Source of the DNA: a virus
Strand: one strand, 5' to 3'
DNA: 64,000 bases
IMG/VR virus record: IMGVR_UViG_3300021963_000067
Coordinates: 1 to 64,000 of that record
Part shown: positions 1 to 64,000 of the stretch, in pieces
Layout: the number at the start of each line of letters is the position of its first letter
Position numbering within the stretch: the first letter of the stretch is position 1
Position numbers and translations under genes: made by a program
The notes under the pieces: model-generated
Seen by the model: only the letters and a program-made list of their open reading frames with translations
The model's database searches: none
Told to the model about the DNA's origin: nothing

Positions 1-243
1 ATTTACAAGGTCAGCTTCTGTTTCATAGACAAGGATTTCGTCAATGTACTTGCAGGCTTTAAGTTGCTCGTAGCGTTCGAATACACTTTGAATAGGTTTG
101 TTTTTGGTATCGGGACGATCTATAGTAGGATCTGTTTGCAACCCCACAATCAAATGGGTGCATTGTGTCTTTGCTTCTTTGAGCATCATAATATGCCCTG
201 CGTGGAACAGGTCAAAAGTTGAGCAAGTAAAACCTATTTTCAT
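1..243 (-). CDS. Nucleotidyltransferase (cytidylyltransferase-like), C-terminus beyond the window
   Basis: The reverse strand reads an open frame from an ATG at 243 to the window edge, beginning MKIGFTCSTFDLFHAGH. The HAGH near residue 15 is the HxGH signature of the nucleotidyltransferase superfamily (glycerol-3-phosphate cytidylyltransferase, HldE-type and similar enzymes), which join a nucleotide to a phosphorylated substrate. The N-terminal TFDLFHAGH context is most like the cytidylyltransferases. The substrate cannot be read from the 81 residues available. The ATG overlaps the stop of the upstream gene (ATGA), so the two are translationally coupled. Confidence 0.8.
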   Translation of the reverse strand, partial: MKIGFTCSTFDLFHAGHIMMLKEAKTQCTHLIVGLQTDPTIDRPDTKNKPIQSVFERYEQLKACKYIDEILVYETEADLVN

Positions 244-995
244 ATTATATTGCGTTTAATTAATTTTAAAATTCGTTTACGCATCTTGTAGGCTTCAAAA
301 TATTCGTAGCACCTAGCCATTGATAGTGTTATAGATGAATGTTTCTTGAGATTAGAACATATCCATTCGGGGCTACGCTCTCCTAATTTTTTAAATTCAA
401 CATCGTCAAATTCAACTAATTTAACTTTTTCTTTAGAATTAAATTTAATATAAATTAGTGCATCACCTTCTTTAATATTAAGTTCTGTAATTCCTGGTTT
501 GAACATGAATGCAGGTTTTCCAGCAACTCTAAACCATTGTCCTATATCAAAACTAGCTGAAATAGAGAATGTGTTTTCTGTAAAGCTATTCAAATCGTAG
601 TATGCAGGCAGTTGATTAGCAATTAAACTTTCTTCACTAAAGAACAAATAACCCATACCTAACTGGTGTATACCAAACTTTCCTTGAGATTCTCCCAGGA
701 ATGCTTTGGTAAAATTCATTTCTTGATTTTCAACTTTAATTGTTGATTTGTTCATGCTTATGTGTAATTTTAAATCTACAGGACTTTTAATCACATATAT
801 ATTTTTTAAGTCGTCGACAATAGCAGGACATTTAGAAACTAACGGTCCGAACAATTCCTGGTAGTTTAAATGTTTTAATAACGGTTCTGGTTCGGGAATT
901 CGCATATCGGAAATTAATGCATCGTCTCCAAACCCTATCATGGCTAGATCTGAAATTCCTGGATTTGATCTAGTCCAGTAGACATTAATAGTCAT
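240..995 (-). CDS. Hypothetical phage protein, 251 aa
   Basis: This 251-residue protein has no motif I can assign. It is a mixed alpha/beta sequence without signal peptide or membrane segment. The last 25 residues are very basic (KMRKRILKLIKRN) and could bind nucleic acid or membrane surface. It starts one base after the stop of the MazG-like gene and its stop overlaps the start of the nucleotidyltransferase, so it belongs to the same early-type minus-strand operon. The repeated acidic stretch near residues 34-38 and the YWTRSNPG start are not diagnostic. Real gene from length, coupling and normal codon use; function unknown. Confidence 0.7.
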   Translation of the reverse strand: MTINVYWTRSNPGISDLAMIGFGDDALISDMRIPEPEPLLKHLNYQELFGPLVSKCPAIVDDLKNIYVIKSPVDLKLHISMNKSTIKVENQEMNFTKAFLGESQGKFGIHQLGMGYLFFSEESLIANQLPAYYDLNSFTENTFSISASFDIGQWFRVAGKPAFMFKPGITELNIKEGDALIYIKFNSKEKVKLVEFDDVEFKKLGERSPEWICSNLKKHSSITLSMARCYEYFEAYKMRKRILKLIKRNII

Positions 996-996
996 A

Positions 997-1365
997 TTAA
1001 CCCTTTAGATATTGTGATAATTCGGGTGCAACCCAGCCTAGAGGCTTAAGTACTTTACCGTCTTCTCGCTTGCGAACTTTGCCGGTCTCATTATCAATTT
1101 TTGCAAAGTTAGTTTTCATAACTTCCTTCCAAGCACCTTCGGCATCTGCACCCATCGAATGAATCGCGCCAATTGTAACAACTAGAATATCAATAAGTGC
1201 ATCTAATTGTTCTACACGATCAGCAGCTATTTCTGCTGAAGTTAGTTCATTAAACTCTTCTTCAATAAGATTTTTATAAAGTTCAAATTGTTTTTCATTT
1301 ATTTCGCCTACTGTTTGGTCGCAGGCCCGCATAAATTTTTCTTGATCACGAAATGGATTCGTCAT
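997..1365 (-). CDS. MazG-like all-alpha NTP pyrophosphohydrolase
   Basis: The 122 residues match the all-alpha NTP-PPase (MazG/HisE-like) pattern: an EEEFNEL helix near residues 35-41 supplying Mg-binding glutamates and a DALIDILVVTIGAIHSMG helix near 55-72 supplying aspartates. Such enzymes hydrolyse (d)NTPs to NMP and pyrophosphate; phage versions are thought to clean or rebalance nucleotide pools. The C-terminus (KIDNETGKVRKREDGKV) resembles other phage members. A ribosome-binding site AAGGG lies 8 nt before the ATG. A TTGACA-N17-CATAAT promoter lies just upstream inside the preceding gene, consistent with early expression. Family assignment is firm, substrate is not. Confidence 0.85.
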   Translation of the reverse strand: MTNPFRDQEKFMRACDQTVGEINEKQFELYKNLIEEEFNELTSAEIAADRVEQLDALIDILVVTIGAIHSMGADAEGAWKEVMKTNFAKIDNETGKVRKREDGKVLKPLGWVAPELSQYLKG

Positions 1366-1374
1366 GAGTATCCC

Positions 1375-1617
1375 TTAAGATTTTAGTATCTTAATTATGC
1401 GCTTTTTTTCTTGTTCTGTCAACCACTCTTCTTCTAGACTGCTAAAGTTTGGAGAATCATTTAATGCTTGGTCAACTAGAAATTTAATTTGATATAGGTC
1501 TTTTTTGCAACCAAATGCAGTAAAGCCATCATTGTAGGGACTAGAACACTCCCTAGCGAGTGCATGGACTTGCGTGGCAATTTCTTCCACGCTCCATGAC
1601 TTCTTTTTCATCTGCAT
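1375..1617 (-). CDS. Hypothetical protein, 80 aa
   Basis: A small, mostly helical, charged protein (80 residues) that starts MQMKKKSWSVEEIA. It has two cysteines at about residues 24 and 37 but no zinc-binding pattern. It sits between the co-chaperonin and the MazG-like gene on the minus strand with 3-9 bp gaps, so co-transcription is likely. Its coding sequence also carries a good internal promoter (1394-1422) for the downstream genes. No homologue recognised. Confidence 0.6.
   Translation of the reverse strand: MQMKKKSWSVEEIATQVHALARECSSPYNDGFTAFGCKKDLYQIKFLVDQALNDSPNFSSLEEEWLTEQEKKRIIKILKS
1394..1422 (-). promoter_or_regulatory. Early-type sigma-70 promoter, internal
   Basis: On the minus strand TTGACA (1422-1417) is separated by exactly 17 bp from CATAAT (1399-1394), close to the bacterial housekeeping consensus. 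It lies inside the 80-aa gene and would start transcription about 20-25 nt before the MazG-like gene. Five other promoters in the window have the same architecture. Confidence 0.55.
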
Positions 1618-1620
1618 GTA

Positions 1621-1980
1621 TTACATCGAATCAGCTACGTACCAGTCTTCGGCTGCGGGTGCATGATCAGAAACACCAATAATACATTTTGCATCAACCC
1701 GGTGAATTTTAACTTCACGCTCGCCGTCGTTAATGTGCATAGCACGAGTCCATCGACCGTGTTCAATCAAGATCCAATCTCCAACTTTTACGTCAGTTTG
1801 ATCGGGACCGATGCAATAGACTTTACCCCATCTAGGCTTGATACCGTGAGTTTTGCCGTTATCGCTTCTGAGAATTAAACCAGCGGCTGTTGTAATGTCT
1901 CCAAACTCCATGTCTGAAACAATTACCCAATCGTGTAGTGCTCGGATCTTAATGTTTTTAACGTCAAAATTTGTAGCCAT
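1621..1980 (-). CDS. GroES-like co-chaperonin (T4 gp31 functional analogue)
   Basis: The 119 residues show the GroES beta-barrel pattern: IRALHDWVIVSDMEF at the start (compare GroES 'IRPLHDRVIV'), a mobile-loop-like AAGLILRSDN near residues 32-41, a GKVYCIGPD turn, and GDWILIEHGRW (compare 'GDIVLF'). Phage gp31-type proteins cap host GroEL so the large major capsid protein can fold. The substituted mobile loop is expected for a phage version adapted to its host chaperonin. It lies in a minus-strand operon of small genes. Confidence is high for the fold and moderate for the role. Confidence 0.8.
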   Translation of the reverse strand: MATNFDVKNIKIRALHDWVIVSDMEFGDITTAAGLILRSDNGKTHGIKPRWGKVYCIGPDQTDVKVGDWILIEHGRWTRAMHINDGEREVKIHRVDAKCIIGVSDHAPAAEDWYVADSM

Positions 1981-1983
1981 GTT

Positions 1984-2220
1984 TTATTTCTTTCCGCCAG
2001 CTCTAGAAGAAACTAGTTCATCCTCAACTGCTCTAGGATTATTTTTATAGTAGTCTTGCAAAATTTGCTCACGTGTGCGCACCACCTTGCCACCAGAACC
2101 TAACTCGTCCCCTCTAGCATTTACTTTCATGTTTCCGATTGCAGGAGACAATTCATTTTTAAGCTGAAGCTTTTCCATGTCAATTTGTTTGCCCTGCATA
2201 CTTGTATAAACTCTACCCAT
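1984..2220 (-). CDS. Small conserved-looking phage protein, 78 aa
   Basis: A 78-residue, basic, glycine-rich protein (MGRVYTSMQGKQIDM at the start; a GNMKVNARGDELGSGGKVVRTREQ core). No enzymatic motif. The style is that of small T4-type myovirus proteins of unknown role, which I recall but cannot verify here. It lies 3 bp upstream of the co-chaperonin and overlaps the end of the DnaE-like gene by 8 bp, so it is translated from the same message. The start has an AGGAG-type site inside the preceding gene. Confidence 0.65.
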   Translation of the reverse strand: MGRVYTSMQGKQIDMEKLQLKNELSPAIGNMKVNARGDELGSGGKVVRTREQILQDYYKNNPRAVEDELVSSRAGGKK

Positions 2221-2692
2221 TTTGATCTCCTTTAAAGAACTCTTCTATTGGTATATTGTATTTAACGCTGTCGATCTTATGGACCCCAATGATGTGAAGC
2301 ACATAGCTAGCTACACTAGATCCACGACCTACTCCCCAAACTATGTTATTAGCTCTAAGAGTGTCTACTACATATTTCATGGTTTTTAACACAGGAATCA
2401 TATCGTGTTTGGCAAATAGCCTTAGTTCTTCAACTACTCTTGCTCGTATTTCGGGAGTCGGACAACGTTGATATAACCAGTCTAAAAGATCCATAGTTCG
2501 ATACTCTTCCGGAATAAACCAGTGTGCAGTATCGATTTGTTGTTTTGGAATTGGGTAATCTAAAAATTCGTCGTTAATATGTTGAACGTATTTTTCTAAT
2601 TCTTTAGATTGTGAAACGCAGTGTGAAAGAATATCAGGACCGTGTCTTAGAACGCCTTCTGTTAATTCTTCAATTGTGTTATTTGTTAACAT
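2213..2692 (-). CDS. Short DnaE-like (DNA polymerase III alpha) fragment protein
   Basis: Residues 115-155 (GVGRGSSVASYV, then IDSVKYNIPIEEFF) match the segment of bacterial DnaE around GxGRGSAAGSLV and D-P-L-x-Y-x-L-x-F-E-R-F, at the start of the palm. The protein is only 159 residues and contains neither the PHP domain nor the catalytic aspartates, so it cannot be a polymerase by itself. It begins with its own ATG and overlaps both neighbours as a normal operon member, which argues for a maintained stand-alone protein rather than a decayed gene. It may interact with primer-template or the host replisome; that is inference. Confidence 0.7.
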   Translation of the reverse strand: MLTNNTIEELTEGVLRHGPDILSHCVSQSKELEKYVQHINDEFLDYPIPKQQIDTAHWFIPEEYRTMDLLDWLYQRCPTPEIRARVVEELRLFAKHDMIPVLKTMKYVVDTLRANNIVWGVGRGSSVASYVLHIIGVHKIDSVKYNIPIEEFFKGDQNG

Positions 2693-2915
2693 TAATTAGT
2701 TGATCCAAATCGCCATCAAAATTCATTTTAGTTTTTTCTAAATATCTATTTGATAATTCCTGTTTGTATATTGTAACAAACATTCCGATTTGTGTCAAGA
2801 GCTCAGGTTTACCTAAACGCTGAGCCGTGAAATACTTTCTGGTTAATTCTTGTAGTTTTTCTTCAACTTCATTGTCTTTCAAATGCGAAAGATCGGTTCC
2901 CCGAGGATCAAACAT
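2679..2915 (-). CDS. Hypothetical helical protein, 78 aa
   Basis: A 78-residue charged helical protein (starts MFDPRGTDLSHLKDNEVEE) with no recognised domain. It overlaps the DnaE-like gene by 14 bp, and its start codon touches the stop of the upstream structural gene (ATGA-like overlap at 2915). Despite that overlap it is probably regulated differently, because a TTGACA-N17-TACAAT promoter lies inside it and would start the early transcript for everything downstream to position 1. Confidence 0.6.
   Translation of the reverse strand: MFDPRGTDLSHLKDNEVEEKLQELTRKYFTAQRLGKPELLTQIGMFVTIYKQELSNRYLEKTKMNFDGDLDQLINVNK
2770..2798 (-). promoter_or_regulatory. Early-type sigma-70 promoter at the structural/early boundary
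   Basis: Minus strand: TTGACA at 2798-2793, 17-bp spacer, TACAAT at 2775-2770. It lies within the 78-aa gene and points into the DnaE-like, co-chaperonin and MazG-like genes. It marks the switch from the tail-fibre block to the early block. Confidence 0.6.
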
Positions 2916-3499
2916 TAGCTAAACTGTCCTAGATAACGTAAAAAGATTCTGTCGCTTTTGTGTTTCCAAACTTCAACAAACACAGGATTGCCACTGCCTG
3001 CTGCGGCTTCTGCAGATGTAATAGTAAATGGAGCAGGAAATGCTGCATCTTTTTTAATTACAGTTCCGCCGACTGTGCTAAAAGTTAATGTTCTAGCAGT
3101 ACCATCACCGTACAATTCCAATGTAATTTTCCCAACTCCCTCGGGTAATGTATCATCATCTGGGAAGTTTAAAAATTCTACAGTTGTGCTGACGCCAAAT
3201 CTAAAAATTTGATAGTTGCCGTTTTCGTAGTCAACAGTTAGGGGAGCTGTAATTACTCCGCCGTCGAATTTCTTATCGTAGTTATTGAGCATTACTGCAC
3301 CACTTAACAGTTTTTTGTTAAAGTCGTTGTCAGCATCAGTTCTTGCTACATTATTTTGTAAATCAGTGATCTCAGTTTTAGCTGTGTTGAGACTGGTTTT
3401 GATAGTATCAAAGTTATCTCTAAACACCTGCGTGTCGTTGTCCTCTCCTGCTACAGGAAAGTTTTCATTTATGCCCAAATAGTTAATATTGCTCGTCAC
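2915..3499 (-). CDS. Tail/virion structural protein, 194 aa
   Basis: The start (NYLGINENFPVAGEDND, then VFRDNFDTIKTSLN) is a divergent form of the N-terminal docking motif shared by the four fibre-like genes upstream (x-x-N-D-x-G-D-x-x-R-x-A-F-x-K-V-N-x-N-F). A short helical segment is followed by about 100 residues of beta-strand-rich sequence ending FLRYLGQFS, which resembles small phage adhesin or fibre-tip domains. It is the last gene of the 20-3 kb structural block and overlaps its neighbour by 4 bp. Virion location is inferred from motif and context. Confidence 0.7.
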   Translation of the reverse strand: MTSNINYLGINENFPVAGEDNDTQVFRDNFDTIKTSLNTAKTEITDLQNNVARTDADNDFNKKLLSGAVMLNNYDKKFDGGVITAPLTVDYENGNYQIFRFGVSTTVEFLNFPDDDTLPEGVGKITLELYGDGTARTLTFSTVGGTVIKKDAAFPAPFTITSAEAAAGSGNPVFVEVWKHKSDRIFLRYLGQFS

Positions 3500-5961
3500 G
3501 GTAATTTTTCTCCACGTTGCGGAAATGCAAGGTATTTATCCTCAATTTCTCCGTCTAAAATATCTATTACATATCGATCAGCGGTAAAGTCGATGGATTT
3601 AAAGTCAAAACCGCTGGATTTTATTCTGGAAAGAACCTTTTCGGAAGATCCGGGTTGTAAGTAGCACAAGATCAATGCCTTTACATAACCAGTCTCTACA
3701 AAGCTGTCGGTCTGTATACTACGCATCCACAACGGCAAAAATTCTCTGTCTCTTTCTCCAACACCTTGTATTCTCTTTCTCATGTTCTTGATACTGTTAG
3801 GGAATATACGTTGGTGATCGCTATCGCTGGCAAATGGAATATTGCTGTCAACTTTGATAGAATCATAGCTGATAAGCACTTTACTGTTTATGTTGTTTGG
3901 TAAATTTACAGAATTACTAATGCTTTTTCCGTTCTTTTCAAACTCGTCTACTATATCTACATAAACAACTTCGTACAGAGGTTGTTGAGTTAGCAGATCC
4001 TTTGCCACTGCATATTTAACATCACCAAATCTAATCTGTTTTCTGTAGTGATTTCTACTCAAAGCCTGTATATAGTTAACTGCTCCAACACTTTCAATAC
4101 CTGCAAACAATAGAATTTTTAATTCTGTTTGAATTCCAAAGTTAGCATCGCCGTATCGGTAGATTTCGTCATTTCTAAATATATTAGAATCAGTGATAAA
4201 GTTGTACCAGTTTAATCGCTTGTCTTTAGTTTGGAATGCTTTTAGATACAGATTGGCAAATGTCTTTTCTGTGTTAGCTACTACAGTAATGAAAAATTCT
4301 TTAATATTTTCTGCAAATTGCGCAGTATCTCTAGCTTTTACTTTAAATATAAACTTCTTGTCAAAGCTAGAAGTATCAGCATCAAACGTGGTATTAAACG
4401 TAATAGTGCCAGTAGAATCTACAAGAGAAGAGTCTCTGTCAAAGAATCTAGTTAGGCCAGGGCCTGCACTGTCGGCAAACTGTTTTACTTTGCCCTGAAT
4501 GATGCCTGTGGATAATAATGTTAGTCCTGGCGGCAAGGTCCCTGAATAGAGTTCGTAGACAACCTTGTTTCCATATAAAAGACTTTCAGCTTCTACGTTG
4601 ACAGTACTAGGTTGATTGGGTTTGATAACACCTCGATCACTATCAGATATCCATCTAATGGCGCTTTCGATTTCTCCAACAATATCTACCGTGAACGTTT
4701 TCTCTGCTGTAGCAACACCCAGATTCCAATAAGGACCATCTACGGGAACTACGTTTCTATGTTCTTGTAAACATATGTAGACAAAGCCTAAATATCTTAC
4801 AGCTTCGTTTTCACGATAAATTCTAGTTGAACTCCAATCTCCAACTAGCGTATAATCTACATCAGCTAGATTTGCAGGAAAATTTACAGCCTGCATGGTA
4901 AACTGATAGGTCTTGGTTATGGCTGCTTGATAAGGCACCCGACCTGCAAGTTCGCCTGTCTGCGTATCTAGTACCAAGCCTGGAGGAATAATGCTAGGCG
5001 AATTGTCAGGATTGGTTGCTAGTAGGAAATAGGTTATTGTACCGGACAATGATACCGGATCGTAGACATCTAGATATATTGTAACATAATTGTCGGCTCT
5101 AAAGCGTCCGAGGTAGCTTTCGGTAATCCATAATGGTAGTCTATCTCCGGTAACATCCGCTTGAAACAAATTGGTATCAACTTGTACAATACTATTATCA
5201 GCTTTTAGGAATTCTTCAGTAACTACCCAAATTCTAAATACTCTGCGTACTTCATTGACGCCGTCGCTGACAGCAACAATGAATGTGTAAAATCTGCTTA
5301 ATCTTCTAGGTGTTCTAGATGGTTCGTTATAATCATAGGTTACGTTATCATAAAGATAACTGTCAAACCCGTTTGACCGTGCTTCTGATTTGTCTAATGG
5401 TAGTACATCAAAAGCTGCGGTATCATATGCACCTGTTTGTATTTCTGAATAGTCTACTGCAAATATAGGATCAGTAAAGCCGGATATAACACCCGTCTTG
5501 CTGAGAGACAGTCCCGGAGGAAGTTCTCCGCCTACTGGCACTAGGTAAAATTCTAAATTATCCCCGGCATTAATATCGGTGTCGTCTGCTTCAAGTTGAA
5601 ATTCTACATAAGAATTATCTAGGACAAAGTAGGCATTGTTAGGGCCAACATTGAGAAATCCTTCTCGAGTTAACCAATAGGGTAGATCACTACCGTCCAC
5701 CGACAGCTTGAAAGTTCTATCTTCAAGATCTACTCCATCAAAGGCACGTATAACAAATCTATATTCTGTGAACTGTCTAACCTCTACAGGGCTTCCCTTG
5801 ATAACATTGTTGACTAATCGTAATCCGCGAGGTAAACGTCCGGCTATCAAACTATAGGTAATATCGCCTAAGTTTGAAGTTGCAGATACAGCAATCTCTA
5901 GAGTATTTCTCTCTACAATTATTCCCAGACTACCTGCAGGAGTGATCCAAGTTATAGCCAT
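3496..5961 (-). CDS. Large virion protein with He_PIG/Ig-like repeats
   Basis: The 821 residues contain at least four copies of the He_PIG/cadherin-like signature L-P-x-G-L-x-L...G-x-I-x-G (near residues 43-56, 146-160, 328-341 and 475-490), each in a beta-sandwich-like block of roughly 90-130 residues. Such putative Ig domains occur in phage fibre and baseplate decoration proteins that touch the cell surface. No catalytic motif is visible. It sits between two docking-motif proteins in the minus-strand structural operon. The second half (after about residue 560) has no repeat signature and may be a distinct module. Confidence 0.75.
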   Translation of the reverse strand: MAITWITPAGSLGIIVERNTLEIAVSATSNLGDITYSLIAGRLPRGLRLVNNVIKGSPVEVRQFTEYRFVIRAFDGVDLEDRTFKLSVDGSDLPYWLTREGFLNVGPNNAYFVLDNSYVEFQLEADDTDINAGDNLEFYLVPVGGELPPGLSLSKTGVISGFTDPIFAVDYSEIQTGAYDTAAFDVLPLDKSEARSNGFDSYLYDNVTYDYNEPSRTPRRLSRFYTFIVAVSDGVNEVRRVFRIWVVTEEFLKADNSIVQVDTNLFQADVTGDRLPLWITESYLGRFRADNYVTIYLDVYDPVSLSGTITYFLLATNPDNSPSIIPPGLVLDTQTGELAGRVPYQAAITKTYQFTMQAVNFPANLADVDYTLVGDWSSTRIYRENEAVRYLGFVYICLQEHRNVVPVDGPYWNLGVATAEKTFTVDIVGEIESAIRWISDSDRGVIKPNQPSTVNVEAESLLYGNKVVYELYSGTLPPGLTLLSTGIIQGKVKQFADSAGPGLTRFFDRDSSLVDSTGTITFNTTFDADTSSFDKKFIFKVKARDTAQFAENIKEFFITVVANTEKTFANLYLKAFQTKDKRLNWYNFITDSNIFRNDEIYRYGDANFGIQTELKILLFAGIESVGAVNYIQALSRNHYRKQIRFGDVKYAVAKDLLTQQPLYEVVYVDIVDEFEKNGKSISNSVNLPNNINSKVLISYDSIKVDSNIPFASDSDHQRIFPNSIKNMRKRIQGVGERDREFLPLWMRSIQTDSFVETGYVKALILCYLQPGSSEKVLSRIKSSGFDFKSIDFTADRYVIDILDGEIEDKYLAFPQRGEKLP

Positions 5962-5973
5962 GAATCCGTATCC

Positions 5974-6516
5974 TTAAAATGCACCAAGGTCTAGACTAAT
6001 CGTCCCTGGATTCGTTATAGTACCAAAATCTACATTAGCTGCGGCTAATGCAAGCTGTGGGGAATATAAAAAGTTATTGCCCAATACTCCAAAGTCAAAT
6101 CCAGCAATAATTTGATTTAGGTCTAAATTTGTATCAACGGTTATGACAGAACCTACAGCAGATACATTAATATTATCACCACCCTCTAAGGTAATGTTAA
6201 GATGATCGCTGGCATTAACAACTCCAAGGTCTGTATCGATTCTAGCAAAGCCGTCGGGTTGTTGATTATTGATTACAATGGTATTTGTTAGTTCATTGAT
6301 GAACATTTTAGTACCAGCTACTAGTGTTTTGAACTGTAAGTCGACACCGATTTTTTCTTTAAATACGCCTGCACCACCACCTAAATTACTAGCAGTTACC
6401 GTAATGCTAGCAGCCAGATCGGTAAAATTAGCATTTACTTTCTGAAAGGCCGTGCGTAGATCATCGCCTAGGCCATCATTTACCACATTGCCGATATTAA
6501 TTGTTTGTATAGTCAT
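5974..6516 (-). CDS. Short tail-fibre-like protein with docking motif
   Basis: The first 35 residues (TINIGNVVNDGLGDDLRTAF followed by QKVNANFTDL) carry the docking motif common to this gene block. The remaining 145 residues are beta-rich with no charged catalytic cluster and look like a short fibre shaft or tip. The motif probably anchors the trimer to a common baseplate or fibre hinge. An RBS-like GAGAG lies before the ATG, with an NNTAAATA late box about 20 nt upstream. Confidence 0.7.
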   Translation of the reverse strand: MTIQTINIGNVVNDGLGDDLRTAFQKVNANFTDLAASITVTASNLGGGAGVFKEKIGVDLQFKTLVAGTKMFINELTNTIVINNQQPDGFARIDTDLGVVNASDHLNITLEGGDNINVSAVGSVITVDTNLDLNQIIAGFDFGVLGNNFLYSPQLALAAANVDFGTITNPGTISLDLGAF

Positions 6517-6543
6517 AACACGCTCTCTTTAGTATATTTACCG

Positions 6544-7551
6544 TTAGCTTAATCTCACAAATACCTGGCCGCTGTACCCTGTTTTATGATAAGGATAACC
6601 AACAGCAACACCTCCCGCGGCCGCCGCAGAATCATCTGAGTATGGTCCGGGAATACCTGCCCAGGCTGTGGTCTGGACTGTGGTATCTGGAAATGTTAAA
6701 TTACCATCTTCACCGAACTGCCATCTACGCAGTGTTGAGTCTGCAAGGTTGATCTCAATGTTGATGTTGCCTTCACTGCGGATATCACCCGGTATAGTTA
6801 AACTACCATCTGCACTAAATGTCCAATTCTTTGATCCTCCAGGTGCAGCGCCAGACCCGTTGGCTATTATGTTAAGGTTGTCCTGTGAAGTAAGTGCAAG
6901 ACTGCCTGACACTGAACTAACTTCAGCACCTTGTATTATTAGTTGATCGCCGCCCGTAATGGCAGGAAATGTTACATAAGGATTAGCACCACCTACCAGT
7001 ACGACTTCATCACCGTCGTCGGCAAGTCTATCTTGAGTGAGGGGAACATTGACCCATTGATAGCCTGCCCAGGCGATAGTATCTCCAGCGTTAGGACTAT
7101 TGACATTTAAATCACTAAGATTATCCAATGTCATAAACTCGCCGTTTTCGTGTGCTACTCTATTGTTGTTAAAAGTTAGTTCGCCTTGGTTGTTTATGCT
7201 TAATGAATTACCACCGATGTAGATTGTGTTGTTGCTGACATACAAACTTTTCCACGGTCTAGCCGAACTGCCTAGATCGCCGCCGTTGGCCACACTGGGT
7301 AAAACATCCCCACCCACTGTCAAGTTGCTGGTTATGGTTGTTGCTTGGTCTATTGTTATAGAACTGCTGTCAGTGGTGCTTAGTGTGCTACCTGTAAATT
7401 CAAACGCACCTAGATTCAACGGAGCAACATCCAACCCTAATGATGTATAAAGTTCTGTAAAGTTTGCATTAACTTTTTGGAACGCTGCCCGTAGACTGTC
7501 TCCTCTACGATCATTTGGCGACGTTCCTACATTAATTGTTTGTTTTGTCAT
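6544..7551 (-). CDS. Tail-fibre-like protein with docking motif, 335 aa
   Basis: It begins with the docking motif (TINVGTSPNDRRGDSLRAAF, then QKVNANFTELYTSLGLD). The body alternates short beta segments such as SLYVSNNTIYIGG and LTFNNNRVAHENG, typical of trimeric beta-helical phage fibres, and ends in an aromatic/glycine tip (GYPYHKTGYSGQVFVRLS). A motif W-x-F-x-D-G-x-L-x-x-P appears twice (near 245 and 277: FSADGSLTIPGD, FGEDGNLTFPDT), a repeat seen in fibre shafts. It lies 12 bp upstream of the next docking-motif gene in the structural block. Confidence 0.75.
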   Translation of the reverse strand: MTKQTINVGTSPNDRRGDSLRAAFQKVNANFTELYTSLGLDVAPLNLGAFEFTGSTLSTTDSSSITIDQATTITSNLTVGGDVLPSVANGGDLGSSARPWKSLYVSNNTIYIGGNSLSINNQGELTFNNNRVAHENGEFMTLDNLSDLNVNSPNAGDTIAWAGYQWVNVPLTQDRLADDGDEVVLVGGANPYVTFPAITGGDQLIIQGAEVSSVSGSLALTSQDNLNIIANGSGAAPGGSKNWTFSADGSLTIPGDIRSEGNINIEINLADSTLRRWQFGEDGNLTFPDTTVQTTAWAGIPGPYSDDSAAAAGGVAVGYPYHKTGYSGQVFVRLS

Positions 7552-7562
7552 TCTGCGCTCCG

Positions 7563-10253
7563 TTATAATGTTCTTTTAATTCTAGGTCTAGGATAAACCG
7601 ATCCTGTTGTGGGTCTTGGTTTATAGTTGATTTTTGGAAATACATTGCCACTAGTTTCCCTTTCTTTTTTGTAAAACAAATACAGATTCGGTGAACCCTG
7701 TAGATCTTGTCCGTCTGTAGGACCGCCTGAAGTTGCCACAAGTTGTCCTGATTTGGCAATGGCTGTTATATAGGCTTTTGCCCGCTCTTGATTCATATCC
7801 GGATAAATTTCTAATGCACATGCCAATACTCCACACACCTGCGGGCTGGCCATTGATGTACCACTATACTTACCAATGCGATAGGTGCTGTTTCTAGGAT
7901 CTCCGGCACCACCACTTGGCAATGCACTAATAATATATGTTCCTGGAGCATATAGATCAACTCCTGGACCACAGTCACTAAATAACACCTTCTGGTCAAT
8001 TTGAATGGTGTCGACAGCACCTACACATATTGCTGGTAGGTCATGTGTGCCATAGGTTAGATTATCGCCGGCTGTAGGGCTTGTTCCCCTGTGAGTATAA
8101 TAGGGCTGTAGGACACTAGCAGGATATCTTACAGCCATCTCAAATGTGTTATTCCAATCAACTCCCCCCGGTACATCATGCATCCACCGCCCGTTACCCG
8201 CAGCCCCAACCATGATAATGCCTTCGTCGTAGAGATCCTCAATGTCATCGTCGCAGGCAGGTACTCTCAAAGGAATACGTTGTCCACTAATAAATCCCCA
8301 GGCATTGAGTTGTGCGGTTGTAAATCCACCACCAGTAGTCTTGGCGCTGTTAACACCAACCTGAAGATCTATTTGGCTAGGAGCATTTTCATAGAATGTC
8401 CATTCGCATATCATTGTAGGACTACCCAGGGTTCCTGAGGTAGTTGATGTACCTTCCTGTCTTACTCTAAATGTTCTATTTGGTGCAACACCTTCAGTAC
8501 CGTAATATATTCTTTGTACTGAATTGTCTTGAGCGCACCACATGATTTTAGGCAGTGCAGGATTAGTAATACTAACACCACTCCATACAGTTGACCCATT
8601 GCCAAATGTTAGATAAAAGTTTGTACTGGGATATATTGTGTTGTATGTAGTTCCTAAGTAGGTGATATTAAAAGGCAGAGACAATGTCCAATAGCCGTCG
8701 TCATTGTTTCCTGTTGTGGGTGCAGTTGATGCTGTTAGGCTTGCCGCACCTAGCAGGCTGTTTGTAATACTACTGACATTAGCAGCCTCACTGCCACTTG
8801 ATGTTTGTGTAATGGTACACAACATGGCAAATGCTGTTAACGGATTGCTTACTTGACTTATATCTAAATTTGTTGTATAGGTAATAGTATAACTGCCAGT
8901 AGTAGGAAGAGTTATATTTTCATCAATAACAGCTTCAACATCTCCGCCTTCGATCGACGTAAACGGTCCTTGACTAAATGCAGTTATAACAGAGTTATCA
9001 CTTTGTCGAACTATCTGTATACCAATAGACAAACTGGTTTGTCCTGTTTGACCTCCTGAAGCAATATCATTTTTAACTCTTATTGTGGTATTATTACCTG
9101 TGGTAGTTAATGTTATTACATAAGTTGCGTCTGGAGGTGATGTACCTAACAAATATGCTGATTGGTTTGATTCTAAGGTCCACGATGCAGGTTTTGAATT
9201 AATAGTTCCACCTGTAGCACCTACTGGTCCTGAAGTGGTTATTCTGTTTCCAAAATTTTCCAAACCTAATAAATTTGCCAGTCTAGTTGAACTTGTGCAA
9301 ACACCACTGGTTCCAAGGAAGGTAATGGCACCACCTGGTGTATATCTAGTTCCTCGATAGGTCACTGCGGTAATATCAGTCATACTCCATTCGCTAGGAA
9401 ATATACTATCTCCCCAGCTGTTGTTTACAATTGTGGGATTTTTTCTTCCAGTTGCAGGATTAACTGCTTTATTCCTATGAAATGCTCGAACGTAATCAAA
9501 TACCAAACTGAAATTACCTGCATTACCAGTATCATAGTATAAACTATAAATTGTACTATCACGGGCCCAGCCTTGTGTATTTCCTGCTACAGTTCCAGCT
9601 ACATGCATGCCGTGTGGATCAAGTAGACCTAGATTGTATGTGCTCGCAGCAGCACCAGTTACTTCTGGATTATGTTGAAACCAATTGTAGTTTACAACTC
9701 GTGATCCACCTGTGCCGTCTGCGTTGACCGCAAACTCAGGATGTGCCTGTGTTGGCAGTCCGGTATCACAGATTACAACATCAACATTACGACCAGTTTG
9801 TGCCAGCTCAATTGTGCCAGTTTGTGCCGGCGTACCTGAGCCGTTGCCTTGATAGCCAGTTCCACCCCATCCTGTACGTTGTTGGCCTTCAGTGCATCTC
9901 AATAAAGCCCAATTTTTCATATTGTTTGAAGTAGCGGAAGATTTATCCCAAGAAGAACTAGTTTGAGTAGTTGTATTGGTACCGGCCTTAATACCTAGTT
10001 CGTCTGGATGTACGCTGACTGCCTTTACTCTAGGATCGGTCCTTAACTGTGTTGCTTCCCAGTCTGTCAGTCTATACACAGTGTTCCTACTCATAGGTCT
10101 ACGTTCTAGGCACTGTACATCACGATTTAATTCTGTATTAGGTGGCGCTTTACCTGCCGTTTCTAATTCTTCGTAGATAGCATCAAGGTCATCGTAGTTG
10201 TACACTGTGACAATGTACTTTCTAGTCTGTATGTAAGACAACATTTCTGACAT
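7563..10253 (-). CDS. Virion-associated subtilisin-like (S8) serine protease
   Basis: Three S8 catalytic blocks are present in order: Asp in VDVVICDTGLP (about residue 165), His in DPHGMHVAGTVAG (about 215) and Ser in SGTSMASPQVCGV (about 820). Residues 1-90 resemble an I9-type inhibitory propeptide (KYIVTVYNYDDLDAIYEEL). Between the His and Ser blocks lies a roughly 400-residue insertion with beta-sandwich sequence (TYVITLTTTGNN, TGSYTITYTTNLD) not found in simple subtilisins. Its place among fibre genes suggests a tail-mounted protease that cleaves a surface protein during adsorption or matures fibres. All three catalytic residues are intact. Secretion by a signal peptide is not evident. 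Confidence 0.85.
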   Translation of the reverse strand: MSEMLSYIQTRKYIVTVYNYDDLDAIYEELETAGKAPPNTELNRDVQCLERRPMSRNTVYRLTDWEATQLRTDPRVKAVSVHPDELGIKAGTNTTTQTSSSWDKSSATSNNMKNWALLRCTEGQQRTGWGGTGYQGNGSGTPAQTGTIELAQTGRNVDVVICDTGLPTQAHPEFAVNADGTGGSRVVNYNWFQHNPEVTGAAASTYNLGLLDPHGMHVAGTVAGNTQGWARDSTIYSLYYDTGNAGNFSLVFDYVRAFHRNKAVNPATGRKNPTIVNNSWGDSIFPSEWSMTDITAVTYRGTRYTPGGAITFLGTSGVCTSSTRLANLLGLENFGNRITTSGPVGATGGTINSKPASWTLESNQSAYLLGTSPPDATYVITLTTTGNNTTIRVKNDIASGGQTGQTSLSIGIQIVRQSDNSVITAFSQGPFTSIEGGDVEAVIDENITLPTTGSYTITYTTNLDISQVSNPLTAFAMLCTITQTSSGSEAANVSSITNSLLGAASLTASTAPTTGNNDDGYWTLSLPFNITYLGTTYNTIYPSTNFYLTFGNGSTVWSGVSITNPALPKIMWCAQDNSVQRIYYGTEGVAPNRTFRVRQEGTSTTSGTLGSPTMICEWTFYENAPSQIDLQVGVNSAKTTGGGFTTAQLNAWGFISGQRIPLRVPACDDDIEDLYDEGIIMVGAAGNGRWMHDVPGGVDWNNTFEMAVRYPASVLQPYYTHRGTSPTAGDNLTYGTHDLPAICVGAVDTIQIDQKVLFSDCGPGVDLYAPGTYIISALPSGGAGDPRNSTYRIGKYSGTSMASPQVCGVLACALEIYPDMNQERAKAYITAIAKSGQLVATSGGPTDGQDLQGSPNLYLFYKKERETSGNVFPKINYKPRPTTGSVYPRPRIKRTL

Positions 10254-10254
10254 A

Positions 10255-12696
10255 TTATGCCTCTAATTGTACAGCGGTCAATGTAACAGTAATGGTAGTT
10301 GTTCCACCACTCTTGTTAGTTACTGCTAACTGTATATTTGTATCTGGACTAGATTCGTTGCTGAAACCTAATGCTCCTGGACTGATTAAAATAGTTTGTG
10401 CTCCAGTGGTAATTACTTCAGCCACCACACCTGCGCCTGGAGTAGGATCAGCACCCTCTACTCTACTTGAGTCTGCTGTACGACTAGCAATGTCTGTATA
10501 AATTCTTACCCATGCTGCTGCACTAGTTTGAATCTTGTACAGCATATATCCCTTGTATCCAGTGATAGTCAAATTGCCTGTAGCCGCATTGGCCAAACTG
10601 GCAGTTGTTCCAGCAACAGCAGATCGAGATGCCAGTGTACCTCCGCCACCTCCTGATACAGTTCCCGGTAGCCATTTACTACTAGCAGAACTCCATACAA
10701 GTGCTTGACCGTTTGAGGGCGCACTAGTAGTTGTATCAACGTCGCTAAGTGCATCAATACTGGTTGCAGAGTAAGCCGCAGGTATAGTTGGCAATCCTGT
10801 TAAGGAAGAATACGCACCTGTGGTAGCCACAGTGGCCAATGTTGGGCCAGTAATCGTAACTCGTCCTTCACCGTCTGTGGCAGTTGTAATCCCACCGGCC
10901 CCCGCAAAACGTAGTGTCTCTCCAGAGAAAATTGTTCTTTGAGTAGAGTCATCGCCGGCCACATTAAATTCATAACTGCTGATGCTAACACCACCTCCAC
11001 CCCCACTTGGTACTGGTCCCCAAGTGATTTCTTTACCTGTTGGATCGTAGTACAATACTTGTGGGCCAGTGACTTCTCTAATCGGAGCAACATAGAAGCC
11101 AGCGGCCACACCATTAAGAACAGCACCACTGGCATTTAATACAATACTATTTGCTGGTTGATTAGTTTTACCTGCTTGATTTCCAATAGCAATAGCATTA
11201 TCACCTTGGTTAGTTTGACCGGCATATACACCGAGTGCCACTGATTGAAACCCTTGACTTGTTTCGCCTGCATTAGAACCTACGGCAACTGCCGCCTGAG
11301 ATTGATTAGTTTGACCTGCATAAGAACCAATACCTACGGTGTACCCTGCAGGATTTGTTTTTTGCGCCCGGAACCCAATTCCAACAGTATAATTAGATCC
11401 GCTGACTTCGCCGGCCTCTCCGCCTAAATAAACTGACAATTCACTAGTTCTCAAACTTGATGTTGCAACAGGTCCAACCACTGTACCAGTAGCACCGTTG
11501 ATAACCATTGTAGATGCGTCTGAAAATACAGAACCTTTCAAATAGGTCACATCAAATGTGATACTATCACTGACTGCATTAGTTGTTAATTGTATACCTT
11601 CGCCTGCTACTAATACTAATGTATCCGTACTGTTATCAGCTAGTACAGAACTTTGACCACCCACCGCAATAGAAGTAAATCCAAATCTTGTGTTGGTAAC
11701 AATAACCGTTCCAGTACTTTGATTAATGGAAATTCCGTCGCCTGCTGAAATTGCCACAACGCCTGTATTCGATAATGTTATAGATCCTGTTGCTGCACTA
11801 ACGTTTAAGCCTACACCCGAGACTGCAAAGCTAGTTACTCCTGAGTTAGTAAATGTTATGCTATCTGCAGAAGCATTGGTAGTGATACTGATTCCTGTGC
11901 CGTCAACAAAGGTCAATGTATCTGATGTGCTGTCTGCTACCACGTTTGATTGACCACTTACTGCAATAGTTTGGAAAATATTTTGTGGAACACTAGGTGC
12001 TGCGTTGGTAATTCGAACCGTGCCTGGTACACTGGTATCTAATGAAATACCAGATCCTGGATCTGTAATAACGCTTACAATACCAGTATTAGCGATAGTT
12101 ACATTTCCTGTTCCGCCACTAACACTTATACCATAACCTGCAATTGCCGATAATACCCCTGCATTAGAAATAGTTACATTTCCTGTAGCGCCGCTAACTG
12201 TAATACCAGCACCACCTGCGTTAGATAACACACCACTGTTGGCAATGGTCAGCGTATCAGTACTAGCACTTGTGGTTATTGCAATACCATTACTGGCTGC
12301 AATAGTTAATGTATCGGTTCCGGTGTCAGCTACAATATTTGCCTGCCCAGAAACGGCAATAGTTTTAAAATAACTTTCGTCTAATGCTAGACTACCGATG
12401 GTTGAACCTGCTGGAAGATTAACTGCTCCGTACTGCGATGTTATTATTGCTGAACCTAGATGTATTGAATTACCGCTTAGATAGATATCTCTCCATCTTT
12501 TGGTTGCAGACCCTAGATCGTAGGTCTCATTTTCTCCAGGCACAATATTTGAATTTAACGAAGTTAAATCAACAGCGCCACCACCCCCAACGCTTAGATA
12601 CAACTCGGTAAAGTTGTCATTTATTTTATTAAATGCTTCGTCGACTGTACTCCACAGTATCGGAGCAGAACCTGAATTTATTGTTTGTCTAGACAT
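10255..12696 (-). CDS. Tail fibre with beta-helical and YadA-like repeats
   Basis: The protein opens with the docking motif (NKINDNFTELYLSVGGG). Residues about 130-330 hold repeats of the form G-I-x-V/I-x-x-x-T-G-x-V-T-I-x-N-x-G-V. Residues about 430-520 hold repeats like AIAIGNQAGKTNQ and AVAVGSNAGETSQ, the left-handed beta-roll repeat of YadA-type trimeric adhesins. A glycine-rich hinge (PSGGGGG) and a compact beta-rich C-terminal domain follow. This is an adhesive fibre. A segment near residues 58-110 (YDLG...RWRDIYLSG...AVNLPAGST) is closely similar to one in the fibre at 54130-55710. Confidence 0.85.
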   Translation of the reverse strand: MSRQTINSGSAPILWSTVDEAFNKINDNFTELYLSVGGGGAVDLTSLNSNIVPGENETYDLGSATKRWRDIYLSGNSIHLGSAIITSQYGAVNLPAGSTIGSLALDESYFKTIAVSGQANIVADTGTDTLTIAASNGIAITTSASTDTLTIANSGVLSNAGGAGITVSGATGNVTISNAGVLSAIAGYGISVSGGTGNVTIANTGIVSVITDPGSGISLDTSVPGTVRITNAAPSVPQNIFQTIAVSGQSNVVADSTSDTLTFVDGTGISITTNASADSITFTNSGVTSFAVSGVGLNVSAATGSITLSNTGVVAISAGDGISINQSTGTVIVTNTRFGFTSIAVGGQSSVLADNSTDTLVLVAGEGIQLTTNAVSDSITFDVTYLKGSVFSDASTMVINGATGTVVGPVATSSLRTSELSVYLGGEAGEVSGSNYTVGIGFRAQKTNPAGYTVGIGSYAGQTNQSQAAVAVGSNAGETSQGFQSVALGVYAGQTNQGDNAIAIGNQAGKTNQPANSIVLNASGAVLNGVAAGFYVAPIREVTGPQVLYYDPTGKEITWGPVPSGGGGGVSISSYEFNVAGDDSTQRTIFSGETLRFAGAGGITTATDGEGRVTITGPTLATVATTGAYSSLTGLPTIPAAYSATSIDALSDVDTTTSAPSNGQALVWSSASSKWLPGTVSGGGGGTLASRSAVAGTTASLANAATGNLTITGYKGYMLYKIQTSAAAWVRIYTDIASRTADSSRVEGADPTPGAGVVAEVITTGAQTILISPGALGFSNESSPDTNIQLAVTNKSGGTTTITVTLTAVQLEA

Positions 12697-15600
12697 TATG
12701 TTCTTCCTACGGCAACTTCAATAGTGCCAATGTGATCTGAATTGTAATCCGATATAGCCTTGCCAATCACTGTTCCAGTTTTGGCAATACCACCTGCCGA
12801 TATTCCTACTCCGGGTATATTTGAAGTTACTATCAAATCTCCCTTCTTGATCTGTCCTACTACTCTGCAAGGAACTCGACCTTGAAGTGCTATTAGATTT
12901 TTAAGTCCAGGACATGCACCGTTCATGATGTAAGCAGCATTATCACTTACAACTCCTGCGACTCTATGATCTTCGTGTGAACTAGACATCATTACTTCTT
13001 TATCGCCACCAAACACTAATACTGTTCCCACAGGGTATTCTCGATCACCTTCGTAATATTCTGCTAGGTCAGCAGAGTAAGTTGCTTGTAATCTACTTCC
13101 AGCAGTCAATGTCCATAAACCAGTAATTGTTCCACTGGTTCCTGCAGCACCTGTTGTTATGACAGGAGTAGTTATTGATCCAACGGTAATCGGAGCATTA
13201 CTCAATCCATTTTGAGTTCTAAACACATGCGCATCATTATCGTAAAATGTTCGTCGATCAGTTGCAACGCTGCCATCACCAATCAAGATACCCACCTGAC
13301 TTAAGAAACCATATATCTGTGTATAGCCGCCTGTAGCAGATGTTGTTGTATCTAATATGGTTTTTGTATCAACTAACAGTCTTTCAACGCTTACATTCCT
13401 GGCTCCGAAGTCGCCATTGCTGTCTCGTTTAACCAACGTGCTTACAGCATTTGAGCTAGATTCATCTACTATGGCATAGTCAGTATCATTAGTAGAAGTG
13501 AAACCAATTCTTCTCAAATAACCAGTGCCTGTATTGTATTGAGATTTTTTAATTGCTCCGCCTAGGTCAGCAATAGAACTGAATGGCACAGCAGTAATAT
13601 TGCCAGTTACCAGTGATGAATTTCCTAATACTGTTTTGGTAGGAACTTGTTCAAGTTTAGCTAAAGTAAGACCATTGTCTTTTACAGTTAACCATCCATC
13701 AGTTGCTGTAAATTGTACGCTGTCAAAACTGGCTAGTCCTCGATCAGCTTGTGTAATACCGGTAGCATTTGCTCTTGTTGATGCAGCAGTCATAGCTAAC
13801 TTGCTTTGAACAATAGCTGCCGCAGCATTTACATCTGTATTGGTAATAACACCTGGGTTGATTTGTGCATCAACAGTGTTAGCGGTTGAATCAATATTAA
13901 GACTAATATCACCTACCATCGCAGAGTTTTGTGCAAAATTTCCAGCACCAGTAAATGTTAATATATCTCCGCTTCTAGGATTAGTTGCCTGAAAGTCAGC
14001 TAGATTGTTAAGAGTTAAACTTCTAAGATTAACACCATCGGTTGGATCTGTAGGATCCGCCATGTTGGCAATTTTAAACCCACCAACATCTAGATTGGCT
14101 TTCATTGGAAGTTGTCCATCTAAGGACAAGAATCCGCCGCTAAATGCAGGAATCAAGCTGGCCTGTGATATTGGACTACCTGTATGACTAGTTCCTAATC
14201 TACGTTCAATGTATCCCCTAGCAGCATTTTCTGTTGGTACAGTATCAGTGGCGTTATCCGAGAACGAACTGTCTGTTGAAAATTCTGAAACAGGTACACC
14301 GCGTTTAAATCCTAGACCATCTAAGTTTGACAATGCAATTGATGCTGCAAATGTAACACTTCCAGTACCTTGGTCAACACGGAAATAAGGACCAACAGAG
14401 AAATTACCAAATTGATCTGTGGTTACGTAGAATACTCGTCCTACACTACGTTCCTGAGTTTCGGAATCCGGATCTAGAGCATTTACAGCAGGCCCGTAAA
14501 TTTCATTAGGATAGTTAGTATCAGCATACGAACCAGTACCAATTTCTAATAAATCATGTGAAGTTACACGAGTCAACGAAATACGAATAGTTAACGTTCC
14601 CGGTTCGTCTTTACCCGTAGAAGATTTAAGAGTGGGTAAGTTTGTAAAATATACCAGTGAGTCATTTAGCGGAGGGCTAATAGTAATAAGACCGTATGCC
14701 TGTCCGGTGACCGCTTCGTTTTGATAACCTTGTACTGTATAGGTAGTTGCTTTGAATACAATTTTAGTGCCGATCAATCTTGCCGCTTCAGCACCGCTAA
14801 TTGGAACTACAGCAAACGTGCTGTCTCCAGCACGACCTACAACTTTACCTACACGGTGAACACCGCTTTGTATAAAACTGGTTTCAATTTCAGTACTGGC
14901 ACTAATTGCCTCATCTGTTACAGTGAATGTGTCAGGAGTTAAAACGTTTTTAACAAAGAATATTCTAGTAGTGGACAGCCCAATGGGCAATACTCCAGTT
15001 GTGGTAAATCGAATAGCATCTCCAGCATTAAACCCGTGTGATGCTAGACTTATTACTCCTGGATTGCCAATTGAAATTGTACATACTGCCGCACTAGTTA
15101 CAAATGGCTGAGTTGGATCTACTGTAAGATCGATATAGTTATAATTTTCTCTAAGTGTAGTTTGCGCTAGACCGAATACTTCATAGGCCTGCGTACCACT
15201 TTGACTACCGCTAGTAGCTATCGGTGTACCTCGTTTTGCTGTGCCTATTCTAAAACTATCCTCAGTCCAACCATCTGATTGAACATAATAGACAACACCC
15301 ACACTCAATCCAGTTGGCAGTGTACCTGTGGTTGTTAATGTTATTTGATATCCAGGTTGCAGTCCGTGACCCACTCTAGTAATTACAGCAGGAGTTGATA
15401 TCGAAATAGTAATTGTTCTAGCACCTTCTGGATCAGAATATGCATCAAATTGTAGCACACGATAAACTTCTGGCGATTCTGCAAGAACAAGACCAGTACT
15501 AGGACGAACAGCAACATCCACCGCATTGCCTGTTAACACCGTGGTAGAATTTTGTCTAATTGATATAACATCGCCATCGGCAATAACAGCGGCTAATCCA

Positions 15601-18600
15601 TCAATACCCGCTCCCTCTGAACTTCGGAGACTAAGTCTAGATACTCCAGGCGGTAGACCTGATGTTGTGGCTCCAGTAATTGGATACCTAAACATGGTTC
15701 CTAGCCCGTGGTCAACTTCTAGTTCACCGTTAGGTAATGGAGGATAAGTGTAATTGGTCACATATATAATAAGACCATTAACTTCAGTTTCATAGAATCC
15801 AGACGGTGCATAACAAGTTGCAGATTGTGCAAGATCGTAATACAACGAAACCGGGGTTGGAACTTCTAATGGGTCACTTCCCTCAGCTACTAGAGCATAA
15901 TTTCCGTGAGCACTTGATCCGCCGATAGATCTAATTTGCCCGCCGCCAATTGAGTAATATGAAATATGGCAGTAGTAGGTAAACATACTGACACACTCTG
16001 CCAATCCTCCGTTGTTTACAACAATACCATAACCCAGGTCGTTGATCTGTGTGTAGTCATTAGACAACATAGATCTATTACCAGGCATCAACACTTCGTA
16101 GACGTTGGCATTTTCATTAACAAAATCTATAACAGCCTGTTGAATGTCTGCTTTCTCTGCGACCAGTGTTGATCGTGCAGCAAGTAATGTTGAAGAGTAC
16201 CCAACTAGACCAGGCAGTGTTTCAGCAGTTGGAGCAGTACCAGATGATACTGTAGTGGCCACATCTGATATTAATGTTTCGATAACGGATTGAATGGCAG
16301 CATCGCTGACTGTGCCAGGAACTCTAGGAGTAGCTGTATAGGTTGTTACTGGAGAAAGATCTAATATAACCTGTTTGGCCAAATATTTGGCATAGTTAAT
16401 GCCAGCTACAGTTTGAGTCAATTGACCGATTGGAATTTGTAATTCTATCAAATCTCCAACACCGTCGTAATATTTTAATCCAGCTTTTCTAGTTTCACTA
16501 TTGCCACCATAGACAATGTCGTAGACCAGTGCTTCGACTATATACCCAATGTCTCTAGCAAATAATGTTTGATCGAATACCAATGATGGGTAAGTGGCTA
16601 TCATGTAGCCTACAGTTTCGTCTTGAATAAATTCTATGTTGGCCTGTAGTAGTGCGCTGGCATTTACTCTATTGGCTGCTAATCCTGCAGGATTTGTAAA
16701 TGATAGAGCCGGTGCAAATGTGCTTCCGTTCCTCACAATATTTGCAATAGTAATTTTGCTAGTTTCAACTATTGACTGTGCAGCAGGTGTTGTTGTTAGA
16801 TAACTAGATGCTTGGTCATGTGCTTCCTCTATGGCCTGTACAGTTAAATCTAATTGGTCTTCAACAACCACAATGGCCGCAGCAAGTCTGTATGATAGGC
16901 CAGAACGTCTAGCATGATAGTTAGTACCAAATACAATGTCATAGCCGACGCCGTCAATAATTAATCCAACATCTCTAAAACATATTTCTTCGTTGTAAGT
17001 AAACAAGTCATATGGCCAAGGTGTAGTTTCGTCAAGTACAAAAGATGCTGTCGAACCTGCTGTGTTAAATGTGTAATCTCTTACATAGTTAATTCTATAA
17101 ACAGTATCTTCAACAATAAACGATGCTGGTAATTGAGGTATACGCTTCAGTTCACCCACACGTAAAAATGTTGGACTATCTTTATTAATAATTTTAAATT
17201 TTAAGTTTCCAGCAAACCCGTCAATGTATTGTCCGCCAGCAAATGTCTGTCTACCTATGCTCTTAGAGAATGATGCACATTCCTGAGCGTAGGGAGATTT
17301 AGCAAGGATTTGTCCTTCTGGGTCAAGTACCATGGCAAACCCGCCATGCCCTTGGAACGTAACTGCCTGTAATCGAACAGCATCATTACACAACATAACG
17401 TCCATTTGGTCGTTGTCTTTAGGATAGTTAACGCTTCCGGAGTTATCGATTACATCTATAACAGCATTAATCAATGCACCAACAACTCCGCCAGTGTTAG
17501 TGGCACTACCACCTGAAGTGTACACTCCTATTCCTACACCATTAACGCTGCTAGTTAATGCAGCATTGTTATAAAGATAGAATGATGTAGCATCTATGAC
17601 ATCAACGTAATAGTCGTTGCCATTAATTTCAGTCATACCTACAACATTGCTTATTAAAATTTGATCCCCATCTACTAGACCGTGAGCAGATGATGTAGTA
17701 ATAGCTATGGGGTTAGTATTTGTAGCAGCTGAAATATTAAACGAAGTACCACCAGTTCCTACCTCTGCAATAAATGCACCGTCTATAATTTGTGGATATG
17801 TAGATCGGAACGTTTCTTGTATTTCTACGTTTCTAATTACTAGTTGTGCAAGAACTCCTAATCTACGAATTGCAGCAATTGTTTGTGATAATTGAGCACC
17901 AATTGCTATTAATCCACTGGCATTGCCGTAATATTTTAATGCGGCAGAAATAGTTCGATTACTACCTCCCCACTTTAAATCGAATACCATTGAATCAATA
18001 ATGAGACCTACATCTCGCTGACAAAGCTCTTCATCGTAGATAAAATTTGGAGCAAATGGTGATATACCCTTAGCAGATTGATCAGCAATCCATCCAACTA
18101 CTTCAGCCTGAATAAATTGTCTGTTTAAAATTAATAGCTGTGCAGCGGCTCTATAGAATCCACGATTATTAACTAGTGGATAAACTGGTTGTGAACTATC
18201 CTGCAGATAGTGATGACCAAATAGTCTATCGGCAATAGTTATTTGATCAGTGCCAATAACACCAACAGTTAAGTCTCTTCTAAAGTGTATAAACGCCCAT
18301 GGACTAGAACTTAGTCCAGGTTTTGGTCTAATGATACAACGTCTAAATTCATCGCCGATAATCGATACGTTGTTAGGAATCCTTAAAGGTAAGTTTTCCT
18401 CGTAGACTCCAGTTTCTAATAATATACTGATTTGAATTTTCTTAGTAACATCACCGTATGATATTACTTCACCGATTTCAAATGTACCAAATTTCAAATC
18501 AACATCGAATATTTCATTACCACTACTATCCAACGATCCGTTGTGAGATAAAATCTGTGCCAATGCTCCTGAGCTTTCTCCTCTCAGATACAGACCTTCT

Positions 18601-20030
18601 CTAATATCTCTACTTCTAATGGCAAATGGTGTTGATGTAGTTACATCTCCTGTAAAGTCTGTTCGATATCCTTCTGTCTTAATAAGGAATCTTGGAAGAC
18701 TTACTTCAACTAACGGTAAACTGGTAAATCCAGTACCTTGGTCAGTGATAGTAATACTTTGTACAACTCCCGAAAAAACATCAGCAGTACCAAATGCCCC
18801 TGCACCACCGCCACCTGAAATTCTAACAGATACTAGGCCATAGCTATTACCGCCACTAATTACCTGTACGTTATTGACTTTATAGGTTAAATCTAGTGTA
18901 ACACCATTACCAAAATTACTGTTGTCGCTGCAAGAAATTGCTGTGCTGCCAGGCAGAGCAGTGTAGACACCAGACGATAATTGTCTAACTGTTAGTACAC
19001 CACCTGCTTCTGTAATTGAAAGAACTTCGTATCTTGCAGGCTCAATGTTTGTGCCTCCAAGAACAGTTAATACATCTCCGGGTTGATAGTTAACACCTAC
19101 CGAATTAATCACAACACCATCAACACTCATTAATGGAATTCCGGAGAATCCCGAACCGCTTGCTGGTGCGTTTTCAATATCTTCTAGAGTACACTCGCCG
19201 GCTCCATTATTATAAGTTAGTGTTTTCTTGTAAGGTCCAATTTCGTCTCTAGCTTCTAGTACTATTTCTTCTGCTCTCTTAAGTGCTGCTTCGATAGTTC
19301 TATAGGCATAGGCTAAAGCACGACCCTGTAATCCTGCACTGACACCAACCCGATCATCTTCTCCAGATGTTGCAACATACAAGTTTACTATACTACCAAA
19401 TGCAGAATTATCAACGTATCTCTTAGTTGCTGCAATTAAACCGTCGTATACTTCGTCATCATCGGGTTCTGGATCACGTGATAGTATTAGTGGGCCACTC
19501 ATTGTTCCCCACGCTGGGGTTCTTAACCCAGTTCTTGGATCAACAGCGTTAACGCCTGCACGGGCAATTTTGCTATCTGCATAACGCTTGTTAACTGCTT
19601 CGTGTTCGTAAATAGGAGAAAGAGGAGAGGCTGTTGTACCCAGGTCTTTGATTCTCCACTGATCTCCACCCGATCTTGCACTTAGATCTCCGCCTAGCTG
19701 TGGACTAATATCACCTACTACTTCCGAAAACTGTGAACTAATTCTAATTTCATTTTCGTTGGTTGTGAAATCTAACGAAATACCAGAACCATTTACTAGC
19801 TGTTTAAAAACAACACCGGTTTCTGTATTGTTAACAGAAACAATTGCATTTTCTTGTCCAAAATAACTGCTGGGTGTATCATCTAGATTCTTAAAAGTTA
19901 GCTTTTCGCCTAGACCTAATGAGCTGTAGAGCTCACGAAAGTTGTCGTTCACTTTGCGGAACGAGTCGCGAATACTGTCGCCTGTGCCGTCGTTGCCTAC
20001 AACGCCGATATCAATAATTTTTCTTGCCAT
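12696..20030 (-). CDS. Giant tail fibre/adhesin, 2444 aa
   Basis: The longest gene in the window. It begins with the docking motif (VVGNDGTGDSIRDSFRKVND). A RDVG-x-I-I-D...Y-D-I-x-x-G module repeats three times (encoded near 18030, 16990 and 16560), interleaved with beta-helix-like sequence. Residues about 1850-2000 contain the linker seen in long myovirus fibres (FSTDSSFSDNATDTVPTENA). The last 130 residues (from SADLAEYYEGDREY to the end) form a compact domain with H-R-V-A-G-V-V-S and ALQGRVPCRVVG, of a type found at the C-terminus of many phage fibres and possibly involved in trimerisation or self-processing. An AGGAT ribosome-binding site precedes the ATG, with a GCTAAATA box at 20061-20068. 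Confidence 0.85.
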   Translation of the reverse strand: MARKIIDIGVVGNDGTGDSIRDSFRKVNDNFRELYSSLGLGEKLTFKNLDDTPSSYFGQENAIVSVNNTETGVVFKQLVNGSGISLDFTTNENEIRISSQFSEVVGDISPQLGGDLSARSGGDQWRIKDLGTTASPLSPIYEHEAVNKRYADSKIARAGVNAVDPRTGLRTPAWGTMSGPLILSRDPEPDDDEVYDGLIAATKRYVDNSAFGSIVNLYVATSGEDDRVGVSAGLQGRALAYAYRTIEAALKRAEEIVLEARDEIGPYKKTLTYNNGAGECTLEDIENAPASGSGFSGIPLMSVDGVVINSVGVNYQPGDVLTVLGGTNIEPARYEVLSITEAGGVLTVRQLSSGVYTALPGSTAISCSDNSNFGNGVTLDLTYKVNNVQVISGGNSYGLVSVRISGGGGAGAFGTADVFSGVVQSITITDQGTGFTSLPLVEVSLPRFLIKTEGYRTDFTGDVTTSTPFAIRSRDIREGLYLRGESSGALAQILSHNGSLDSSGNEIFDVDLKFGTFEIGEVISYGDVTKKIQISILLETGVYEENLPLRIPNNVSIIGDEFRRCIIRPKPGLSSSPWAFIHFRRDLTVGVIGTDQITIADRLFGHHYLQDSSQPVYPLVNNRGFYRAAAQLLILNRQFIQAEVVGWIADQSAKGISPFAPNFIYDEELCQRDVGLIIDSMVFDLKWGGSNRTISAALKYYGNASGLIAIGAQLSQTIAAIRRLGVLAQLVIRNVEIQETFRSTYPQIIDGAFIAEVGTGGTSFNISAATNTNPIAITTSSAHGLVDGDQILISNVVGMTEINGNDYYVDVIDATSFYLYNNAALTSSVNGVGIGVYTSGGSATNTGGVVGALINAVIDVIDNSGSVNYPKDNDQMDVMLCNDAVRLQAVTFQGHGGFAMVLDPEGQILAKSPYAQECASFSKSIGRQTFAGGQYIDGFAGNLKFKIINKDSPTFLRVGELKRIPQLPASFIVEDTVYRINYVRDYTFNTAGSTASFVLDETTPWPYDLFTYNEEICFRDVGLIIDGVGYDIVFGTNYHARRSGLSYRLAAAIVVVEDQLDLTVQAIEEAHDQASSYLTTTPAAQSIVETSKITIANIVRNGSTFAPALSFTNPAGLAANRVNASALLQANIEFIQDETVGYMIATYPSLVFDQTLFARDIGYIVEALVYDIVYGGNSETRKAGLKYYDGVGDLIELQIPIGQLTQTVAGINYAKYLAKQVILDLSPVTTYTATPRVPGTVSDAAIQSVIETLISDVATTVSSGTAPTAETLPGLVGYSSTLLAARSTLVAEKADIQQAVIDFVNENANVYEVLMPGNRSMLSNDYTQINDLGYGIVVNNGGLAECVSMFTYYCHISYYSIGGGQIRSIGGSSAHGNYALVAEGSDPLEVPTPVSLYYDLAQSATCYAPSGFYETEVNGLIIYVTNYTYPPLPNGELEVDHGLGTMFRYPITGATTSGLPPGVSRLSLRSSEGAGIDGLAAVIADGDVISIRQNSTTVLTGNAVDVAVRPSTGLVLAESPEVYRVLQFDAYSDPEGARTITISISTPAVITRVGHGLQPGYQITLTTTGTLPTGLSVGVVYYVQSDGWTEDSFRIGTAKRGTPIATSGSQSGTQAYEVFGLAQTTLRENYNYIDLTVDPTQPFVTSAAVCTISIGNPGVISLASHGFNAGDAIRFTTTGVLPIGLSTTRIFFVKNVLTPDTFTVTDEAISASTEIETSFIQSGVHRVGKVVGRAGDSTFAVVPISGAEAARLIGTKIVFKATTYTVQGYQNEAVTGQAYGLITISPPLNDSLVYFTNLPTLKSSTGKDEPGTLTIRISLTRVTSHDLLEIGTGSYADTNYPNEIYGPAVNALDPDSETQERSVGRVFYVTTDQFGNFSVGPYFRVDQGTGSVTFAASIALSNLDGLGFKRGVPVSEFSTDSSFSDNATDTVPTENAARGYIERRLGTSHTGSPISQASLIPAFSGGFLSLDGQLPMKANLDVGGFKIANMADPTDPTDGVNLRSLTLNNLADFQATNPRSGDILTFTGAGNFAQNSAMVGDISLNIDSTANTVDAQINPGVITNTDVNAAAAIVQSKLAMTAASTRANATGITQADRGLASFDSVQFTATDGWLTVKDNGLTLAKLEQVPTKTVLGNSSLVTGNITAVPFSSIADLGGAIKKSQYNTGTGYLRRIGFTSTNDTDYAIVDESSSNAVSTLVKRDSNGDFGARNVSVERLLVDTKTILDTTTSATGGYTQIYGFLSQVGILIGDGSVATDRRTFYDNDAHVFRTQNGLSNAPITVGSITTPVITTGAAGTSGTITGLWTLTAGSRLQATYSADLAEYYEGDREYPVGTVLVFGGDKEVMMSSSHEDHRVAGVVSDNAAYIMNGACPGLKNLIALQGRVPCRVVGQIKKGDLIVTSNIPGVGISAGGIAKTGTVIGKAISDYNSDHIGTIEVAVGRT

Positions 20031-20088
20031 GGTAGATCCTAAGATTTATGGTTGCTCTACTATTTAGCCCAAAGTTTTATAAGCCGAA

Positions 20089-20096
20089 TGTAAATA
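20089..20096 (+). promoter_or_regulatory. Late-type promoter box TGTAAATA, 4 nt from ATG
   Basis: TGTAAATA ends 4 nt before the ATG at 20101. In T4 the late TATAAATA box spans -13 to -6, so transcription would begin at about the start codon. No Shine-Dalgarno sequence fits in between. Confidence 0.5.
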
Positions 20097-20100
20097 CAGA

Positions 20101-20388
20101 ATGTTCTTAAAAAAAGAAACTCAACAAAGTCAATATGTTAGGATCAGTAAGCTAGGTATTGAACACGAATACACTAGAAGAAAAACAGTTGCTGTCTTTC
20201 GTTGCGATAACTGCGACTACGAGTTTAATCGTGATTTGAAAAATATGGATCATAGAAGATTAAGCAACAACTACTTCCATGTGTGCTCAAAGTGTGATGC
20301 TAAAAAGTTTGCACAGCGTAAAGGAGTTGAGCGCAAACAGATATGGAATATGCCGGCTAGTACTGAACTGCCTGTAGGAAAGTATTAG
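20101..20388 (+). CDS. Small zinc-ribbon-like protein, 95 aa
   Basis: Two CxxC knuckles, CDNC (residues 35-38) and CSKC (about 62-65), spaced by about 25 residues, are the pattern of a treble-clef or zinc-ribbon domain. The flanking sequence is basic and aromatic (YTRRKTVAVFRCD, RRLSNNYFHVC), suiting nucleic-acid binding. Small proteins with this arrangement are sometimes linked to HNH nucleases, but no HNH core is visible. It is the only plus-strand gene in this part of the map, runs against the minus-strand iscA gene with a 4-bp overlap, and has its own late box directly before the ATG. Confidence 0.75.
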   Translation: MFLKKETQQSQYVRISKLGIEHEYTRRKTVAVFRCDNCDYEFNRDLKNMDHRRLSNNYFHVCSKCDAKKFAQRKGVERKQIWNMPASTELPVGKY

Positions 20389-20708
20389 ACTCTAAAACTT
20401 TCACCACATCCGCAACGATCTCGCTCATTAGGATTCTGAAAATCAAATCCTTCATTTAATCCGTTTTTAACCCAATCCATAGTTAGGCCCTGTAGATAGA
20501 CACTGTCCTTGACATTTACCTTAATAACAAAATCCGGATAGGTAATATTGTTATCGTAGGGATCAAATTTATCATCTCTCAAATATTCCAACACATAAGC
20601 AAGTCCACTACATCCTGTGGTTTTTACACCTATTCGAATACCCTTACATGCCTTTTTATGCAATAATTCTTTAACCTTTGCAGCCGCTCGATCAGTTAGG
20701 GTAATCAT
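20385..20708 (-). CDS. iscA: A-type iron-sulfur carrier protein (IscA/ErpA family)
   Basis: The 107 residues match IscA in full length. The three conserved cysteines are present at C33 (TTGCSGLAY), C99 and C101 (RCGCGESF). A-type carriers hold and pass Fe-S clusters or iron to apo-enzymes. The gene starts inside the iscU gene (17-bp overlap), so the two are translationally coupled, in the order sod, small membrane peptide, iscU, iscA. A carrier is useful to a phage that encodes radical-SAM and Rieske proteins, as this one does. No sign of decay. Whether it is IscA or ErpA cannot be decided from sequence alone. Confidence 0.92.
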   Translation of the reverse strand: MITLTDRAAAKVKELLHKKACKGIRIGVKTTGCSGLAYVLEYLRDDKFDPYDNNITYPDFVIKVNVKDSVYLQGLTMDWVKNGLNEGFDFQNPNERDRCGCGESFRV

Positions 20709-21081
20709 GCTTGTTCTTGTAATCGGCTACCGCTGCTTTAATCGCATCTTCTGCTAGAATACTACAGTGTATTTTTACTGGAGGTAGAGCTAATTCTTCT
20801 GCAATCTCGCTATTACGAATATTACTAGCAGCATCAATGTGCATTCCTTTAACCATCTCAGTGACAAGACTCGAGCTGGCGATTGCTGAACCGCATCCAT
20901 ATGTCTTAAAACGAGCATCGCTAATAATACCATTTTCATCTACCTTTATTTGTAGTTTCATAACATCGCCACAAGCAGGGGCACCAACCATACCAGTACC
21001 GATATCAGTATCACTCTTGTCAAAAGATCCGACATTCCTGGGATTTTCATAATGGTCGATTACTTTTGCTGAATAGGCCAT
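20692..21081 (-). CDS. iscU: Iron-sulfur cluster scaffold IscU
   Basis: The residues needed for scaffold function sit at the same numbers as in E. coli IscU: C37 and D39 (GAPACGDV), C63 (YGCGSA), H105 and C106 (KIHCS). The LPPVK motif recognised by the HscA chaperone is intact at 99-103. The 129 residues equal the normal family length. It would assemble [2Fe-2S] and [4Fe-4S] clusters from host cysteine desulfurase sulfur. No phage iscS is seen, so it must dock with the host IscS. It is coupled to iscA downstream and follows sod and a small membrane peptide. A complete scaffold in a phage is unusual. Confidence 0.95.
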   Translation of the reverse strand: MAYSAKVIDHYENPRNVGSFDKSDTDIGTGMVGAPACGDVMKLQIKVDENGIISDARFKTYGCGSAIASSSLVTEMVKGMHIDAASNIRNSEIAEELALPPVKIHCSILAEDAIKAAVADYKNKHDYPN

Positions 21082-21083
21082 CC

Positions 21084-21200
21084 TTAACCCTTTTTAAACA
21101 GACTTAGTATTTTAGCCTGAATTGTTTTGGCAAAGTCGGGCTGAGGGAAATTCCAACCAATAAATGCACCTAGTGCTAACCAAAATAATGTTTCTAACAT
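21084..21200 (-). CDS. 38-residue membrane peptide between sod and iscU
   Basis: A short reading frame on the minus strand from ATG at 21200 to TAA at 21086 encodes MLETLFWLALGAFIGWNFPQ followed by PDFAKTIQAKILSLFKKG. Residues 4-17 are hydrophobic (one membrane-spanning or membrane-inserted helix) and the tail is amphipathic and basic. An AGGAG ribosome-binding site lies 7 nt before the ATG, and the frame fits exactly between sod (ends 21202) and iscU (begins 21081). That placement and the strong RBS support a real gene. It could be a membrane anchor, a stress peptide or a small holin-like peptide; nothing decides this. Confidence 0.7.
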   Translation of the reverse strand: MLETLFWLALGAFIGWNFPQPDFAKTIQAKILSLFKKG

Positions 21201-21201
21201 A

Positions 21202-21762
21202 TCATTCTCCTATTAAGCGGTCGTTAACGACAGACCAGTCGATAATACGCCAAATATTATTTAGATACTTGACTTTGTCCTGTTGGTAATCTAATGCCCA
21301 AGCGTGTTCCCACCAATCAATAAGCAGAGCAATCTTCATGCCTTTTTTGTATTCGTGATTGGGAATGGTATGCAGTTTGCCCGCAGTATCCATATAGACC
21401 CAACCGGAACCTTGAATAGCCATCGCTTCTTTTTCTACAGCTTCTTTAAACTTGTCAAAGCTGCTGTAAACGCTGTCAATTAATTCACCTGCTGCTTCTG
21501 TAGGTTTATTAGCAGCTCTCGGAGGAGTTAGATTTCCAAAGTACAAATTATGCAACATTGCGCCGCCATAATTAAATTTAGAATCACCTTCTCCGGCATT
21601 GTATCTTTCAAAATACTTGGCAGCTAGGCCTGAATAATGATAGTCGAGAGTATCTTTACTCATTACGGGATCAAGTTCTTCCTTGCCAAAACTCAACCGA
21701 TTTTGAACAATTTCTCTAGTATTAGTATCTTCGTGTAGGTATTTGATGAAATGTAGCGCCAT
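21202..21762 (-). CDS. sodB: Iron/manganese superoxide dismutase
   Basis: The four metal ligands of Fe/Mn-SOD are recognisable: H42 (LDYHYSGLA), H71 (AMLHNLYF), D149 and H153 (LLIDWWEHAW). The 186-residue length is normal. The enzyme converts superoxide to oxygen and hydrogen peroxide in the cytoplasm. Metal choice (Fe or Mn) is not certain. It heads a minus-strand unit with the small membrane peptide, iscU and iscA, so oxidative protection and cluster assembly are co-expressed. An ACTAAATA box ends 4 nt before the ATG. The intervening CAGG gives only a minimal ribosome contact. Confidence 0.93.
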   Translation of the reverse strand: MALHFIKYLHEDTNTREIVQNRLSFGKEELDPVMSKDTLDYHYSGLAAKYFERYNAGEGDSKFNYGGAMLHNLYFGNLTPPRAANKPTEAAGELIDSVYSSFDKFKEAVEKEAMAIQGSGWVYMDTAGKLHTIPNHEYKKGMKIALLIDWWEHAWALDYQQDKVKYLNNIWRIIDWSVVNDRLIGE

Positions 21763-21766
21763 CCTG

Positions 21767-21774
21767 TATTTAGT
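21767..21774 (-). promoter_or_regulatory. Late-type box ACTAAATA before sod
   Basis: The box (21774-21767) is followed by CAGG and the sod ATG at 21762. Spacing of 4 nt matches the leaderless pattern seen at other genes in the window. It is back-to-back with the TATAAATA box at 21776-21783 for the plus-strand gene. Confidence 0.45.
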
Positions 21775-21775
21775 G

Positions 21776-21783
21776 TATAAATA
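21776..21783 (+). promoter_or_regulatory. Late promoter TATAAATA with conventional leader
   Basis: A perfect T4-late octamer, followed by 20 nt that include AGGAG 9 nt before the ATG at 21804. This is the classical late promoter arrangement and a useful contrast to the leaderless ones. Confidence 0.65.
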
Positions 21784-21803
21784 ACCTACAAGGAGATTTT
21801 AAT

Positions 21804-22109
21804 ATGATCGGTTTATTAAAGAAACTATTTGGTTCTAAGCCAGCAGAACAAACTGCGGAAGTTCCATATAAGGTAGAGGCAGCACCAGTAATTGAGTTGG
21901 TACCATCACCTGCTCCGGCAGTTGATGCAGTGGTAGTTGTTCCAGATGCTGTTGTGCCAGCGGCAGTAGTTGAGGCAGCACCAAAAGCAGAACCACAGAA
22001 AAAGGCTGCTCCTGCAAAGAAAGCAGCCCCAAAGAAGCAACAGTTTGCCAAAAAGCCTACAACAGCTAAAAAGCCGCCTGCTCCAAAGAAACCAAAATCA
22101 CAAGCCTAA
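21804..22109 (+). CDS. Ala/Pro/Lys-rich protein with histone-H1-like tail
   Basis: A 101-residue low-complexity protein: a short N-terminal helix (MIGLLKKLFGSKPAEQ), a middle rich in Ala, Val and Pro, and a C-terminal third of repeated KKAAP/KKPxxPKK units with very high lysine content. Such tails resemble histone H1 and AlgP-type proteins and bind DNA or other polyanions non-specifically. It has a perfect late promoter and a strong RBS, so it is probably abundant late, possibly for DNA condensation in packaging. It converges on the UV-endonuclease gene with a 12-bp overlap. Confidence 0.75.
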   Translation: MIGLLKKLFGSKPAEQTAEVPYKVEAAPVIELVPSPAPAVDAVVVVPDAVVPAAVVEAAPKAEPQKKAAPAKKAAPKKQQFAKKPTTAKKPPAPKKPKSQA

Positions 22110-23123
22110 TTCTTTAGCTTGTTCGTAAAGTGCAAAGCTGGCCAAGTTTTTGGCCTTGCTTTCGCACATGATATCGAATTGGTCTCTAAAGCTCAAGGCC
22201 CATTCATTTGCTGCTGTATTCCAGTAGAAGTTTGAATGTGCTCTGAGCTTTTGTTTTTTGTGTCCGGATTCAATTAGCGCATCAAGGGCGGGAAGGGTGT
22301 CTGTGGCATGGTCAACAACAACGTCTTCCCGTGAAACACTATAATGTATAACAGGCCGCACACCGCGCCAACTATCAATAATCCTTTTAACACGGTCGTC
22401 ATTTGCTTCAATATATTCTCCTGAGTTAATCCAATGGTGATGAATATCTAGTACTAGGGCACAGTCGTTTACTAGTTCTATGCTAGAATCGATACCCCAA
22501 GTCATTTCGTCGTTTTCAATTGTAATACAATTCCTGGCTTCAGGTGAAAGTCTAGTCAATGCTCTGCGGATACCTTCAGGACCTTGCTTGCCTGAAATAT
22601 GCACATTGATCTTGAAGTCTTGAAACGTTTTGCCGTAGCCCATCCAGCGAGCCATATCAGTATGGTACTCGAACTCTTCGATTGATCGTTCTACAATACC
22701 TTCGTTAATAGATGCAAGCACAGTGAACTGACCAGGATGCATAGACAACCGAACACCCCTCTTGCGAGCCAGATCTCCCACCTCTCCAAATGCTCTTTCG
22801 CAATAGGCTCGGACATCGCCACGCCGCCAAAACCCGCACCAATCCTGCTGAGTATATACAGGTAGTATATCGCTACTGAGTCGTACCATTCTAAGATCTT
22901 CATGTTGTTCTCCAACTAATTCTACTAGTTTACGAGTAGCTTCGATGTTGCCTACCATTAGGTCCCATAGCTTTTGTTCTGCAACCTGTTTAGTCTGTCT
23001 ATTTAACCAAGCGACAGTAGTGCTACCAGTGTTATACTGTTTACAATTGTCAGCCTGTTTGATCCCGTCGATCTGACTGGGACCGTCTATCCACTTGCAG
23101 GCAAAGCCAATACGTTTTGTCAT
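22098..23123 (-). CDS. uvsE: UV damage endonuclease (UvdE/UvsE family)
   Basis: The 341-residue protein matches the UVDE TIM-barrel family: RIGFACKWID at the start, MVRLSSDILP near 95, RLSMHPGQFTVL near 155-166, ITIENDEMTWG near 225-235, LVLDIHHHWIN near 248-258, and KLRAHSNFYWN near the end. The His, Glu and Asp residues of these blocks are the usual metal ligands. It nicks DNA 5' of UV photoproducts, starting an alternative excision repair useful to a virus in sunlit water. I chose the ATG at 23123, which overlaps the stop of the upstream gene (ATGA); a longer frame lacks family similarity. Confidence 0.92.
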   Translation of the reverse strand: MTKRIGFACKWIDGPSQIDGIKQADNCKQYNTGSTTVAWLNRQTKQVAEQKLWDLMVGNIEATRKLVELVGEQHEDLRMVRLSSDILPVYTQQDWCGFWRRGDVRAYCERAFGEVGDLARKRGVRLSMHPGQFTVLASINEGIVERSIEEFEYHTDMARWMGYGKTFQDFKINVHISGKQGPEGIRRALTRLSPEARNCITIENDEMTWGIDSSIELVNDCALVLDIHHHWINSGEYIEANDDRVKRIIDSWRGVRPVIHYSVSREDVVVDHATDTLPALDALIESGHKKQKLRAHSNFYWNTAANEWALSFRDQFDIMCESKAKNLASFALYEQAKELGL

Positions 23124-23428
23124 TCTTTTACTTTCGCTGAAATTACATTGGCGATACGGAAGGAACGCCATTCCTTTTTGTCCAAACACCAAACGCTCAT
23201 TACATCTGGGTTCACTTTCTTTTCTTTCTTTACTACGGGAAAGTCGATAGGATTATCTGTGTTAGTAAAATGTGGGAAATTTGGAGCGGGAATAGGATCG
23301 GGAATAAACTCTGCCTTAAGTGTGCAAGGCATAGATCGTATCTCTCCATTTACTTTGGTAAATTCTACAATGCACTCATTTTCAAGAAGTAGAGTGCGTA
23401 GGGCTTCGGAGGTAATAGTATTAGTCAT
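23120..23428 (-). CDS. Small SH3-like (WYL_2/DUF2693-type) phage protein
   Basis: The 102 residues fit the small beta-barrel phage family with an N-terminal F-T-K-V-N-G-E-I-R-x-M-x-C-T-L motif (residues about 23-37) and a C-terminal S-V-W-C-L-D-K-K-x-W-R-S-F-R motif (about 78-91). In T4-type phages such proteins are common and of unknown function; a regulatory or nucleic-acid role is often supposed. It has a textbook early promoter whose -10 box ends 6 nt before its ATG, so it is probably expressed at once after infection and without a leader. It is coupled to uvsE by ATGA. Confidence 0.75.
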   Translation of the reverse strand: MTNTITSEALRTLLLENECIVEFTKVNGEIRSMPCTLKAEFIPDPIPAPNFPHFTNTDNPIDFPVVKKEKKVNPDVMSVWCLDKKEWRSFRIANVISAKVKE

Positions 23429-23434
23429 GCTACT

Positions 23435-23463
23435 ATTATAGCATGATTACCGCCAGTTGTCAA
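23435..23463 (-). promoter_or_regulatory. Perfect sigma-70 promoter, leaderless position
   Basis: TTGACA (23463-23458), a 17-bp spacer and TATAAT (23440-23435) match consensus at all 12 positions. Only AGTAGC separates the -10 box from the ATG at 23428, so the usual start point falls on the A of the start codon. Confidence 0.85.
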
Positions 23464-24259
23464 CGATAAATTGATCCATAACTTCGTCAGGTTTTGGATC
23501 ACCGTGGAATACACTAACAGAACATTCTGGATGCACTTTCGGACTGCGAACATCTTTAAAATATCTTTTACCGCCCTGATACACTAATTCATTGCGATCT
23601 CTAATTTCCCATTTATAGCTCATTATCCATTTTTCAGGCCAGAATGTTATTCTGCTTTTAGCCACTTGCCAAATCCAATCTTGATCGCCGTGTAGCTTTT
23701 GAGCCTGCTTGGGATTAGTTTTAAATGCTGTGAATATGTCGGTGTGTAGTCCCGCTGGCCAACTCATAACAGAACTATTAAGAATATTCCATTGGGGATT
23801 GAATTTTCTATTAAAGTCTCTGATTCCAAGAAACTCTTGATTGCGACCTATTATTAGTTTGTCTATATTATGATGTATAACAATATCAAGATCAAAATAT
23901 AAAATTCTGCCTTTTAGATTCAATCCAGGATCAAACATGTGAACCTTGTGCCACCAACCCTTGGCATATCCTTCATTGGATCTAACAATACTGTGAACAC
24001 CTTCAATTGGGTGCTGATCATCGGTCAGACAATAAAATTCATAGGGAACTGTTAGATGTCTAGCAACCATGTTGCGCAACCGCTCAACATATTCTCTACC
24101 GTATCGTGTGCCAAATCTAACACATAATACAGAAATTGTTTCAGTGTGAACTTGCACAGGAACAGGGATTGGCTCTTCTACAAGAGTTTCTGTAGGAGGA
24201 AAGCCAAATTTTTTATAGTGTCGCCACTGTTCTTTAGTGAGATTTTCTTTTGACCACAT
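23447..24259 (-). CDS. Glycosyltransferase, GT-A fold
   Basis: The 270-residue protein has a nucleotide-sugar transferase layout: a beta-strand start [14 protein letters not shown] near residue 41, a helix, CLTDD near 76-80, and the metal-binding DxD motif in [13 protein letters not shown] (about 117-129). The later HGDQDWIWQ and [13 protein letters not shown] match the donor-binding end of GT8-like and related families. It probably moves a sugar to a cell-surface or DNA acceptor. It overlaps kdsA by 26 bp, so a link to lipopolysaccharide sugars is plausible. Acceptor and sugar are not known. Confidence 0.8.
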
Positions 24260-25067
24260 TGTCTATTTCTACTAAGTCTTTCAGTATATCGCTTAGGTCG
24301 TCAAGTTTAATCATATTAGGTCCGTCGCTTGGAGCACGATCTGGATCCTCGTGGCATTCCATAAAGACCGCAGCAACTGAACCAGTTGCTACAGCCGCCC
24401 TGGCCAAGTATGGCACCATAGTTCGATCTCCGCCGGATCGTGATCCCATTCCTCCAGGCTGCTGAACACTATGTGTGGCATCAAAGACCACTGGATACCC
24501 GGTGCCAGCCATAATGGGTAAACTACGCATATCAACAACAAGATTATTATATCCATGAGTGTATCCTCTTTCGCATAACATAATACGTTGATTGCCAGTT
24601 GAGGCAATCTTTTCTGCAACATTTTTCATATCGTGTGGTGCAAGAAACTGACCTTTTTTAACATTGATCACACATCCTGTTTCGCCAGCTGCTACTAACA
24701 GATCAGTTTGGCGGCAAAGGAATGCGGGAATTTGCAGTATGTCGATACCTGCATCGGCACATTCTTTTGCCTGCCAACTTTCGTGAATGTCAGTTAAAAC
24801 AGGCACTCCAAACTGATGCTTAATGCCGTTAAGAACTTTTAATCCCTCGTCAATGCCTATGCCTCGTTGTGTAGAAATACTAGAACGATTGGCTTTGTCG
24901 AAGCTGCTCTTATATATTAACGGGATGCCAAGCAGTTCTGTGATGGCAATTAGCCTAGCACAGGTATCTTCGGCATGCTGTTGACTTTCGATTTGACAAG
25001 GACCGGCAATAAGAACAAATGGTAAGTTGTTGCTAATAGGTAAAGCGTTGATATTAAATGTGCGCAT
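24234..25067 (-). CDS. kdsA: 3-deoxy-D-manno-octulosonate 8-phosphate synthase (KDO8P synthase)
   Basis: The 277-residue protein is a full-length KdsA: AGPCQIES (residues 21-28), [32 protein letters not shown], and [12 protein letters not shown]. It condenses phosphoenolpyruvate with arabinose 5-phosphate to KDO8P for the LPS core. C24 in AGPC is the metal ligand of the metal-dependent class (E. coli KdsA has Asn there). I use the ATG at 25067; an upstream extension of 15 codons has no family similarity. In phages this enzyme may keep the outer membrane intact during a long infection or feed surface remodelling with the adjacent glycosyltransferase. Confidence 0.95.
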
Positions 25068-25075
25068 ATTATTAT

Positions 25076-25267
25076 TTACCAGTGCCTGATGGTGTTGGCA
25101 ATAATAAAGCAACAGGTTATAACGTGTATGATTACCCAGAATGTTTTAAAGAATAGAGCCCAACGAGCTTCTCTTAAAGTTAAGATAGGAACATCCGGAC
25201 GATCCTCATCCGTGTTCCCCATTAAATGTCCAGTTGCCCGGGCCCATACTTTTTCAATGCTATTCAT
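25076..25267 (-). CDS. Small single-pass membrane protein, 63 aa
   Basis: A charged N-terminal half ([34 protein letters not shown]) is followed by one hydrophobic span ([20 protein letters not shown]) and a short tail. This predicts one transmembrane helix with the N-terminus probably cytoplasmic. Start and stop fit tightly between queD (stop 25268) and kdsA (start 25067). The family is unknown to me by name. A role in membrane or superinfection control is only a guess. Confidence 0.7.
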
Positions 25268-25753
25268 TTAGCCTTCGTATGTAGCTGAGTTAGCACCATG
25301 TTCGAATACCTCAACAGATTTAACTCTTACTGTTGGATTAATAGGATATCTCATGTCGCCACTGGCAATTAGTTCTGCCATTTTGTCATAGCACATTTTA
25401 GCAAACATCTCACAGCCTACACCTTCTACTATACGTAGATTGCATATACCACTGTTTTTGAATCCGCCAGCAATTTCGTTTAGCTTTTGAAATGTGTTTA
25501 GATGGGGATCGTCAGCCGCAATAACCAAGGTATGATCAAACATGTCATCAGCCCATGCCTTGAATTCTTTAAGCCCACCAAAGTCCATACACCAGTTTTT
25601 ATCATCTAGTGTGTCGCATTCAAATATTAATTTAATGCCAATTGAATAACCATGTAATGTAGAACAGTGGCTGTGTGTGGCACGCCATTGTCTAAAACAG
25701 CATGACAGTCCTCTGTCGTTTCCGTAAGTTTTTGTCGAGTAAAATTTTGCCAT
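25268..25753 (-). CDS. queD: QueD / 6-pyruvoyl-tetrahydropterin synthase-like protein
   Basis: The fold is clear from residues 19-40 (CFRQWRATHSHCSTLHGYSI), DFGGLK (57-62), FDHTLV (72-77) and VEVFEHGANSATY (147-159). QueD makes 6-carboxytetrahydropterin for queuosine/7-deazaguanine synthesis. The canonical zinc motif C-x3-H-G-H is C30-x3-H34-G-Y36 here, so one His ligand is replaced by Tyr. That change may be typical of a subfamily or may mean altered chemistry. Members of the pathway can modify phage DNA; a PP-loop protein with QueC-like cysteines is encoded at 52286-52852. AAGGAG precedes the ATG. Confidence 0.85.
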   Translation of the reverse strand: MAKFYSTKTYGNDRGLSCCFRQWRATHSHCSTLHGYSIGIKLIFECDTLDDKNWCMDFGGLKEFKAWADDMFDHTLVIAADDPHLNTFQKLNEIAGGFKNSGICNLRIVEGVGCEMFAKMCYDKMAELIASGDMRYPINPTVRVKSVEVFEHGANSATYEG

Positions 25754-25871
25754 CTCTAGTCTCCTTAATAATGAGCAAGTTTGACGACATGCAGAGTTTA
25801 TAAAGCGGGATGAATGACGTAAAAAGTCCGCTGTGCCTGTGTGTATAGATTAATTATACAGGGTATTTATA
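25754..25871 (-). promoter_or_regulatory. queD leader with TATAAATA and TATAAT boxes
   Basis: Upstream of queD the minus strand carries TATAAATA (25871-25864) and TATAAT (25858-25853) close together, then a roughly 95-nt leader. It includes an AGCGG/CCGCT stem (about 25803-25832) and AAGGAG before the ATG. Both early and late polymerase forms could start here. The -35 match is poor. The leader does not fit a preQ1 riboswitch consensus. Confidence 0.4.
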
Positions 25872-26482
25872 GGTAATGCAACACCAATAGATTCTTTTTT
25901 AACATTATCGTATTGCCATTCTGTGGGCATCTTCCAACCTTCGGTATTGATAATGTTAAATTGAATATGGGGAAACAATGAAAAAAGTTTTCCAATTTGA
26001 TAAATCCAGTAGCTAGGATCAACAGCACTAGAATTTGGATTAGAATAGTTATTGGTTCCCTTGTAGATGTTGTTTACAAGGTCCTGTCTTCCGTATAGAT
26101 CAAATCCAACTAATGATACTGTTGGTAAATTTAATTGTGCGGCAATAAGAACAGCGTATGGGCCCGAACCCCAATGTACTGGCTTGTCTGGACGAAGTTC
26201 TCCTTGATAAGGCAAGTCAGGTAGAAGTTTTACGTTTTTATTCTTTTCTATTTTTCTAAAATAGTGATGCCAGTTATCTCGAACATGTATTGTTGTATTG
26301 GCAGTTGTGGGATTTTCTAGAGCTTCACGAACCATTCGGTGGTCGCAGCAGACAAGATGATCAACTACAATGTCTCTATGCAAGGCATTACAGCCCACAA
26401 ATAAATGTGTATCTTTAAATCTATTTAAATCGATCTTGCTTCGACTTTCGCCGTTGCCGATAACAAGGGCATGATCGCCCAT
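25850..26482 (-). CDS. DUF115/sialyltransferase-like Rossmann protein, 210 aa
   Basis: Two features suggest the DUF115/MptE and bacterial sialyltransferase-like fold: a glycine-rich start HALVIGNGESR (residues 4-14), and SGPYAVLIAAQLNLPTVSLV followed by GFDLYG (about 106-131), which parallels the S-G-x-x-A...G-x-D-x-Y pattern of those enzymes. Such proteins transfer sugars or diphosphate groups; in phages they lie near glycan genes, as here (glycosyltransferase and kdsA are 2 kb away). The exact reaction is not predictable. Its ATG lies 4 bp after the upstream structural gene. Confidence 0.6.
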   Translation of the reverse strand: MGDHALVIGNGESRSKIDLNRFKDTHLFVGCNALHRDIVVDHLVCCDHRMVREALENPTTANTTIHVRDNWHHYFRKIEKNKNVKLLPDLPYQGELRPDKPVHWGSGPYAVLIAAQLNLPTVSLVGFDLYGRQDLVNNIYKGTNNYSNPNSSAVDPSYWIYQIGKLFSLFPHIQFNIINTEGWKMPTEWQYDNVKKESIGVALPINTLYN

Positions 26483-26485
26483 ATG

Positions 26486-27361
26486 TTAACCTCGTTCTTT
26501 GATCTCGCCGAATGGATACCAAGCACCTGGACTACCAGCTCTTAGACACACCCAACCTACGCCAGTGCCTACTCTAGCGCCTGTGTTCCAAACAATGTCG
26601 CCCACAGAGTAAGTGCCTTCTTGAGGGGGAGTTCCTGCATACATATGAACATGTCCGCCGAATCGAACAGCACCAGCAACATGTAGATCAACTGCCGGAT
26701 CTGGATTCTCAACCCCGATGCTTAACTTGCCGTTAATTTTAACCTGTATAGGATTACGATTGGGATTTCCTAGTTCGATATTGCCGTTGGCTTTAACTGC
26801 AATGCGTGTGGTATTATCTGTAACAATATCAAAATCTGTGCTGGCAAATGTACCGACCATTCCGTGAAATGCATCGTTAGTGCCTAGCATAACTTCGATG
26901 GCATTTTCTGCAACACTTAGTGCCGCATTGGGAGCATCAGTTCCTAGGCCTAGTCTATCAGTAGTTCCGTTATAGATTAGGTATTGATTAATGTTTAATG
27001 AGCCGTCAACAATCAAACCCTTGAGTCTACCCACTGTCTGTAGATTACTTTTAACTACAGACGATCCCAATTCTTTAGTTGATAGTACAACACTATTTCC
27101 AATCGAGAAATGCTTGTCCTTGTCTAGGTCAATGTTTTCAGAAGAGAAAAATCGGCCAGGATTTCCGTTAAAAACCAGTTGCTTAGTAACGCCGTCGCCG
27201 CTCCAAATAATGCCCTTACCAAAATTTCCTTCTCCTTTTCGGGCACGGAATTCTAAGAATTGGGTTATTTCTTGGGCTACAGGCTGGTGAGCCGCATCAA
27301 CAAGATCCTTAAGAACTTTGCTTAAGTCTGTTAGAGTTTGATCGATATTGGTATTGTTCAT
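26486..27361 (-). CDS. Fibre-like virion protein, 291 aa
   Basis: After a helical N-terminus (TDLSKVLKDLVDAAHQPVAQ) the sequence becomes beta-rich with short repeats: LNINQYLIYNGTTDRLGLGT, NGNIELGNPNRNPIQVKING and KLSIGVENPDPAVDLHVAGA. These are typical of phage fibre knobs of the type V-x-G-x-I-x-x-G. It ends with a carbohydrate-binding-like tip (GDIVWNTG, GWVCLRAGSPGAWYPFG). It is separated from the main fibre block by 6 kb. I take the ATG at 27361; a TTG 15 nt upstream lies inside the GATAAATA late box and is unlikely to be used. Confidence 0.7.
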   Translation of the reverse strand: MNNTNIDQTLTDLSKVLKDLVDAAHQPVAQEITQFLEFRARKGEGNFGKGIIWSGDGVTKQLVFNGNPGRFFSSENIDLDKDKHFSIGNSVVLSTKELGSSVVKSNLQTVGRLKGLIVDGSLNINQYLIYNGTTDRLGLGTDAPNAALSVAENAIEVMLGTNDAFHGMVGTFASTDFDIVTDNTTRIAVKANGNIELGNPNRNPIQVKINGKLSIGVENPDPAVDLHVAGAVRFGGHVHMYAGTPPQEGTYSVGDIVWNTGARVGTGVGWVCLRAGSPGAWYPFGEIKERG

Positions 27362-27366
27362 ACCAG

Positions 27367-27374
27367 TATTTATC
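27367..27374 (-). promoter_or_regulatory. Late-type box GATAAATA, 5 nt from ATG
   Basis: The box at 27374-27367 is followed by CTGGT and ATG at 27361. By T4 spacing rules the transcript would begin at the start codon. There is no Shine-Dalgarno sequence. Confidence 0.6.
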
Positions 27375-27391
27375 AAACTCCAAACTAAACA

Positions 27392-28558
27392 TTAGGCAAT
27401 TTTCAACAAGATTATGTCTTCGCTAATACGGCCGTTCATGCGTGTGTCTACAGCATTAATTTCGTCTAGGAATTTACGCAGTTGCACTTTACCGCTGTCT
27501 TTAAATGCTTTAATTTGCTCTGCAGGTTTACGCAGAGTTTTTTGCACACTTTTAGCTTCGCTGAAACCTGTAATAGTTGTTCCCTTAACACCTAGGTCTC
27601 GGAACTCTTCAGCAACATACTTGCCTAATTTGCGACTCTTGGTGTTGTAAGTCCATAGTTCTTTTGCACCCAGTATATCTGCAGGATTAATTGATACCAA
27701 TTTTAACGGCTCGTCTGCTTTCTTGTACTTGAGTTTAGCCACAATCTTTTCGGCAGGCACGGCTTTTTTAGCTTTAGGCTTGCGATTGACCTTGGCTTCT
27801 TGCGCCAACATCTCGCAGGCACTAACAATTTCTTGATAGAACGCTGTAATCTTTCGCAATTGCACTTTGCTTAAATGACTGTAGGCTTCTTTAAGTTGTT
27901 CATCTTTAGTTGTTGCCGTTTCTATAAGCTCATCTAGATCTCTAGCGTAGAAATCTTTAATGATGCGAGCGTGGGCTGCTTTGGCTTGATGAGCTTTAAG
28001 CAAGTTGAGAACTTTAAATGCTTTGGGATCAAAAGTTTCTGGATCAGTTTGAAACGCTTCAATAGCTGTTTCAATTTCTTCAGTCATTTTGTAAGATGCT
28101 TCACGCACTCTTTCTTGAATGCTAACAACAGGACCTGTGGGTTTAACTTCGACTTCTTCAGAATCGTCTACATCATCTTTGCCTTCTGCTACAATTTTAG
28201 CAATAGCTTGCCCTAACCAAACTACCGAACTGCGTCCATCATTAAAGTCTGCACGAACAGGAGGCATACCTTTAAGCAAACAGGCAGCAATGGCGCCTAC
28301 AGTTGTCCCACAGCGATTGTCTTTGGTCTTCTTGAATTCTGCAATTTGATCTTTGGTGTAGCCGTTAGCACTCATCCAATTGATCACTTTGGGTTTAAGT
28401 TCTTTACCACTGGACTCTAGTCGATACCAACTCATAGCAACATGAAAATGACGCAGGAACTGATTAGTATCCCAAGTTTCGTGTCCATCCCATTTCGGAC
28501 TAAAATCTTTACCTTTGGCTGCACGAGCGTCTGCTAGATGTTTTGCCTTAGTTGCCAT
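27392..28558 (-). CDS. Large hypothetical early phage protein, 388 aa
   Basis: A hydrophilic protein with three parts: an N-terminal 110 residues rich in aromatic residues (KWDGHETWDTNQFLRHFH), a long helical, probably coiled-coil middle (about 150-260), and a basic C-terminus (KAKKAVPAEKIVAKLKYKK onward). No enzymatic motif recognised. The style is familiar from T4-type phages of aquatic bacteria. I chose the ATG at 28558 because AGGAG lies 7 nt upstream; a longer frame would start before that site. Its perfect early promoter and size suggest a host-takeover or DNA-binding role, but that is inference. Confidence 0.7.
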   Translation of the reverse strand: MATKAKHLADARAAKGKDFSPKWDGHETWDTNQFLRHFHVAMSWYRLESSGKELKPKVINWMSANGYTKDQIAEFKKTKDNRCGTTVGAIAACLLKGMPPVRADFNDGRSSVVWLGQAIAKIVAEGKDDVDDSEEVEVKPTGPVVSIQERVREASYKMTEEIETAIEAFQTDPETFDPKAFKVLNLLKAHQAKAAHARIIKDFYARDLDELIETATTKDEQLKEAYSHLSKVQLRKITAFYQEIVSACEMLAQEAKVNRKPKAKKAVPAEKIVAKLKYKKADEPLKLVSINPADILGAKELWTYNTKSRKLGKYVAEEFRDLGVKGTTITGFSEAKSVQKTLRKPAEQIKAFKDSGKVQLRKFLDEINAVDTRMNGRISEDIILLKIA

Positions 28559-28589
28559 TATCGCACTCCTATTAATTAACAATACTTAT

Positions 28590-28618
28590 ATTATAGCATC
28601 GTTCTATCTAATTGTCAA
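28590..28618 (-). promoter_or_regulatory. Perfect sigma-70 early promoter
   Basis: TTGACA (28618-28613), a 17-bp spacer and TATAAT (28595-28590) match the consensus completely. The leader of about 25 nt has AGGAG before the ATG at 28558. The spacer ends GATGC, similar to the promoter at 23435-23463, suggesting related promoter copies. Confidence 0.85.
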
Positions 28619-28814
28619 GTGGATCATTTTGAAAAGTTTTAACGGGTACAGACTCACCGTCTTCGTTTTCTTGATAAACTACAGCAGATACATAGCCATC
28701 GTTCAGACTAGATTTGGCTATTTCAAATGCTTCCTTTTGGCTAGCAGTTGTATCCAATAATTCATTATGGCCGTCTTCGTCCTCGGCCCAAACTTCGTAT
28801 AACATATATGTCAT
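28608..28814 (-). CDS. Hypothetical acidic protein, 68 aa
   Basis: A 68-residue very acidic protein (YEVWAEDEDGHNELLDTT, then a short helix and VVYQENEDGESVPVKTFQ). The alternating strand-helix-strand pattern suggests a small alpha/beta fold. GAGGA lies about 10 nt before the ATG. Its end overlaps the -35 region of the next early promoter. Proteins this small and acidic in early phage regions often inhibit host factors by mimicking nucleic acid, but nothing specific supports that here. Confidence 0.6.
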   Translation of the reverse strand: MTYMLYEVWAEDEDGHNELLDTTASQKEAFEIAKSSLNDGYVSAVVYQENEDGESVPVKTFQNDPLDN

Positions 28815-28835
28815 TTTGGTTGTCCTCTAACCTCC

Positions 28836-29390
28836 TTAACGGTTATCATCTTCTTCATCTAACACAATCCAACCTAATTGCTTTAGATCTTGTTTTATCT
28901 CATCAGTAACAATACTCTCAGGAACATAGCCGGTCTTGGCTTTCCATTGTTCTTCGGTCATAGTTCCTTCATATTCGAGATTCTGCCCGCCGATACCCGA
29001 ACAGTACCAATCAATGTAATCGCCTTCTTGGCGCATGTCTGCAACTATGCCCCCGGCATAACGCCAAGAGCACGACCAACGTTCATCTTTAAGAACGGGC
29101 ATAACATCCAATTTTTGGAATTGTCTATTACACATGGCTGCATATAAATTTTGAGCATAACCGTCGTTGGCCCGAACCTTATCCAAGATCCAGTCGGTGG
29201 TTAATAGATCGTATTCCATATTATTTTTATGAGTTTTTGGATCGTCAAACTTGTGCTCGTGTGCATTGATTATGTTCTCAAACATGTCTAGATAGGCTTC
29301 GCTGACAGTTTCGCCTGCTTCCTCTTGACGCTTGACATAGCCTCCCTTTTGGAAGCTGTGCCGATCAGGACTTTTTGAAATTTTGGACAT
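28836..29390 (-). CDS. Hypothetical protein, about 184 aa
   Basis: A mixed-fold acidic protein. The middle is aromatic and cysteine-containing (DERWSCSWRYAGGIVADMRQ, DYIDWYCSGIGGQN) and the end is very acidic (LGWIVLDEEDDNR). No domain recognised. The start is uncertain: I prefer the ATG at 29390 (MSKISKSPDRH), which overlaps the upstream gene by 26 bp, over one at 29441 that would deepen the overlap. It belongs to a run of five small minus-strand genes apparently driven from the promoter at 30951-30979. Confidence 0.55.
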   Translation of the reverse strand: MSKISKSPDRHSFQKGGYVKRQEEAGETVSEAYLDMFENIINAHEHKFDDPKTHKNNMEYDLLTTDWILDKVRANDGYAQNLYAAMCNRQFQKLDVMPVLKDERWSCSWRYAGGIVADMRQEGDYIDWYCSGIGGQNLEYEGTMTEEQWKAKTGYVPESIVTDEIKQDLKQLGWIVLDEEDDNR

Positions 29391-29778
29391 CTTGAATTGC
29401 TGACTTAATAGTTTCTGCGTAGTTGAATGCTTGTTGTTCACTCATGGCAATGGTAGTTTCAGTTTTTATATAACCTTGAGTCCATATTTGCCAAGTTAAT
29501 TTTATACGACGAACGAAACCGTTAACTAGATCTTTCCAGAACCAATCCCATTCTTGCAGCCATGGATTATCGATGTCATAGCGTTTGTCTACAGTTTCAC
29601 TCCAGTAATCGCTCTTGGCAACGACATAGGTATTAATATTAATTCCAGTATCGGCTGCTTCAACTTCAAAATCGATATCGTGATCAGGCTGGCCGCACCC
29701 ACAGACAACTTTGTAAAACTTAGAGTCTCCAAAGTCATTTGTTTTCATAATACCTACCGCTGGTGTTTCTGCTTTCAT
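29365..29778 (-). CDS. Hypothetical protein, 137 aa
   Basis: The N-terminal 40 residues hold C-G-C-G near 26-29 and a beta-rich stretch (FYKVVCGCGQPDHDIDFEVE), then a tryptophan-rich amphipathic region (WLQEWDWFWKDLVNGFVRRI) and a C-terminal helix. The CGCG could contribute to a metal site but only two cysteines are present. The W-rich helix may associate with membrane. Translation is coupled to neighbours by overlaps of 4 and about 26 bp. I do not recognise the family. Confidence 0.6.
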   Translation of the reverse strand: MKAETPAVGIMKTNDFGDSKFYKVVCGCGQPDHDIDFEVEAADTGININTYVVAKSDYWSETVDKRYDIDNPWLQEWDWFWKDLVNGFVRRIKLTWQIWTQGYIKTETTIAMSEQQAFNYAETIKSAIQDVQNFKKS

Positions 29779-29975
29779 TTTTTATCTCGTTGATGCTTAT
29801 ATTCTCTCTTAAGCCAATATTTATAGCGTTCCCAATACTGTGTTATTGTAGCAGGTTCTTCTCCATAGAGCAACCGTTCTTCGCGATTCTCCATCCAAAG
29901 TTCGTTAACCCAATGCCTAAAGGCACTAGTTTGGCGTTTCTGGTCGATCGATACAGTATTCACAGGTTGGGTCAT
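29775..29975 (-). CDS. Small basic/aromatic protein, 66 aa
   Basis: From the ATG at 29975 the protein is 66 residues (MTQPVNTVSIDQKRQTSAFR...YWERYKYWLKREYKHQRDKK), strongly basic and aromatic at the C-terminus, suiting nucleic-acid binding. A GAGG lies 11 nt before the ATG. A longer frame to 30026 is possible but would lie wholly inside the cysteine-rich gene. The 50-bp overlap with that gene in another frame is unusual even for this compact genome. Confidence 0.5.
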   Translation of the reverse strand: MTQPVNTVSIDQKRQTSAFRHWVNELWMENREERLLYGEEPATITQYWERYKYWLKREYKHQRDKK

Positions 29976-30081
29976 TGCATTTATCCTCAGTCCATTTATT
30001 GCAGGTGTTGCAAAAGTGAGCATCAAACTTTTCGCTATACTCTATTTGAGAATCGCAGTCTAAACAACAATTTAGGTCCAT
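29926..30081 (-). CDS. Cysteine-rich zinc-ribbon peptide, 51 aa
   Basis: Reverse strand from ATG at 30081 to TAG at 29926 encodes 51 residues starting MDLNCCLDCD with nine cysteines: C5, C6, C9, C24, C27, C35, C40, C43 and spacing C-x2-C, C-x2-C, C-x4-C-x2-C. This suggests a paired zinc-binding structure. The start overlaps the stop of the 282-aa gene by 10 bp, as expected for operon coupling. The frame holds cysteine in a way that chance frames do not, which supports it as real. It overlaps the next gene by 50 bp in another frame. Confidence 0.65.
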   Translation of the reverse strand: MDLNCCLDCDSQIEYSEKFDAHFCNTCNKWTEDKCNDPTCEYCIDRPETPN

Positions 30082-30920
30082 AGGCTATCTCGAGCTTTGA
30101 TCAAACGTATCATCATAGCTTCGTCTTCTTTTTCGTATGCGGCTTCAATCTTTTGAAGTAGTTTATGTGATTTGTCGCTCATCTTTTTAAGTTCGGGGTT
30201 ATCTCGATGACCACTAAAACTCAGTTTGCCACCGTTGGCAATACGACTAGCTTCGCAGTATTCTGTCCAGCCCGATGCATCGTAAGGATCGGGACGATTA
30301 CGATAGGTTTGAGTCCACCAAATGTAAAGTTCTTTGATTTCTCGAGCACGTTCTGCTTGGCCCGTGGGCTTGCCAAAGTTAGGATTGTCTTTTTCAACTC
30401 CCATATTCTCATCCATAACTAATGTCATTGCCCAGTCGAGATGGTCTAAGCCTGCCTGCGGACAACGCCAAGTACGCCAACGGAACCAACCGCTAGCCCA
30501 AAATGGAGGATCGTATTTGGCACGATCTTCTTTACTGCCCCAAGCAATATGACTCCATGCAGATTCTATTTCAACAAAGTCAACTAACTCGTTAAAGAGA
30601 CAAGGCAAAAAACGATTACCGACATCACACCAGGCGCCAGGCTTGATGTCGCGGGGATGAGCAGTGAGGCTATGAGTGCGACTAACCCAACGATTATTAA
30701 TATAGTATTTGATATCATAGAGTTTCCTTACGGGCCATGTAACAAAGTCTTGGATGTGTCCAAGAGCTTCTTCGGCTAACCAGTAGCGGAAGTTGTGCTT
30801 CATTTGAGCCCGGGTGGTCCACTCATCCCATTCTTCTGCCGTGCCTGCGCCTAGCTTTTTAGTGCCACGAAGCCAGTCTGCAAATGGAGAGCATGACCAA
30901 TAATTTGAGTGGTGTGCCAT
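30072..30920 (-). CDS. Tryptophan-rich phage protein, 282 aa
   Basis: An unusually tryptophan-rich protein (WSCSPFADWLRG, EEWDEWTTRAQ, RFWRWRTWRCPQ-like segments; about 17 Trp). It begins MAHHSNYWSCSPFADWLRGT and has the repeated pattern of Asp, Glu and Trp seen in some T4-type proteins of unknown role. I know no function for it. It is the first gene of the transcript from the perfect early promoter just upstream, so an early role is likely. Confidence 0.7.
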   Translation of the reverse strand: MAHHSNYWSCSPFADWLRGTKKLGAGTAEEWDEWTTRAQMKHNFRYWLAEEALGHIQDFVTWPVRKLYDIKYYINNRWVSRTHSLTAHPRDIKPGAWCDVGNRFLPCLFNELVDFVEIESAWSHIAWGSKEDRAKYDPPFWASGWFRWRTWRCPQAGLDHLDWAMTLVMDENMGVEKDNPNFGKPTGQAERAREIKELYIWWTQTYRNRPDPYDASGWTEYCEASRIANGGKLSFSGHRDNPELKKMSDKSHKLLQKIEAAYEKEDEAMMIRLIKARDSLWT

Positions 30921-30950
30921 AGTAGTATATTTTCTCTGTTGAACACTTTA

Positions 30951-30979
30951 ATTATACTATCTTTCTAGAAACATGTCAA
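30951..30979 (-). promoter_or_regulatory. Perfect sigma-70 early promoter
   Basis: TTGACA (30979-30974), a 17-bp spacer and TATAAT (30956-30951) match consensus. It starts the run of small genes from 30920 down to about 28.6 kb, with a leader of about 24 nt. Confidence 0.85.
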
Positions 30980-30996
30980 GATGATTCTCTTTTGAC

Positions 30997-31380
30997 TCAA
31001 AACTTTTTTTGGTAGCCTGCCAAATTGAGCATGATCGAATACTGTTCGTAAGCCTTTTGGACAGCAACATTAGTATGTCTAAAGTTGGCTTCTTCGCGTT
31101 CTTTGTCCATTAGTGTTTGAAACATATCAATCTCTCCGGGTCTATGTTGCTGCCATTTGAAAAATCGCTGTTCCATTTCTACCAATGCACGTAGGCGGCC
31201 CTCGGGTATTTCTAGAGTGTAGACTTTTTCCGTTTCGTATTCTACAACATCGTTTCGAATAAGATCAGCACGACTGGGATCTGTGAAAAATTTAGGGGGA
31301 TGATATCTTGCTCTACGCTTAGAATCGTTTAGTACACGAACTTCGTAGTTGTTGCAAAATTGATCTAATTCTTTAGACAT
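30997..31380 (-). CDS. Hypothetical protein, 127 aa
   Basis: A charged helical protein (YEVRVLNDSKRRARYHPPKF near the start; a central ALVEMEQRFFKWQQH helix). No motif recognised. Its start overlaps the end of thyX by 8 bp, so it is translated with thyX. That linkage is a weak hint of a role in nucleotide metabolism or replication. Confidence 0.6.
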   Translation of the reverse strand: MSKELDQFCNNYEVRVLNDSKRRARYHPPKFFTDPSRADLIRNDVVEYETEKVYTLEIPEGRLRALVEMEQRFFKWQQHRPGEIDMFQTLMDKEREEANFRHTNVAVQKAYEQYSIMLNLAGYQKKF

Positions 31381-32044
31381 TTTGCAATAGACTTTCTGCT
31401 AGAGGAAACACTGTTGCAATTACTTTAGCACAAGCAACTGCAACTTCTTGATGTTCTTTTTGTGTGCCATTTGCAGAACGTAGTTCAATAAAATGAATCC
31501 ACGAGCGTAATGTACCGTTCATATATAGGCGACTTTCAATTAGGCCTTCAGGCAGCACCGCACGGGCCTGTTCTTTGGCAATGCCATTTTTGATGGCCCA
31601 TTCGTATTCTCGTTGTGCGGCATAGATAACTCGTTGTTGAGCACGGAACCATTCATTTTGTAGGTGTTGATCATCGACTTCGATACTGTTCTGTCTGTTC
31701 TTTGGATCTTGCAGACGGGCTTCTCTTGTGATAAAGTTAAGGTCTTTAGTAGGGTCCGCATATCGTTGACTAAATTCCTGAAAGCTAAAGCTTCTATGTC
31801 GCAAGATTTGTCGGGCAATATCTCTTGTTGTGGTAATTTCGATACAGGCAGAGACCATTTCGAGTGGGCTCCAGTGTTGATGTTTAACCAAGTATCGAAT
31901 GAGTTTATCTGACGTCTCTGTGTTGAGTTGGTTGCTAGGGTTAGACACACGGGCGCAATACGCAATGAGTTCCTGCGCATCGTCGATGCCCAAATTTCTA
32001 AATTCGTCTGTGGGTTGACTATATGATAAAAGTTTAACATTCAT
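31373..32044 (-). CDS. thyX: FAD-dependent thymidylate synthase
   Basis: The diagnostic ThyX motif RHR-x5-E-x-S-Q-R-Y is present at residues 82-95 (RHRSFSFQEFSQRY), with WSPLEMV near 58-64 and the C-terminal RSWIHFIELRSANGTQKEHQ that binds dUMP. The 223 residues fit the family. It methylates dUMP to dTMP using methylene-tetrahydrofolate and reduced FAD, supplying thymidine for phage DNA. Common in T4-type phages of aquatic hosts that lack ThyA. It is followed by the 127-aa gene and preceded by the 2OG oxygenase gene in the same direction. Confidence 0.97.
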   Translation of the reverse strand: MNVKLLSYSQPTDEFRNLGIDDAQELIAYCARVSNPSNQLNTETSDKLIRYLVKHQHWSPLEMVSACIEITTTRDIARQILRHRSFSFQEFSQRYADPTKDLNFITREARLQDPKNRQNSIEVDDQHLQNEWFRAQQRVIYAAQREYEWAIKNGIAKEQARAVLPEGLIESRLYMNGTLRSWIHFIELRSANGTQKEHQEVAVACAKVIATVFPLAESLLQNV

Positions 32045-32056
32045 GTTTATTTGCTA

Positions 32057-32605
32057 CTAGGTTAATATATCGAAGTTGACAACACAGCGTGGTCCCTTTT
32101 TAGGAACACCCCCACCGTGATATATTTCTCCATCAAACACAACCACTCGGCCACGTTTGGGAGAAACTGATTTAACAATATTATTGTTGTTGTCAAAGAA
32201 CACAGTATCTCCATCTGCATCGTTAACATAATACAATACTACTGTATGCTTAAAGGGAAAGTCTTGATGTGCCGCATAATGTTTTAATTTTGTTTCGTAA
32301 GGCAGTATAAGATAAATTCTAGCTACCATTATTTCTTTTAAAACTAAACCAAGATCCTGACAGACTACTTGCGGGATTAGTGCAAAGTTATCTAGGTGAT
32401 TAGATCGATGCGCACTAGATTTTAATACATGAACAAAGGAAAGAGGATTAACACCATCTTCGTTTGCAGTACTTTCATACTTACATCGAAGGTCTATAGT
32501 AGGATGCATTACTTCATCCTCTATCATTGTTCTTCCTAAAATACTTAATTCAAAATAATCTTGAAGATGTTTAGGAATTAAGTCATCATAAATTTTGATA
32601 TTCAC
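32057..32605 (-). CDS. 2-oxoglutarate/Fe(II)-dependent oxygenase, 182 aa
   Basis: The HxD...H triad is clear: AAHQDFPF (near 112-119), then DGEIYHGGGVP (about 157-167), followed by R in KGPRCVVNFD for the 2-oxoglutarate carboxylate. The layout is that of the prolyl-4-hydroxylase-like class (2OG-FeII_Oxy_3). Such small oxygenases are frequent in cyanophages and aquatic T4-type phages. The substrate is unknown; protein side chains or modified DNA bases are possible. It stands 12 bp upstream of thyX. Confidence 0.85.
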   Translation of the reverse strand: MNIKIYDDLIPKHLQDYFELSILGRTMIEDEVMHPTIDLRCKYESTANEDGVNPLSFVHVLKSSAHRSNHLDNFALIPQVVCQDLGLVLKEIMVARIYLILPYETKLKHYAAHQDFPFKHTVVLYYVNDADGDTVFFDNNNNIVKSVSPKRGRVVVFDGEIYHGGGVPKKGPRCVVNFDILT

Positions 32606-33132
32606 TTAGATTCTTCTTCAATAGGCTCATCAAAACATAAACTTTCCATAGTCTTGTAATGGTCGTAGGCCTTTTTAAGTGCTTCAAACTTTTCAAGTTT
32701 TGCAGGATCAGGAACTAGGATCGATAATCGCTGTTCCATCTTCTTCATAAATTCTTTTAGACTTGCATTACCAATTTTAATATCGCCACCTTCGGCTATA
32801 TCGACACCGTCGGCATTGATATTAACTTTGGCGGTATTATTAAGTGTGTACGGTCCGGAATTAATAGTATATGAAGTACCACCAGTTCCTGTAGTCCAAG
32901 AGGGGTTAATAGTGTGGCAATTAGAATTTGGATTGTATCCAGCTGTTGCACCAATACCACTGTAGTTAATAGATGGCAAGGTTATTGTACTAATACCCGA
33001 ATATTGATCTGATCCAGTGCTAGTGAACGTAATAGTATCTAAAGTATCAATCATGGTGCTGGCTTGAGCAGCACCATGATCACTTAGATCAATTTCAATA
33101 TCATCAAACGTGATACTGTCCTTGTCGTTCAT
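32602..33132 (-). CDS. Putative structural/hypothetical protein, 176 aa
   Basis: From the ATG at 33132 (MNDKDSITFDDIEIDLSDHG) the protein has a Thr/Ser/Gly/Asn-rich middle with alternating hydrophobic residues (TITLPSINYSGIGATAGYN) that looks like a beta-rich virion segment, then a helical C-terminal 50 residues. Its middle resembles fibre sequence more than an enzyme. It overlaps the 2OG gene by 4 bp. A longer frame to 33180 is possible but has a lysine-rich start without ribosome-binding site. Confidence 0.55.
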   Translation of the reverse strand: MNDKDSITFDDIEIDLSDHGAAQASTMIDTLDTITFTSTGSDQYSGISTITLPSINYSGIGATAGYNPNSNCHTINPSWTTGTGGTSYTINSGPYTLNNTAKVNINADGVDIAEGGDIKIGNASLKEFMKKMEQRLSILVPDPAKLEKFEALKKAYDHYKTMESLCFDEPIEEESK

Positions 33133-33133
33133 A

Positions 33134-33325
33134 TTAGGCCTTGGCTTCTTTGCGGGCGTTCTTTTCTGCTGTAATTTCATTGCGACGAGCTTTTACACCT
33201 TTAGCAACTTCTTGTAGAGCTTTGCGAGCACGAGTACCTGCTGCACCATTGCCTGCGGTGAACTTTGCGTCCTCGGCTAAGAATGCTTCGAAGTCTGCTT
33301 TGAGTTGTTCTACTGTTGTTGACAT
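33134..33325 (-). CDS. Hc1-like histone-type DNA-binding protein, 63 aa
   Basis: A 63-residue Lys/Arg/Ala-rich helical protein: ADFEAFLAEDAKFTAGNGAA, then GTRARKALQEVAKGVKARRN. The G-N-x-A-A-G-x-R-x-R-K-A-L-x-x-x-x-K pattern resembles the Hc1/Hc2-like histone H1 family in chlamydiae and phages, which compact DNA. AAGGA lies about 8 nt before the ATG. It is a good candidate for condensing phage or host DNA together with the AP/K-rich protein at 21804. Confidence 0.75.
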   Translation of the reverse strand: MSTTVEQLKADFEAFLAEDAKFTAGNGAAGTRARKALQEVAKGVKARRNEITAEKNARKEAKA

Positions 33326-33388
33326 AATGTTTTCCTTATAGTTATGTTCTAATACTTATAAGCCACCTTGCTTGCAGGGGCTTAAAAC

Positions 33389-33499
33389 TGGTATGGTCGG
33401 TAGGTTTCGAACCTACAAAGACTCTGTCTACGACTTTGCCCCGTCCCCTTTCTAGCCTATGGGGCTAGCGGGAGGTCTGCCAATTCCACTCACGACCAC
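33389..33499 (-). tRNA. tRNA-like gene, 111 nt, type II, anticodon unresolved
   Basis: On the minus strand, GTGGTCG (33499-33493) pairs over 7 bp with CGACCAT (33399-33393; first pair G-U), followed by discriminator A and encoded CCA. A perfect T arm GTAGG-TTCGAAA-CCTAC is adjacent, and a Leu-like D loop GGAATTGGCAGA is near the 5' end. An AAAG...CTTT variable arm abuts the T stem. Between the D and variable arms are about 37 nt. They fold either as CTAGC-CCCATAG-GCTAG (anticodon would be CAU with C at position 33) or as CCCG/CGGG closing a 25-nt loop. Normal type II tRNAs are about 87 nt, so this one is oversized. Confidence 0.7.
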
Positions 33500-33542
33500 T
33501 TATACAGTATATAGTTTATTTTTAGAAAGGTCAATGCCAATT

Positions 33543-33550
33543 TATAAATA
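33543..33550 (+). promoter_or_regulatory. Late promoter TATAAATA before the DUF3050 gene
   Basis: A perfect late octamer ending 7 nt before the ATG at 33558. No Shine-Dalgarno sequence in the intervening AGTGATC. Confidence 0.65.
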
Positions 33551-33557
33551 AGTGATC

Positions 33558-34349
33558 ATGAAACTGCCATTAGGTAAAATCCAAAATCTACAAACTCAGT
33601 TAGAGAATCATCCTCTTCTAAACGACAACGTTATCAAAGACATAGACGGTCTTCGACTGTTTATGGAACATCACGTGTTTGCAGTTTGGGATTTTATGAG
33701 TTTAATTAAAGGACTGCAACATCATGTGTGCCCTAGCACCACATGCTGGACTCCAGGACACCATATACGTAGTGGATCGGCAAGATTGGTTAATGAAATT
33801 GTGTTAGCCGAGGAAACAGATATTGATCTCGATGGAGTAAGTTCTATAAGCCATCACGATCTCTACTGTCAGGCAATGTTAGAAATTGGTGCTGATGCTA
33901 ATTTAATAGAAGAATGGGTTGAATCAGTAGAAGTAAATGGATTTCATGGAGCTAAAGAATACTGTTCAGTGCCTACTGCAAGTCTTGAATTTATGGAAAA
34001 AACTTTTGAATTTATTGACTCCGGTGAACCACATGTTATTGCAGCCGCATTTTGTTTTGGAAGAGAAACTGTTATTCCAAAGATGTTTGCCAGTCTATTA
34101 ACAAAATTAAAATTAAGTAATTTTGATTGCCCTAAGTTTTTTTATTATCTATCTCGGCACATCGAAATCGACAGCGAAAAACATGGACCAGCAAGTATAG
34201 CCCTTGTTGAGGATTTGTGCAATCATGATCCGGTACATATTCATGAAGCAGAGCAAGCGGCTCTGATAGCTCTTAAAGCAAGAATTAAACTTTGGGACGA
34301 TCTACACAAACTAATTCAGGAACAATCGCATTTATATACTCATGACTGA
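33558..34349 (+). CDS. DUF3050 protein, heme-oxygenase-like diiron-type fold
   Basis: The 263-residue helical protein matches DUF3050: FMEHHVFAVWDFMSLIKGLQ (near residues 34-53), an AAFCFGRETVIPKMF helix (about 172-186), and YYLSRHIEIDSEKHGPASIA (about 200-219). The last two supply E/H and H-x-x-x-D-x-x-x-H-type residues that occupy the metal positions of heme-oxygenase-like diiron oxygenases. Members of that superfamily oxidise fatty acids or amino-acid-derived substrates in natural-product pathways. The gene opens the accessory island and converges on the radical-SAM gene. A GTG 6 nt upstream is an alternative start. Confidence 0.8.
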   Translation: MKLPLGKIQNLQTQLENHPLLNDNVIKDIDGLRLFMEHHVFAVWDFMSLIKGLQHHVCPSTTCWTPGHHIRSGSARLVNEIVLAEETDIDLDGVSSISHHDLYCQAMLEIGADANLIEEWVESVEVNGFHGAKEYCSVPTASLEFMEKTFEFIDSGEPHVIAAAFCFGRETVIPKMFASLLTKLKLSNFDCPKFFYYLSRHIEIDSEKHGPASIALVEDLCNHDPVHIHEAEQAALIALKARIKLWDDLHKLIQEQSHLYTHD

Positions 34350-35812
34350 GGATCACCTATTAGTTCATAATAGTATTTGCGTAAGAAATTATTCCTCATT
34401 TGGCCCAATGCATTCCAATCGATGTCCACAACTTTATATTTTTGATATTCCTCTATATCTAAACCAAAGCTACCTACTGACATCAATGACCAAACATTAA
34501 GTTTTTGATACTCTTTAGCCTCATTGACTAATTGCAAGCGCCATTCTCTGGCGGTAATTGCATCGCAATATTCAGTTCTCCACACATACCTACCTTCTTT
34601 CATTTCCCAGGTGAAGCCGTACTTTTCTGCATCTCGGTCAAATTCGCTACGATGCTCGTCGTGAGCATCTTTATAAACTGTAAGATTTTGCCACACCCAC
34701 GACGGTATTTTATTTTCCATTAGCCATTTGTTTGTATTTTGACAATCTTCAAACGTTTCGGGCGGTATCCCACAGATAAATGCCGAAGTGATTGTAATTT
34801 TCTCTTTCCATTTATCGTGATACAATTCTACTAGATAATCTTTTGAACTTCTACCAATCCACGATTTACCAATTAATTTAGCAGCGTCTGAATTAAAACT
34901 TTCTATTCCAAGAAAAGCTCCCTTAAGACCGTTTTCTAATAACATATCAACTGACTCAGGATATGCAGCCAGTAAATCTATTCGTAAATATGTTGCGTAA
35001 TTAATTTTAAAAGGCAATGTTTTGACCATATCGGTGAACGCCCGAAGTCTATCTTGATCAGCATTGAAGGTATCATCTAGCATATAGTAGTTGGTAACAC
35101 CCCAATTTTCGTAATTGCTGATAATTTCTTGTTTAACACATTCCATGTTTCGATTGAAATCTCGTTTACTTTTTCCTATATACGGATATCGACAAAATTT
35201 ACATTTAAAAATACAACCCCTCCCTAATTCAAGGGGCAACGTCTCTGTTGGTTGTATGTAATCATTTTTACTCCACTGATGATCACATGCTTCTATATCA
35301 AAAACTTTACCATCAGGCACTGCAAAACTTTCTCTAACAGTTCGATTGCCTTCAATGATTTCGAATTGAGGATGTGAAGTATTTTTGGACAAATGATCTA
35401 ACAATGATAAGACATGCTGTTCTGTATGTCCCAAAAAAACATAATCAAACAAAGTTTTGTTTCTATGCAGTCTGCTAAAATGAGGAGCTGCCGGACTTCC
35501 TACAATTCGTTTAATTTGAGGGTATCTTTTTTTAATTGTAAAAAATACACTTTCTATTTTTTTAATTATTTCACCATTTGCTGGATCTTTAAGATCCATC
35601 ATAACGCCTAATCCAATTATTTTAGTTTTTGGAGTAATATGCGATTCTAATATTTTAATAATTTGGTGTTCAGTAAAAAAGTGAATGAAGTCGACAACCT
35701 GTATATCATACCCGTGCTTTCGTAAATACCAAGCAACTTGATAACTACCCAGAGGTCTAAAAATATTTGTTTTATTAACAGATACGCAGCAAGTTAGAAA
35801 TATAGCATCCAC
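34340..35812 (-). CDS. Radical SAM protein with B12-binding-like N-terminus
   Basis: The radical-SAM cysteines are C200, C204 and C207 (GRGCIFKCKFC). Residues 1-150 have the alternating strand-helix layout of a B12-binding domain (YQVAWYLRKHGYDIQVVDF, KTKIIGLGV, IKRIVGSPAAP), but I do not see the base-off DxHxxG histidine motif. LGIESFNSDAAKLIGK near 298 is typical of the class-B barrel. Such enzymes methylate or rearrange unactivated carbons and need a [4Fe-4S] cluster. The GTG start at 35812 lies 5 nt after a late box. It is related to the second radical-SAM gene at 42557. Product unknown. Confidence 0.88.
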   Translation of the reverse strand: MDAIFLTCCVSVNKTNIFRPLGSYQVAWYLRKHGYDIQVVDFIHFFTEHQIIKILESHITPKTKIIGLGVMMDLKDPANGEIIKKIESVFFTIKKRYPQIKRIVGSPAAPHFSRLHRNKTLFDYVFLGHTEQHVLSLLDHLSKNTSHPQFEIIEGNRTVRESFAVPDGKVFDIEACDHQWSKNDYIQPTETLPLELGRGCIFKCKFCRYPYIGKSKRDFNRNMECVKQEIISNYENWGVTNYYMLDDTFNADQDRLRAFTDMVKTLPFKINYATYLRIDLLAAYPESVDMLLENGLKGAFLGIESFNSDAAKLIGKSWIGRSSKDYLVELYHDKWKEKITITSAFICGIPPETFEDCQNTNKWLMENKIPSWVWQNLTVYKDAHDEHRSEFDRDAEKYGFTWEMKEGRYVWRTEYCDAITAREWRLQLVNEAKEYQKLNVWSLMSVGSFGLDIEEYQKYKVVDIDWNALGQMRNNFLRKYYYELIGDPQS

Positions 35813-35817
35813 AGTAA

Positions 35818-35825
35818 TATTTATG
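35818..35825 (-). promoter_or_regulatory. Late-type box CATAAATA, 5 nt from GTG start
   Basis: The minus-strand box at 35825-35818 is followed by TTACT and GTG at 35812. It is back-to-back with the plus-strand box at 35840-35847. Confidence 0.6.
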
Positions 35826-35839
35826 AATACTTTTGTTGC

Positions 35840-35847
35840 TATAAATA
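35840..35847 (+). promoter_or_regulatory. Late promoter TATAAATA, 7 nt from ATG
   Basis: A perfect late octamer, then TTCTATC and the ATG at 35855. No ribosome-binding site. Confidence 0.65.
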
Positions 35848-35854
35848 TTCTATC

Positions 35855-36328
35855 ATGTTCATTATCACTTTATTCGAATACATATTCTATTTCGGCCTCT
35901 GGACGTTTATTCTATACTGGATACATCGTGTAGGACACCAAGTAAAATTTTTATCAAGTCTTCATCGACAGCATCATAAGTTTGTTAGAGAAAATACAAT
36001 CACTTGGCATTGGTCAAATATATTTTTATTCAACGATAACTGGCCTAGTACATTCGACTTCTGGGTCACAGAAGTAATCCCTACTGCAATATTTGTAATA
36101 ATAACACAACAGTGGTGGTTGGGAATTGGATTTTATCTGTATGCAGCCTTTGTTCAAGAATGGCTAGAACACAATGATAATTTTAATTTTTACCCTATTT
36201 ACACCTCGGGAAAGTGGCACCTACTGCATCACACACAGTATCCATGTAATTACGGAATTGGTACACCGTTTTGGGATTGGGTATTTAACACTAATAAAAT
36301 ATTAGATAACGCTAGACATTCGATTTAA
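35855..36328 (+). CDS. Fatty acid hydroxylase superfamily membrane protein
   Basis: Three histidine clusters of the sterol desaturase/fatty acid hydroxylase family are in order: HRVGH (24-28), HRQHH (37-41) and HLLHH (about 126-130). Hydrophobic segments surround them (residues 2-22 and about 75-95). These integral-membrane diiron enzymes hydroxylate or desaturate lipid chains. At 157 residues the protein is short for the family (usually 200-300), lacking extra N-terminal helices, but all His boxes are intact. It is the only gene on its transcript; its end overlaps the convergent 124-aa gene by 27 bp. Confidence 0.88.
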   Translation: MFIITLFEYIFYFGLWTFILYWIHRVGHQVKFLSSLHRQHHKFVRENTITWHWSNIFLFNDNWPSTFDFWVTEVIPTAIFVIITQQWWLGIGFYLYAAFVQEWLEHNDNFNFYPIYTSGKWHLLHHTQYPCNYGIGTPFWDWVFNTNKILDNARHSI

Positions 36329-36676
36329 TCTATCTCGAACATTTAGGTAGTCATCAACTGGATATATTTCAATAGTTCTAGTCCATCCTTTTTCTGCAAA
36401 AAAATTCCTTGCTCCGATGCTTATAGGATGATTACTAAACTCATTAAGATCGTTAGCAGTCTTAAAAAGAATATAGCTTTCCAGTACACATCCATCATTC
36501 CTTAAGATTAAAAATCTATCGAGAGCTTTTCCCTGGCGGATAAAATCTCCAGCTAACGCTCTAACTCCTGTACCTTTTTTACCGGCCAACTGCTCTTCCA
36601 TATCTTTATAATAAAATTCATCTACGGTTTTTGCGTTTCTATCTTTATGTGTAAGAGTTACTTTTTGCATTATCAT
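36302..36676 (-). CDS. Small protein, possible dimeric alpha/beta-barrel, 124 aa
   Basis: The C-terminal half (RFLILRNDGCVLESYILFK, then a helix FSNHPISIGARNFFAEKGWT) has a strand-helix-strand layout like dimeric ferredoxin-like (ABM-type) proteins. The same layout occurs in the 104-aa protein at 46552. No catalytic residue can be named. It overlaps the sulfotransferase stop by 4 bp (ATGA-type), so it is co-translated with it and may act on the same substrate. Confidence 0.55.
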   Translation of the reverse strand: MIMQKVTLTHKDRNAKTVDEFYYKDMEEQLAGKKGTGVRALAGDFIRQGKALDRFLILRNDGCVLESYILFKTANDLNEFSNHPISIGARNFFAEKGWTRTIEIYPVDDYLNVRDRLNRMSSVI

Positions 36677-37419
36677 AATTCTAATTCCTTTAATACGTAT
36701 TCGGGCAAAGCCGAGTAATGATATTTTGAACAGTGTACTTCTTCTAGAATAAATGTTTTCAATTCGTCAAAATTTGTAATATATTTCTCGATCGAATCTT
36801 CTGTATAATTTACAGAAAAAGATATTTCTTTTTTAAAATAGTCATTAATTTTTTTAAAACTTATATCTTTACCGATCATGTCTTCAAGATAAATTTTTTC
36901 AATTAAACTAGCATGATGGTGTCCTACATTTTCGCTCCACCAATAATCTCTACAAAGATTTTGAAAAATTACAAAAATTCTTCGGCGTTCTCTATTTGAT
37001 CCATCGTAATAAAACGGCTCAAATCTTTTTGAAGACCCTTGAAAATTTTTGTTATCGATAGCTATCAACATGCTTGTTAACACTTTCCAGATATTTCTTC
37101 TCAACATTAAAAAAATAGATAACTCATTCTCGTTAATAATAGATGATATATCAGTGTGCCACGATAAAAAAGTTTTAAATCCAAAATATTCGTGCCCATT
37201 TTTTTCTTTAAAACTAATCATTTTTTGAGTTATAGCATTATGATCAAACATGTTTGATTTAAATATGTTTGATGTTTGAGAAATAATCGAAGGATTGAAC
37301 GGTTCTGAATTTGTAAATTCTGGAATCCAGATATTAGAATAACTATTCAATGTATTACAAAAAAATGTAGTCCCACTTCTCGGTGTACCTAAAATTATAA
37401 AATTTGTTGAGTGTGCCAT
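36673..37419 (-). CDS. PAPS-dependent sulfotransferase
   Basis: The 248-residue protein has the 5'-phosphosulfate loop ILGTPRSGTTFF (residues 9-20), the best marker of the family, and a 3'-phosphate-binding LRRNIWKVLTSML near 105-117. It would transfer sulfate from PAPS to a hydroxyl or amine on a small molecule, lipid or sugar. It lies back-to-back with the operon carrying an APS-kinase/nucleotidyltransferase fusion, which could supply PAPS. The late box is 5 nt before the ATG. Acceptor unknown. Confidence 0.85.
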   Translation of the reverse strand: MAHSTNFIILGTPRSGTTFFCNTLNSYSNIWIPEFTNSEPFNPSIISQTSNIFKSNMFDHNAITQKMISFKEKNGHEYFGFKTFLSWHTDISSIINENELSIFLMLRRNIWKVLTSMLIAIDNKNFQGSSKRFEPFYYDGSNRERRRIFVIFQNLCRDYWWSENVGHHHASLIEKIYLEDMIGKDISFKKINDYFKKEISFSVNYTEDSIEKYITNFDELKTFILEEVHCSKYHYSALPEYVLKELEL

Positions 37420-37424
37420 AACTC

Positions 37425-37432
37425 TATTTATA
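37425..37432 (-). promoter_or_regulatory. Late promoter TATAAATA, 5 nt from ATG
   Basis: A perfect late octamer at 37432-37425, GAGTT, then the sulfotransferase ATG at 37419. The GAG is a minimal Shine-Dalgarno at best. Confidence 0.7.
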
Positions 37433-37446
37433 GTGGGTTTTAATCT

Positions 37447-37454
37447 GCTAAATA
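37447..37454 (+). promoter_or_regulatory. Late-type box GCTAAATA, 7 nt from ATG
   Basis: A degenerate late box facing the ATP-grasp gene, back-to-back with the perfect box at 37425-37432. Confidence 0.45.
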
Positions 37455-37461
37455 TTTTGTT

Positions 37462-38694
37462 ATGAAAATTTTAGTGATAGGAAATCGATCAGTGAGCCAT
37501 CACATGGCGCTACGAATGTCTAAAGAACCCGGAGTCTCAAAAGTTTATCACTACGGAGCCCCTACAAGTTTTCAAAAAGAAAAATACGTTCCTATTTTAA
37601 AAAATAGTGATACATCGGCACTACATTATGCATCCTTGTTAGATTTAGATTTGATTGTACCCTGTAATCCAATCTATCAAATGCAAGACGAATATCAATC
37701 AACATTTTGTAAATTAAAAATCCCCACTTTGTTTCCGTCAAAACAAAACGGCGAACTAGAGTTTTCAAAAATAAAATTTAAAACATTATTGCAAGAACTG
37801 GGGATTCCTACTCCTAGTTATCAAGTACTTTCATATGATATACTAATTGATTCTTTTTTTGATATTCCTAGACCATTTGTTTTTAAATTTGATCAAGATC
37901 ATCGAGGAGGCTTACAAACAGTTATTGTAAATGATGACAACGTTGTAGACGAATATAGGGTATTAAAAGACTCCGGTAAACAACGTTTTTTGGAATTCAT
38001 GTTAGGGGATTTTATAGATCAAAAATTTATAGTAGAAACTTTTATAGATATTGTTCGAGAGTATTCGTACCATGTCTTATGCAGTAAAGATAATCATGTT
38101 TATTTAGGTTCGGCTCGCGACTATAAAAAAAATAATGATGGGGACATTGGAATTAATACTGACGGTATGGGGTCTTACGGGTCAGTGGCCGCAGACAAAA
38201 TTATTGATGAGTATGTAATTAAAATTTTAAATTACCTTAAAAATAACAATAGTGCTTATGTGGGTATAATGTATCTTGGAGTTGCTCTAGATCATACAGG
38301 AATTCCGATGATATTAGAAATTAATACTCGGACAGGTGATACAGAATTTCATAATATACTTCCTCTTATTAACAACAATGTATCAGAACTATTCTATAAT
38401 GCTGCTGTAAATAAACCTTTAGAACCAATAGAGTTTTCTAAAGATAAATCTGTAGCAATTAGAATTGTTAAATCCGATGCAGAAAATAAGAATGATTATT
38501 TTTTTACAAGATTTAAAAATATTCCGTCGGATATTTGCGCATATCAGAGCGGTATTTTAAATGATAAATTTCAAGGAGTATTGACCACTACGGCTGCAAC
38601 TGTAGATCAAGCTAGTGATAGAATTTATTCTTATCTTAATAGTATCAATACATCAAATTTTATTTTTCGATCAGACATTGGATATCTTAAATAA
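37462..38694 (+). CDS. PurD-like ATP-grasp ligase
   Basis: The 410-residue protein follows the layout of glycinamide ribonucleotide synthetase (PurD): an N-terminal GNRSVSHHMALRMSK Rossmann start, FVFKFDQDH near 150, DYKKNNDGDIGINTDGMG (about 225-242; compare the D-G-D-x-G-x-N-T-G-G-M-G of PurD) and ILEINTRTGDTEFH (about 292-305; compare E-F-N-x-R-F-G-D-P-E). ATP-grasp enzymes form amide bonds through acyl phosphates. Divergence from PurD and the neighbours suggest recruitment to another amide-forming step rather than purine synthesis. It heads the operon with the APS-kinase fusion. Confidence 0.85.
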   Translation: MKILVIGNRSVSHHMALRMSKEPGVSKVYHYGAPTSFQKEKYVPILKNSDTSALHYASLLDLDLIVPCNPIYQMQDEYQSTFCKLKIPTLFPSKQNGELEFSKIKFKTLLQELGIPTPSYQVLSYDILIDSFFDIPRPFVFKFDQDHRGGLQTVIVNDDNVVDEYRVLKDSGKQRFLEFMLGDFIDQKFIVETFIDIVREYSYHVLCSKDNHVYLGSARDYKKNNDGDIGINTDGMGSYGSVAADKIIDEYVIKILNYLKNNNSAYVGIMYLGVALDHTGIPMILEINTRTGDTEFHNILPLINNNVSELFYNAAVNKPLEPIEFSKDKSVAIRIVKSDAENKNDYFFTRFKNIPSDICAYQSGILNDKFQGVLTTTAATVDQASDRIYSYLNSINTSNFIFRSDIGYLK

Positions 38695-38710
38695 CTAAAA
38701 GGAAATAACC

Positions 38711-39505
38711 ATGACACAAAGAATTTTAATAATGGGTTTACCCGGATCAGGCAAAACTTATCTTGCACAACATATTGTAGATCATCTACAAGCAGAAAAA
38801 AAACGGGTAGGATGGCTCAATGCCGACGATGTACGTAAAAAATATAACGACTGGGATTTTAGCCATGAAGGGCGTATTCGTCAAAGTTTACGTATGCGTG
38901 AACTAGCAGACAGCATGCCAGATGTTGATTATGTTATATGTGATTTTGTTGCACCATTAGTTGAAATGCGTAATAATTTTAAAGCAGACTGGACTATATG
39001 GGTTGACACTATTCGTGAAGGTCGGTATGCAGACACTAATGCTATGTTCATTGAACCCGAAGTATATGATTTTCGTATCACTGAACAACAAGCAGAAAAA
39101 TGGGGCGAGTTTGTTGCCGCACATATTATAGATAATCGTAGACGTCCTGTATTTGATTGGAAAAAAGAAACTGTACAAATGCTTGGACGTTGGCAACCAT
39201 GGCATGACGGACATCGTGCATTGTTTGAAAGATTGTTGGCCAAGACTGGGCAGGTAATTATTCAGGTGCGTGATGTACAGGGCTGGCAAGGAAGTAATCC
39301 GTTTGAAGTTGCTAAAGTTAAGAGTTTTATTAAACATGATTTAGATCCGTTATATCAAGGACAATATGAAATACAAGTGGTTCCTAACATTGTTCATATT
39401 GGTTGGGGCCGTGGGGTAGGATACACAAGTGGCGAAGAAACATTTGATGAAAAAGTAACTGATATCAGTGCTACAAAAATTCGTAAAGAATTAGGCTTAA
39501 AGTGA
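38711..39505 (+). CDS. APS-kinase-like / HxGH nucleotidyltransferase fusion
   Basis: The N-terminal 145 residues resemble adenylylsulfate kinase: P-loop GLPGSGKT (9-16), GWLNADDVRKKYNDWDFS (34-51), R-x-R pattern and TIWVDT. The C-terminal 105 residues hold HDGH (165-168) in GRWQPWHDGHRALF and ISATKIRKEL near the end, the HxGH and I-S-x-T-x-I-R pair of NMNAT- and ATP-sulfurylase-like transferases. If the second domain is ATP-sulfurylase-like, the protein would make PAPS from sulfate; if NMNAT-like, it would act in NAD metabolism. The adjacent sulfotransferase favours sulfate. AGGA precedes the ATG. Confidence 0.82.
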   Translation: MTQRILIMGLPGSGKTYLAQHIVDHLQAEKKRVGWLNADDVRKKYNDWDFSHEGRIRQSLRMRELADSMPDVDYVICDFVAPLVEMRNNFKADWTIWVDTIREGRYADTNAMFIEPEVYDFRITEQQAEKWGEFVAAHIIDNRRRPVFDWKKETVQMLGRWQPWHDGHRALFERLLAKTGQVIIQVRDVQGWQGSNPFEVAKVKSFIKHDLDPLYQGQYEIQVVPNIVHIGWGRGVGYTSGEETFDEKVTDISATKIRKELGLK

Positions 39506-39579
39506 ACAAATATCACGTTAGATTCAACACCAAGCATAACGGTAGTTCGTTAGTTTGGAGAATCTTTGACAAAGATTAA
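39502..39579 (+). CDS. 25-residue ORF or gene remnant, GTG start
   Basis: GTG at 39502 overlaps the stop of the APS-kinase fusion (GTGA) and opens a 25-codon frame, NKYHVRFNTKHNGSSLVWRI then FDKD. The coupled start and compositional fit suggest translation. The peptide reads like the first strand-turn-strand of a longer protein cut short, so it may be a remnant left where the island was inserted. It overlaps the convergent SDR gene by 4 bp. Confidence 0.4.
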   Translation: MNKYHVRFNTKHNGSSLVWRIFDKD

Positions 39580-40340
39580 ATGGTAACTAACTCGCCACCG
39601 TCGAGATAGATACAAGATCCGTTTATATAACTTGACCTATCAGAAGCTAAAAACAAAACACTATCTGCTACTTCTTTAGGTTCTAAAATTCGACCTATAG
39701 GAAATCTTGCTTTGGCTTTTTCTAATTCTTCCTCTATTGTTGTATTGTTCATTTTACTATGAACTTCTAATTGACGTGTTAACATATCTGTATTAGTGGC
39801 GACAGGATTTACGCAATTAATTCGAATGCCTTTACCGACATAAACGTTGGCCATTCCCATACTGGAAAGAATTAAAGCTGCATTAGCAGCGCCGCCTGTT
39901 AAGTGCGAAGCTACAGCTACCTTGCCACCGTAGCCAATAACATTTACAATAGATCCGGACTTCATTACTTCAAGGGCTGCATACATTGAATTAATATAGG
40001 TAAAAAATTTTGATTGCATTGCATCAAGATAGTTATGAGAGTCAACTTCTAGTGGAGCCACTTTTTTAGCAGCACCTGCACAATTTACTAATACATCAAT
40101 AGGACCATTATTTTCTACTGCGTTCTGTACCATTATCGATGCTTGATCTCGATCTTTGAGATCAACTTGAATAATATGAACATTTCCTAACAATTTTTTA
40201 GCATTGGAAAGATGTTCAATATTTCTCGAAGCAATAGTAACTTTTGCACCTTCTTCTAAAAAAGATTCAGCGCAGGCAAATCCAATACCTTGACTTCCGC
40301 CTGTAATTAAAACGTGTTTATTTTTGAGGTGTAAGTCCAT
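39576..40340 (-). CDS. SDR-family protein with altered active site
   Basis: A classical SDR Rossmann fold: TGGSQGIG cofactor loop (14-21), VNCAGAA (about 85-91), INCVNPVATNTDM and a C-terminal GSCIYLDGGELV. At the place where YxxxK normally lies the sequence is SHLTGGAANAALI, so neither the catalytic Tyr nor Lys is present, although the cofactor-binding part is intact. It may act as an isomerase, epimerase partner, or non-catalytic binder. It overlaps the 2OG-like gene by 34 bp and closes the minus operon 2OG, TctC, 2OG, SDR. Confidence 0.8.
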   Translation of the reverse strand: MDLHLKNKHVLITGGSQGIGFACAESFLEEGAKVTIASRNIEHLSNAKKLLGNVHIIQVDLKDRDQASIMVQNAVENNGPIDVLVNCAGAAKKVAPLEVDSHNYLDAMQSKFFTYINSMYAALEVMKSGSIVNVIGYGGKVAVASHLTGGAANAALILSSMGMANVYVGKGIRINCVNPVATNTDMLTRQLEVHSKMNNTTIEEELEKAKARFPIGRILEPKEVADSVLFLASDRSSYINGSCIYLDGGELVTI

Positions 40341-40945
40341 GTTATATGTTCCGGTGGAGTATCTCTACTAATTTGAATTGCAAGCCTGGGTCCTTTTACA
40401 TTTTCAACTGAATGTAAAATATTTGCATGTAGGCATCCCCACTTGCGTAGGGGCAATCTAACTCGATCAATTTCTTCTACACGATCATAACTATCAATGG
40501 TGGCGTGTGGGTCAAAATTTGATCTTAGATCTGGACGCACAATGTCTCGTCCTTTTTCTCTGTACCAAACAGTTTCGACATTATCACCACCTAAGTCTAA
40601 AAGGTATTGCACGGTAAAGTTTCTACTGGCATCAACGTGAGGAGCCAACGCAGGTCCAACATTATCAAATATGGATATTCCGCACCCCTTGGGTTCTTGT
40701 TGAAAGTATTCCCGTACCCAGTCTTCAAATTCTGTGCTGATCGCATATCTATGTGTGCCTGCGGTAGTAAATGTAGATCCATCTTTGGCTGTAATGGTTC
40801 TATATTGATAGTCGCTGTATCCAGGCAATTGTTTAAGGGCGTTAACTCTATTTTGTTCTGCACGATCCTCCAAGGCAGTATAGGCAGCATCTATAATCGA
40901 TTGCGGGGGATCAGGAAGGTCAAGATAACCGTAGGTAAACATCAC
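40307..40945 (-). CDS. 2OG-Fe(II) oxygenase-like protein, 212 aa (family A)
   Basis: APHVDASRNFTVQYLLDLGG (about 109-128) gives H-x-D, and HSVENVKGPRLAIQIS (about 179-194) gives the distal His and the 2-oxoglutarate-binding Arg. It is a close paralogue of the proteins at 62690-63328 and 41903-42493, all starting M-F-T/I-Y/W...L-P. The layout, with H-x-D in a double-stranded beta-helix core, is that of peptide or amino-acid hydroxylases. Its start overlaps the TctC stop by 4 bp. Substrate unknown; the co-operonic TctC gives a weak hint of a dicarboxylate link. Confidence 0.8.
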   Translation of the reverse strand: MMFTYGYLDLPDPPQSIIDAAYTALEDRAEQNRVNALKQLPGYSDYQYRTITAKDGSTFTTAGTHRYAISTEFEDWVREYFQQEPKGCGISIFDNVGPALAPHVDASRNFTVQYLLDLGGDNVETVWYREKGRDIVRPDLRSNFDPHATIDSYDRVEEIDRVRLPLRKWGCLHANILHSVENVKGPRLAIQISRDTPPEHITWTYTSKINTF

Positions 40946-41895
40946 TGTTGCGCCTTATAGAATTTCTCAACAACAGGATTCCAGATTTTAATTTGACGAT
41001 CAACATAACGATCACCTTGCTCTGGAGTACCATCGTAGGCCTGTACTGCTCTTGTCTTAAATTGTTCCCGAACTTCTGGATCCTTAAGAGCATCTCTATA
41101 TACTTTGTTTAGATAGCTGATAATGTGTCTTGGTGTTCCCGCCGGAGCATAAACTCCGTGAAAGTTAGAAGCGATAAAATCTGGAACTATGTCTTTGAAC
41201 AATGGAGTTGTTGGATATTGTTCTAATCTTTGCTCAGTGCTAAATGCAATCGGTTTAACCTTGCCAGCTTGAACCATAGACAATGCATCGCTAGAACTTG
41301 ATCCGATAAAGGCAAGTTGTCCAGAACTTAGATCCATCAAGACTTGTGGAGTACTTTTATATGGAACCGCAGTGGCTTCAGTTTGTGCATGGGACAATAT
41401 CTTTGATATAAAAAGATTACACATATTATAAGCACACCCGTATGAAAATTTATTTGGATTTTTCTTAACGTCGGCAAGTAAATCGGATAACGTGTTGTAT
41501 TTGCTATCTGCCGCTACGTATATTCCTTGAGGAGTAATAACAGTCAATGACACTGTAGCAAAATTTTCTCTTGGAATCCATCCAGTTGGTTTCATCAATG
41601 GGTTCATAACCACAGGAGCATTATCTGTTCCTAACAGCGTTAATCCGTCCGGTTTAGCTTCTGCTACTTCTCTTGCTCCTATAGTGGCAAATGCACCCGG
41701 CTTGTTGCTAACCACAATGTTTAATCCTGTATTGGCTCTAACTCTAGCTGCCAACATTCTACTAAATGTATCTGCTCCGCCTCCCGCACCGTAGGGAACA
41801 ACCACTGTTATAGTTTGTCCTTTAAGTTCAGCAGGCATTTCTGCAAATGTAATACTACTAAAAAATAGCAAAAATAAAACAGTTAATTTTTTCAT
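40942..41895 (-). CDS. TctC/Bug-family periplasmic solute receptor
   Basis: The 317-residue protein starts with a clear signal peptide (MKKLTVLFLLFFSSITFAEM; cleavage likely after FA). Then come the family hallmarks: ITVVVPYGAGGGADTFSRML, GLNIVVSNKPGAF, and ADSKYNTLSDLLADVKKNPN, with a PAGTPRHIISYLN late motif. Bug proteins bind carboxylates in the periplasm and pass them to TctAB transporters. No TctA or TctB is encoded here, so it would have to use host permeases or act alone. A second one lies at 58467. It is co-operonic with 2OG oxygenases, an odd pairing for a phage. Confidence 0.93.
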   Translation of the reverse strand: MKKLTVLFLLFFSSITFAEMPAELKGQTITVVVPYGAGGGADTFSRMLAARVRANTGLNIVVSNKPGAFATIGAREVAEAKPDGLTLLGTDNAPVVMNPLMKPTGWIPRENFATVSLTVITPQGIYVAADSKYNTLSDLLADVKKNPNKFSYGCAYNMCNLFISKILSHAQTEATAVPYKSTPQVLMDLSSGQLAFIGSSSSDALSMVQAGKVKPIAFSTEQRLEQYPTTPLFKDIVPDFIASNFHGVYAPAGTPRHIISYLNKVYRDALKDPEVREQFKTRAVQAYDGTPEQGDRYVDRQIKIWNPVVEKFYKAQQ

Positions 41896-41902
41896 AATGA
41901 TC

Positions 41903-42493
41903 TCATTTAAATTTAAAAGGTAAATCCATAGTTCCGATTTGAATACTGGTTCTAGGACCAGTTACATCAGTTATAGCATGAATGATGCTGGTGTTAATAA
42001 CAAACCACTGGTTCATTGGCCACTTGACTGCATCAAATTCTACAAGTTCGTCCATGTTATTGAACACACGATGTTCTAACGGCCATTCTGTTGCATGACC
42101 TGGTAGCTTGTAAAATCTAGTCCTACTATCTTCACCGCCACGTTCAATCATGTACCAAATTGCCCAGCGTCGGCTGTTGTCAATATGCGCACCATGTAGG
42201 GGACTTTTTCCTTCGCTTCTGCGAACCGTAGCATTAACAAAATCTTCAACGATGTTGTCCTTGACCCATTGGTCAAAGTCTTCTCCGATTTCGTACCCCA
42301 CTTGATAACGGCTAGAATATTCTTCGCCTTCCAAAACTACAGTTCGATCTACATGTACTTGGGCACCACCAGGATAGTATCCTGTGGTAATATTTTTGTG
42401 TTTCTCTTTGCCTTCATTGGCAATTGTAATTGCTCGATCTATAAAGTGCTGAGGGGGATGTGGTAATCCCTCGATTGGCATCCAGGTAAACAT
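41903..42493 (-). CDS. 2OG-Fe(II) oxygenase-like protein, 196 aa (family A)
   Basis: GAHIDNSRRWAIWYMIERGG gives H-x-D and HAITDVTGPRTSIQIG gives the distal His and Arg, as in its paralogues at 40307 and 62690. I use the ATG at 42493, because AAGGA lies 7 nt before it and the start MFTWMPIEGLP lines up with the paralogues; a longer frame to 42709 would run over the divergent promoter region and the radical-SAM gene. Family A shows conserved L-P-x-P-P near residue 10 and R-x-V near 45. Substrate unknown. Confidence 0.8.
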   Translation of the reverse strand: MFTWMPIEGLPHPPQHFIDRAITIANEGKEKHKNITTGYYPGGAQVHVDRTVVLEGEEYSSRYQVGYEIGEDFDQWVKDNIVEDFVNATVRRSEGKSPLHGAHIDNSRRWAIWYMIERGGEDSRTRFYKLPGHATEWPLEHRVFNNMDELVEFDAVKWPMNQWFVINTSIIHAITDVTGPRTSIQIGTMDLPFKFK

Positions 42494-42516
42494 TGCTATT
42501 CCTTTTATTGGCCTGT

Positions 42517-42524
42517 TATTTATT
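42517..42524 (-). promoter_or_regulatory. Late-type box AATAAATA with leader
   Basis: The box at 42524-42517 gives a roughly 18-nt leader with AAGGA before the ATG at 42493. Back-to-back with the GATAAATA box at 42541-42548. Confidence 0.5.
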
Positions 42525-42540
42525 AGGCTCTGCTGCTGGC

Positions 42541-42548
42541 GATAAATA
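42541..42548 (+). promoter_or_regulatory. Late-type box GATAAATA, 8 nt from ATG
   Basis: GATAAATA is followed by TTTTCCTT and the ATG at 42557. No Shine-Dalgarno sequence. Confidence 0.55.
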
Positions 42549-42556
42549 TTTTCCTT

Positions 42557-44203
42557 ATGCATATCCCCCCACAAATTATAATTCTTTCGGACCCTTATCA
42601 ATTGGATACAGTGAGGTACATGGGTCCATACGTTGTTAAAAATCATCTCAAGCAGGCCGGATTTGACGTTGTTGTAATTGATTACTTCACTCGTTTTGAA
42701 AATGATCAAGAGTTTTTTGATTATTTGGAAAATTTTGTTAGCGATAGACTACAGGCCATAATGGTTAGTACAACATTTACCTATTCAAGTCCTACTGACT
42801 TTGCATGGGCTCGATCCGAAATGAGCAAACATATAACTACTGAAACTGCTGAAACCAAACAAGGTTGGTGGGATTATGTAAAAGCCAGTTCCCTATATCT
42901 GTGGAAGGGTAATAACGAGGATATGAATTCTTGGTTTTCGGGTGTAAGGAATATTTTATCCAAAAAGAATTCTCAAGCTAAAATTGTCTTAGGAGGAGAA
43001 AGACTAAATTGGATTTATAAATTTGATCCAAGGGCTCTCCCAGATGACTATGCTCTAAAACAAGTAGATCTCTGCATCCTAGGCAGAGTTGATTTATTCA
43101 TAGGTGATCTTATGAAACGATTTACAACAGGATCCCTAGGACAATATGCTCTTAACATTCACAAAAAGAATGATATAGATTATTACATTCCGCCTCCGCA
43201 TTTACAGTATAGTCATCACAAGGATGATATTCCGGACAGCACATTTGGTATAGAAGATGCTGTGCTTCCAGGAGAATGGTTGCCATTTGAAAATGCTAGA
43301 GGTTGTGCATTTAATTGCAAGTATTGTAATTATGATAAAGGGCATAGTCAAAAAAAATCCATGGAACAAACTCGTGCAGAATTTATGCGTAATTATGAAT
43401 TGCATGGCACAACAGGCTACAGCTTTACCTGCGAATGTTTCAACGATGACTATCAATATGTCCGAGACTTTCATGCAATGGTTAAGACTTTGCCTTTTGT
43501 TTTAGAATGGAACGGTTATGCCCGATTTGATCTTAGCCACAAGTATGATGATCTTGCAGAACTTACTGTAGACAGTGGTGGCCGCAGTTTGATTATAGGC
43601 ATAGAAACTCTAAATTGGGAAGTAGGAAAGAAAATGGGTCGCGGCCTAAAGCCAGAGAGAGTATTAGAACTTGCTGACCAGTATAAACGTGCAGGAGAAA
43701 AATACGGAGGTATACATCTCAAGGGCTGTTTCATTATAGGCCTTCCAGGCGAGACTATTGAAAGTCAAACTGCCACAAACAAATTTATCAGTGAACAAAC
43801 GTATTTTAATGCTGTTCTAGGCAATGTATTAGAAGTCATGCCCTACGAAGATGACCTATCGGGCGTTTTTGATTTTGCTGGTATAAATGTCAATCCAAAA
43901 AAATATGGATTTGAAGAACTATCATTTGATCCTTATTACTGGAAACATCATACCATGGACGTCTATCAAGCTATAGACATGAATTATCAATTTAACGAAG
44001 CCAACAAGCTCAACCCGTATACATACAAGTACAACAACGGCAAACGAAATGTCAATCTATTCTTTTATTCTGCCATGCGAAGTCTAGGATACAACCATGC
44101 AGAATCAATGAATAAGTTTAACAACGTTCCCGAAGTCTACGATCAATGCCGTGATAAGATAAAACGTTATCACGATTTACTTTTAAAAATATGGTGTGAA
44201 TAA
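42557..44203 (+). CDS. Radical SAM protein with B12-binding-like N-terminus (second copy)
   Basis: The cysteines C250, C254 and C257 (ARGCAFNCKYC) define the radical-SAM cluster. An N-terminal domain with QLDTVRYMGPYVVKNHLKQA and FDVVVIDYF resembles the B12-binding fold without an obvious DxHxxG. IGIETLNWEVGKKMGRG and GCFIIGLPGETIESQ are standard barrel motifs. At 548 residues it is longer than its paralogue at 34340, with an insert near residues 90-130. It heads a four-gene operon (this, SDR, unknown, PP-loop) with no gaps, indicating one pathway. Confidence 0.9.
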   Translation: MHIPPQIIILSDPYQLDTVRYMGPYVVKNHLKQAGFDVVVIDYFTRFENDQEFFDYLENFVSDRLQAIMVSTTFTYSSPTDFAWARSEMSKHITTETAETKQGWWDYVKASSLYLWKGNNEDMNSWFSGVRNILSKKNSQAKIVLGGERLNWIYKFDPRALPDDYALKQVDLCILGRVDLFIGDLMKRFTTGSLGQYALNIHKKNDIDYYIPPPHLQYSHHKDDIPDSTFGIEDAVLPGEWLPFENARGCAFNCKYCNYDKGHSQKKSMEQTRAEFMRNYELHGTTGYSFTCECFNDDYQYVRDFHAMVKTLPFVLEWNGYARFDLSHKYDDLAELTVDSGGRSLIIGIETLNWEVGKKMGRGLKPERVLELADQYKRAGEKYGGIHLKGCFIIGLPGETIESQTATNKFISEQTYFNAVLGNVLEVMPYEDDLSGVFDFAGINVNPKKYGFEELSFDPYYWKHHTMDVYQAIDMNYQFNEANKLNPYTYKYNNGKRNVNLFFYSAMRSLGYNHAESMNKFNNVPEVYDQCRDKIKRYHDLLLKIWCE

Positions 44204-44760
44204 TGAAAGTGGCTATAACAGGACATACATACGGAATCGGCAAAGCACTCGAAACAAAGTTTTTTATCGAAGGGTGGCAAGTTGTTGGGTTTAGCAGATC
44301 CAATGGTTATGACATTTCTAAGCCCGAAGATAGAGCAAGAATTATAGAACAATCACAGGATTGTGATTTTTTCATTAACAATGCCTATTCAACATATGCA
44401 CAATGCGAATTATTGTTTGAGCTATGGCAAGCATGGCAAGGAAAACAAAAAAGAATCATCAACATGTCCAGCAGTATTGTGGGACGTTGGCAAAATGATT
44501 TTAGAGATATCAAATATCGAAATGCTAAAGTAGCTCTAGAAGACGCCTGTGATTTTTTATCCAACAAATCAGAGTGGCCAAATGTCATGGTAGTGCGCCC
44601 CTGTTTAACTGATACTCCTACATCTAAACCAAATACAAAACCCAATAAAGTTGACCCTAATGACTTTGCTGATTATTTTTACAACAGTATTGATAAAGAT
44701 TTACTATTCCGAGTGCAGTCTTTTGGGCTAGCTGTAAAAGGCCATAGAGGCTTTATCTAA
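44203..44760 (+). CDS. Short-chain dehydrogenase/reductase, 185 aa
   Basis: A short SDR with the core residues kept: GHTYGIGKA cofactor loop (7-15), FINNAYS (about 57-63), INMSSS catalytic Ser region (about 86-91), and YRNAKVAL (YxxxK, about 106-113). It is shorter than typical SDRs because the C-terminal substrate loop is cut. It probably reduces or oxidises an intermediate of the operon's pathway with NAD(P). Its ATG overlaps the radical-SAM stop (TAATG) and its stop overlaps the next ATG. Confidence 0.85.
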   Translation: MKVAITGHTYGIGKALETKFFIEGWQVVGFSRSNGYDISKPEDRARIIEQSQDCDFFINNAYSTYAQCELLFELWQAWQGKQKRIINMSSSIVGRWQNDFRDIKYRNAKVALEDACDFLSNKSEWPNVMVVRPCLTDTPTSKPNTKPNKVDPNDFADYFYNSIDKDLLFRVQSFGLAVKGHRGFI

Positions 44761-45467
44761 TGTTAGATGGTATCAAACAATACCTATATCTAGTAGTTGA
44801 TCGAGAAACAAATCTTGTATTGACTAGATGTCAAAATGCTTCTACGGCCAATGCGGTTAGTAGGGGATTTTTAAATTCGACTATAATGGTTATTAATCGA
44901 CCTGACTTTTTTAACAATGATAAAATGCAGAAGTATCGTGATAATAATCAAATAACATTTAAACTGACCACAAATGACTTTTCTGGTATTTCATCCCTAG
45001 AAGCTAATGTTGGCGAAAAAGTAGCCAACAGTAATTATAATTTTAATTTTATAGAACAGACTGTAGTAGAGCAATCGTGGACCGATAAACGAAAATTAGC
45101 TAATGCCCGTTCTAAGATTTTTTCTATAATTGAAGCTAAAATTGAACGATACTTAGCAAGATACACTTTGTTTGTGGGCGACAGTATTTTATATCAATAC
45201 CTAGCTCAGGAATTTAGCAAATGTGATGTTAAGAATAATTGTTATTCAGAATCTATCTTAGAATATTCAAATATAATGTCGATGTTGCCATCTGAAGCAT
45301 TTAATGATTTAAAAATGAAATATGATTCTTTTTGTTTAACTAGTGTCAGATACGCAGCTATATGGGAAAAAACTGTTATAGCAATTAATGCAATGAAAAC
45401 ATATTCGGATATAAATTATTTTTATGCAGATCTTGAGGCCGAATTAGCAGGGATGAATCGACAATGA
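44760..45467 (+). CDS. Unknown protein, 235 aa, in the radical-SAM/PP-loop operon
   Basis: No domain recognised. The first 60 residues form strands (YLYLVVDRETNLVLTRCQN) and the last 150 are helical (RSKIFSIIEAKIERYLARYT and similar). It has no signal peptide or membrane segment. Its start and stop overlap both neighbours (TAATG and ATGA), so it is tightly coupled to the SDR and PP-loop genes and probably acts with them. It could be a scaffold or a carrier-like acceptor; no carrier-protein D-S-L motif is present. It is the best candidate for a novel component in this operon. Confidence 0.65.
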   Translation: MLDGIKQYLYLVVDRETNLVLTRCQNASTANAVSRGFLNSTIMVINRPDFFNNDKMQKYRDNNQITFKLTTNDFSGISSLEANVGEKVANSNYNFNFIEQTVVEQSWTDKRKLANARSKIFSIIEAKIERYLARYTLFVGDSILYQYLAQEFSKCDVKNNCYSESILEYSNIMSMLPSEAFNDLKMKYDSFCLTSVRYAAIWEKTVIAINAMKTYSDINYFYADLEAELAGMNRQ

Positions 45468-46555
45468 ATTCTATCAAGGTTACAATCGATTATATTAAAT
45501 CTTTAAACTATTTTAACAACGGCGCTACTAGCGATGATATTAAAATATTTTCTGATATTAAGAATGTTGTATCATCGTCTTGGATTATTGACAGAACTGA
45601 CTGTGCTAAGACCCCATTCCGCAGTCATTTGATGCATGAATATAAAATAACTAATAACTCTTTTTTTAATAATAATTTAACATTAGATGATATCTGTATT
45701 GATACAGCTCGAACATTTAAAGATTTATCAAACAAAATATATATATTGTGGAGTGGTGGGTTAGATTCAACTGTTCTCATAATCAGTATGCTCAAAGCTG
45801 GGATTGAAAAAGAAAAGATAACGATAGCCTGTAATCCAGATGGATTAAAAGAGAATTATAATTTTTATCGAAAATTTATTTTACCCAATTTTGAAGTTAT
45901 CGCTTCAGAAAAACTAATGCAACAAGCCAGTATTACAGGAATTAAAGATGGAGTAATACTTAATGGTGATCCTGCTGATGCACTGTACGGAATAGACTTA
46001 TCGTTTAGTCTAGTTGAAAAGTATGGGATTGATTTTTTAAAGCAACCCTGTTCTAGAGAAGCGTTGACTAATTATTTTGTTTCTAAAAATATGGACATTC
46101 GATCAGCTAATTGTTGGTACGATTTCTTCATGCTGTCAACTGATCAGTCTCCAAGAGAAATTAAAACCATGGATGATTTCTCTTGGTGGATAACATTTAA
46201 TCATCGTTGGCAATCGGCCAATGAAAAACTTAAACTTAGAATTTTAGATGATTCCAATTACAAAACATTTTTTGGAAATGAACAATTTCAAAATTGGGCT
46301 TGTTATCGAAATAACAGTTCTATAGAAACTTTAAAAGATTTTAAATTAGAATTGAAAAAAATTATCTACGAGTACACCGGAGATCGAGATTATTTTGATA
46401 ACAAAATAAAATTACATTCAAATAGTCATGCATTTGGACTAAATTCATATTCTGCGATCTTAAGCAGTAATCAAAAATTAATGTCCTCAGAATTTAATAT
46501 ATACGACTTTTATAATAAAAATAATTTTATGACAGATTGGTTATCCATCAATTAG
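45464..46555 (+). CDS. PP-loop ATPase, asparagine-synthase-like
   Basis: The pyrophosphate loop SGGLDST is at residues 97-103 and LNGDPADALYG at 166-176 parallels the G-D-x-x-D-x-L-x-G of asparagine synthetase C-domains. This fold adenylates a carboxylate or carbonyl and releases pyrophosphate, giving an amide or a thiolated product. No N-terminal glutaminase domain is present: the first 95 residues are unlike it. It ends the operon after the 235-aa protein and converges with the 104-aa gene (4-bp overlap). Four further SGGxDS proteins occur in the island. Confidence 0.82.
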   Translation: MNSIKVTIDYIKSLNYFNNGATSDDIKIFSDIKNVVSSSWIIDRTDCAKTPFRSHLMHEYKITNNSFFNNNLTLDDICIDTARTFKDLSNKIYILWSGGLDSTVLIISMLKAGIEKEKITIACNPDGLKENYNFYRKFILPNFEVIASEKLMQQASITGIKDGVILNGDPADALYGIDLSFSLVEKYGIDFLKQPCSREALTNYFVSKNMDIRSANCWYDFFMLSTDQSPREIKTMDDFSWWITFNHRWQSANEKLKLRILDDSNYKTFFGNEQFQNWACYRNNSSIETLKDFKLELKKIIYEYTGDRDYFDNKIKLHSNSHAFGLNSYSAILSSNQKLMSSEFNIYDFYNKNNFMTDWLSIN

Positions 46556-46866
46556 GTTTCAGTAAACTCGCTAGATTTACCTATTCCTTTTAACGTTAAA
46601 AATTCATCACGTTGCTTGAAAAAAGCTACGATAATCGGATTGCCGCACCACTCGTTAAAATCTTCTTGAGAGTTAAAAACTGTAATAGTAGTTCCTGTAA
46701 ATATATCGGGCGAATAATGACCATCAGTGGATAAAATTTTACCTTGTTGAATAAAAGTTTCTCGCAATTGTCTGACTTCGTCTGCAATAGGAAATCGCAT
46801 GTCCTGCTCTGGCGGAAATGGTTTATTTTCTGGATAGGTATAGGTCATTTTTACAATATATGGCAT
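46552..46866 (-). CDS. Small protein, ferredoxin-like fold, 104 aa
   Basis: MPYIVKMTYTYPENKPFPPE begins a strand, then a long helix (ADEVRQLRETFIQQG) and TTITVFNSQEDFNEWCGNPI, a strand-helix end that suggests a dimeric alpha/beta-barrel (ABM/EthD-like) protein. It resembles the 124-aa protein at 36302 in layout. GAGGAG precedes the ATG, and a GATAAATA box (46889-46896) lies 22 nt upstream, so this gene has a conventional leader. No active-site residue identifiable. Confidence 0.6.
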   Translation of the reverse strand: MPYIVKMTYTYPENKPFPPEQDMRFPIADEVRQLRETFIQQGKILSTDGHYSPDIFTGTTITVFNSQEDFNEWCGNPIIVAFFKQRDEFLTLKGIGKSSEFTET

Positions 46867-46888
46867 TTGTTGATCTCCTCAATATTAG

Positions 46889-46896
46889 TATTTATC
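46889..46896 (-). promoter_or_regulatory. Late-type box GATAAATA with conventional leader
   Basis: At 46896-46889 with a roughly 22-nt leader containing GAGGAG. It lies just inside the end of the upstream PP-loop gene. Confidence 0.5.
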
Positions 46897-47761
46897 TTGG
46901 GAGAGACATCAAATTAACCAACTGATTGTATTCAACTAGAGTTTTCCCAGAATATATATTTTCTAGGTCTTTTACTGCCTGAACATTTTCATGTTTAAAT
47001 AAATCAGTTTCTTCAATATATTCCCACCCTGTATATTTTTCTCTATTGGGCATTGGGAATTTTCTTCCGTAGACAAATTTTCTACTGGTCATAGAACCCT
47101 TTTTTCCAATTATCCTATTATTTCCTAAATCTTGTATAGTCGGATCAAGCATAAATGCCAATAAAGTTTCTGAACTCCAAGACAAGAAACAACTGGTTCC
47201 CTGTATATATTGTTCTTTATATAAATTAGCCCATGAGCACCAACATTCTTTTTCAACAAAATACCAAGTGTCGTTAATTGGAGAAATATAGGGTTCGTCT
47301 TGTCCCAGCAATATTTCACCGTCTAAAGATAGTGCTGCCTTCATGGTAGTCAAATATTGATATATTCCCGTTCGTGCTTTACGGGCAATTTCTAAAATTT
47401 CACCACCCTCAATAAATTTTTTAATATCAATGTTTACGACTAAGGGTTTTAGATTTTTCTTGTTGCAGTATTTGTAAGCCCATTTTAAATCATGCGGATT
47501 ATAGTCGGGAATTAAATTAACAATTACCGGAGTAATGTCCATACCTTGCGATAAAAAAACCTCCATAACTAATTCACTGTCTATTCCACCACTGTACATG
47601 CAGTAGAGTTTTCCAGATTTTGTATCGTATATTTCTTTAGCGTTTAAGATTAATTCGTCGCAATAGCTGCCTACTGATCTAGATGTCGGGTCAATCGACA
47701 ATTGAAATGACTCGCCACTGCCCGAAGTTCTGTAAAAGTTATTTTTACGTTGTTCTATCAT
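46892..47761 (-). CDS. PP-loop ATPase, 289 aa
   Basis: SGGIDSE at 57-63 is the pyrophosphate-binding loop, preceded by KLYCMYS. A cysteine-containing region KECWCSWANLY follows, and LLGQDEPYIS resembles the second nucleotide-contact loop of the N-type ATP-pyrophosphatase fold. The ATG overlaps the Rieske gene stop by 4 bp. It ends the minus operon 181-aa protein, desaturase, Rieske, PP-loop. The C-terminal half contains no standard tRNA-binding or glutaminase domain. Substrate unknown. Confidence 0.8.
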   Translation of the reverse strand: MIEQRKNNFYRTSGSGESFQLSIDPTSRSVGSYCDELILNAKEIYDTKSGKLYCMYSGGIDSELVMEVFLSQGMDITPVIVNLIPDYNPHDLKWAYKYCNKKNLKPLVVNIDIKKFIEGGEILEIARKARTGIYQYLTTMKAALSLDGEILLGQDEPYISPINDTWYFVEKECWCSWANLYKEQYIQGTSCFLSWSSETLLAFMLDPTIQDLGNNRIIGKKGSMTSRKFVYGRKFPMPNREKYTGWEYIEETDLFKHENVQAVKDLENIYSGKTLVEYNQLVNLMSLPR

Positions 47762-48597
47762 ATGGTGTTTTCTTTAATCCATCGGCCAAAATGTACACAA
47801 TGCTCCTCGAGCCGGTCTACAGAATTCATCAATGGTCTAAATGCCCCTTTTTGTTTTTCAACTATTTCTACATCTTCTTTAAAAACATCTTCTAGTGTGA
47901 TAAATTCGTTTATTTTTTCCTGTGATACAGCTGGATCAAAATAAAACTGAGTAGTCCAATCAAATCCAAATTCGTTATCTGATTGTCTCGGCGCTACTGT
48001 ATTAATTCCCAAACACCCCGGACTCCATTCTATGAATGTCCACGGATAAACAATTAACCACCATCCATCTTTGTGTGTTTGTACTACCCAATCTTCACCT
48101 TGATTCATTTGTATATCACTTAGGTCTACCATAGTAGACAATCTAGGATGAACCCCACCGTGCCTAATATGCAATAGATCTGTTTGTATTTCCATCATCC
48201 ACAGCGCACTCCCTAAACTAGACCCTGTGCAGGTATGACTGTATTTGAGATTTTTTTCATTTGCAAGATCATCTACCCATTTGTGATCGGGCTCAACAAA
48301 ATTCTTAAAGACTAGTCCCGATACTCCCACTGTCGCAGTACCACATTTTAATTTTTTATTATTGTTAATCGGCACACCGGATTCGGTCCATTTAAATCCA
48401 TGAAACTTGCAAGTGATATTATTGGTATGTGTTCCTGGATCTGCTAGGGGATACATCCGGTGTGGGCAGAATCTATTCAACAGATTCACCGAATTCTCTG
48501 CCTTGTTTAAAATATATTCAGATACTACAAAGTTATTATTATCTAGTGCAGAAATGTGTGAAAGTACTTTAGGTGAATTTTTAAACATTGATGTCAT
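47758..48597 (-). CDS. Rieske non-heme iron oxygenase-like protein
   Basis: The Rieske cluster residues are C44, H46 (RFCPHRMYP) and C63, H66 (ITCKFHGFKW). The mononuclear iron region TDLLHIRHGGVHP (D140, H143 and H150 as likely ligands; spacing differs by two from the usual D-x2-H-x4-H), with a downstream FKEDVEIVEKQKG that resembles the final Asp and Glu region of ring-hydroxylating oxygenases. These use reductase-delivered electrons to hydroxylate C-H bonds. No reductase or ferredoxin gene is seen. It is coupled by 4-bp overlaps to the desaturase and PP-loop genes, indicating a shared pathway. Confidence 0.88.
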   Translation of the reverse strand: MTSMFKNSPKVLSHISALDNNNFVVSEYILNKAENSVNLLNRFCPHRMYPLADPGTHTNNITCKFHGFKWTESGVPINNNKKLKCGTATVGVSGLVFKNFVEPDHKWVDDLANEKNLKYSHTCTGSSLGSALWMMEIQTDLLHIRHGGVHPRLSTMVDLSDIQMNQGEDWVVQTHKDGWWLIVYPWTFIEWSPGCLGINTVAPRQSDNEFGFDWTTQFYFDPAVSQEKINEFITLEDVFKEDVEIVEKQKGAFRPLMNSVDRLEEHCVHFGRWIKENTI

Positions 48598-49397
48598 TGG
48601 TTATCGTTTTTAATTAATTTTATTAACCAGTAGGTAGGATCTATTTCCCACCACCTGCGCCCATAATTAGGATTACGGCCATCACCGTGATGATTGTTAT
48701 GCCATGCTTCGCCTAGGATAACGGGAAACAACCAGGGACAATTTACACTATCATCTTTAGTGTTATAATTTCTATAGCCTGCCCAAGGCATATGAGTGAT
48801 GCTGGTCTGTATTAGAAAACTATGTAGAGTAATAAATGCTGGTAATGCCAATAGATAGATCCATAGGTCTATGCTGATTAGTGCGACCAGTAAATTAGTA
48901 ATCCATAATATTTTTATGTAATGCTTGTGTGCAAATACCATGTCCGGGTCTTGTAATAGGTCTACTACAGATCGAATACTCATAGTGTCTTTCTTAAACA
49001 TCCACAGGATGTAGCTGTGCCAAAACCCATCTCGAGGACTGTGTGCATCTCCTTCCCGATCAGCATACCTATGATGATAACCTCTATGAATACCTATCCA
49101 GAATAAAGGACTACCTTGTCCTGCTAGTATTCCGAACCAAAGTAAAATCCTCTTGGTCAATGAGTTAACACTAAACCCCTTATGTGAGAACAATCTATGA
49201 TAGCCTGCAGACACACCCAGCATCTTAATGCACACATAACCTATAAGAGTTGCAATCCACCACCATGCAGGTGAAGAGCCGGCAATGATGCTGTATATTG
49301 CATACACTCCTATAAACTGCATAGGGATTATTGACCCCCATAGATTGGTAAAATGGAATGTATTTTTTACAAGTTGTTTTATTGGTGTTTTTTCCAT
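48594..49397 (-). CDS. Delta-9-type acyl desaturase
   Basis: The three His boxes of membrane desaturases are present: HRLFSH (67-72), HRGYHH (104-109) and HNNHH (about 234-238). Hydrophobic segments lie near residues 25-60 and 155-185, as in bacterial stearoyl-CoA-like desaturases of 260-300 residues. It introduces a cis double bond into membrane acyl chains, needing an electron donor from the host. It overlaps the upstream 181-aa gene by 19 bp and the Rieske gene by 4 bp. With the FA-hydroxylase-like gene at 35855 it suggests lipid remodelling late in infection. Confidence 0.93.
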   Translation of the reverse strand: MEKTPIKQLVKNTFHFTNLWGSIIPMQFIGVYAIYSIIAGSSPAWWWIATLIGYVCIKMLGVSAGYHRLFSHKGFSVNSLTKRILLWFGILAGQGSPLFWIGIHRGYHHRYADREGDAHSPRDGFWHSYILWMFKKDTMSIRSVVDLLQDPDMVFAHKHYIKILWITNLLVALISIDLWIYLLALPAFITLHSFLIQTSITHMPWAGYRNYNTKDDSVNCPWLFPVILGEAWHNNHHGDGRNPNYGRRWWEIDPTYWLIKLIKNDNQ

Positions 49398-49924
49398 TGG
49401 GATAAAATCGATTCTTTTCCGTTATATATTATTTTTTGCCAACAAGTATCATCGCACTCATTAGGACATGTTAGATACTTATAATTATCTGTTTTAAATT
49501 CTAGATTAAACCTATCAAGAAAATTGTTAATGCACCATTGTTCCCAATTATCTGTTTGTCTGCTGATAAAATACAATTGATAATCCGCATTATTTTTTAA
49601 CCAATCTATTTGACTCTGGGCACTGCTTCCAAAGCTATTGCTCATGACTCTAGGATAGGCAATTTTATTGCTGTGTTTCCATAGCCTGTTTAGTATTCTA
49701 TAAGCACCACTAGGCCAACACTCCCTACTAGAAATACTAGAACACATTTCTGGTTCGCCTAGATCATTAAAACAGATAGTTAAGGCAACAGCACTATTAA
49801 AGTTTTCTTTGCTGTAATTTTTCCAAAGACGATGACTACGATCTTGATATTGTTGCTCTCTAAGATTGTCAAACAATTGATCTAATGCAACATCAGTTCC
49901 GGGCACCCAGGTAGTGGTCTTCAT
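49379..49924 (-). CDS. Unknown protein, 181 aa, ahead of the desaturase
   Basis: A protein with a beta-rich core (FNSAVALTICFNDLGEPEMC, then SYRILNRLWKHSNKIAYPRV-like segments) and a C-terminal cysteine cluster KYLTCPNECDDTCWQKII. The core resembles acyl- or N-acyltransferase layouts but no GNAT motif (R/Q-x-x-G-x-G/A) is present. The start is the second ATG at 49924 (a first lies at 49927), which puts the GTTAAATA box 4 nt upstream. It overlaps the desaturase by 19 bp. Confidence 0.6.
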   Translation of the reverse strand: MKTTTWVPGTDVALDQLFDNLREQQYQDRSHRLWKNYSKENFNSAVALTICFNDLGEPEMCSSISSRECWPSGAYRILNRLWKHSNKIAYPRVMSNSFGSSAQSQIDWLKNNADYQLYFISRQTDNWEQWCINNFLDRFNLEFKTDNYKYLTCPNECDDTCWQKIIYNGKESILSQWKKHQ

Positions 49925-49928
49925 CATA

Positions 49929-49936
49929 TATTTAAC
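49929..49936 (-). promoter_or_regulatory. Late-type box GTTAAATA, 4 nt from ATG
   Basis: The minus-strand box at 49936-49929 is followed by TATG and then the ATG at 49924. Back-to-back with the AATAAATA box at 49951-49958. Confidence 0.45.
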
Positions 49937-49950
49937 GGTAAAAATGTTTG

Positions 49951-49958
49951 AATAAATA
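49951..49958 (+). promoter_or_regulatory. Late-type box AATAAATA, 4 nt from ATG
   Basis: The box ends 4 nt (TTTC) before the ATG at 49963. No Shine-Dalgarno sequence. Confidence 0.5.
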
Positions 49959-49962
49959 TTTC

Positions 49963-50670
49963 ATGAGAAGCCCGACCCAGATAGAATCAATCAAATTAAA
50001 GGTATCTGATCCCTATGCAATTGAGGATTTTTTATCTGTTGACGATGTTAACTATCTTGTTAAATTATTTGATTCTCAAGAAATTGAATCAAACAAAGTA
50101 TATAAAAATACAGGTCCTATAACCTTAGATATCAAACCCTATTTAAAAGATCCGGTAGTAGCTAACGTTATAGATAAACTGGTTAAAGAACTAGGACCGT
50201 TTGAAATAACGGCTGGATTTTTCTTTACAACAAATTATCCTCACATAATACACAATGACGACACATTTGAATTGCCAGACGGAGTGTATAAAGGCATAAC
50301 CATTCCCCTAAAAGCCTATGGGGCAGATCGAGTACCTAAGCTATGCTTCTTTGATCAATTTTACTTTCATGGTCCCGCCAAATTTTTTTACGGTGAGGAA
50401 GACATTCCCACGTACTATAATAAGCAGGTCTATGATTATCGAGATGTAGATGGCATAACTGATGCCATGCTCATAGATGAATCTACCAGAGTTTCGTATC
50501 TAACACATTTAAAGTCAGCCTGGCTCACAGGTCTAACATTATGGGGAACACTAGATTGGCGGCCTACTAGTGCTTTAATTTTTGACAGCACAAGATTACA
50601 TTGTGCCAGCGATTTTAGACAGCAAGGTATTACTCATAAATTGGGTATAAGTATTTTTACAAAAGTATAA
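49963..50670 (+). CDS. 2OG-Fe(II) oxygenase-like protein, 235 aa
   Basis: IIHNDDTFELPDG (near residues 96-108) gives H-x-D, and FDSTRLHCASDF (about 210-221) gives the distal His; the following THKLGISIF has Lys where Arg usually binds 2-oxoglutarate. It begins a run of four similar-sized plus-strand genes with 2OG-type motifs. I use the ATG at 49963, directly after the late box; a TTG 15 nt upstream lies inside the promoter. Substrate unknown. The protein is probably cytoplasmic. Confidence 0.75.
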   Translation: MRSPTQIESIKLKVSDPYAIEDFLSVDDVNYLVKLFDSQEIESNKVYKNTGPITLDIKPYLKDPVVANVIDKLVKELGPFEITAGFFFTTNYPHIIHNDDTFELPDGVYKGITIPLKAYGADRVPKLCFFDQFYFHGPAKFFYGEEDIPTYYNKQVYDYRDVDGITDAMLIDESTRVSYLTHLKSAWLTGLTLWGTLDWRPTSALIFDSTRLHCASDFRQQGITHKLGISIFTKV

Positions 50671-50671
50671 T

Positions 50672-51172
50672 ATGTTTCTTTGGAAATACATCGACATACC
50701 AAATGAAGAAATTGAATATATAAAAAAATTATATCTAAATAATCTTCCAAATAATAATCATTTTTTTCAACCGATAGATATTGATATTTCTAATTTTCTA
50801 GGTTTAGAAATTCAACGATTTGTGCTTATACAAGTTGAAGCCAATGCAGTCGGAAGAATACATACTGACTGGCGTCCAAACAATTACGGAAATCAATTAG
50901 CACTCAATATACCATTAATAAATTGCGAAAACAGTACTACTTCTTTATGGTCTAGCAATTACGATCCCCCCACTCAATATACAGCCAACGGCCAGCCCTA
51001 TAATTTTTTCAATCCCGACAGATGTATTAAACTTTCAGAATTTAAATTGACAGCTCCTGTAATATTTAGAACTGACGTTCCCCATAGCGTAGATAACCCC
51101 ACATCGGAGATTCGAAAAGCAATCAGTATTAGATTTAAAACAGATCCTTGGCATTTAGTAAATACACCATGA
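50672..51172 (+). CDS. 2OG-Fe(II) oxygenase-like protein, 166 aa
   Basis: GRIHTDWRPN (near 62-71) gives H-x-D, followed by NQLALNIPLIN, and VPHSVDNPTSEIRKAISIRF (about 136-155) gives the distal His and the basic residue. The layout matches aspartyl/asparaginyl-hydroxylase-like small oxygenases. It starts one base after the stop of the preceding gene and overlaps the next by 4 bp (ATGA). The next-but-one gene (51788) keeps the ALNIP segment but has HxC instead of HxD. Confidence 0.78.
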   Translation: MFLWKYIDIPNEEIEYIKKLYLNNLPNNNHFFQPIDIDISNFLGLEIQRFVLIQVEANAVGRIHTDWRPNNYGNQLALNIPLINCENSTTSLWSSNYDPPTQYTANGQPYNFFNPDRCIKLSEFKLTAPVIFRTDVPHSVDNPTSEIRKAISIRFKTDPWHLVNTP

Positions 51173-51786
51173 ACAACTATAGATATATAACAACTCCTAA
51201 AAATTCTATAAACGAACAAGAGTTCTTTACTGATACAGCTATTATAAAAGAACGATGCGCATGTGGGTCGGGGTTCTGGCCGGGAAAATGGCAACACCAC
51301 TCAACTATTTTTACAGAAGAGTTTAAATTATGGCTATTACAATTTAATTGTAAAATTCTTAAAGCTGAGGCCTTTAGAGTATTTCCACATACTGCATTAG
51401 CATGGCATAATGATACCAACGACGATCCTAATGCAGATGATCTAACTCTTAATTTTACCGCTAAAATAAATTTTATGTGGGGAGATTTACAGAACTGCTT
51501 TATGGAATACGGCGAATTATCTAATTCCAAAACTACTGATCGAAAAATTTTTACAAATCAAAGAGGTCGAAGAGCCTATGTCTACAATCCAGCCGCAATG
51601 AAAATTGTTGAAAGATTTTCTCTTGAGAATACGGTACTAATCAATCGCGGCCCAACTCATCGTGTTAGCAATGAATCTGATCAGGATTGGTTATGTTTAA
51701 GTTGTATTATTGTCGACAATGACACTGATAAACCGTTATTATATAGCAAGGCTATAGATTTATTCAAGTCATCTACTATTCTTTAA
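51169..51786 (+). CDS. AspH-like 2OG-Fe(II) oxygenase, 205 aa
   Basis: TALAWHNDTND (near 74-84) gives H-x-D and NRGPTHRVSNESD (about 163-175) gives the distal His; the surrounding AEAFRVFPH and VLINRGPTHR suit the aspartyl-hydroxylase-like beta-helix. An N-terminal CACGSGFWPGKWQ segment with two cysteines is unusual. The ATG at 51169 overlaps the previous stop (ATGA), which decides the start. Third gene of the four-gene 2OG operon. Confidence 0.75.
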   Translation: MNNYRYITTPKNSINEQEFFTDTAIIKERCACGSGFWPGKWQHHSTIFTEEFKLWLLQFNCKILKAEAFRVFPHTALAWHNDTNDDPNADDLTLNFTAKINFMWGDLQNCFMEYGELSNSKTTDRKIFTNQRGRRAYVYNPAAMKIVERFSLENTVLINRGPTHRVSNESDQDWLCLSCIIVDNDTDKPLLYSKAIDLFKSSTIL

Positions 51787-51787
51787 C

Positions 51788-52303
51788 ATGATTAACAAAA
51801 AATATATTTTTAAACCTAATATGGAATTAGATATTCCCAGATTAAAAGAAATTGTTTTTAGAAATTTAAATATTGTTGAACCAGATCTAGCTACACATCA
51901 ACGATATGTAGAGAAAGAACCTTATCTAATCGAACTAAAAGAACGTTATCCTTTCTTATCTAGATTATACAATATCTATCCTTCGATGCCCGGAATGACT
52001 ATTCCTATACATATTTGTCCAAATAGGGGTTGCGCATTAAATATACCTATTCAATACACAGAAGATTCTTATACAGTATTCTATGAGCCCAAAGATAAGT
52101 TAGAAATGACCTATAATGTTCCTAGAATTTATCATATCATAGATTCCGAAATGTTAGAAGTATATAGATACACCTTAACAGAACCAGTTATAATGAATAC
52201 CAAGCTACCTCACGGAGTGTTTGGTGGACCAAAAATGACTAGAATAATTATGAGTTGGAGCATCCACGACGACTATGAAATTATGTTAAGTTGTATAACC
52301 TAA
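51788..52303 (+). CDS. 2OG-oxygenase-like protein with altered metal motif, 171 aa
   Basis: TIPIHICPNRGCALNIPIQY (near 71-90) aligns with the H-x-D region of the 50672 protein, but the acid is replaced by Cys (H-x-C). LPHGVFGGPKMTRIIMSW (about 142-159) keeps the distal His and Arg. The protein may bind iron with a Cys ligand, use only the remaining residues, or be a non-catalytic partner. It is the last gene of the operon and converges on the PP-loop gene (18-bp overlap). Confidence 0.7.
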   Translation: MINKKYIFKPNMELDIPRLKEIVFRNLNIVEPDLATHQRYVEKEPYLIELKERYPFLSRLYNIYPSMPGMTIPIHICPNRGCALNIPIQYTEDSYTVFYEPKDKLEMTYNVPRIYHIIDSEMLEVYRYTLTEPVIMNTKLPHGVFGGPKMTRIIMSWSIHDDYEIMLSCIT

Positions 52304-52852
52304 TTGACTAAAGGCCCATGCTCGCTCTGTACATTGCCAACACACATCACACCTCCCAATTTTTTGTTCTGTACAACTATGAGTAATATGTATTAAGTCA
52401 TCCTGTTTTTCTTTAAACATAATTTTTAAAATATCAGTTTTTAAAAGATTGACAAAGGGAAAAATTATTCTAGCATCTTTTGATTCTTTATCTCGCTTTG
52501 GAGCACCGGGTAAATCATTCAACTCTAGCGGATTTTGATTAATCCCATTAAACAGATAATCAACAGAATAATTGTTAAAAATATCAATCACTGCTGTGGT
52601 ACTTTGAAGTCTATGATGTGCTGTGGGATCTCCTACATAAATTGTATACGGTATAGACGTATTGAATTTTTTATTAAAATGATCAATTATTTTATTCACA
52701 TACAAAGACGACCCGTCAGTTTTATCTATAGTGAATGGTTGTAGTTTTACACTCGGTTGTTGATTTATAATTAGATATAATAATACTGCGCTATCGAGAC
52801 CCCCGGAGAGCATGATTCCGTACGACTTATCTGGATTTAAGTTAAGTTCCAT
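52286..52852 (-). CDS. QueC-like PP-loop ATPase with zinc-type cysteines
   Basis: SGGLDSA at 16-22 starts a compact PP-loop fold of 188 residues. Near the C-terminus SCTEQKIGRCDVCWQCTERA has the C-x7-8-C-x2-C-x2-C arrangement of the zinc site in QueC (7-cyano-7-deazaguanine synthase). QueC makes preQ0 from carboxydeazaguanine and ammonia. The protein lacks QueC's usual middle region and shows many changes, so it may be a QueC relative acting on another carboxylate. With queD at 25268 it hints at deazaguanine chemistry, but queE and queF are not in the window. Confidence 0.78.
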   Translation of the reverse strand: MELNLNPDKSYGIMLSGGLDSAVLLYLIINQQPSVKLQPFTIDKTDGSSLYVNKIIDHFNKKFNTSIPYTIYVGDPTAHHRLQSTTAVIDIFNNYSVDYLFNGINQNPLELNDLPGAPKRDKESKDARIIFPFVNLLKTDILKIMFKEKQDDLIHITHSCTEQKIGRCDVCWQCTERAWAFSQLGYTT

Positions 52853-52871
52853 AATTTATTATTTGTAAAAA

Positions 52872-52879
52872 TATTTATC
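52872..52879 (-). promoter_or_regulatory. Late-type box GATAAATA upstream of the QueC-like gene
   Basis: At 52879-52872, 19 nt before the ATG at 52852; the leader is A/T only with no Shine-Dalgarno sequence. Confidence 0.45.
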
Positions 52880-52893
52880 TGCCAAAATTATTG

Positions 52894-52901
52894 TGTAAAT
52901 A
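52894..52901 (+). promoter_or_regulatory. Late-type box TGTAAATA, 5 nt from ATG
   Basis: TGTAAATA, TAATC, then the ATG at 52907. No ribosome-binding site. Confidence 0.45.
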
Positions 52902-52906
52902 TAATC

Positions 52907-53410
52907 ATGTTAGTTTATCCTTTAGAAAATATCAATAACTTCGATGTTCTTGCAAATGAAGTACAAACTTTGATTGAGGAAGTAGGGTTGAACAACAACC
53001 AAATAATTTGTCAACAACTTACACCTAATAGTGTAGACTGGACTACCGGGATAGGACGTATAGCTGAATTAGATCATAAAGATGAACATCTTTATAAATT
53101 TGTTAATGAAAATCTTAAAGGGTCAAAATTAGAAGAGTTAATTTTAAAATATGATGCTTTTCGAACTAGGGTAATGATCATGCCTCCCAAGCAGTGTTAT
53201 AGTGTGCATTCAGATCCAACTCCAAGAATACACATACCGATAATTACTAATAGCCAATCATGGATGGTATGGCCCTATTTAAAGGTATGCGAACAAATGC
53301 GACCTGGAAAAGTATATTGGGCAGATACTACTAAACATCACAGTTTTTTCAATGGCGGCGATACTGCTCGTATACATATTGTCATGGGTATAGAGAATAG
53401 CGATGTCTAA
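52907..53410 (+). CDS. AspH-like 2OG-Fe(II) oxygenase, 167 aa
   Basis: QCYSVHSDPTPRIHIPI (near 96-112) gives H-x-D with the R-x-H-I-P-I strand typical of the aspartyl/asparaginyl hydroxylase family. KHHSFFNGGDTARIHIVMG (about 143-161) gives the distal His and the Arg. All expected residues are present. It overlaps the next gene by 8 bp. First of a two-gene transcript with its own late box. Confidence 0.85.
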   Translation: MLVYPLENINNFDVLANEVQTLIEEVGLNNNQIICQQLTPNSVDWTTGIGRIAELDHKDEHLYKFVNENLKGSKLEELILKYDAFRTRVMIMPPKQCYSVHSDPTPRIHIPIITNSQSWMVWPYLKVCEQMRPGKVYWADTTKHHSFFNGGDTARIHIVMGIENSDV

Positions 53411-54107
53411 TGTTATAGTCCCCCCAGGTATAAGTGGACAGTCGGCTATGTATGATTCGGCTAATACTGATCTCGTAAATTTGTCTAATGAATTAGTTTT
53501 GTCAAATTTAGGAAATGTTGTTCCTCTCAATATTAAAATTAATTGTGAACAATTTATGAATGAGATTAAGCCCTTTGATCAGGACTGGGTTGACTATTTG
53601 CCAAGAACCGATAGACCGAATAATAGGCAGGCACTAGCTCTGACAAACTTGCCAGGAACTGATCATAAAACAAATATCAGTCTTGCACAGGCATCTTATG
53701 CAGCCAAAAGAAAATTAAGTGAATTAGATTTTAGTCAACCTACCGACGTCTACAAGAACTGCACTAGTCTTAGTGGTTTTTTAGATCAGTGGAATCCTCT
53801 TGGTAGAACATTTTTAGTTAAATCGAATATAGGCGGATACTTTGTACCTCACAGAGATCACCCAAGCATGCCTAGAGATGTTTTTAGATTAATCGTATTT
53901 TTAAACAATTGTAATCCTTTAGATTATGATTGGTTAATGGACGATAAAAAACTACAAATAGAAATAGGTAGAGTATATTACATTAATACTCGACTAGCTC
54001 ATAGAACTATTTCTTGGGTAGACAACAGCATTCATCTTATTCTCAATGTGCCGTTTAACACAGAAAACATAAGCAAGGTAGTAGGTAAACTTTACCACAC
54101 TCACTGA
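53403..54107 (+). CDS. AspH-like 2OG-Fe(II) oxygenase, 234 aa
   Basis: YFVPHRDHPSMPRDVFRLIV (about 146-165) gives H-x-D plus the following Arg strand, and NTRLAHRTISWVDNSIHLIL (about 197-216) gives the distal His. The N-terminal 90 residues, with QDWVDYLPRTDRPNNRQALA, are an extension not in the shorter relatives. The layout suggests hydroxylation of a peptide or amino acid. It overlaps the previous gene and converges on a fibre gene. Confidence 0.8.
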   Translation: MSNVIVPPGISGQSAMYDSANTDLVNLSNELVLSNLGNVVPLNIKINCEQFMNEIKPFDQDWVDYLPRTDRPNNRQALALTNLPGTDHKTNISLAQASYAAKRKLSELDFSQPTDVYKNCTSLSGFLDQWNPLGRTFLVKSNIGGYFVPHRDHPSMPRDVFRLIVFLNNCNPLDYDWLMDDKKLQIEIGRVYYINTRLAHRTISWVDNSIHLILNVPFNTENISKVVGKLYHTH

Positions 54108-54129
54108 TCAAAATAACAGTTTAATCTAG

Positions 54130-55710
54130 TTAGTTAAGATCAACCCAAGCAGCCCCAGTATATCCTTGAAACTTGGTACCAGTAGTATTAAACACCATCA
54201 TGCCCGCAGTGGGTGCTGTAATAGCTGCATCTCTTGCAGTATCATTTGCATAGACTGCTAATTTAACAGCACCATTAAATGTTGTCTGCCTATTCGAACC
54301 AATCGAAACAGCAACACCAGTAGCTGTAGTTCCTGTTAAGAAATCTATCTTTGTAGGAACAACGCCTGCAGATACTGCACCATCGACTACAGCAGCAATA
54401 GCTGCTCTAACTTGAAAGTTGGCACCGTCGTAGGCTGAAAAAGCAATGTCCACAATGTCATCACCGTTATTTACAACTAGTGGGATTGCGGTAGTTCCTC
54501 TAGATCTAGAGAATTGAAAATTCCTTGCATCGGCAGTGCTGTGCGCTTGTCTACCATTAAAAAATGGTGTTGAGGCATATGTGTTATTAACTAAGTTTAG
54601 TCTTCCATCTTGAACATCATTGCCAATGGTAATTAAGTTTGCAGTAGCAGATCCGTCATCTAATCCAGAAACAAGAGTCAATACATCAACAGGATTAGAA
54701 ATTATCGAAGTGTCAATTGATGTGACTTCTAACGTATTCGTATTTGCAAAATATCGCAATGCAGTATCAACACCAATGTAGCTAGGTGCAGATGTATTGC
54801 CAACAAACGTAATATATGCAGGAGTAGCGTCATCTCGTATGCTAGGACGTAATTCGGTGATATCGGCTGATACATAGACCACTCCTCCCGGAGCAGATCT
54901 AACCTGACATCCTTGATCGCCACGGATTTCTAAGGTGCCACCGTTGGCTATTGTAGTACTAGTAGAATCTTCGGTTGCTACAATGAAGCCAAAGGCTGTG
55001 CCGTTTAGAGTAGATCCTGCTGGTAAACTGACTGGGTTAACAACTGACAAACTAGCAGCACTAATTGATTTTGTACGTGCATTAATAATAAGAGTACTAT
55101 CATCGCCCACAATATTAATATTGTAGTTCATTCCGGCTTCAACACCAGCACCCGATCCTGTTCCAATAGCAACACCGTTAATTGTAGATCCTGCTGGCAA
55201 ATTAACAGCTGATCCTGTAGCTGTAATAGTAGCAGAGCCAAGCTCAATGCTAGAACCACTTAGGTATAGATCTCTAAATCTATTTGATACACTGCCTAAA
55301 TCATATGCTTCATTGGCATTTGGAACAACATTGCCTTTAACTGTTCCGTCCAAATTAACTGCACCTGTTAGTGCATTCAATAATAGTGTAGAATCAGACG
55401 CATAAACTGATCCTTTGAATCCTGGAGCTTCTATAGTACCATCGTAAACGGATAAGTCTATTTGTGAATTTATTCTACCTGTTGTATCGTTGTAGGTAAA
55501 TGCAATGTTATTGTGCGTACCGCTGACTAGCATTGTAGAAGCAATGTCTTGGACGTCTTCTGTGACTAGTGTTCCTGCGGGTAAACCGCCGGCTGTGGTT
55601 CCGTTTCCGATATATAACGAATTTGTTGATGTATCCCAAATAAGCTCACCCACAACTGGGGTATAACTCATTCGATCTGCGGTTGGACCACGTCTGATTT
55701 GTAAGGCCAT
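54130..55710 (-). CDS. Tail-fibre protein with Mtd-like N-terminus, 526 aa
   Basis: The start LQIRRGPTADRMSYTPVVGE, then LIWDTSTNSLYIGNGTTAGG, matches the N-terminal module of phage receptor-binding proteins (major tropism determinant/hyaluronidase type: x-R-R-G-T/P...G-E-x-x-x-D-T...x-G-D/N-G-T-T). Residues 130-170 (NEAYDLGSVSNRFRDLYLSG) are nearly the same as in the fibre at 10255-12696, showing module sharing. The rest is beta-rich. A GGAG RBS and a CATAAATA box 30 nt upstream give a conventional late unit. It stands alone inside the metabolic island. Confidence 0.82.
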   Translation of the reverse strand: MALQIRRGPTADRMSYTPVVGELIWDTSTNSLYIGNGTTAGGLPAGTLVTEDVQDIASTMLVSGTHNNIAFTYNDTTGRINSQIDLSVYDGTIEAPGFKGSVYASDSTLLLNALTGAVNLDGTVKGNVVPNANEAYDLGSVSNRFRDLYLSGSSIELGSATITATGSAVNLPAGSTINGVAIGTGSGAGVEAGMNYNINIVGDDSTLIINARTKSISAASLSVVNPVSLPAGSTLNGTAFGFIVATEDSTSTTIANGGTLEIRGDQGCQVRSAPGGVVYVSADITELRPSIRDDATPAYITFVGNTSAPSYIGVDTALRYFANTNTLEVTSIDTSIISNPVDVLTLVSGLDDGSATANLITIGNDVQDGRLNLVNNTYASTPFFNGRQAHSTADARNFQFSRSRGTTAIPLVVNNGDDIVDIAFSAYDGANFQVRAAIAAVVDGAVSAGVVPTKIDFLTGTTATGVAVSIGSNRQTTFNGAVKLAVYANDTARDAAITAPTAGMMVFNTTGTKFQGYTGAAWVDLN

Positions 55711-55740
55711 ATTAATAACTCCGAGGCAATGTTAGTCTAG

Positions 55741-55748
55741 TATTTATG
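55741..55748 (-). promoter_or_regulatory. Late-type box CATAAATA with leader
   Basis: At 55748-55741, leader of about 25-30 nt with GGAG before the ATG at 55710. Confidence 0.5.
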
Positions 55749-55772
55749 CTTTTGTCTATAGATCCTAGAGCC

Positions 55773-55803
55773 AAAAAAATAGGGCTCCGAAGAGCCCTAT
55801 TTT
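55773..55803 (-). terminator. Rho-independent terminator, strong hairpin
   Basis: An 11-bp perfect stem (AAATAGGGCTC / GAGCCCTATTT) closes a CGAA tetraloop; read on the minus strand it is followed by a run of seven T. It ends the operon of the two phosphatase genes. On the plus strand a shorter T run also follows, so it may work both ways, insulating the fibre gene. Confidence 0.9.
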
Positions 55804-55814
55804 ATGCTACGTTA

Positions 55815-56417
55815 TTACATGGTAGGCCCGTTTCCGTTCCTAAACCCCACTGCACCGCCTTCTGCTTCAATACGCTTTAACACATCTTCAAACAATATGG
55901 GCGCAAAGTCTGGTGTTTGTTCTACGCATACACAATGATATCTAGGATCGATTTCATCGCCGTATAAAACATCACCGGTTTTAGCATCAACTCCACGGGC
56001 CTTACGCACTCGATTTGAGTGTAAATGTCCATGAATGTTAACTCCAAAGCGTCCTAAACTATCGCTATGTACAGGAATGTGACTTAAGATCATTCCGTTC
56101 ATAACATGATAAGCACGTAATTCACGAAAGTGAGCACGATAGTCCTCGTCCTTAAAGATATCGTGGTTACCACGGATCAACACCTTGTCCCCGTTTAATC
56201 TGCGCATAATCGCCAACGCTTTACGGTTAATAACAACATCACCTAAATGGTAGACTTTGTCAGTGGGTTTAACTCGTTCGTTCCACGCTTTAACCATTGC
56301 TTCGTCCATTTCGTCTGGATCTGTCCACGGCCTTAATTTTTCACCGTCATTACGAGTAAACTTACATACGCCCGTGTGACCAAAGTGAGTATCGCTTACT
56401 AAAAATACACTAGGCAT
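55815..56417 (-). CDS. Calcineurin-like metallophosphoesterase
   Basis: All metal-binding blocks are present: SDTHFGH (8-14), HLGDVVI (about 57-63), RGNHDIF (about 81-87), a SHIPVH block (about 111-116) and HGHLH (about 128-132). The 200 residues fit the single-domain phosphodiesterases. It may cleave phosphomonoesters, cyclic nucleotides or nucleic-acid ends. It shares an early-type operon with a tyrosine-phosphatase-like gene and a small protein, and a strong terminator follows. AAGGAG lies before the ATG. Confidence 0.9.
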   Translation of the reverse strand: MPSVFLVSDTHFGHTGVCKFTRNDGEKLRPWTDPDEMDEAMVKAWNERVKPTDKVYHLGDVVINRKALAIMRRLNGDKVLIRGNHDIFKDEDYRAHFRELRAYHVMNGMILSHIPVHSDSLGRFGVNIHGHLHSNRVRKARGVDAKTGDVLYGDEIDPRYHCVCVEQTPDFAPILFEDVLKRIEAEGGAVGFRNGNGPTM

Positions 56418-56428
56418 ACTATTCTCCT

Positions 56429-56896
56429 TTATTCAATAGATTTAAATGTTCGCCAATCATCAATGTTTGGCTTTTCGTTTTCATCGTATGTCCAACCCAA
56501 TGCTTTCATCATGCGATGCTTGACTAGTAGGTTAGGACTACGGAATCTTTCTGTATCCTGAAATCCCATCATCACACCTACTTCACATACTGCACCCGAT
56601 CTGCAAATTCCAGCAAAACAGTGAACAACCACATTCATACGATTGTCCAAGGCATGTTGCAGTAAACGAACTAACTCTGCGGCCTGCTCATGACTGCACT
56701 TCATAGCTTCTTCAAGAACATGGTCCTTTTCTTCTACATCCAAAAACTCAAAGTCATGACGCTCTTTGAATTGGTGCTTGGCGTCCGGCCGCCAACTTGC
56801 TGGATCAACAATGCTGATCAGCATACTGTTAGGGCCGGCATCGTGATGAAATCCTGTTGGAATATCACTTGCAGCTACGTTTTCAATCCACGGCAT
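56429..56896 (-). CDS. Dual-specificity/tyrosine phosphatase-like protein
   Basis: The cysteine-phosphatase signature H-C-x5-R-S is at residues 92-100 (HCFAGICRS), preceded by VVV and within a 155-residue alpha/beta layout. A candidate general acid lies near FLDVEEKDH (51-59). It should dephosphorylate protein Tyr/Ser/Thr or a phosphorylated small molecule. The ATG overlaps the previous stop (TAATG), and a metallophosphoesterase follows, so the operon looks devoted to early dephosphorylation, perhaps of host regulators or alarm nucleotides. Confidence 0.85.
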   Translation of the reverse strand: MPWIENVAASDIPTGFHHDAGPNSMLISIVDPASWRPDAKHQFKERHDFEFLDVEEKDHVLEEAMKCSHEQAAELVRLLQHALDNRMNVVVHCFAGICRSGAVCEVGVMMGFQDTERFRSPNLLVKHRMMKALGWTYDENEKPNIDDWRTFKSIE

Positions 56897-57123
56897 TATA
56901 CACGCTCCTTTTTCATTCGGCCAATTCTACTGGCTTTGTTCCAATCGTAGATAACGCCATCTGGACATTTGCCATCGATCACCGAGTCAACTCCAAACTT
57001 ACCTACAATTTCAAATTCGCCGCCTTGTATGGAAACGAACACATTCAATTCTTTGGCGAATGCCATAGCCAAATCTAAGTTGGCAAATTCTGTTTCTTTA
57101 TTTTTGTCTATTACTTTATACAT
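56896..57123 (-). CDS. Small hypothetical early protein, 75 aa
   Basis: From the ATG at 57123 (MYKVIDKNKETEFANLDLAM) this 75-residue protein has a strand-helix-strand start and a basic end (KASRIGRMKKERV). No family recognised. A longer frame to 57138 would start inside the promoter. The ATG is 6 nt after a perfect TATAAT, so it is probably leaderless like the gene at 23428. Together with the phosphatase genes it forms an early operon embedded in a late island. Confidence 0.6.
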   Translation of the reverse strand: MYKVIDKNKETEFANLDLAMAFAKELNVFVSIQGGEFEIVGKFGVDSVIDGKCPDGVIYDWNKASRIGRMKKERV

Positions 57124-57129
57124 GCTGTT

Positions 57130-57158
57130 ATTATACAACCTTTAGCCCAATTTGTCAA
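57130..57158 (-). promoter_or_regulatory. Perfect sigma-70 early promoter, leaderless position
   Basis: TTGACA (57158-57153), a 17-bp spacer and TATAAT (57135-57130) match consensus; AACAGC then leads to the ATG at 57123. The expected start point is the A of the ATG. Confidence 0.85.
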
Positions 57159-57165
57159 GCATGAT

Positions 57166-57185
57166 CTGTTGTAATTTTACAACAG
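57166..57185. repeat. Perfect 9-bp inverted repeat beside the early promoter
   Basis: CTGTTGTAA-TT-TTACAACAG, a 20-bp palindrome, ends 8 bp from the -35 box of the promoter at 57130-57158 and lies just past the stop of the ATP-grasp gene. No T run follows on the minus strand, so an operator or a weak hairpin end for the ATP-grasp transcript is more likely than a standard terminator. Confidence 0.55.
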
Positions 57186-57200
57186 TTAAAATTTAATTTA

Positions 57201-58430
57201 TCAATAGTATTCGACAACTATTCCGGAAACAAAGTTTCGATATTTTTCTTCTACATCGTCCGGTGTACTGCCTGTGAAAATAGCCCAACCGTTATTAAAA
57301 ACTGAGAGATCATTTCTTACCATTTGTATCTTTCCTTTTGGAAGACTTACTACATCTGCAAGGTTGTTTTCTTTAATTTCTATATGTTGAATTTCTTTCT
57401 TTTCAAAGGGCAATTGTCTGAATAAAACAGATTTATTAATTGATAGAGTATAGTCAATTCCATGCAACAACTTGTTAATTAATTTATATCCGTAATCTTT
57501 TTCCCCGGCATGCCACATTAGTGTATGAGATACAGATAACCTTGGAGAAAAATCAATAAAGTGTATCTTATTATTTTTGTCCACTATTATGTCAAGCATA
57601 AATGGACTGTTATCAAATTTTATTTTGTCAAAGAATTTTTTTAGATACTGTGTTGTTTTATCTTGTAATAATCTACTGGAATATTTTGAAGGATATTTCA
57701 ATCCAGTTTCCGCCGCATAAGGATAAGATGTTGATTCGATATCGAAAATAAAATCAAAATATATTTGCTCTTTATAAACATGCCCAATAAAAGAAACAAC
57801 ATCGCCCTCGACATATGTCTGAATCATATACTCATGCATACCTGAGCAGTATTGTAATTTTTTATAATTGACTCCATGCGTTTCCTGATACTTATGGAGT
57901 TGTTCTTCGGTATCAGCAAAAAAATCTATTAGCGATTGCTGATCCTCAATAATTTGTATTCCTACACTAGCGGTGCCAACGCTAGGCTTTACTATGCAAG
58001 GATATTTTATGTTTTTAGGAGGAGTAGATAATGTCTCGCAAGATTCTAAAGTATCATATAACACAGGAAACGGTATTTGTAGTTCATGCCATAAGTTATA
58101 ATAACCTATTTTACTATTAATTAATTTTGCAGTATCTGGAGAAATTCCGTGTAAGTTAAATTTTTTATTAAGTTCAGCAACAACTAATATTGACCGGTCG
58201 CCAAATGCTGGAAAAATACAAGCATAATTATTTTTTTCAAATAAGTGTTCTACAGTTTTTGCAATGCTATTAGTAATGTGTCGATTGGGATATAAACTTG
58301 TAAGTTTATTTAATATTTCAAATTGCATAGCACTTTCCGGAAGTATTACATCAACTTCAACTCCGTGTTGCAACAAATTATCTAAAATAATTAAATTATT
58401 GTAATTAACCAATAAAAATAAAAGTTTCAA
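57201..58430 (-). CDS. Carbamoyl-phosphate-synthase/biotin-carboxylase-type ATP-grasp ligase
   Basis: The 409-residue protein has an N-terminal Rossmann-like region (LLFLLVNYNNLIILDNLLQH), an ATP-grasp core with YPCIVKPSVGTASVGIQII (about 143-162), and a catalytic loop PFMLDIIVDKNNKIHFIDFS (about 275-294) followed by R. ATP-grasp ligases of this group activate carboxylates and join them to amines. The start is uncertain: the frame opens with TTG at 58430 and has no ATG for some distance. It follows the TctC and PP-loop genes on the minus strand. Confidence 0.82.
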   Translation of the reverse strand: MKLLFLLVNYNNLIILDNLLQHGVEVDVILPESAMQFEILNKLTSLYPNRHITNSIAKTVEHLFEKNNYACIFPAFGDRSILVVAELNKKFNLHGISPDTAKLINSKIGYYNLWHELQIPFPVLYDTLESCETLSTPPKNIKYPCIVKPSVGTASVGIQIIEDQQSLIDFFADTEEQLHKYQETHGVNYKKLQYCSGMHEYMIQTYVEGDVVSFIGHVYKEQIYFDFIFDIESTSYPYAAETGLKYPSKYSSRLLQDKTTQYLKKFFDKIKFDNSPFMLDIIVDKNNKIHFIDFSPRLSVSHTLMWHAGEKDYGYKLINKLLHGIDYTLSINKSVLFRQLPFEKKEIQHIEIKENNLADVVSLPKGKIQMVRNDLSVFNNGWAIFTGSTPDDVEEKYRNFVSGIVVEYY

Positions 58431-58466
58431 GAAAGCACCATTAGTAAAACATAATTTAATATTTCA

Positions 58467-59357
58467 TCAATTTGATAGAGCGATGACTGCATTTTTAATT
58501 AATTGTTCTACAGGTTTACGACCAAATTCATTTAACTCGTTAAATTCTCGTATAAAGTCCGCTTGTACAGATCGATCACTCATATATTCTTTTAAAAATT
58601 GTGACCAAAATTTTTCTGCTGCCGGATCGGTATTTTTTGGAAGAATGAATGTAAATGCGTCAACGTCTTGCCAGCCTGGAAGAATACTATTTACAGTAGG
58701 TACATCGGGATATTCTTGTAGACGCTGATTACTGCCAACAGCAATTAATTTAATTTTTCCCGAGTCAATCATTGCCTTAGAAATTAATAATGGTGGGGCT
58801 CCAAATTGAACGTGTCCTCCAGCTATATCTTGTACTAACGGTGCACCGCCTTTATACGGTACCCAGACAAAATCAGGTTTTTTCTTAGACAGTTCTATAA
58901 ACTTTTCTAACAACATTCTTTGTCCGGGTGCACCGAAACCCACTGTTACAGTACCTTTGTACAAGTCTTGAATAGAATTGATCCCGCTATTTTTATGAGT
59001 AATATAGGCCGAAACACTATTTCTAACAGCAGTTACAGTATCTAATTCTGCAGTTGGATTTTTTATTCGTTGTGTTGCAATTGTCCCAACAGTGCCAAAT
59101 GATATATGATACCCGTCTTTAGGCATACCGGCAATTTCATTCATACCAATAAGCCCTTCAGCACCTGGCCTATATAATGGTGTAAAATTTAAACCTTTCT
59201 TGGTTGCATATTTTTCAAAGTGTCTAAATGTTTGATCTACACCTCCACCTGGAGCAAACGGTATAACAACTGTTATAGGTTTAGATGTAGGGTCGAATGC
59301 ATATGCATTTGTAATTGTTAAAATTAACAGTGATACAAAATATTTTAAAATTCTCAT
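58467..59357 (-). CDS. TctC/Bug-family periplasmic solute receptor (second copy)
   Basis: Signal peptide MRILKYFVSLLILTITNAYA, with cleavage likely after AYA, then ITVVIPFAPGGGVDQTFRHF (about 28-47) and VWVPYKGGAPLVQDIAGGHV, the hallmarks of Bug receptors. It is about one-third identical in alignment with the receptor at 40942 by eye. Such receptors bind mono-, di- or tricarboxylates in the periplasm; no transporter partner is encoded. An AATAAATA box (59386-59393) and a GAGG 11 nt upstream give a conventional leader. The ATP-grasp gene follows. Confidence 0.92.
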   Translation of the reverse strand: MRILKYFVSLLILTITNAYAFDPTSKPITVVIPFAPGGGVDQTFRHFEKYATKKGLNFTPLYRPGAEGLIGMNEIAGMPKDGYHISFGTVGTIATQRIKNPTAELDTVTAVRNSVSAYITHKNSGINSIQDLYKGTVTVGFGAPGQRMLLEKFIELSKKKPDFVWVPYKGGAPLVQDIAGGHVQFGAPPLLISKAMIDSGKIKLIAVGSNQRLQEYPDVPTVNSILPGWQDVDAFTFILPKNTDPAAEKFWSQFLKEYMSDRSVQADFIREFNELNEFGRKPVEQLIKNAVIALSN

Positions 59358-59385
59358 TTCGAGATTGCCTCTTTGTTTAATAGGG

Positions 59386-59393
59386 TATTTATT
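59386..59393 (-). promoter_or_regulatory. Late-type box AATAAATA with leader
   Basis: At 59393-59386, leader of about 25 nt with GAGG before the ATG of the second TctC gene. Confidence 0.5.
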
Positions 59394-59425
59394 TTTGCTA
59401 ATTGATATCTTTAATGAAGCTGGTA

Positions 59426-60583
59426 TTAGAGATCACCTAGATAGTAAGGAGGAGACATGATCCATTTATAGGCATTCGGTTGACCGTTTGGATCTAAGAA
59501 CAAAAAATCTTTATCAATATTGTCTAATTGATTTTGATAATAGTACTGCCAGCGATCTACTAGAGAGCTAAATTCGGAATTGTCATAAAACCAAAAATCT
59601 TTGTCCTTTCTAAATCCGCCAGGCTTTGCAGCTTGGAATCGATTAAAGTTCCAATACGGATAGCAAACATCTTTGATAATTTCACTGCAAATTCCATAGT
59701 GCTGACTGGTGTTGATAAACTGTATTTTGTCAGGATTAGACTTAAACCATAAAAATAGTTGGTGGGCCATTTCGTAGGCAAGCAACGGCATGTCCGGAGT
59801 CCAATAAAAATACTCTACATTATTTGAATCGCTGTTTACCGGAACAGCATTTTGTATAAGATCATCTCGAAAATAAAAAAATACCTGATTACCTTCAGAA
59901 TTTTTTCTAAGATAGGGTTTATCAGTACCCCAAATTGCGGCCACACGTTTTCCTTGATCTAACAAATTAATTTCTGTATCTGAGTAAGACTGCATTCTTA
60001 AAAAATTTACAGCACTATGCATGTGATTCTGTGTAGTAAACAAATCATCGTTATACAAATTTGAGTTTGCACGTTCTAACCAATCAGCAGTTATGATTTT
60101 TATTTCAGGATGATGAGTTCTTAAATATTCTAAATCTGGCTTAATAACATAATCCCATTCACTGACAAAATTGTTTGCTCCTGTATCTGTAGAATTAGGT
60201 TTATAAATTCCGTTATCTAAAATTTTATAAGGCCACCTAACAAATACATAATCTAATTTAATATTGTTTTGCAAAAAAGTATGTAAAATGTTGTGGCTAT
60301 CAGATCCACCACTGTAATATAAAATTAATTCATCGTAATTGTCTCTAAGTTGTTGCGCTCGTTCTTTATATAATGTTTTTAATGGAATTTTCCCTAATAA
60401 ATCTTTATTAAAGTTTTTAAAGGTGTCATGATACCACAGGTACCAAACTACACACAGCAATCCTTGTTTACGTAGTCGAGTGGCTTCTAATAGAGCTTGA
60501 ACTTTATTTTTATGGGATGAAATTATTTTGTTTGTATCGGAATGGCAAACACAATACATTCCTTGATGATCTGATCTAGTCAT
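59426..60583 (-). CDS. PP-loop ATPase, 385 aa (family B)
   Basis: SGGSDSHN at 91-98 is the pyrophosphate loop, set in RAQQLRDNYDELILYYSGGS, which is nearly shared with the paralogue at 61513-62700. A middle LLDQGKRVAAIWGTDKPYL region and VEYFYWTPDMP are also shared. The protein lacks a glutaminase domain. Members of this phage-type family probably adenylate a small molecule and might act as amide or thioamide formers. The late box is 5 nt before the ATG. The two copies flank a PLP enzyme. Confidence 0.82.
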   Translation of the reverse strand: MTRSDHQGMYCVCHSDTNKIISSHKNKVQALLEATRLRKQGLLCVVWYLWYHDTFKNFNKDLLGKIPLKTLYKERAQQLRDNYDELILYYSGGSDSHNILHTFLQNNIKLDYVFVRWPYKILDNGIYKPNSTDTGANNFVSEWDYVIKPDLEYLRTHHPEIKIITADWLERANSNLYNDDLFTTQNHMHSAVNFLRMQSYSDTEINLLDQGKRVAAIWGTDKPYLRKNSEGNQVFFYFRDDLIQNAVPVNSDSNNVEYFYWTPDMPLLAYEMAHQLFLWFKSNPDKIQFINTSQHYGICSEIIKDVCYPYWNFNRFQAAKPGGFRKDKDFWFYDNSEFSSLVDRWQYYYQNQLDNIDKDFLFLDPNGQPNAYKWIMSPPYYLGDL

Positions 60584-60588
60584 AAAAC

Positions 60589-60596
60589 TATTTATA
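60589..60596 (-). promoter_or_regulatory. Late promoter TATAAATA, 5 nt from ATG
   Basis: A perfect octamer at 60596-60589, GTTTT, then the ATG at 60583. No ribosome-binding site. Only 3 bp separate it from the divergent box at 60600-60607. Confidence 0.7.
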
Positions 60597-60599
60597 GTT

Positions 60600-60607
60600 C
60601 ATAAATA
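60600..60607 (+). promoter_or_regulatory. Late-type box CATAAATA, 4 nt from ATG
   Basis: CATAAATA, CCCT, then the ATG at 60612. Part of the tightest divergent pair in the window (28 bp between start codons). Confidence 0.6.
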
Positions 60608-60611
60608 CCCT

Positions 60612-61541
60612 ATGACATATAATACTGAAAATATTTGGAACAAGCTGTTAAATTTAAAAAATCTTCCGTTTGGAAGTGCATTAAGTATCTATGATCCAAC
60701 TCTTGAGACGGAGGTATCTGATATTATTTCTAAAGTATCTGCTCAGAGATGTCTAACTGATATTAACGTACAAGAAAAATTTCTTAACAGATATTATAAC
60801 TGGATACAGGAAACTCAACTCAATACTTTCAACGGATTGGAGAATTTTAAAGTTCGAGCATTTTCCAATGGAACTACTGAATCGTTTGATAAATTCTATC
60901 TTAAAAATAAACAACGTCGAATAAGATATTTTCGAGGTGAATATCTATATCACTTGGCATCGGCTAGTAGTTATTTCGATCAATCGGCATATCTTGATGA
61001 CGAACCGCTATCTAAGAATGATGTTGTCATATTCAGTTTGCCATTTGCAGATACTGGAAATGAACATCCGGAAATGAAAAAAGTATTAACTATTTGCGAA
61101 AAGTTAGATATTCCGGTCATGATCGATTGTTGTTATTTTGGAGTATGCAAAAATATTCATTTTGATTTTTCTTACAAATGCATATATGGAATAACTTTTA
61201 GTTTGAGTAAAATTTTCTCAGTACAACACTTAAGAATTGGTATGAGACTTACTAGAGAAGACGACGATGATCCGTTATTGGTCTACAATAGAAATAGATA
61301 TACTAATCGATTAGGAGCGGCTGTTGGATTTGAGTTGCTCGAACGATATGGTCCGGATTATAATCAACACACATACAGTTCTACTCAGCAGGAATTTTGT
61401 GAACAATTATCAGTGCATGCCAGCAATTGTGTGTTTTTTGCTAATAGTTCGGATAAATTTTTAGAATATAGCAGAGGAACAGCAAACAATAGATTATGTT
61501 TTTCTAGGTACCTTAAATTTGGGGAACTGCCACAGGTTTAA
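60612..61541 (+). CDS. PLP-dependent aminotransferase-fold enzyme
   Basis: Fold-type I PLP residues are in place: SNGTTESFDKF (85-95) for the phosphate loop, IDCCYFG (171-177) with D172 contacting the pyridine nitrogen, TFSLSKIFSV with the Schiff-base lysine K200, and R208 after it. The 309 residues are short for the family (about 350-420), missing part of the small domain at the C-terminus. It could transaminate or decarboxylate an amino-acid substrate. It sits between two PP-loop paralogues and its end overlaps one by 29 bp. Confidence 0.82.
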   Translation: MTYNTENIWNKLLNLKNLPFGSALSIYDPTLETEVSDIISKVSAQRCLTDINVQEKFLNRYYNWIQETQLNTFNGLENFKVRAFSNGTTESFDKFYLKNKQRRIRYFRGEYLYHLASASSYFDQSAYLDDEPLSKNDVVIFSLPFADTGNEHPEMKKVLTICEKLDIPVMIDCCYFGVCKNIHFDFSYKCIYGITFSLSKIFSVQHLRIGMRLTREDDDDPLLVYNRNRYTNRLGAAVGFELLERYGPDYNQHTYSSTQQEFCEQLSVHASNCVFFANSSDKFLEYSRGTANNRLCFSRYLKFGELPQV

Positions 61542-62700
61542 CGTAATGCCATTTAGTTTTACAAGTATTAAACAATCCTCTAACTTTTCCAGGAAGTTGA
61601 TATCCGTTAGATTCTGTTATAATAAATTTTTCATTTATCTGAGAAAGAAATTCTGAATTAACATTTATAAAAGTATTTCTTTCTAATTCAAATTCTGGAT
61701 GATTAAAAATCCAAGATTGTTTATCTGCTCGATCTGCTTGCATCGGTTTATCTGATTGAAAATTTCCGTTCCATGTAGTATATATTACTGATTTAGTAAT
61801 ATTACTTTGAATAGATATCAGAACGTTTTTTTCTTGTGGCGTTAAGTTGACGGAATCATTGTTAAAAAAGAACTGTTTTATTTCAGGATGTTGGTCTACA
61901 TAACTGCACAACACGTGAGCCTGCTCTAACGGAATATTCGGCATTTTTGGAGTCCAATAAAAATATTCGATAGAATTTCTATTATAATCCATTGCATTTC
62001 CTACTCCAACTGCTGTGTCTAAAAAACAACATAACCAGTTTCCGTTTATAGAAGCAACAATAGGTTTATCTATTCCGTAAATACATGCAACACGTTTGCC
62101 TTTATCCAACAATAACATTTCATTTTTTGATGAGGAAAGAGTGAATCCTATCTCTACATCATTCCATACATTAGCTTTTCTAAAATTATCCTCAACATAA
62201 ATTTTAGAAGTGAAATTTTCAGACCAGTCTACGATTTCTATTTTAATTTCTGGACGAGTTTGATTTAACCAATCGAGAACTGGTTTTATAGCATAGTCCC
62301 ATTCGCTGAGATAGTTAAAGGCACTAGTGTCTATGGTGTTGGGAGTATATAGTTTTTTATCAACAGTCAACATGGGCCACTTAACACATACTTCATCTAG
62401 TTTGATATTGTTATCTATAAATGTTCTTAATATATTATAACTGTCAGAACCTCCTGAAAAATACAATATTAAATAATCATATTCATCTCTTAACTGTTGA
62501 GCTCGTTGTTTATATAAATCATTTAAATTTTGCTTGCCCAACAACGCTTTGTTATATTGTTCAAATACATTGTCATAGAAATGAAATGATATATCAGCAT
62601 TAAGCTGTGTTGCACTTGTTAAAGCATCAAACTTATTATAAAATTTGGTTCCTAATACTTTCCAAAATACATGATCATTAAATTCAAAATTATTCAACAT
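61513..62700 (-). CDS. PP-loop ATPase, 395 aa (family B, second copy)
   Basis: SGGSDSYN at 82-89 and the same LGKxxLxxLYKxRAQQLRD lead-in as the 59426 protein, with shared VEYFYWTPKMP-type and GKRVACIYGIDKP segments. Paralogy is clear. It follows a 2OG-like gene with an 11-bp overlap, so an oxygenase and an adenylating enzyme are co-expressed. No glutaminase or carrier domain is present. Substrate unknown. Confidence 0.82.
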   Translation of the reverse strand: MLNNFEFNDHVFWKVLGTKFYNKFDALTSATQLNADISFHFYDNVFEQYNKALLGKQNLNDLYKQRAQQLRDEYDYLILYFSGGSDSYNILRTFIDNNIKLDEVCVKWPMLTVDKKLYTPNTIDTSAFNYLSEWDYAIKPVLDWLNQTRPEIKIEIVDWSENFTSKIYVEDNFRKANVWNDVEIGFTLSSSKNEMLLLDKGKRVACIYGIDKPIVASINGNWLCCFLDTAVGVGNAMDYNRNSIEYFYWTPKMPNIPLEQAHVLCSYVDQHPEIKQFFFNNDSVNLTPQEKNVLISIQSNITKSVIYTTWNGNFQSDKPMQADRADKQSWIFNHPEFELERNTFINVNSEFLSQINEKFIITESNGYQLPGKVRGLFNTCKTKWHYVKPVAVPQI

Positions 62701-63328
62701 ACTTGGATTCTAATACGTTAATATGATCGGGAAAGGTATTTCTGCTTATTTGAATAGAAATCCTTGGGGAGATTATATTCTCAACGCTATGTAATATATT
62801 GGTATTTAGACAGATCCAGCGATGCTCAGGAACACGCACTCTGGCAACTTCTTGCAGTGTTGAATAATCAGTTATTGCATCAGTTAGGTTAAAATTATTT
62901 TTAAGTTCTAGTCTTTCTAACGGTTTGTTTTTTTCTTGCCACCAAACGGTATCTGCATCAGTGCCGCCAGCCTCTAAAAGATAATGAATAGAAAAGTTTC
63001 GATTTGCATCAACGTGTGGTGCAACAACATAGTCGACAGATGCTTCAAATATATTAATTCCGCATCCGATAGGATCTTGTTTAAAGTGAAGCTTTACCCA
63101 TTCTTCAAACTCTTCACTAATCCAATATCGATAACTACCTGCATTTTTTAGTTGCTTTCCTTCGTCTGTAATAACCGTTCGATTACTATATTCATTGTAT
63201 CCAGGTTGTTCTAATAATTTTGGATTCACTCTGCTTTCTCGTTGACGAGAGACTAATGCGGTGTTAGCTGCATTGATAACAGAGGCCGGTAGCTGTGGAA
63301 GATCTAAGAAGGAATAGATAAAAGTCAT
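62690..63328 (-). CDS. 2OG-Fe(II) oxygenase-like protein, 212 aa (family A)
   Basis: VAPHVDANRNFSIHYLLEAG (about 110-129) gives H-x-D and HSVENIISPRISIQIS gives distal His and Arg. It is the closest paralogue of the 40307 protein (same start MTFIYSFLDLPQLP-type, same GCGI-N/S-I-F before the core). AGGA precedes the ATG, with an AATAAATA box (63348-63355) about 20 nt upstream. It leads a two-gene unit with the PP-loop protein. Confidence 0.82.
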   Translation of the reverse strand: MTFIYSFLDLPQLPASVINAANTALVSRQRESRVNPKLLEQPGYNEYSNRTVITDEGKQLKNAGSYRYWISEEFEEWVKLHFKQDPIGCGINIFEASVDYVVAPHVDANRNFSIHYLLEAGGTDADTVWWQEKNKPLERLELKNNFNLTDAITDYSTLQEVARVRVPEHRWICLNTNILHSVENIISPRISIQISRNTFPDHINVLESKYVE

Positions 63329-63347
63329 GTGTAAATCCTATGATTCA

Positions 63348-63355
63348 TATTTATT
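63348..63355 (-). promoter_or_regulatory. Late-type box AATAAATA with leader
   Basis: At 63355-63348, leader about 19 nt with AGGA before the ATG at 63328. Confidence 0.5.
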
Positions 63356-63375
63356 CGATATTTTTACATCAACAA

Positions 63376-64000
63376 CTATTTTTTTAGATTTTGTTTTAAA
63401 AACATAGATACTGCATCACGAGCGTTTATGTCATCGTACGTATTGGCATGACCCGTACCACTAAGTTCAACGGTTGTTAGCGATCCATCAACTCTCCCGT
63501 TCGAACATCTCGATTTTGATTGTCCAAACCACGGATCGATACTGTATGAGATTGTAAGGCTCTTTACGCCTTGTTCAAATCCGATGCCTGTAAAACAAAA
63601 ACCGCTTGACAAAACTATCCCACGGATGCCTTTTATTCGAGTTCGAGCAAGAGCCTCTGCTCCTTCACTGTGCCCCATAAAAAATATGTTATCAACGTCC
63701 ACCCATGACAATTTTTTAAGCTCAAGCATTGCATACGCAATCTCTTGTTCTCGATATGGAATTGCCATTGGGAACCTATGAGACACTGTATTGGTTGTAG
63801 AGTTGCAATTAGAAACTCTTTTCGGCCTTGCAAAGCTATCAGGTAGTATCACAACAAATCCAAGATTGGCTAAATGTCGTCCCCACTGTTGATCATGATA
63901 AGACTGTATGCCTGCGCAACCATGTAGATATATAACTACAGGATATTTTTGGTCTAATTTTATATTTTTAATTCTTTTTGAAAAATTACTTTCCGGAATA
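63376..64000 (-). CDS. Alpha/beta hydrolase (dienelactone-hydrolase-like), N-terminus beyond the window
   Basis: The frame is open from the window edge (64000) to a stop at 63376. It shows VVIYLHGCAG (oxyanion-hole HG), a nucleophile elbow FMGHSEGAEA with Ser in G-H-S-E-G, and SGTGHANTYDDI with the C-terminal His. These are the Ser-His elements of dienelactone-type hydrolases; the acid may be D in SYSIDPWFG. It would hydrolyse an ester or lactone. The visible part is over 200 residues and complete at the C-terminus. Signal peptide, if any, lies outside the window. Confidence 0.85.
   Translation of the reverse strand, partial: IPESNFSKRIKNIKLDQKYPVVIYLHGCAGIQSYHDQQWGRHLANLGFVVILPDSFARPKRVSNCNSTTNTVSHRFPMAIPYREQEIAYAMLELKKLSWVDVDNIFFMGHSEGAEALARTRIKGIRGIVLSSGFCFTGIGFEQGVKSLTISYSIDPWFGQSKSRCSNGRVDGSLTTVELSGTGHANTYDDINARDAVSMFLKQNLKK

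What the first reader, a model, noticed from the sequence alone, without database searches (positions are those of the whole stretch)
33389..33499. Oversized 111-nt tRNA-like element with unclear anticodon arm
Acceptor stem, T arm and encoded CCA are standard and the D loop is Leu-like. The region between the D and variable arms is about 18-24 nt too long and can fold in two ways, either with C33 and anticodon CAU or as a 25-nt loop closed by CCCG/CGGG. Bacterial introns of this size in tRNAs are not known to me. It could be a tRNA with altered decoding, a tRNA mimic, or a decoy against host anticodon nucleases.
Basis: partly seen in the sequence, partly recalled or inferred. Interest (0 to 1): 0.6.

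Follow-up and report, generated by a model that had tools for sequence, protein, structure and literature searches.

The report
Phage tRNA mimic lacking an anticodon
A family of viruses of freshwater bacteria makes a small RNA that is a leucine-type transfer RNA in every part except the one that reads the genetic code, which is replaced by a fast-changing hairpin, so it probably works as a lure or sink for a host protein that handles tRNAs.

Summary
It is not a single odd tRNA but one member of an RNA family without a specific Rfam model. I found 80 distinct variants at 188 fetched loci of IMG/VR phage contigs, and one copy in each of the 13 positive records I searched whole. Acceptor stem (7/7 paired in all 57 aligned variants, 6 pairs with compensatory changes), T arm, variable arm and lower anticodon-position stem are supported by covariation. 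U8, A14A15, G18G19, U48, the T-loop and discriminator A73 are present in 80/80. The anticodon arm is not: its place is taken by hairpins capped by C-Y-Y-A-Y-A-G (window type, 30 variants), GNRA tetraloops (about 30), CUAG, 12-nt loops or a 4-nt loop. A sigma70-type -10 box ends 5-7 nt before the first base in 70/74 distinct upstreams (ordinary tRNAs of the same phages: 9/156), predicting a leaderless, independently transcribed RNA. It usually lies just before a histone-like Hc1 gene. The window's own phage separately encodes 27 ordinary tRNAs covering all 20 amino acids. Best reading: a non-decoding, Leu-type tRNA mimic that titrates a host protein reading the tRNA body. The target is inferred, not shown.

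The parts
33389..33499 (-). tRNA-like RNA, 111 nt (RNA position i = window 33500 - i)
   Evidence: 118.6 bits; family of 80 variants
33493..33499 (-). acceptor stem, 5' strand GTGGTCG
   Evidence: 7/7 paired in 57/57 variants, 6 pairs with two-sided changes
33473..33490 (-). D arm: A10-U25, G11-C24, bulged U, G12-C23; Leu-type loop GAAUUGGCAGA
   Evidence: invariant in most variants; a subclade has AGC-AAAUUGGCAAA-GCU with C12-G23 instead
33446..33472 (-). arm in the anticodon position: lower stem CCC/GGG, asymmetric internal loop G/AAA, upper hairpin
   Evidence: lower-stem pair covaries C-G / G-U / G-C
33452..33468 (-). upper hairpin CUAGC-CCCAUAG-GCUAG ('CAU' at 33459-33461)
   Evidence: 14 different 5-bp helices, all fully paired, around loop CYYAYAG
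33418..33442 (-). long variable arm GGGGC...GUCUU with inner hairpin GUC-GUA-GAC
   Evidence: outer and inner stems covary
33400..33416 (-). T arm GTAGG-TTCGAAA-CCTAC
   Evidence: 100% paired in 57/57
33393..33399 (-). acceptor stem, 3' strand CGACCAT
33389..33392 (-). discriminator A73 and encoded CCA
   Evidence: A73 in 80/80; ACCA in 74/80 variants
33506..33511 (-). -10 box TATACT, 6 nt before the first RNA base
   Evidence: 70/74 distinct element upstreams have a -10 box at 5-7 nt; ordinary phage tRNAs 9/156; random positions 2.9%
33529..33534 (-). -35 box TTGACC, 17-nt spacer to the -10 box
33359..33384 (-). hairpin just downstream of CCA (TAAGCC/GGCTTA), no U-run
   Evidence: seen in sequence; similar hairpins in relatives, not tested statistically
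33353..33359 (-). late-promoter-like ATAAGTA before Hc1
   Evidence: conserved NATAAGTA in nearly all relatives; ATAAATA is concentrated at gene starts in the window
33137..33325 (-). Hc1 histone H1-like gene (63 codons), downstream neighbour
   Evidence: PF07432, E=1.2e-13; linked in 167 of 188 fetched element instances

Best explanation
What it is (well supported, about 0.93): a phage-encoded, non-decoding class II tRNA mimic of Leu type. It keeps acceptor stem, D arm, long variable arm, T arm, discriminator A73 and usually an encoded CCA, while the anticodon arm is replaced by a non-decoding hairpin of variable sequence and length. It is predicted to be transcribed alone from a host-type sigma70 promoter whose start site is the first base of the acceptor stem, so it would need no RNase P cleavage. 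How it works (inferred, about 0.35-0.4): it folds into a tRNA-like L, is finished at CCA, and is bound, possibly leucylated, by host LeuRS. It cannot decode, so it acts in trans as a lure or sink for a host protein that recognises the acceptor/elbow/variable-arm half of class II tRNAs. That protein could be LeuRS itself or a tRNA-attacking immune enzyme. The phage's own 27 tRNAs meanwhile support translation.
For: Covariation over 57 variants. The core is invariant while the anticodon arm varies. The Rfam tRNA model reaches its gathering score in one member (L181, 30.8 against 29 bits) by aligning acceptor, D and T arms and skipping a 37-nt insert in place of the 17-nt anticodon-arm stretch. 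The best other matches of the family model in the same records are ordinary class II tRNAs, tRNA-Leu in most records and tRNA-Tyr in the window's own, at about 33-42 bits against 84-121 for the element. The three D-arm types of the family resemble the D arms of the phages' own tRNA-Leu genes. U8, A14A15, G18G19, U48, the T-loop positions and A73 are in 80/80 variants; a review lists A73, A15-U48, G18G19 and A20a as E. coli Leu determinants and reports that E. coli tRNA-Leu without anticodon and variable arms stays chargeable (PMC9976931). Promoter position. Own genome has 27 tRNAs for 20 amino acids. [quoted passage not shown]
Against: No expression, charging or binding data. The Leu-type determinants overlap with features common to many tRNAs, and in the window's own phage tRNA-Tyr scores higher with the model than tRNA-Leu. 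The target protein is unknown and no dedicated partner was found: Leu/Phe-transferase, class I synthetase core and TROVE families are absent from 10 searched records. Co-orientation just upstream of Hc1 in most relatives could mean a cis role. The conserved CYYAYAG loop in one large group of variants suggests the arm itself also binds something.
Confidence: 0.42

Rival explanations
1. It is a cis-acting tRNA-like leader that controls or protects the Hc1 (histone-like) mRNA downstream.
For: Co-oriented, tens of nt upstream of Hc1 in 167/188 fetched instances (many were fetched through Hc1, so biased). All of the 80 best Hc1 relatives that have enough upstream sequence carry it. No terminator between. 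In L203 and L210 no separate late promoter lies between.
Against: It occurs without Hc1 in 14 fetched loci, including the L003 type where another gene follows, and L018, L056, L057 and L082. Hc1 occurs without it in several relatives such as L205, L211, L226, L241 and L251 and in cultured phage S-SRM01. In nearly all other relatives Hc1 has its own late-type ATAAGTA element after the RNA. A cis leader would not need A73 and CCA.
Confidence: 0.2
2. It is a charged tRNA-like donor that hands leucine (or another amino acid) to a non-ribosomal enzyme.
For: Leu-type determinants kept without an anticodon.
Against: Phage-encoded Leu/Phe-tRNA-protein transferase not found in 10 records; other aminoacyl-tRNA-dependent enzymes were not searched.
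Confidence: 0.12
3. It is a Y-RNA-like scaffold or tether (YrlA-like): the tRNA-like module binds one protein, the variable hairpin another.
For: YrlA combines a tRNA-like domain with a stem (PMC8394870); here the hairpin is the variable module.
Against: No TROVE/Ro60 protein in 10 phage records; YrlA joins its 5' and 3' ends in a large basal stem, whereas here the ends form an ordinary acceptor stem with CCA; no Rfam match to a Y RNA family.
Confidence: 0.1
4. It is a real decoding tRNA for AUG (CAU) with an enlarged anticodon arm, or one with an unrecognised small intron.
For: Window type has a perfect 5-bp stem and 7-nt loop CYCAUAG resembling Met/Ile2 anticodon loops, maintained by 14 covarying helices.
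Against: Same core with GNRA, CUAG, 12-nt or 4-nt loops elsewhere; anticodon not fixed even in this loop type (CAU, UAU, CAC); no ARAGORN hit with intron options; the loop sits on an extra stem; the phage already has ordinary tRNA-Met genes.
Confidence: 0.05
5. It is a decaying tRNA pseudogene or chance tRNA-like sequence.
For: Not recognised by ARAGORN or, in the window, by Rfam.
Against: Compensatory changes in acceptor, variable, lower and upper arm stems, 80/80 core conservation, conserved promoter spacing.
Confidence: 0.01

Closest known systems
class II tRNA, especially tRNA-Leu
   Same: acceptor stem, D loop AA..GG.A, long variable arm, T arm, A73, CCA; Rfam RF00005 reaches gathering in L181; next-best model matches in the same records are mostly tRNA-Leu
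   Different: no anticodon arm: variable non-decoding hairpin; bulged pyrimidine in the D stem of the main type; transcription predicted to start at base 1
tmRNA tRNA-like domain
   Same: tRNA-like top half with the anticodon replaced by another RNA (PMC3929946, abstract)
   Different: no tag reading frame found, short, full D arm and long variable arm, not an Ala-type acceptor (no G3-U70); ARAGORN tmRNA search negative
YrlA bacterial Y RNA
   Same: tRNA-like module plus a separate stem (PMC8394870)
   Different: here the tRNA ends form an acceptor stem with CCA; no Ro60/TROVE gene found
phage tRNAs that counter tRNA-attacking immunity (T5, T6, and the anticodon-loop-mutant hypothesis)
   Same: phage tRNA gene products thought to blunt tRNA depletion (PMC11555353, PMC13096335, PMC10264068)
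   Different: those are decoding tRNAs; this cannot decode in the usual way
mascRNA/menRNA and plant-virus tRNA-like structures
   Same: tRNA mimics recognised by tRNA enzymes (PMC11693755, PMC5723415)
   Different: eukaryotic, 3' ends of long RNAs; no sequence relation tested

Membership tests
tRNA (decoding) | 7-bp acceptor stem, T arm, A73-CCA | tested here: met
   ACCA in 74/80
tRNA (decoding) | D loop with A14, G18G19 and U8 | tested here: met
   80/80
tRNA (decoding) | 5-bp anticodon stem with 7-nt loop at positions 27-43 | tested here: not met
   0 of 71 parsed variants with 5/5 pairs there
tRNA (decoding) | recognised by the tRNA covariance model / ARAGORN | tested here: not met
   window: none; L181 passes Rfam gathering only by skipping the anticodon arm
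intron-containing tRNA | anticodon loop interrupted by a removable insert | tested here: not met
   ARAGORN intron modes negative; L099 has the same core with a 4-nt loop
Leu-identity tRNA | A73, A15-U48, G18G19 | tested here: met
   80/80; determinants from PMC9976931
Leu-identity tRNA | is charged by LeuRS | not testable with these tools
   needs aminoacylation assay
tmRNA | tag-peptide frame, tmRNA model match | tested here: not met
   ARAGORN -m negative; no Rfam match
YrlA / Y RNA | bound by Ro60 (TROVE) protein | tested here: inconclusive
   no TROVE gene in 10 phage records; host gene possible
cis-regulatory leader of Hc1 | always in the Hc1 transcript | tested here: not met
   present without Hc1 in 14 fetched loci and Hc1 present without it

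The most novel reading that the evidence does not exclude
A widespread family of phage counter-defence RNAs: leaderless, early-made tRNA dummies with the anticodon arm removed, which soak up or jam host enzymes that attack or use tRNAs by their acceptor/elbow half, in phages that bring a nearly full replacement set of decoding tRNAs.
Probability: 0.3. Interest if true: 0.92.

Novelty: new variant of a known kind. Interest (0 to 1): 0.76.

Why it matters
RNA mimics of tRNA are known (tmRNA, Y RNAs, viral tRNA-like ends), but I found no described family in which a phage keeps a complete class II tRNA body and swaps only the anticodon arm for a rapidly changing hairpin, transcribed from its own promoter at base 1. 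It is common in environmental phages, missed by ARAGORN and mostly by Rfam, and directly testable. If it is a decoy it would be an RNA-based answer to tRNA-targeting immunity, including CCA-tail cleavage, for which the discoverers state that the means of viral resistance are unknown (PMC12851939).

Tried and rejected
ARAGORN with intron, intron-position, low-threshold, mitochondrial and tmRNA modes: nothing meaningful. Rfam on the window stretch and on 8 further relatives at gathering: none. Blast of the element against cultured phages: no relatives; two weak ordinary-tRNA matches in Acinetobacter phage Acj9. Two D-arm patterns against bacterial/archaeal genomes: 0 hits each, so no cellular source was seen at that stringency. 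The first attempt to find relatives through the upstream DUF3050 gene gave one close relative with the element (L027); the other contexts did not carry it there. The D stem as GAG/CUC was rejected because CUGCC variants break it. Searches for T4 RNA ligase (uninformative, no control rang), TROVE, Leu/Phe-transferase and class I synthetase cores in 10 records: none. RNase P inhibitor considered; disfavoured because the phage needs RNase P for its 27 tRNAs. Moraphages (PMC12619734), another Hc1-bearing phage group with mostly Bacteroidota hosts, were considered as a possible related group; not followed up.

Full report
The element. Window 33389-33499 on the minus strand reads GTGGTCG-TG-AGUGGAAUUGGCAGACCU-CCCG-CUAGC-CCCAUAG-GCUAG-AAAGGGG-AC-GGGGC...GUCUU-U-GUAGG-UUCGAAA-CCUAC-CGACCAU-ACCA. 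ARAGORN, with and without introns and in tmRNA mode, finds nothing here, and Rfam 15 gives nothing up to E=1 in the surrounding 5 kb. The record is a 94.8-kb IMG/VR phage contig. A baseplate-type protein has distant matches mainly in Synechococcus phages.

The family. A 20-base pattern from the D region hit 25 IMG/VR stretches, and two relaxed patterns extended this. Two searches for relatives of the downstream Hc1 protein gave a sample not chosen on the RNA. Altogether 80 distinct variants at 188 fetched loci were parsed (some contigs are counted more than once because they were fetched twice). A covariance model (R1) finds exactly one strong copy in each of 13 whole phage records (84-121 bits). 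The next-best matches in the same records, mostly at about 33-42 bits, are ordinary tRNAs: tRNA-Leu in most records and tRNA-Tyr in the window's own. No hit was found in GTDB genome contigs with two exact D-arm patterns or in the cultured-phage collection.

Structure. On a 57-sequence alignment (A1) the cloverleaf with a class II variable arm is supported by covariation: 96.3% of cells paired (shuffles 89.8%, slid partners at most 49%), 15 pairs with two-sided changes, 81 two-sided cells against 17.7 in shuffles, 0/500 shuffles as good. The acceptor stem is paired in every sequence at all 7 positions and changes on both sides at 6. The shuffle control ignores relatedness; the slide control does not. 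The three D-stem pairs counted do not vary in the rows where they were counted. Their support is the subclade with AGC-AAAUUGGCAAA-GCU, where G12-C23 becomes C12-G23 and the bulged pyrimidine is gone.

The missing anticodon. In the tRNA's anticodon position there is a lower stem (S-C-C with G-G-[G/Y], covarying C-G / G-U / G-C) topped by very different hairpins. One loop type, including the window (30 of 80 variants), has a 5-bp helix in 14 different fully paired versions around loop C-Y-Y-A-Y-A-G. Mostly this is CYCAUAG, but UAU (L058, L203) and CAC (L181) occur, so even here the 'anticodon' is not fixed. Another type has CGUU-GNRA-AACG with GNRA = GAGA, GCAA, GCGA, GGGA, GUAA or GUGA. Others have GAAA or GUAA on a different stem, CUAG, UUUUU, CCUUAAUU or 12-nt loops, and L099 has only a 4-nt loop, giving a 94-nt RNA. 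No parsed variant (0/71) has a canonical anticodon arm. The Rfam tRNA model, where it reaches threshold (L181, 30.8 bits against 29), skips 37 nt instead of the 17-nt anticodon-arm stretch and matches acceptor, D and T arms. So this is a tRNA-derived RNA that cannot decode in the usual way.

Transcription. In 70 of 74 distinct upstream sequences a -10 box (at most 1 mismatch to TATAAT) ends 5-7 nt before the first base of the acceptor stem, 66 of them at exactly 6. The same holds for 9 of 156 upstreams of ordinary tRNAs in these phages and 2.9% of random positions. A TTG-starting -35 lies mostly 16-17 nt further up. In the window this is TTGACC-17-TATACT-6-G. This predicts a leaderless transcript that needs no RNase P cut; it is a sequence inference, not a mapped start. 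Downstream, the conserved NATAAGTA before Hc1 resembles the late-type ATAAATA that is concentrated at gene starts in the window, so Hc1 probably has its own late promoter in most relatives.

Context. The co-oriented next gene is Hc1 (PF07432) in 167 of 188 fetched element instances, a figure inflated by the Hc1-based fetching, and a divergent radical-SAM gene lies on the other side in many. The link is not obligate: 14 fetched loci have the RNA without Hc1. Several more distant Hc1 relatives, and the cultured cyanophage S-SRM01, have Hc1 without the RNA. The window's own phage carries 27 ordinary tRNA genes for all 20 amino acids between 65 and 75.3 kb of the contig, so it does not need this RNA for decoding.

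Mechanism. U8, A14A15, G18G19, U48, the T-loop positions and A73 are present in 80/80 variants. Determinants of Leu identity in E. coli are A73, A15-U48, G18G19 and A20a, not the anticodon, and tRNA-Leu lacking anticodon and variable arms is still charged (PMC9976931). The family's D arms come in types resembling those of the phages' own tRNA-Leu genes. I therefore infer a Leu-type tRNA mimic whose body, not anticodon, is the functional surface. It would be made by host polymerase and would titrate LeuRS or a tRNA-attacking enzyme that grips acceptor, elbow or variable arm. Immune enzymes of that kind exist (CCA-tail cleavage, PMC12851939; variable-loop cleavage, PMC13096335), and phage tRNAs have been proposed as supplement or decoy (PMC13096335). 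Steps shown: fold, conservation, loss of anticodon, promoter placement as sequence. Steps inferred: expression, charging, target, benefit. Against it: no binding or expression data, no partner gene found, and a possible cis role for Hc1.

Limits. All relatives are metagenomic contigs; the hosts are unknown. The pattern searches require near-exact D-arm motifs, and the Hc1 searches returned only the best 80 loci each. Model E-values are rough. The window element and 56 relatives trained the model, so their scores are not independent evidence. Literature was searched only in open-access PMC text; no described equivalent was found.

Noticed in passing
contig G000:65048-75291 (L257), outside the window: The window's own phage encodes 27 ARAGORN tRNA genes covering all 20 amino acids; G010 and G012 relatives have 30-34 in the stretches fetched.
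   Followed up: partly
L257:7916-8007 (minus) and L261:4327-4418: ARAGORN calls a 92-nt tRNA-Ile(UAU) with a long class II variable region, an unusual pairing of anticodon and variable-arm class.
   Followed up: no
window 33137-33325 (minus): 63-codon histone H1-like Hc1 gene, with hundreds of relatives in IMG/VR; in cultured phages only S-SRM01 matched.
   Followed up: partly
L003:239-1207 and L069:1352-2329 (minus strand of loci): A conserved radical-SAM protein (~325 aa) with no specific NCBIfam family lies divergently next to the RNA in about half of the loci.
   Followed up: partly
window 33552-34349 (plus): DUF3050 gene, also weakly like an iron-containing redox enzyme (Haem_oxygenas_2), divergent to the RNA.
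   Followed up: no
window, ATAAATA sites, e.g. 29824, 35824, 35841, 60595, 60601: Late-promoter-like ATAAATA lies within 50 nt of a gene start at 14 of 19 sites in the window.
   Followed up: partly
L257:1..20000, tRNA-Leu genes: tRNA-Leu D loops come in three types that resemble the three D-arm types of the tRNA-like family, suggesting shared constraint or exchange.
   Followed up: partly

Follow-up and report, generated by a model that had tools for sequence, protein, structure and literature searches.

A 30-kb block (33543–63355) of the window, the 64,000-nt stretch of phage DNA that we analysed, holds about 30 intact metabolic genes. We propose, with a probability of about 0.6, that this block is a hypervariable locus for late-expressed enzyme cargo, which occupies one fixed place in the genomes of T4-type phages beside a tail-fibre gene and likely serves surface or virion tailoring.

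Enzyme content and layout of the island

Enzymes were called by Pfam search and catalytic-motif checks (Table 1), the calls for the sulfotransferase, the second SDR and most 2OG oxygenases being made from motifs only. The families named in a preliminary description of this DNA are indeed present with intact catalytic residues and, as it held, are unusual for standard phage auxiliary genes. All five PP-loop proteins (45464, 46892, 52286, 59426 and 61513, numbered by first coordinate) contain SGGxDS. The nine proteins that it termed 2OG-oxygenase-like are weaker calls: HxD...H was seen by motif scan or eye in 40307, 41903, 49948, 50672, 51148, 53403 and 62690, but the protein at 51788–52303 is without the Asp of this motif, and Pfam was passed by 52907 only. 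The two TctC receptors have no obvious fit to surface tailoring.

The strand changes 13 times along the island, dividing the genes into 14 units that surround an anchor (54130–57138) composed of a tail-fibre-like gene and phosphatases, whose GC content of 41.7% is at the backbone level, compared with 35.1% and 32.5% on either side. The Mtd-N protein of this anchor is a putative tail-fibre or receptor-binding gene inside the island. The island was first placed at 33.5–63.4 kb; it is a real phage island, but its cargo is split in two by the anchor and reaches about 65.0 kb, where a hydrolase and an SGNH-like gene are found (L003).

Table 1. Features of the island and its anchor, in order of position
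Position	Strand	Feature	Basis or remark
33543–33550	+	T4-late-promoter-like TATAAATA	7 nt before ATG of DUF3050 gene
33552–34349	+	DUF3050 (PF11251) haem-oxygenase-like diiron protein	Pfam 2.6e-77, 260 vs 22.2 bits cutoff
34340–35812	-	Class-B-like radical SAM protein, CxxxCxxC	Pfam; weak B12-binding match
35840–35847	+	TATAAATA	7 nt before ATG of FA-hydroxylase gene
35855–36328	+	Fatty-acid/sterol hydroxylase-like membrane diiron enzyme	Pfam 1.2e-14; His boxes
36673–37419	-	Sulfotransferase-like P-loop protein	Below Pfam cutoff; P-loop GTPRSGTT
37425–37432		TATAAATA	By sulfotransferase-like gene
37462–38694	+	PurD-like ATP-grasp ligase	GARS_A 1.1e-18; TIGR00877 134 of 288 bits
38711–39505	+	APS-kinase-like domain fused to HxGH nucleotidyltransferase	Pfam, NCBIfam, motif
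39576–40340	-	Short-chain dehydrogenase (SDR)	Pfam 2.6e-44, strong
40307–40945	-	2OG-oxygenase-like, HVD...H...R	Motif scan
40942–41895	-	TctC periplasmic receptor, signal-peptide-like N terminus	Pfam 2.8e-38
41903–42709	-	2OG-oxygenase-like, HID...H...R	Motif scan
42557–44203	+	Second radical SAM protein, CxxxCxxC	Pfam, motif
44203–44760	+	Short SDR-like protein	Weak Pfam, 3e-5
45464–46555	+	PP-loop ATPase, SGGLDS	Motif
46892–47761	-	PP-loop ATPase, NAD-synthetase-like; pairs with Rieske	8.4e-9
47758–48597	-	Rieske non-haem iron oxygenase, CxH-CxxH	Pfam, motif
48594–49397	-	Fatty-acid desaturase, three His boxes	Pfam 6.1e-12
49948–52303	+	Four small proteins, three 2OG-oxygenase-like	Motif scan or reading of sequences
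52286–52852	-	QueC-like PP-loop protein	Pfam 2.4e-9
52907–54107	+	Asp/Asn-hydroxylase-like (52907) and another 2OG-like (53403)	Pfam; motif
54130–55710	-	Mtd-N tail-fibre-like protein; backbone-like anchor begins	Pfam; GC 41.7%; G001 homologue
55815–57138	-	Phosphoesterase, dual-specificity phosphatase and small ORF; conserved anchor	Pfam; relatives
57201–58430	-	ATP-grasp ligase	Pfam 1e-11
58467–59357	-	Second TctC receptor, signal-peptide-like N terminus	Pfam 2.2e-19
59426–60583	-	PP-loop family almost confined to phages	SGGxDS
60589–60596		TATAAATA	By PP-loop gene 59426
60612–61541	+	PLP fold-type-I enzyme	Weak Pfam; AlphaFold model matches aminotransferases
61513–62700	-	PP-loop family almost confined to phages	SGGxDS; family searches
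62690–63328	-	2OG-oxygenase-like, paralogue of 40307	Motif

The PLP enzyme 60612 and the PP-loop protein 61513 are present in IMG/VR phages and almost never in cellular genomes. For 60612, at least 100 relatives occur in IMG/VR, a pattern scan of genome contigs returned none, and 399 genomes yielded one match, partial and weak. Its AlphaFold model (pLDDT 95; Foldseek 1.1e-10 to tyrosine aminotransferase) predicts a PLP fold-type I fold with the Lys/Asp/Arg active-site set, and D172, K200 and R208 are invariant. Outside IMG/VR phages, 61513 was found on one 3-kb MAG contig only. In structural comparison it gives a good match over the PP-loop core of ~155 residues only (TM below 0.4), and assignments as LarE, TilS or a GMP/NAD synthetase were rejected for want of a full-length structural match. 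Searches of solved-structure sequences with profiles of both proteins gave nothing useful.

Two gene pairs recur. Where both occur, the radical SAM gene 34340 always adjoins DUF3050 (8/8 locus groups; mean 1.4 and maximum 4 upon shuffling gene order), and the PP-loop and Rieske genes are paired in 6/7 locus groups (shuffled mean 1.2, maximum 4). Placement of 61513 beside TctC or PLP was no better than in shuffled gene order and was dropped as a module. All six predicted iron ligands of DUF3050 (E88, H101, E172, H203, D207 and H211) are invariant, and their spacing agrees with published diiron ligand spacing (PMC4520260). Fourteen bacterial DUF3050 loci, each about 3.7 kb long, showed no radical SAM gene in the short flanks that they cover.

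Cargo exchange between conserved flanks

The window is one part of a 94.8-kb phage record. T4-type markers include a gp9/10 N-domain inside the window, matches to baseplate and tail families, and a subtilisin-like protein common to this phage and cyanomyophages; gp14 was not seen in the 94.8-kb fragment, and the libraries used gave no VrlC label. The island is thus carried by a T4-type phage. The locus occurs in T4-type phages, several of them jumbo-sized; Gp23 capsid is above cutoff in 10 of the 18 records tested (sizes up to 453 kb).

Comparison with relatives shows conserved backbone flanks enclosing non-syntenic cargo, in which blocks of one to a few genes have been exchanged, moved or replaced by paralogues. 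In the T4-type relative G001 (353 kb, with Gp23), flanking backbone proteins are mostly 70–96% identical to those of this phage, and the same position holds a reordered cargo set, mostly 25–70% identical; its counterparts of the APS-kinase fusion 38711, 52907 and 53403 are 90%, 51% and 71% identical. Against G001, the arrangement at 57.2–65.0 kb is lineage-specific. An independent assembly (L005/L104) crosses the backbone-island junction and differs mainly by the PP-loop and Rieske cassette at 46.9–48.6 kb, the close relative L005 having no Rieske gene there. Relatives have the cargo families reordered, replaced or missing; single families turn up in as many as 58 locus groups, and the cargo pool is common to many phages. 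A desaturase match in INPHARED 'Acinetobacter phage MD-2021a' was discarded, as that sequence reads as bacterial chromosome. The dN/dS values of 0.02–0.2 across 26 compared genes show that purifying selection acts on the cargo, whose genes are intact; gene decay is thereby ruled out.

Late promoters at cargo start codons

The late promoters claimed in the preliminary description were borne out by position. The count of TATAAATA is not enriched (7 observed versus 9.2 expected), and after this count test failed the motif was tested relative to start codons. Of the seven copies, six precede a start codon by no more than 60 nt, and across loci 36 contexts have the motif 4–8 nt before ATG, compared with a mean of 3.4 for permuted motifs. 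Many cargo genes across loci begin directly at a T4 late-promoter box. Given the geometry of T4 late promoters, starts 4–8 nt after the box imply that many cargo genes would be expressed from leaderless late mRNAs.

Function of the cargo and comparison with known systems

Each cassette may bring its own late promoter and would then be expressed during virion assembly wherever it is inserted, often from leaderless mRNA. The most probable targets of the enzymes are components of the virion or host surface that contain amino acids or lipids, which would be tailored by radical SAM paired with diiron oxygenase, PP-loop and ATP-grasp ligases, the PLP enzyme, oxygenases, desaturase, hydroxylase and PAPS-type sulfation genes. 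Variation in cargo may reflect selection exerted by host recognition and by co-infecting competitor phages, a view put forward for the host-recognition cluster (HRC) of related phages. Position, timing and analogy make surface or virion tailoring our preferred function, with small-molecule synthesis a less probable alternative. More tentatively, it is possible, short of probable, that jumbo T4-type phages own a common, reassorting pool of enzymes for specialised metabolism that lack close cellular counterparts (the PLP 60612 and PP-loop 61513 families and the radical SAM and DUF3050 pairs), carried as late-promoter, leaderless cassettes from which every lineage builds its own chemistry, to modify the virion or host surface or to make a small molecule.

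The block was originally read as a single biosynthetic gene cluster whose pathways work. This is unsupported because its units alternate, its families are reordered, replaced or missing in relatives, and Pfam detected no enzyme that builds a scaffold (PKS, NRPS, terpene, RiPP core) among the cargo, short RiPP precursors lying outside the systematic search. Among the outcomes that the preliminary description counted against itself, degradation, chimerism and location outside phages did not materialize; scattering of the gene set in relatives is largely true, two-gene modules alone being conserved. Category-level likeness to bacterial natural-product clusters (Rieske, sulfotransferase, APS kinase, 2OG, SDR) was also set aside, given no scaffold enzyme. 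A secondary-metabolite pathway yielding a diffusible amino-acid-derived small molecule, for example via radical SAM with DUF3050, PLP and PP-loop/ATP-grasp ligases, is unlikely for the same reasons, although richness in ligases sets the cargo apart from standard phage auxiliary genes, the two-gene modules are conserved, and the Pseudomonas mgo operon includes DUF3050 (PMC3298696). The radical SAM proteins bear on both sides: their closest named NCBIfam families include natural-product and hopanoid enzymes, and AprD4, CysS and TokK structures are among the nearest, but all NCBIfam matches are far below cutoff. The PhpK/BcpD P-methyltransferase family TIGR04479 scored 88.9 and 78.9 of 600 bits, under the curated cutoff, and that assignment was rejected.

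PLP and radical SAM enzymes function in known phage thymidine hypermodification, and related islands contain a carbamoyltransferase; these enzymes and the oxygenases could alter phage DNA bases against restriction. We consider this improbable: the cargo has late promoters, the nearby thymidylate synthase, ThyX, belongs to the conserved backbone, and the HMdU kinase-type domains PF18723 and PF18748 were unmatched in 15 records, in a search that gave no positive-control match either. Hypervariable content, low GC and mosaic swaps would also be expected of a recombination hotspot that passively gathers host genes without selected function. This is more doubtful still, being largely refuted by the selection test; intact catalytic motifs, promoters sitting at start codons and two families almost absent from cells argue against it as well. 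An assembly chimera or mis-binned bacterial cluster has next to no probability, because the independent contig covers the backbone-island junction; G001 flanks surround a related island, and carriers have Gp23.

Hypervariable islands of T4-like phages were previously described mainly as tail fibres and LPS genes. In the present phage, a locus of this kind carries dozens of enzymes that are under selection and catalytically intact; two of their families are almost phage-confined, some enzymes recur as pairs, and promoters sit directly at start codons. Because several of the enzyme families are hardly ever found outside viruses of this type, the swappable cargo suggests a virus-owned chemistry toolkit. 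The question of whether phages conduct specialised late-stage chemistry of their own becomes directly testable, first via the radical SAM and DUF3050 module.

Nothing matching was found among phage-borne biosynthetic clusters in the literature. The Pseudomonas mgo operon has one homologous family, the haem-oxygenase-like MgoB (DUF3050), but combines it with an NRPS and an AurF-type N-oxygenase (PMC3298696), whereas the phage pairs DUF3050 with radical SAM. The isolated Pelagibacter phage Mosig EXVC030M (MT647606) has an analogous metabolic island beside tail fibres, with runs of MoaA-like radical SAM, aminotransferase, desaturase, Asp/Asn hydroxylase-like and carbamoyltransferase genes. Its aminotransferase is 22.6% identical to PLP 60612 and its desaturase 30.6% identical to ours, but its remaining cargo is unlike that of this island, and tblastn of the collection containing Mosig detected neither the 61513 nor the 34340 family. 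The HRC of pelagimyophages and cyanomyophages (PMC7029224) is likewise a large non-syntenic island of T4-like phages with tail-fibre and metabolic genes, and curli genes occur in the same phages. The published HRC is placed between VrlC and the neck gene gp14. There, as here, radical SAM cassettes are the differing unit between close genomes and cassettes diverge gradually (PMC7029224). Published HRC cargo stresses glycosyltransferases and LPS genes (PMC7029224), a typical but not obligatory feature that is absent among the cargo Pfam matches, whereas PP-loop, PLP, radical SAM/DUF3050, Rieske, desaturase, TctC and 2OG-like genes dominate here. The best reading is that this locus resembles the published HRC but draws on a different, largely phage-specific gene pool.

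Enzyme content and authenticity of the island

The 94,777-base IMG/VR viral record G000, of which the window comprises bases 1-64000, carries the enzyme families named in the preliminary description, as confirmed by Pfam scans, and their catalytic signatures are intact in motif checks (Table). Family assignment is less secure for the sulfotransferase, for the second SDR and for most 2OG-like proteins; among nine of the latter, only 52907 exceeds the Pfam threshold, and 51788 lacks the iron-binding Asp by motif scan and sequence reading. The island had been taken to end at 63355, but the cargo runs further, to about 65.0 kb. It is divided in two by an anchor, a tail-fibre-like gene with phosphatases at 54.1-57.1 kb, whose GC content (41.7%) is close to that of the backbone (40.6%), with 35.1% and 32.5% in the flanking cargo. 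Thirteen strand switches divide the 37 genes examined into 14 transcription units.

The island is real and not confined to one assembly. A contig from another metagenome (L005/L104) matches window 24.4-54.8 kb at 85-94% nucleotide identity and spans the backbone-island junction. Over 26 genes compared between the two, dN/dS is 0.02-0.2, and the proteins are therefore maintained. The single large difference lies at 46.9-48.6 kb, where the window has PP-loop 46892 and Rieske 47758; at this place the relative has another PP-loop paralogue, at 25% identity, but no Rieske gene.

The PLP enzyme model (pLDDT 95.4) resembles class I/II aminotransferases (E 1e-10, TM about 0.6), with D172, K200 and R208 invariant. 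The PP-loop 61513 model (pLDDT 90.2) gives a good match to known enzymes (LarE, GMP synthetase and others) only across the ~155-residue ATP-binding core. PP-loop 46892 resembles NAD synthetase (profile, 8.4e-9), and the nearest family of both radical-SAM (rSAM) proteins is the PhpK-type P-methyltransferases, at scores far below cutoff.

Features of the island, of G000 and of related loci
Feature	Location	Observation
Both rSAM proteins		CxxxCxxC intact
All five PP-loop proteins		SGGxDS intact
Rieske protein	47758	CxH-CxxH pattern intact
Desaturase		three His boxes intact
Sulfotransferase		P-loop intact
APS-kinase fusion		APS-kinase P-loop and HxGH motif intact
PLP enzyme	60612	PLP lysine present
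Late-promoter box (T4 type)	window 33543, 35840, 37425, 60589; also loci L005-L181	4-8 nt before the ATG of many cargo genes
Hc1 histone-like protein	window 33134-33325	small; 1.2e-13; left edge of island
tRNA genes	L003:2049-12292 (later part of G000)	27, most amino acids covered; 2OG-like genes and a methyltransferase interspersed
Curli-type operon	L004:7668-14993 (G000 about 85.7-93.0 kb), beyond window	CsgG (2.3e-45), CsgF (8e-9), FecR, CHASE2-cyclase, two repeat proteins
Fusion in a related island	L087:11848-13341	radical SAM/SPASM fused to Asp/Asn-hydroxylase-like domain

Fixed position, exchanged content and predicted late expression

The 353-kb relative G001 encodes Gp23, the T4-type capsid protein, and its homologue of the subtilisin-like protein in the window is 86% identical. 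Gene order in G000 and G001 is the same on both flanks, with proteins mostly 70-96% identical on the left (window 1-33 kb) and mostly 68-98% identical, a few lower, on the right (about 65-77 kb). Between them, the G001 island is shorter and its related genes are rearranged, mostly at 25-70% identity, though the phosphoesterase of the anchor (92%) and the APS-kinase fusion (90%) are well conserved; homologues of PLP, TctC, PP-loop 61513 and ATP-grasp 57201 lie on the opposite side of the tail-fibre anchor. The locus thus keeps its place while the genes in it are exchanged.

Counts of the late-promoter box TATAAATA show no over-representation. Its placement is distinctive: in G000, a start codon follows within 60 nt for six of seven copies, versus 14/133 for ten permuted motifs pooled. 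Of 2,114 collapsed gene contexts from island loci, 36 have the box ending 4-8 nt ahead of ATG, where other permutations average 3.4; the sole permutation above 36, ATAAATAT, overlaps TATAAATA itself, and the next highest reaches 12. The spacing has its mode at 5 nt. In T4, transcription starts about 6 nt downstream of the box, and with this geometry the late mRNAs of short-spaced cargo genes would be leaderless. Shine-Dalgarno sequences occur in 0/32 of this class, partly by construction because the box fills that space; tail-fibre genes and others have 20-40 nt leaders, often with such a sequence.

Recurrent gene pairs

Gene families came from blastp with community clustering, loci were collapsed to 100 approximate groups (the window and G001 forming one), and adjacency was tested against 300 shuffles of gene order. 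rSAM 34340 adjoins DUF3050 in all eight groups with both (shuffle mean 1.4, maximum 4), in three relative orientations and with DUF3050 proteins down to 53% identity; elsewhere its partner is a different small oxygenase-like family (7/8). In phage and bacterial DUF3050 members alike, the published diiron ligands (PMC4520260) are invariant at all six positions. PP-loop 46892 adjoins Rieske in 6/7 groups (mean 1.2, maximum 4). Not clearly above chance were PP-loop 61513 beside TctC (8/13, shuffle maximum 8) and PLP beside PP-loop (4/7, maximum 5). The preliminary description had likened the island to a biosynthetic gene cluster; the recurrent adjacencies argue for enzymes that work in pairs rather than for a single 30-kb pathway.

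Two further arrangements were observed. In 12/12 groups with both, an unnamed ~350-aa family comes directly after the PLP gene (L050, L054, L057, L060, L062 and others); the two form a strongly conserved pair that is missing from the window. The L087 fusion suggests that its two domains work on one substrate.

Distribution, function and the closest known system

Family scans of viral contigs yielded 16 relatives of PP-loop, at least 100 of PLP and at least 562 of rSAM; Gp23 exceeded cutoff in 10 of 18 records tested, with sizes up to 453 kb. In about 85,000 cellular genomes, a pattern scan brought up no relative of the PLP family, and PP-loop genes on one 3-kb MAG contig only. Profiles run against 399 genomes from a single phylum gave one weak partial match for PLP and, for PP-loop, that same contig alone. 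Judged from these searches, both families appear almost confined to phages, a reading that is well supported rather than proven because the patterns are short and the profile sample covers one phylum. The cellular contig (L022, CAIVYW010000332.1; 3.2 kb, Methylococcaceae MAG) bears three tandem PP-loop 61513-family matches and is possibly a mis-binned phage contig. Among isolated phages, a distant PLP relative occurs only in the Pelagibacter phage Mosig, within a comparable island; no relative of PP-loop 61513 or rSAM 34340 turned up in the same collection. One record, CAKLQH020000002.1 (L186), labelled 'Acinetobacter phage MD-2021a', looks by its content like a bacterial chromosome (aspS, secA, trp genes).

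Outside the island, one of the two curli-operon repeat proteins matches Curlin_rpt marginally. Of the 15 records tested, 7 encode CsgG, and a similar curlin-like protein lies near it in five records besides G000 (85% identical in G001). The curli loci published for pelagimyophages and methylophages reportedly lack CsgA/CsgB (PMC7029224, PMC9004378), which makes these proteins candidate fibre subunits.

Because of its position and predicted late timing, we favour surface or virion tailoring as the function of the island. Synthesis of a small molecule ranks next, and DNA hypermodification is less likely, a grading based on a search run without a positive control.

Among described systems, the host-recognition cluster (HRC) of pelagi- and cyanomyophages comes closest. 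This large hypervariable island combines metabolic genes with tail fibres and rSAM cassettes, the cassettes being gained gradually (PMC7029224). Glycosyltransferases are stressed in the HRC, whereas Pfam scans found none in the window island. The HRC is placed between VrlC and gp14; the record compared here is a genome fragment. Since the window island behaves alike and has the main tested features in common, we class it as an HRC variant.
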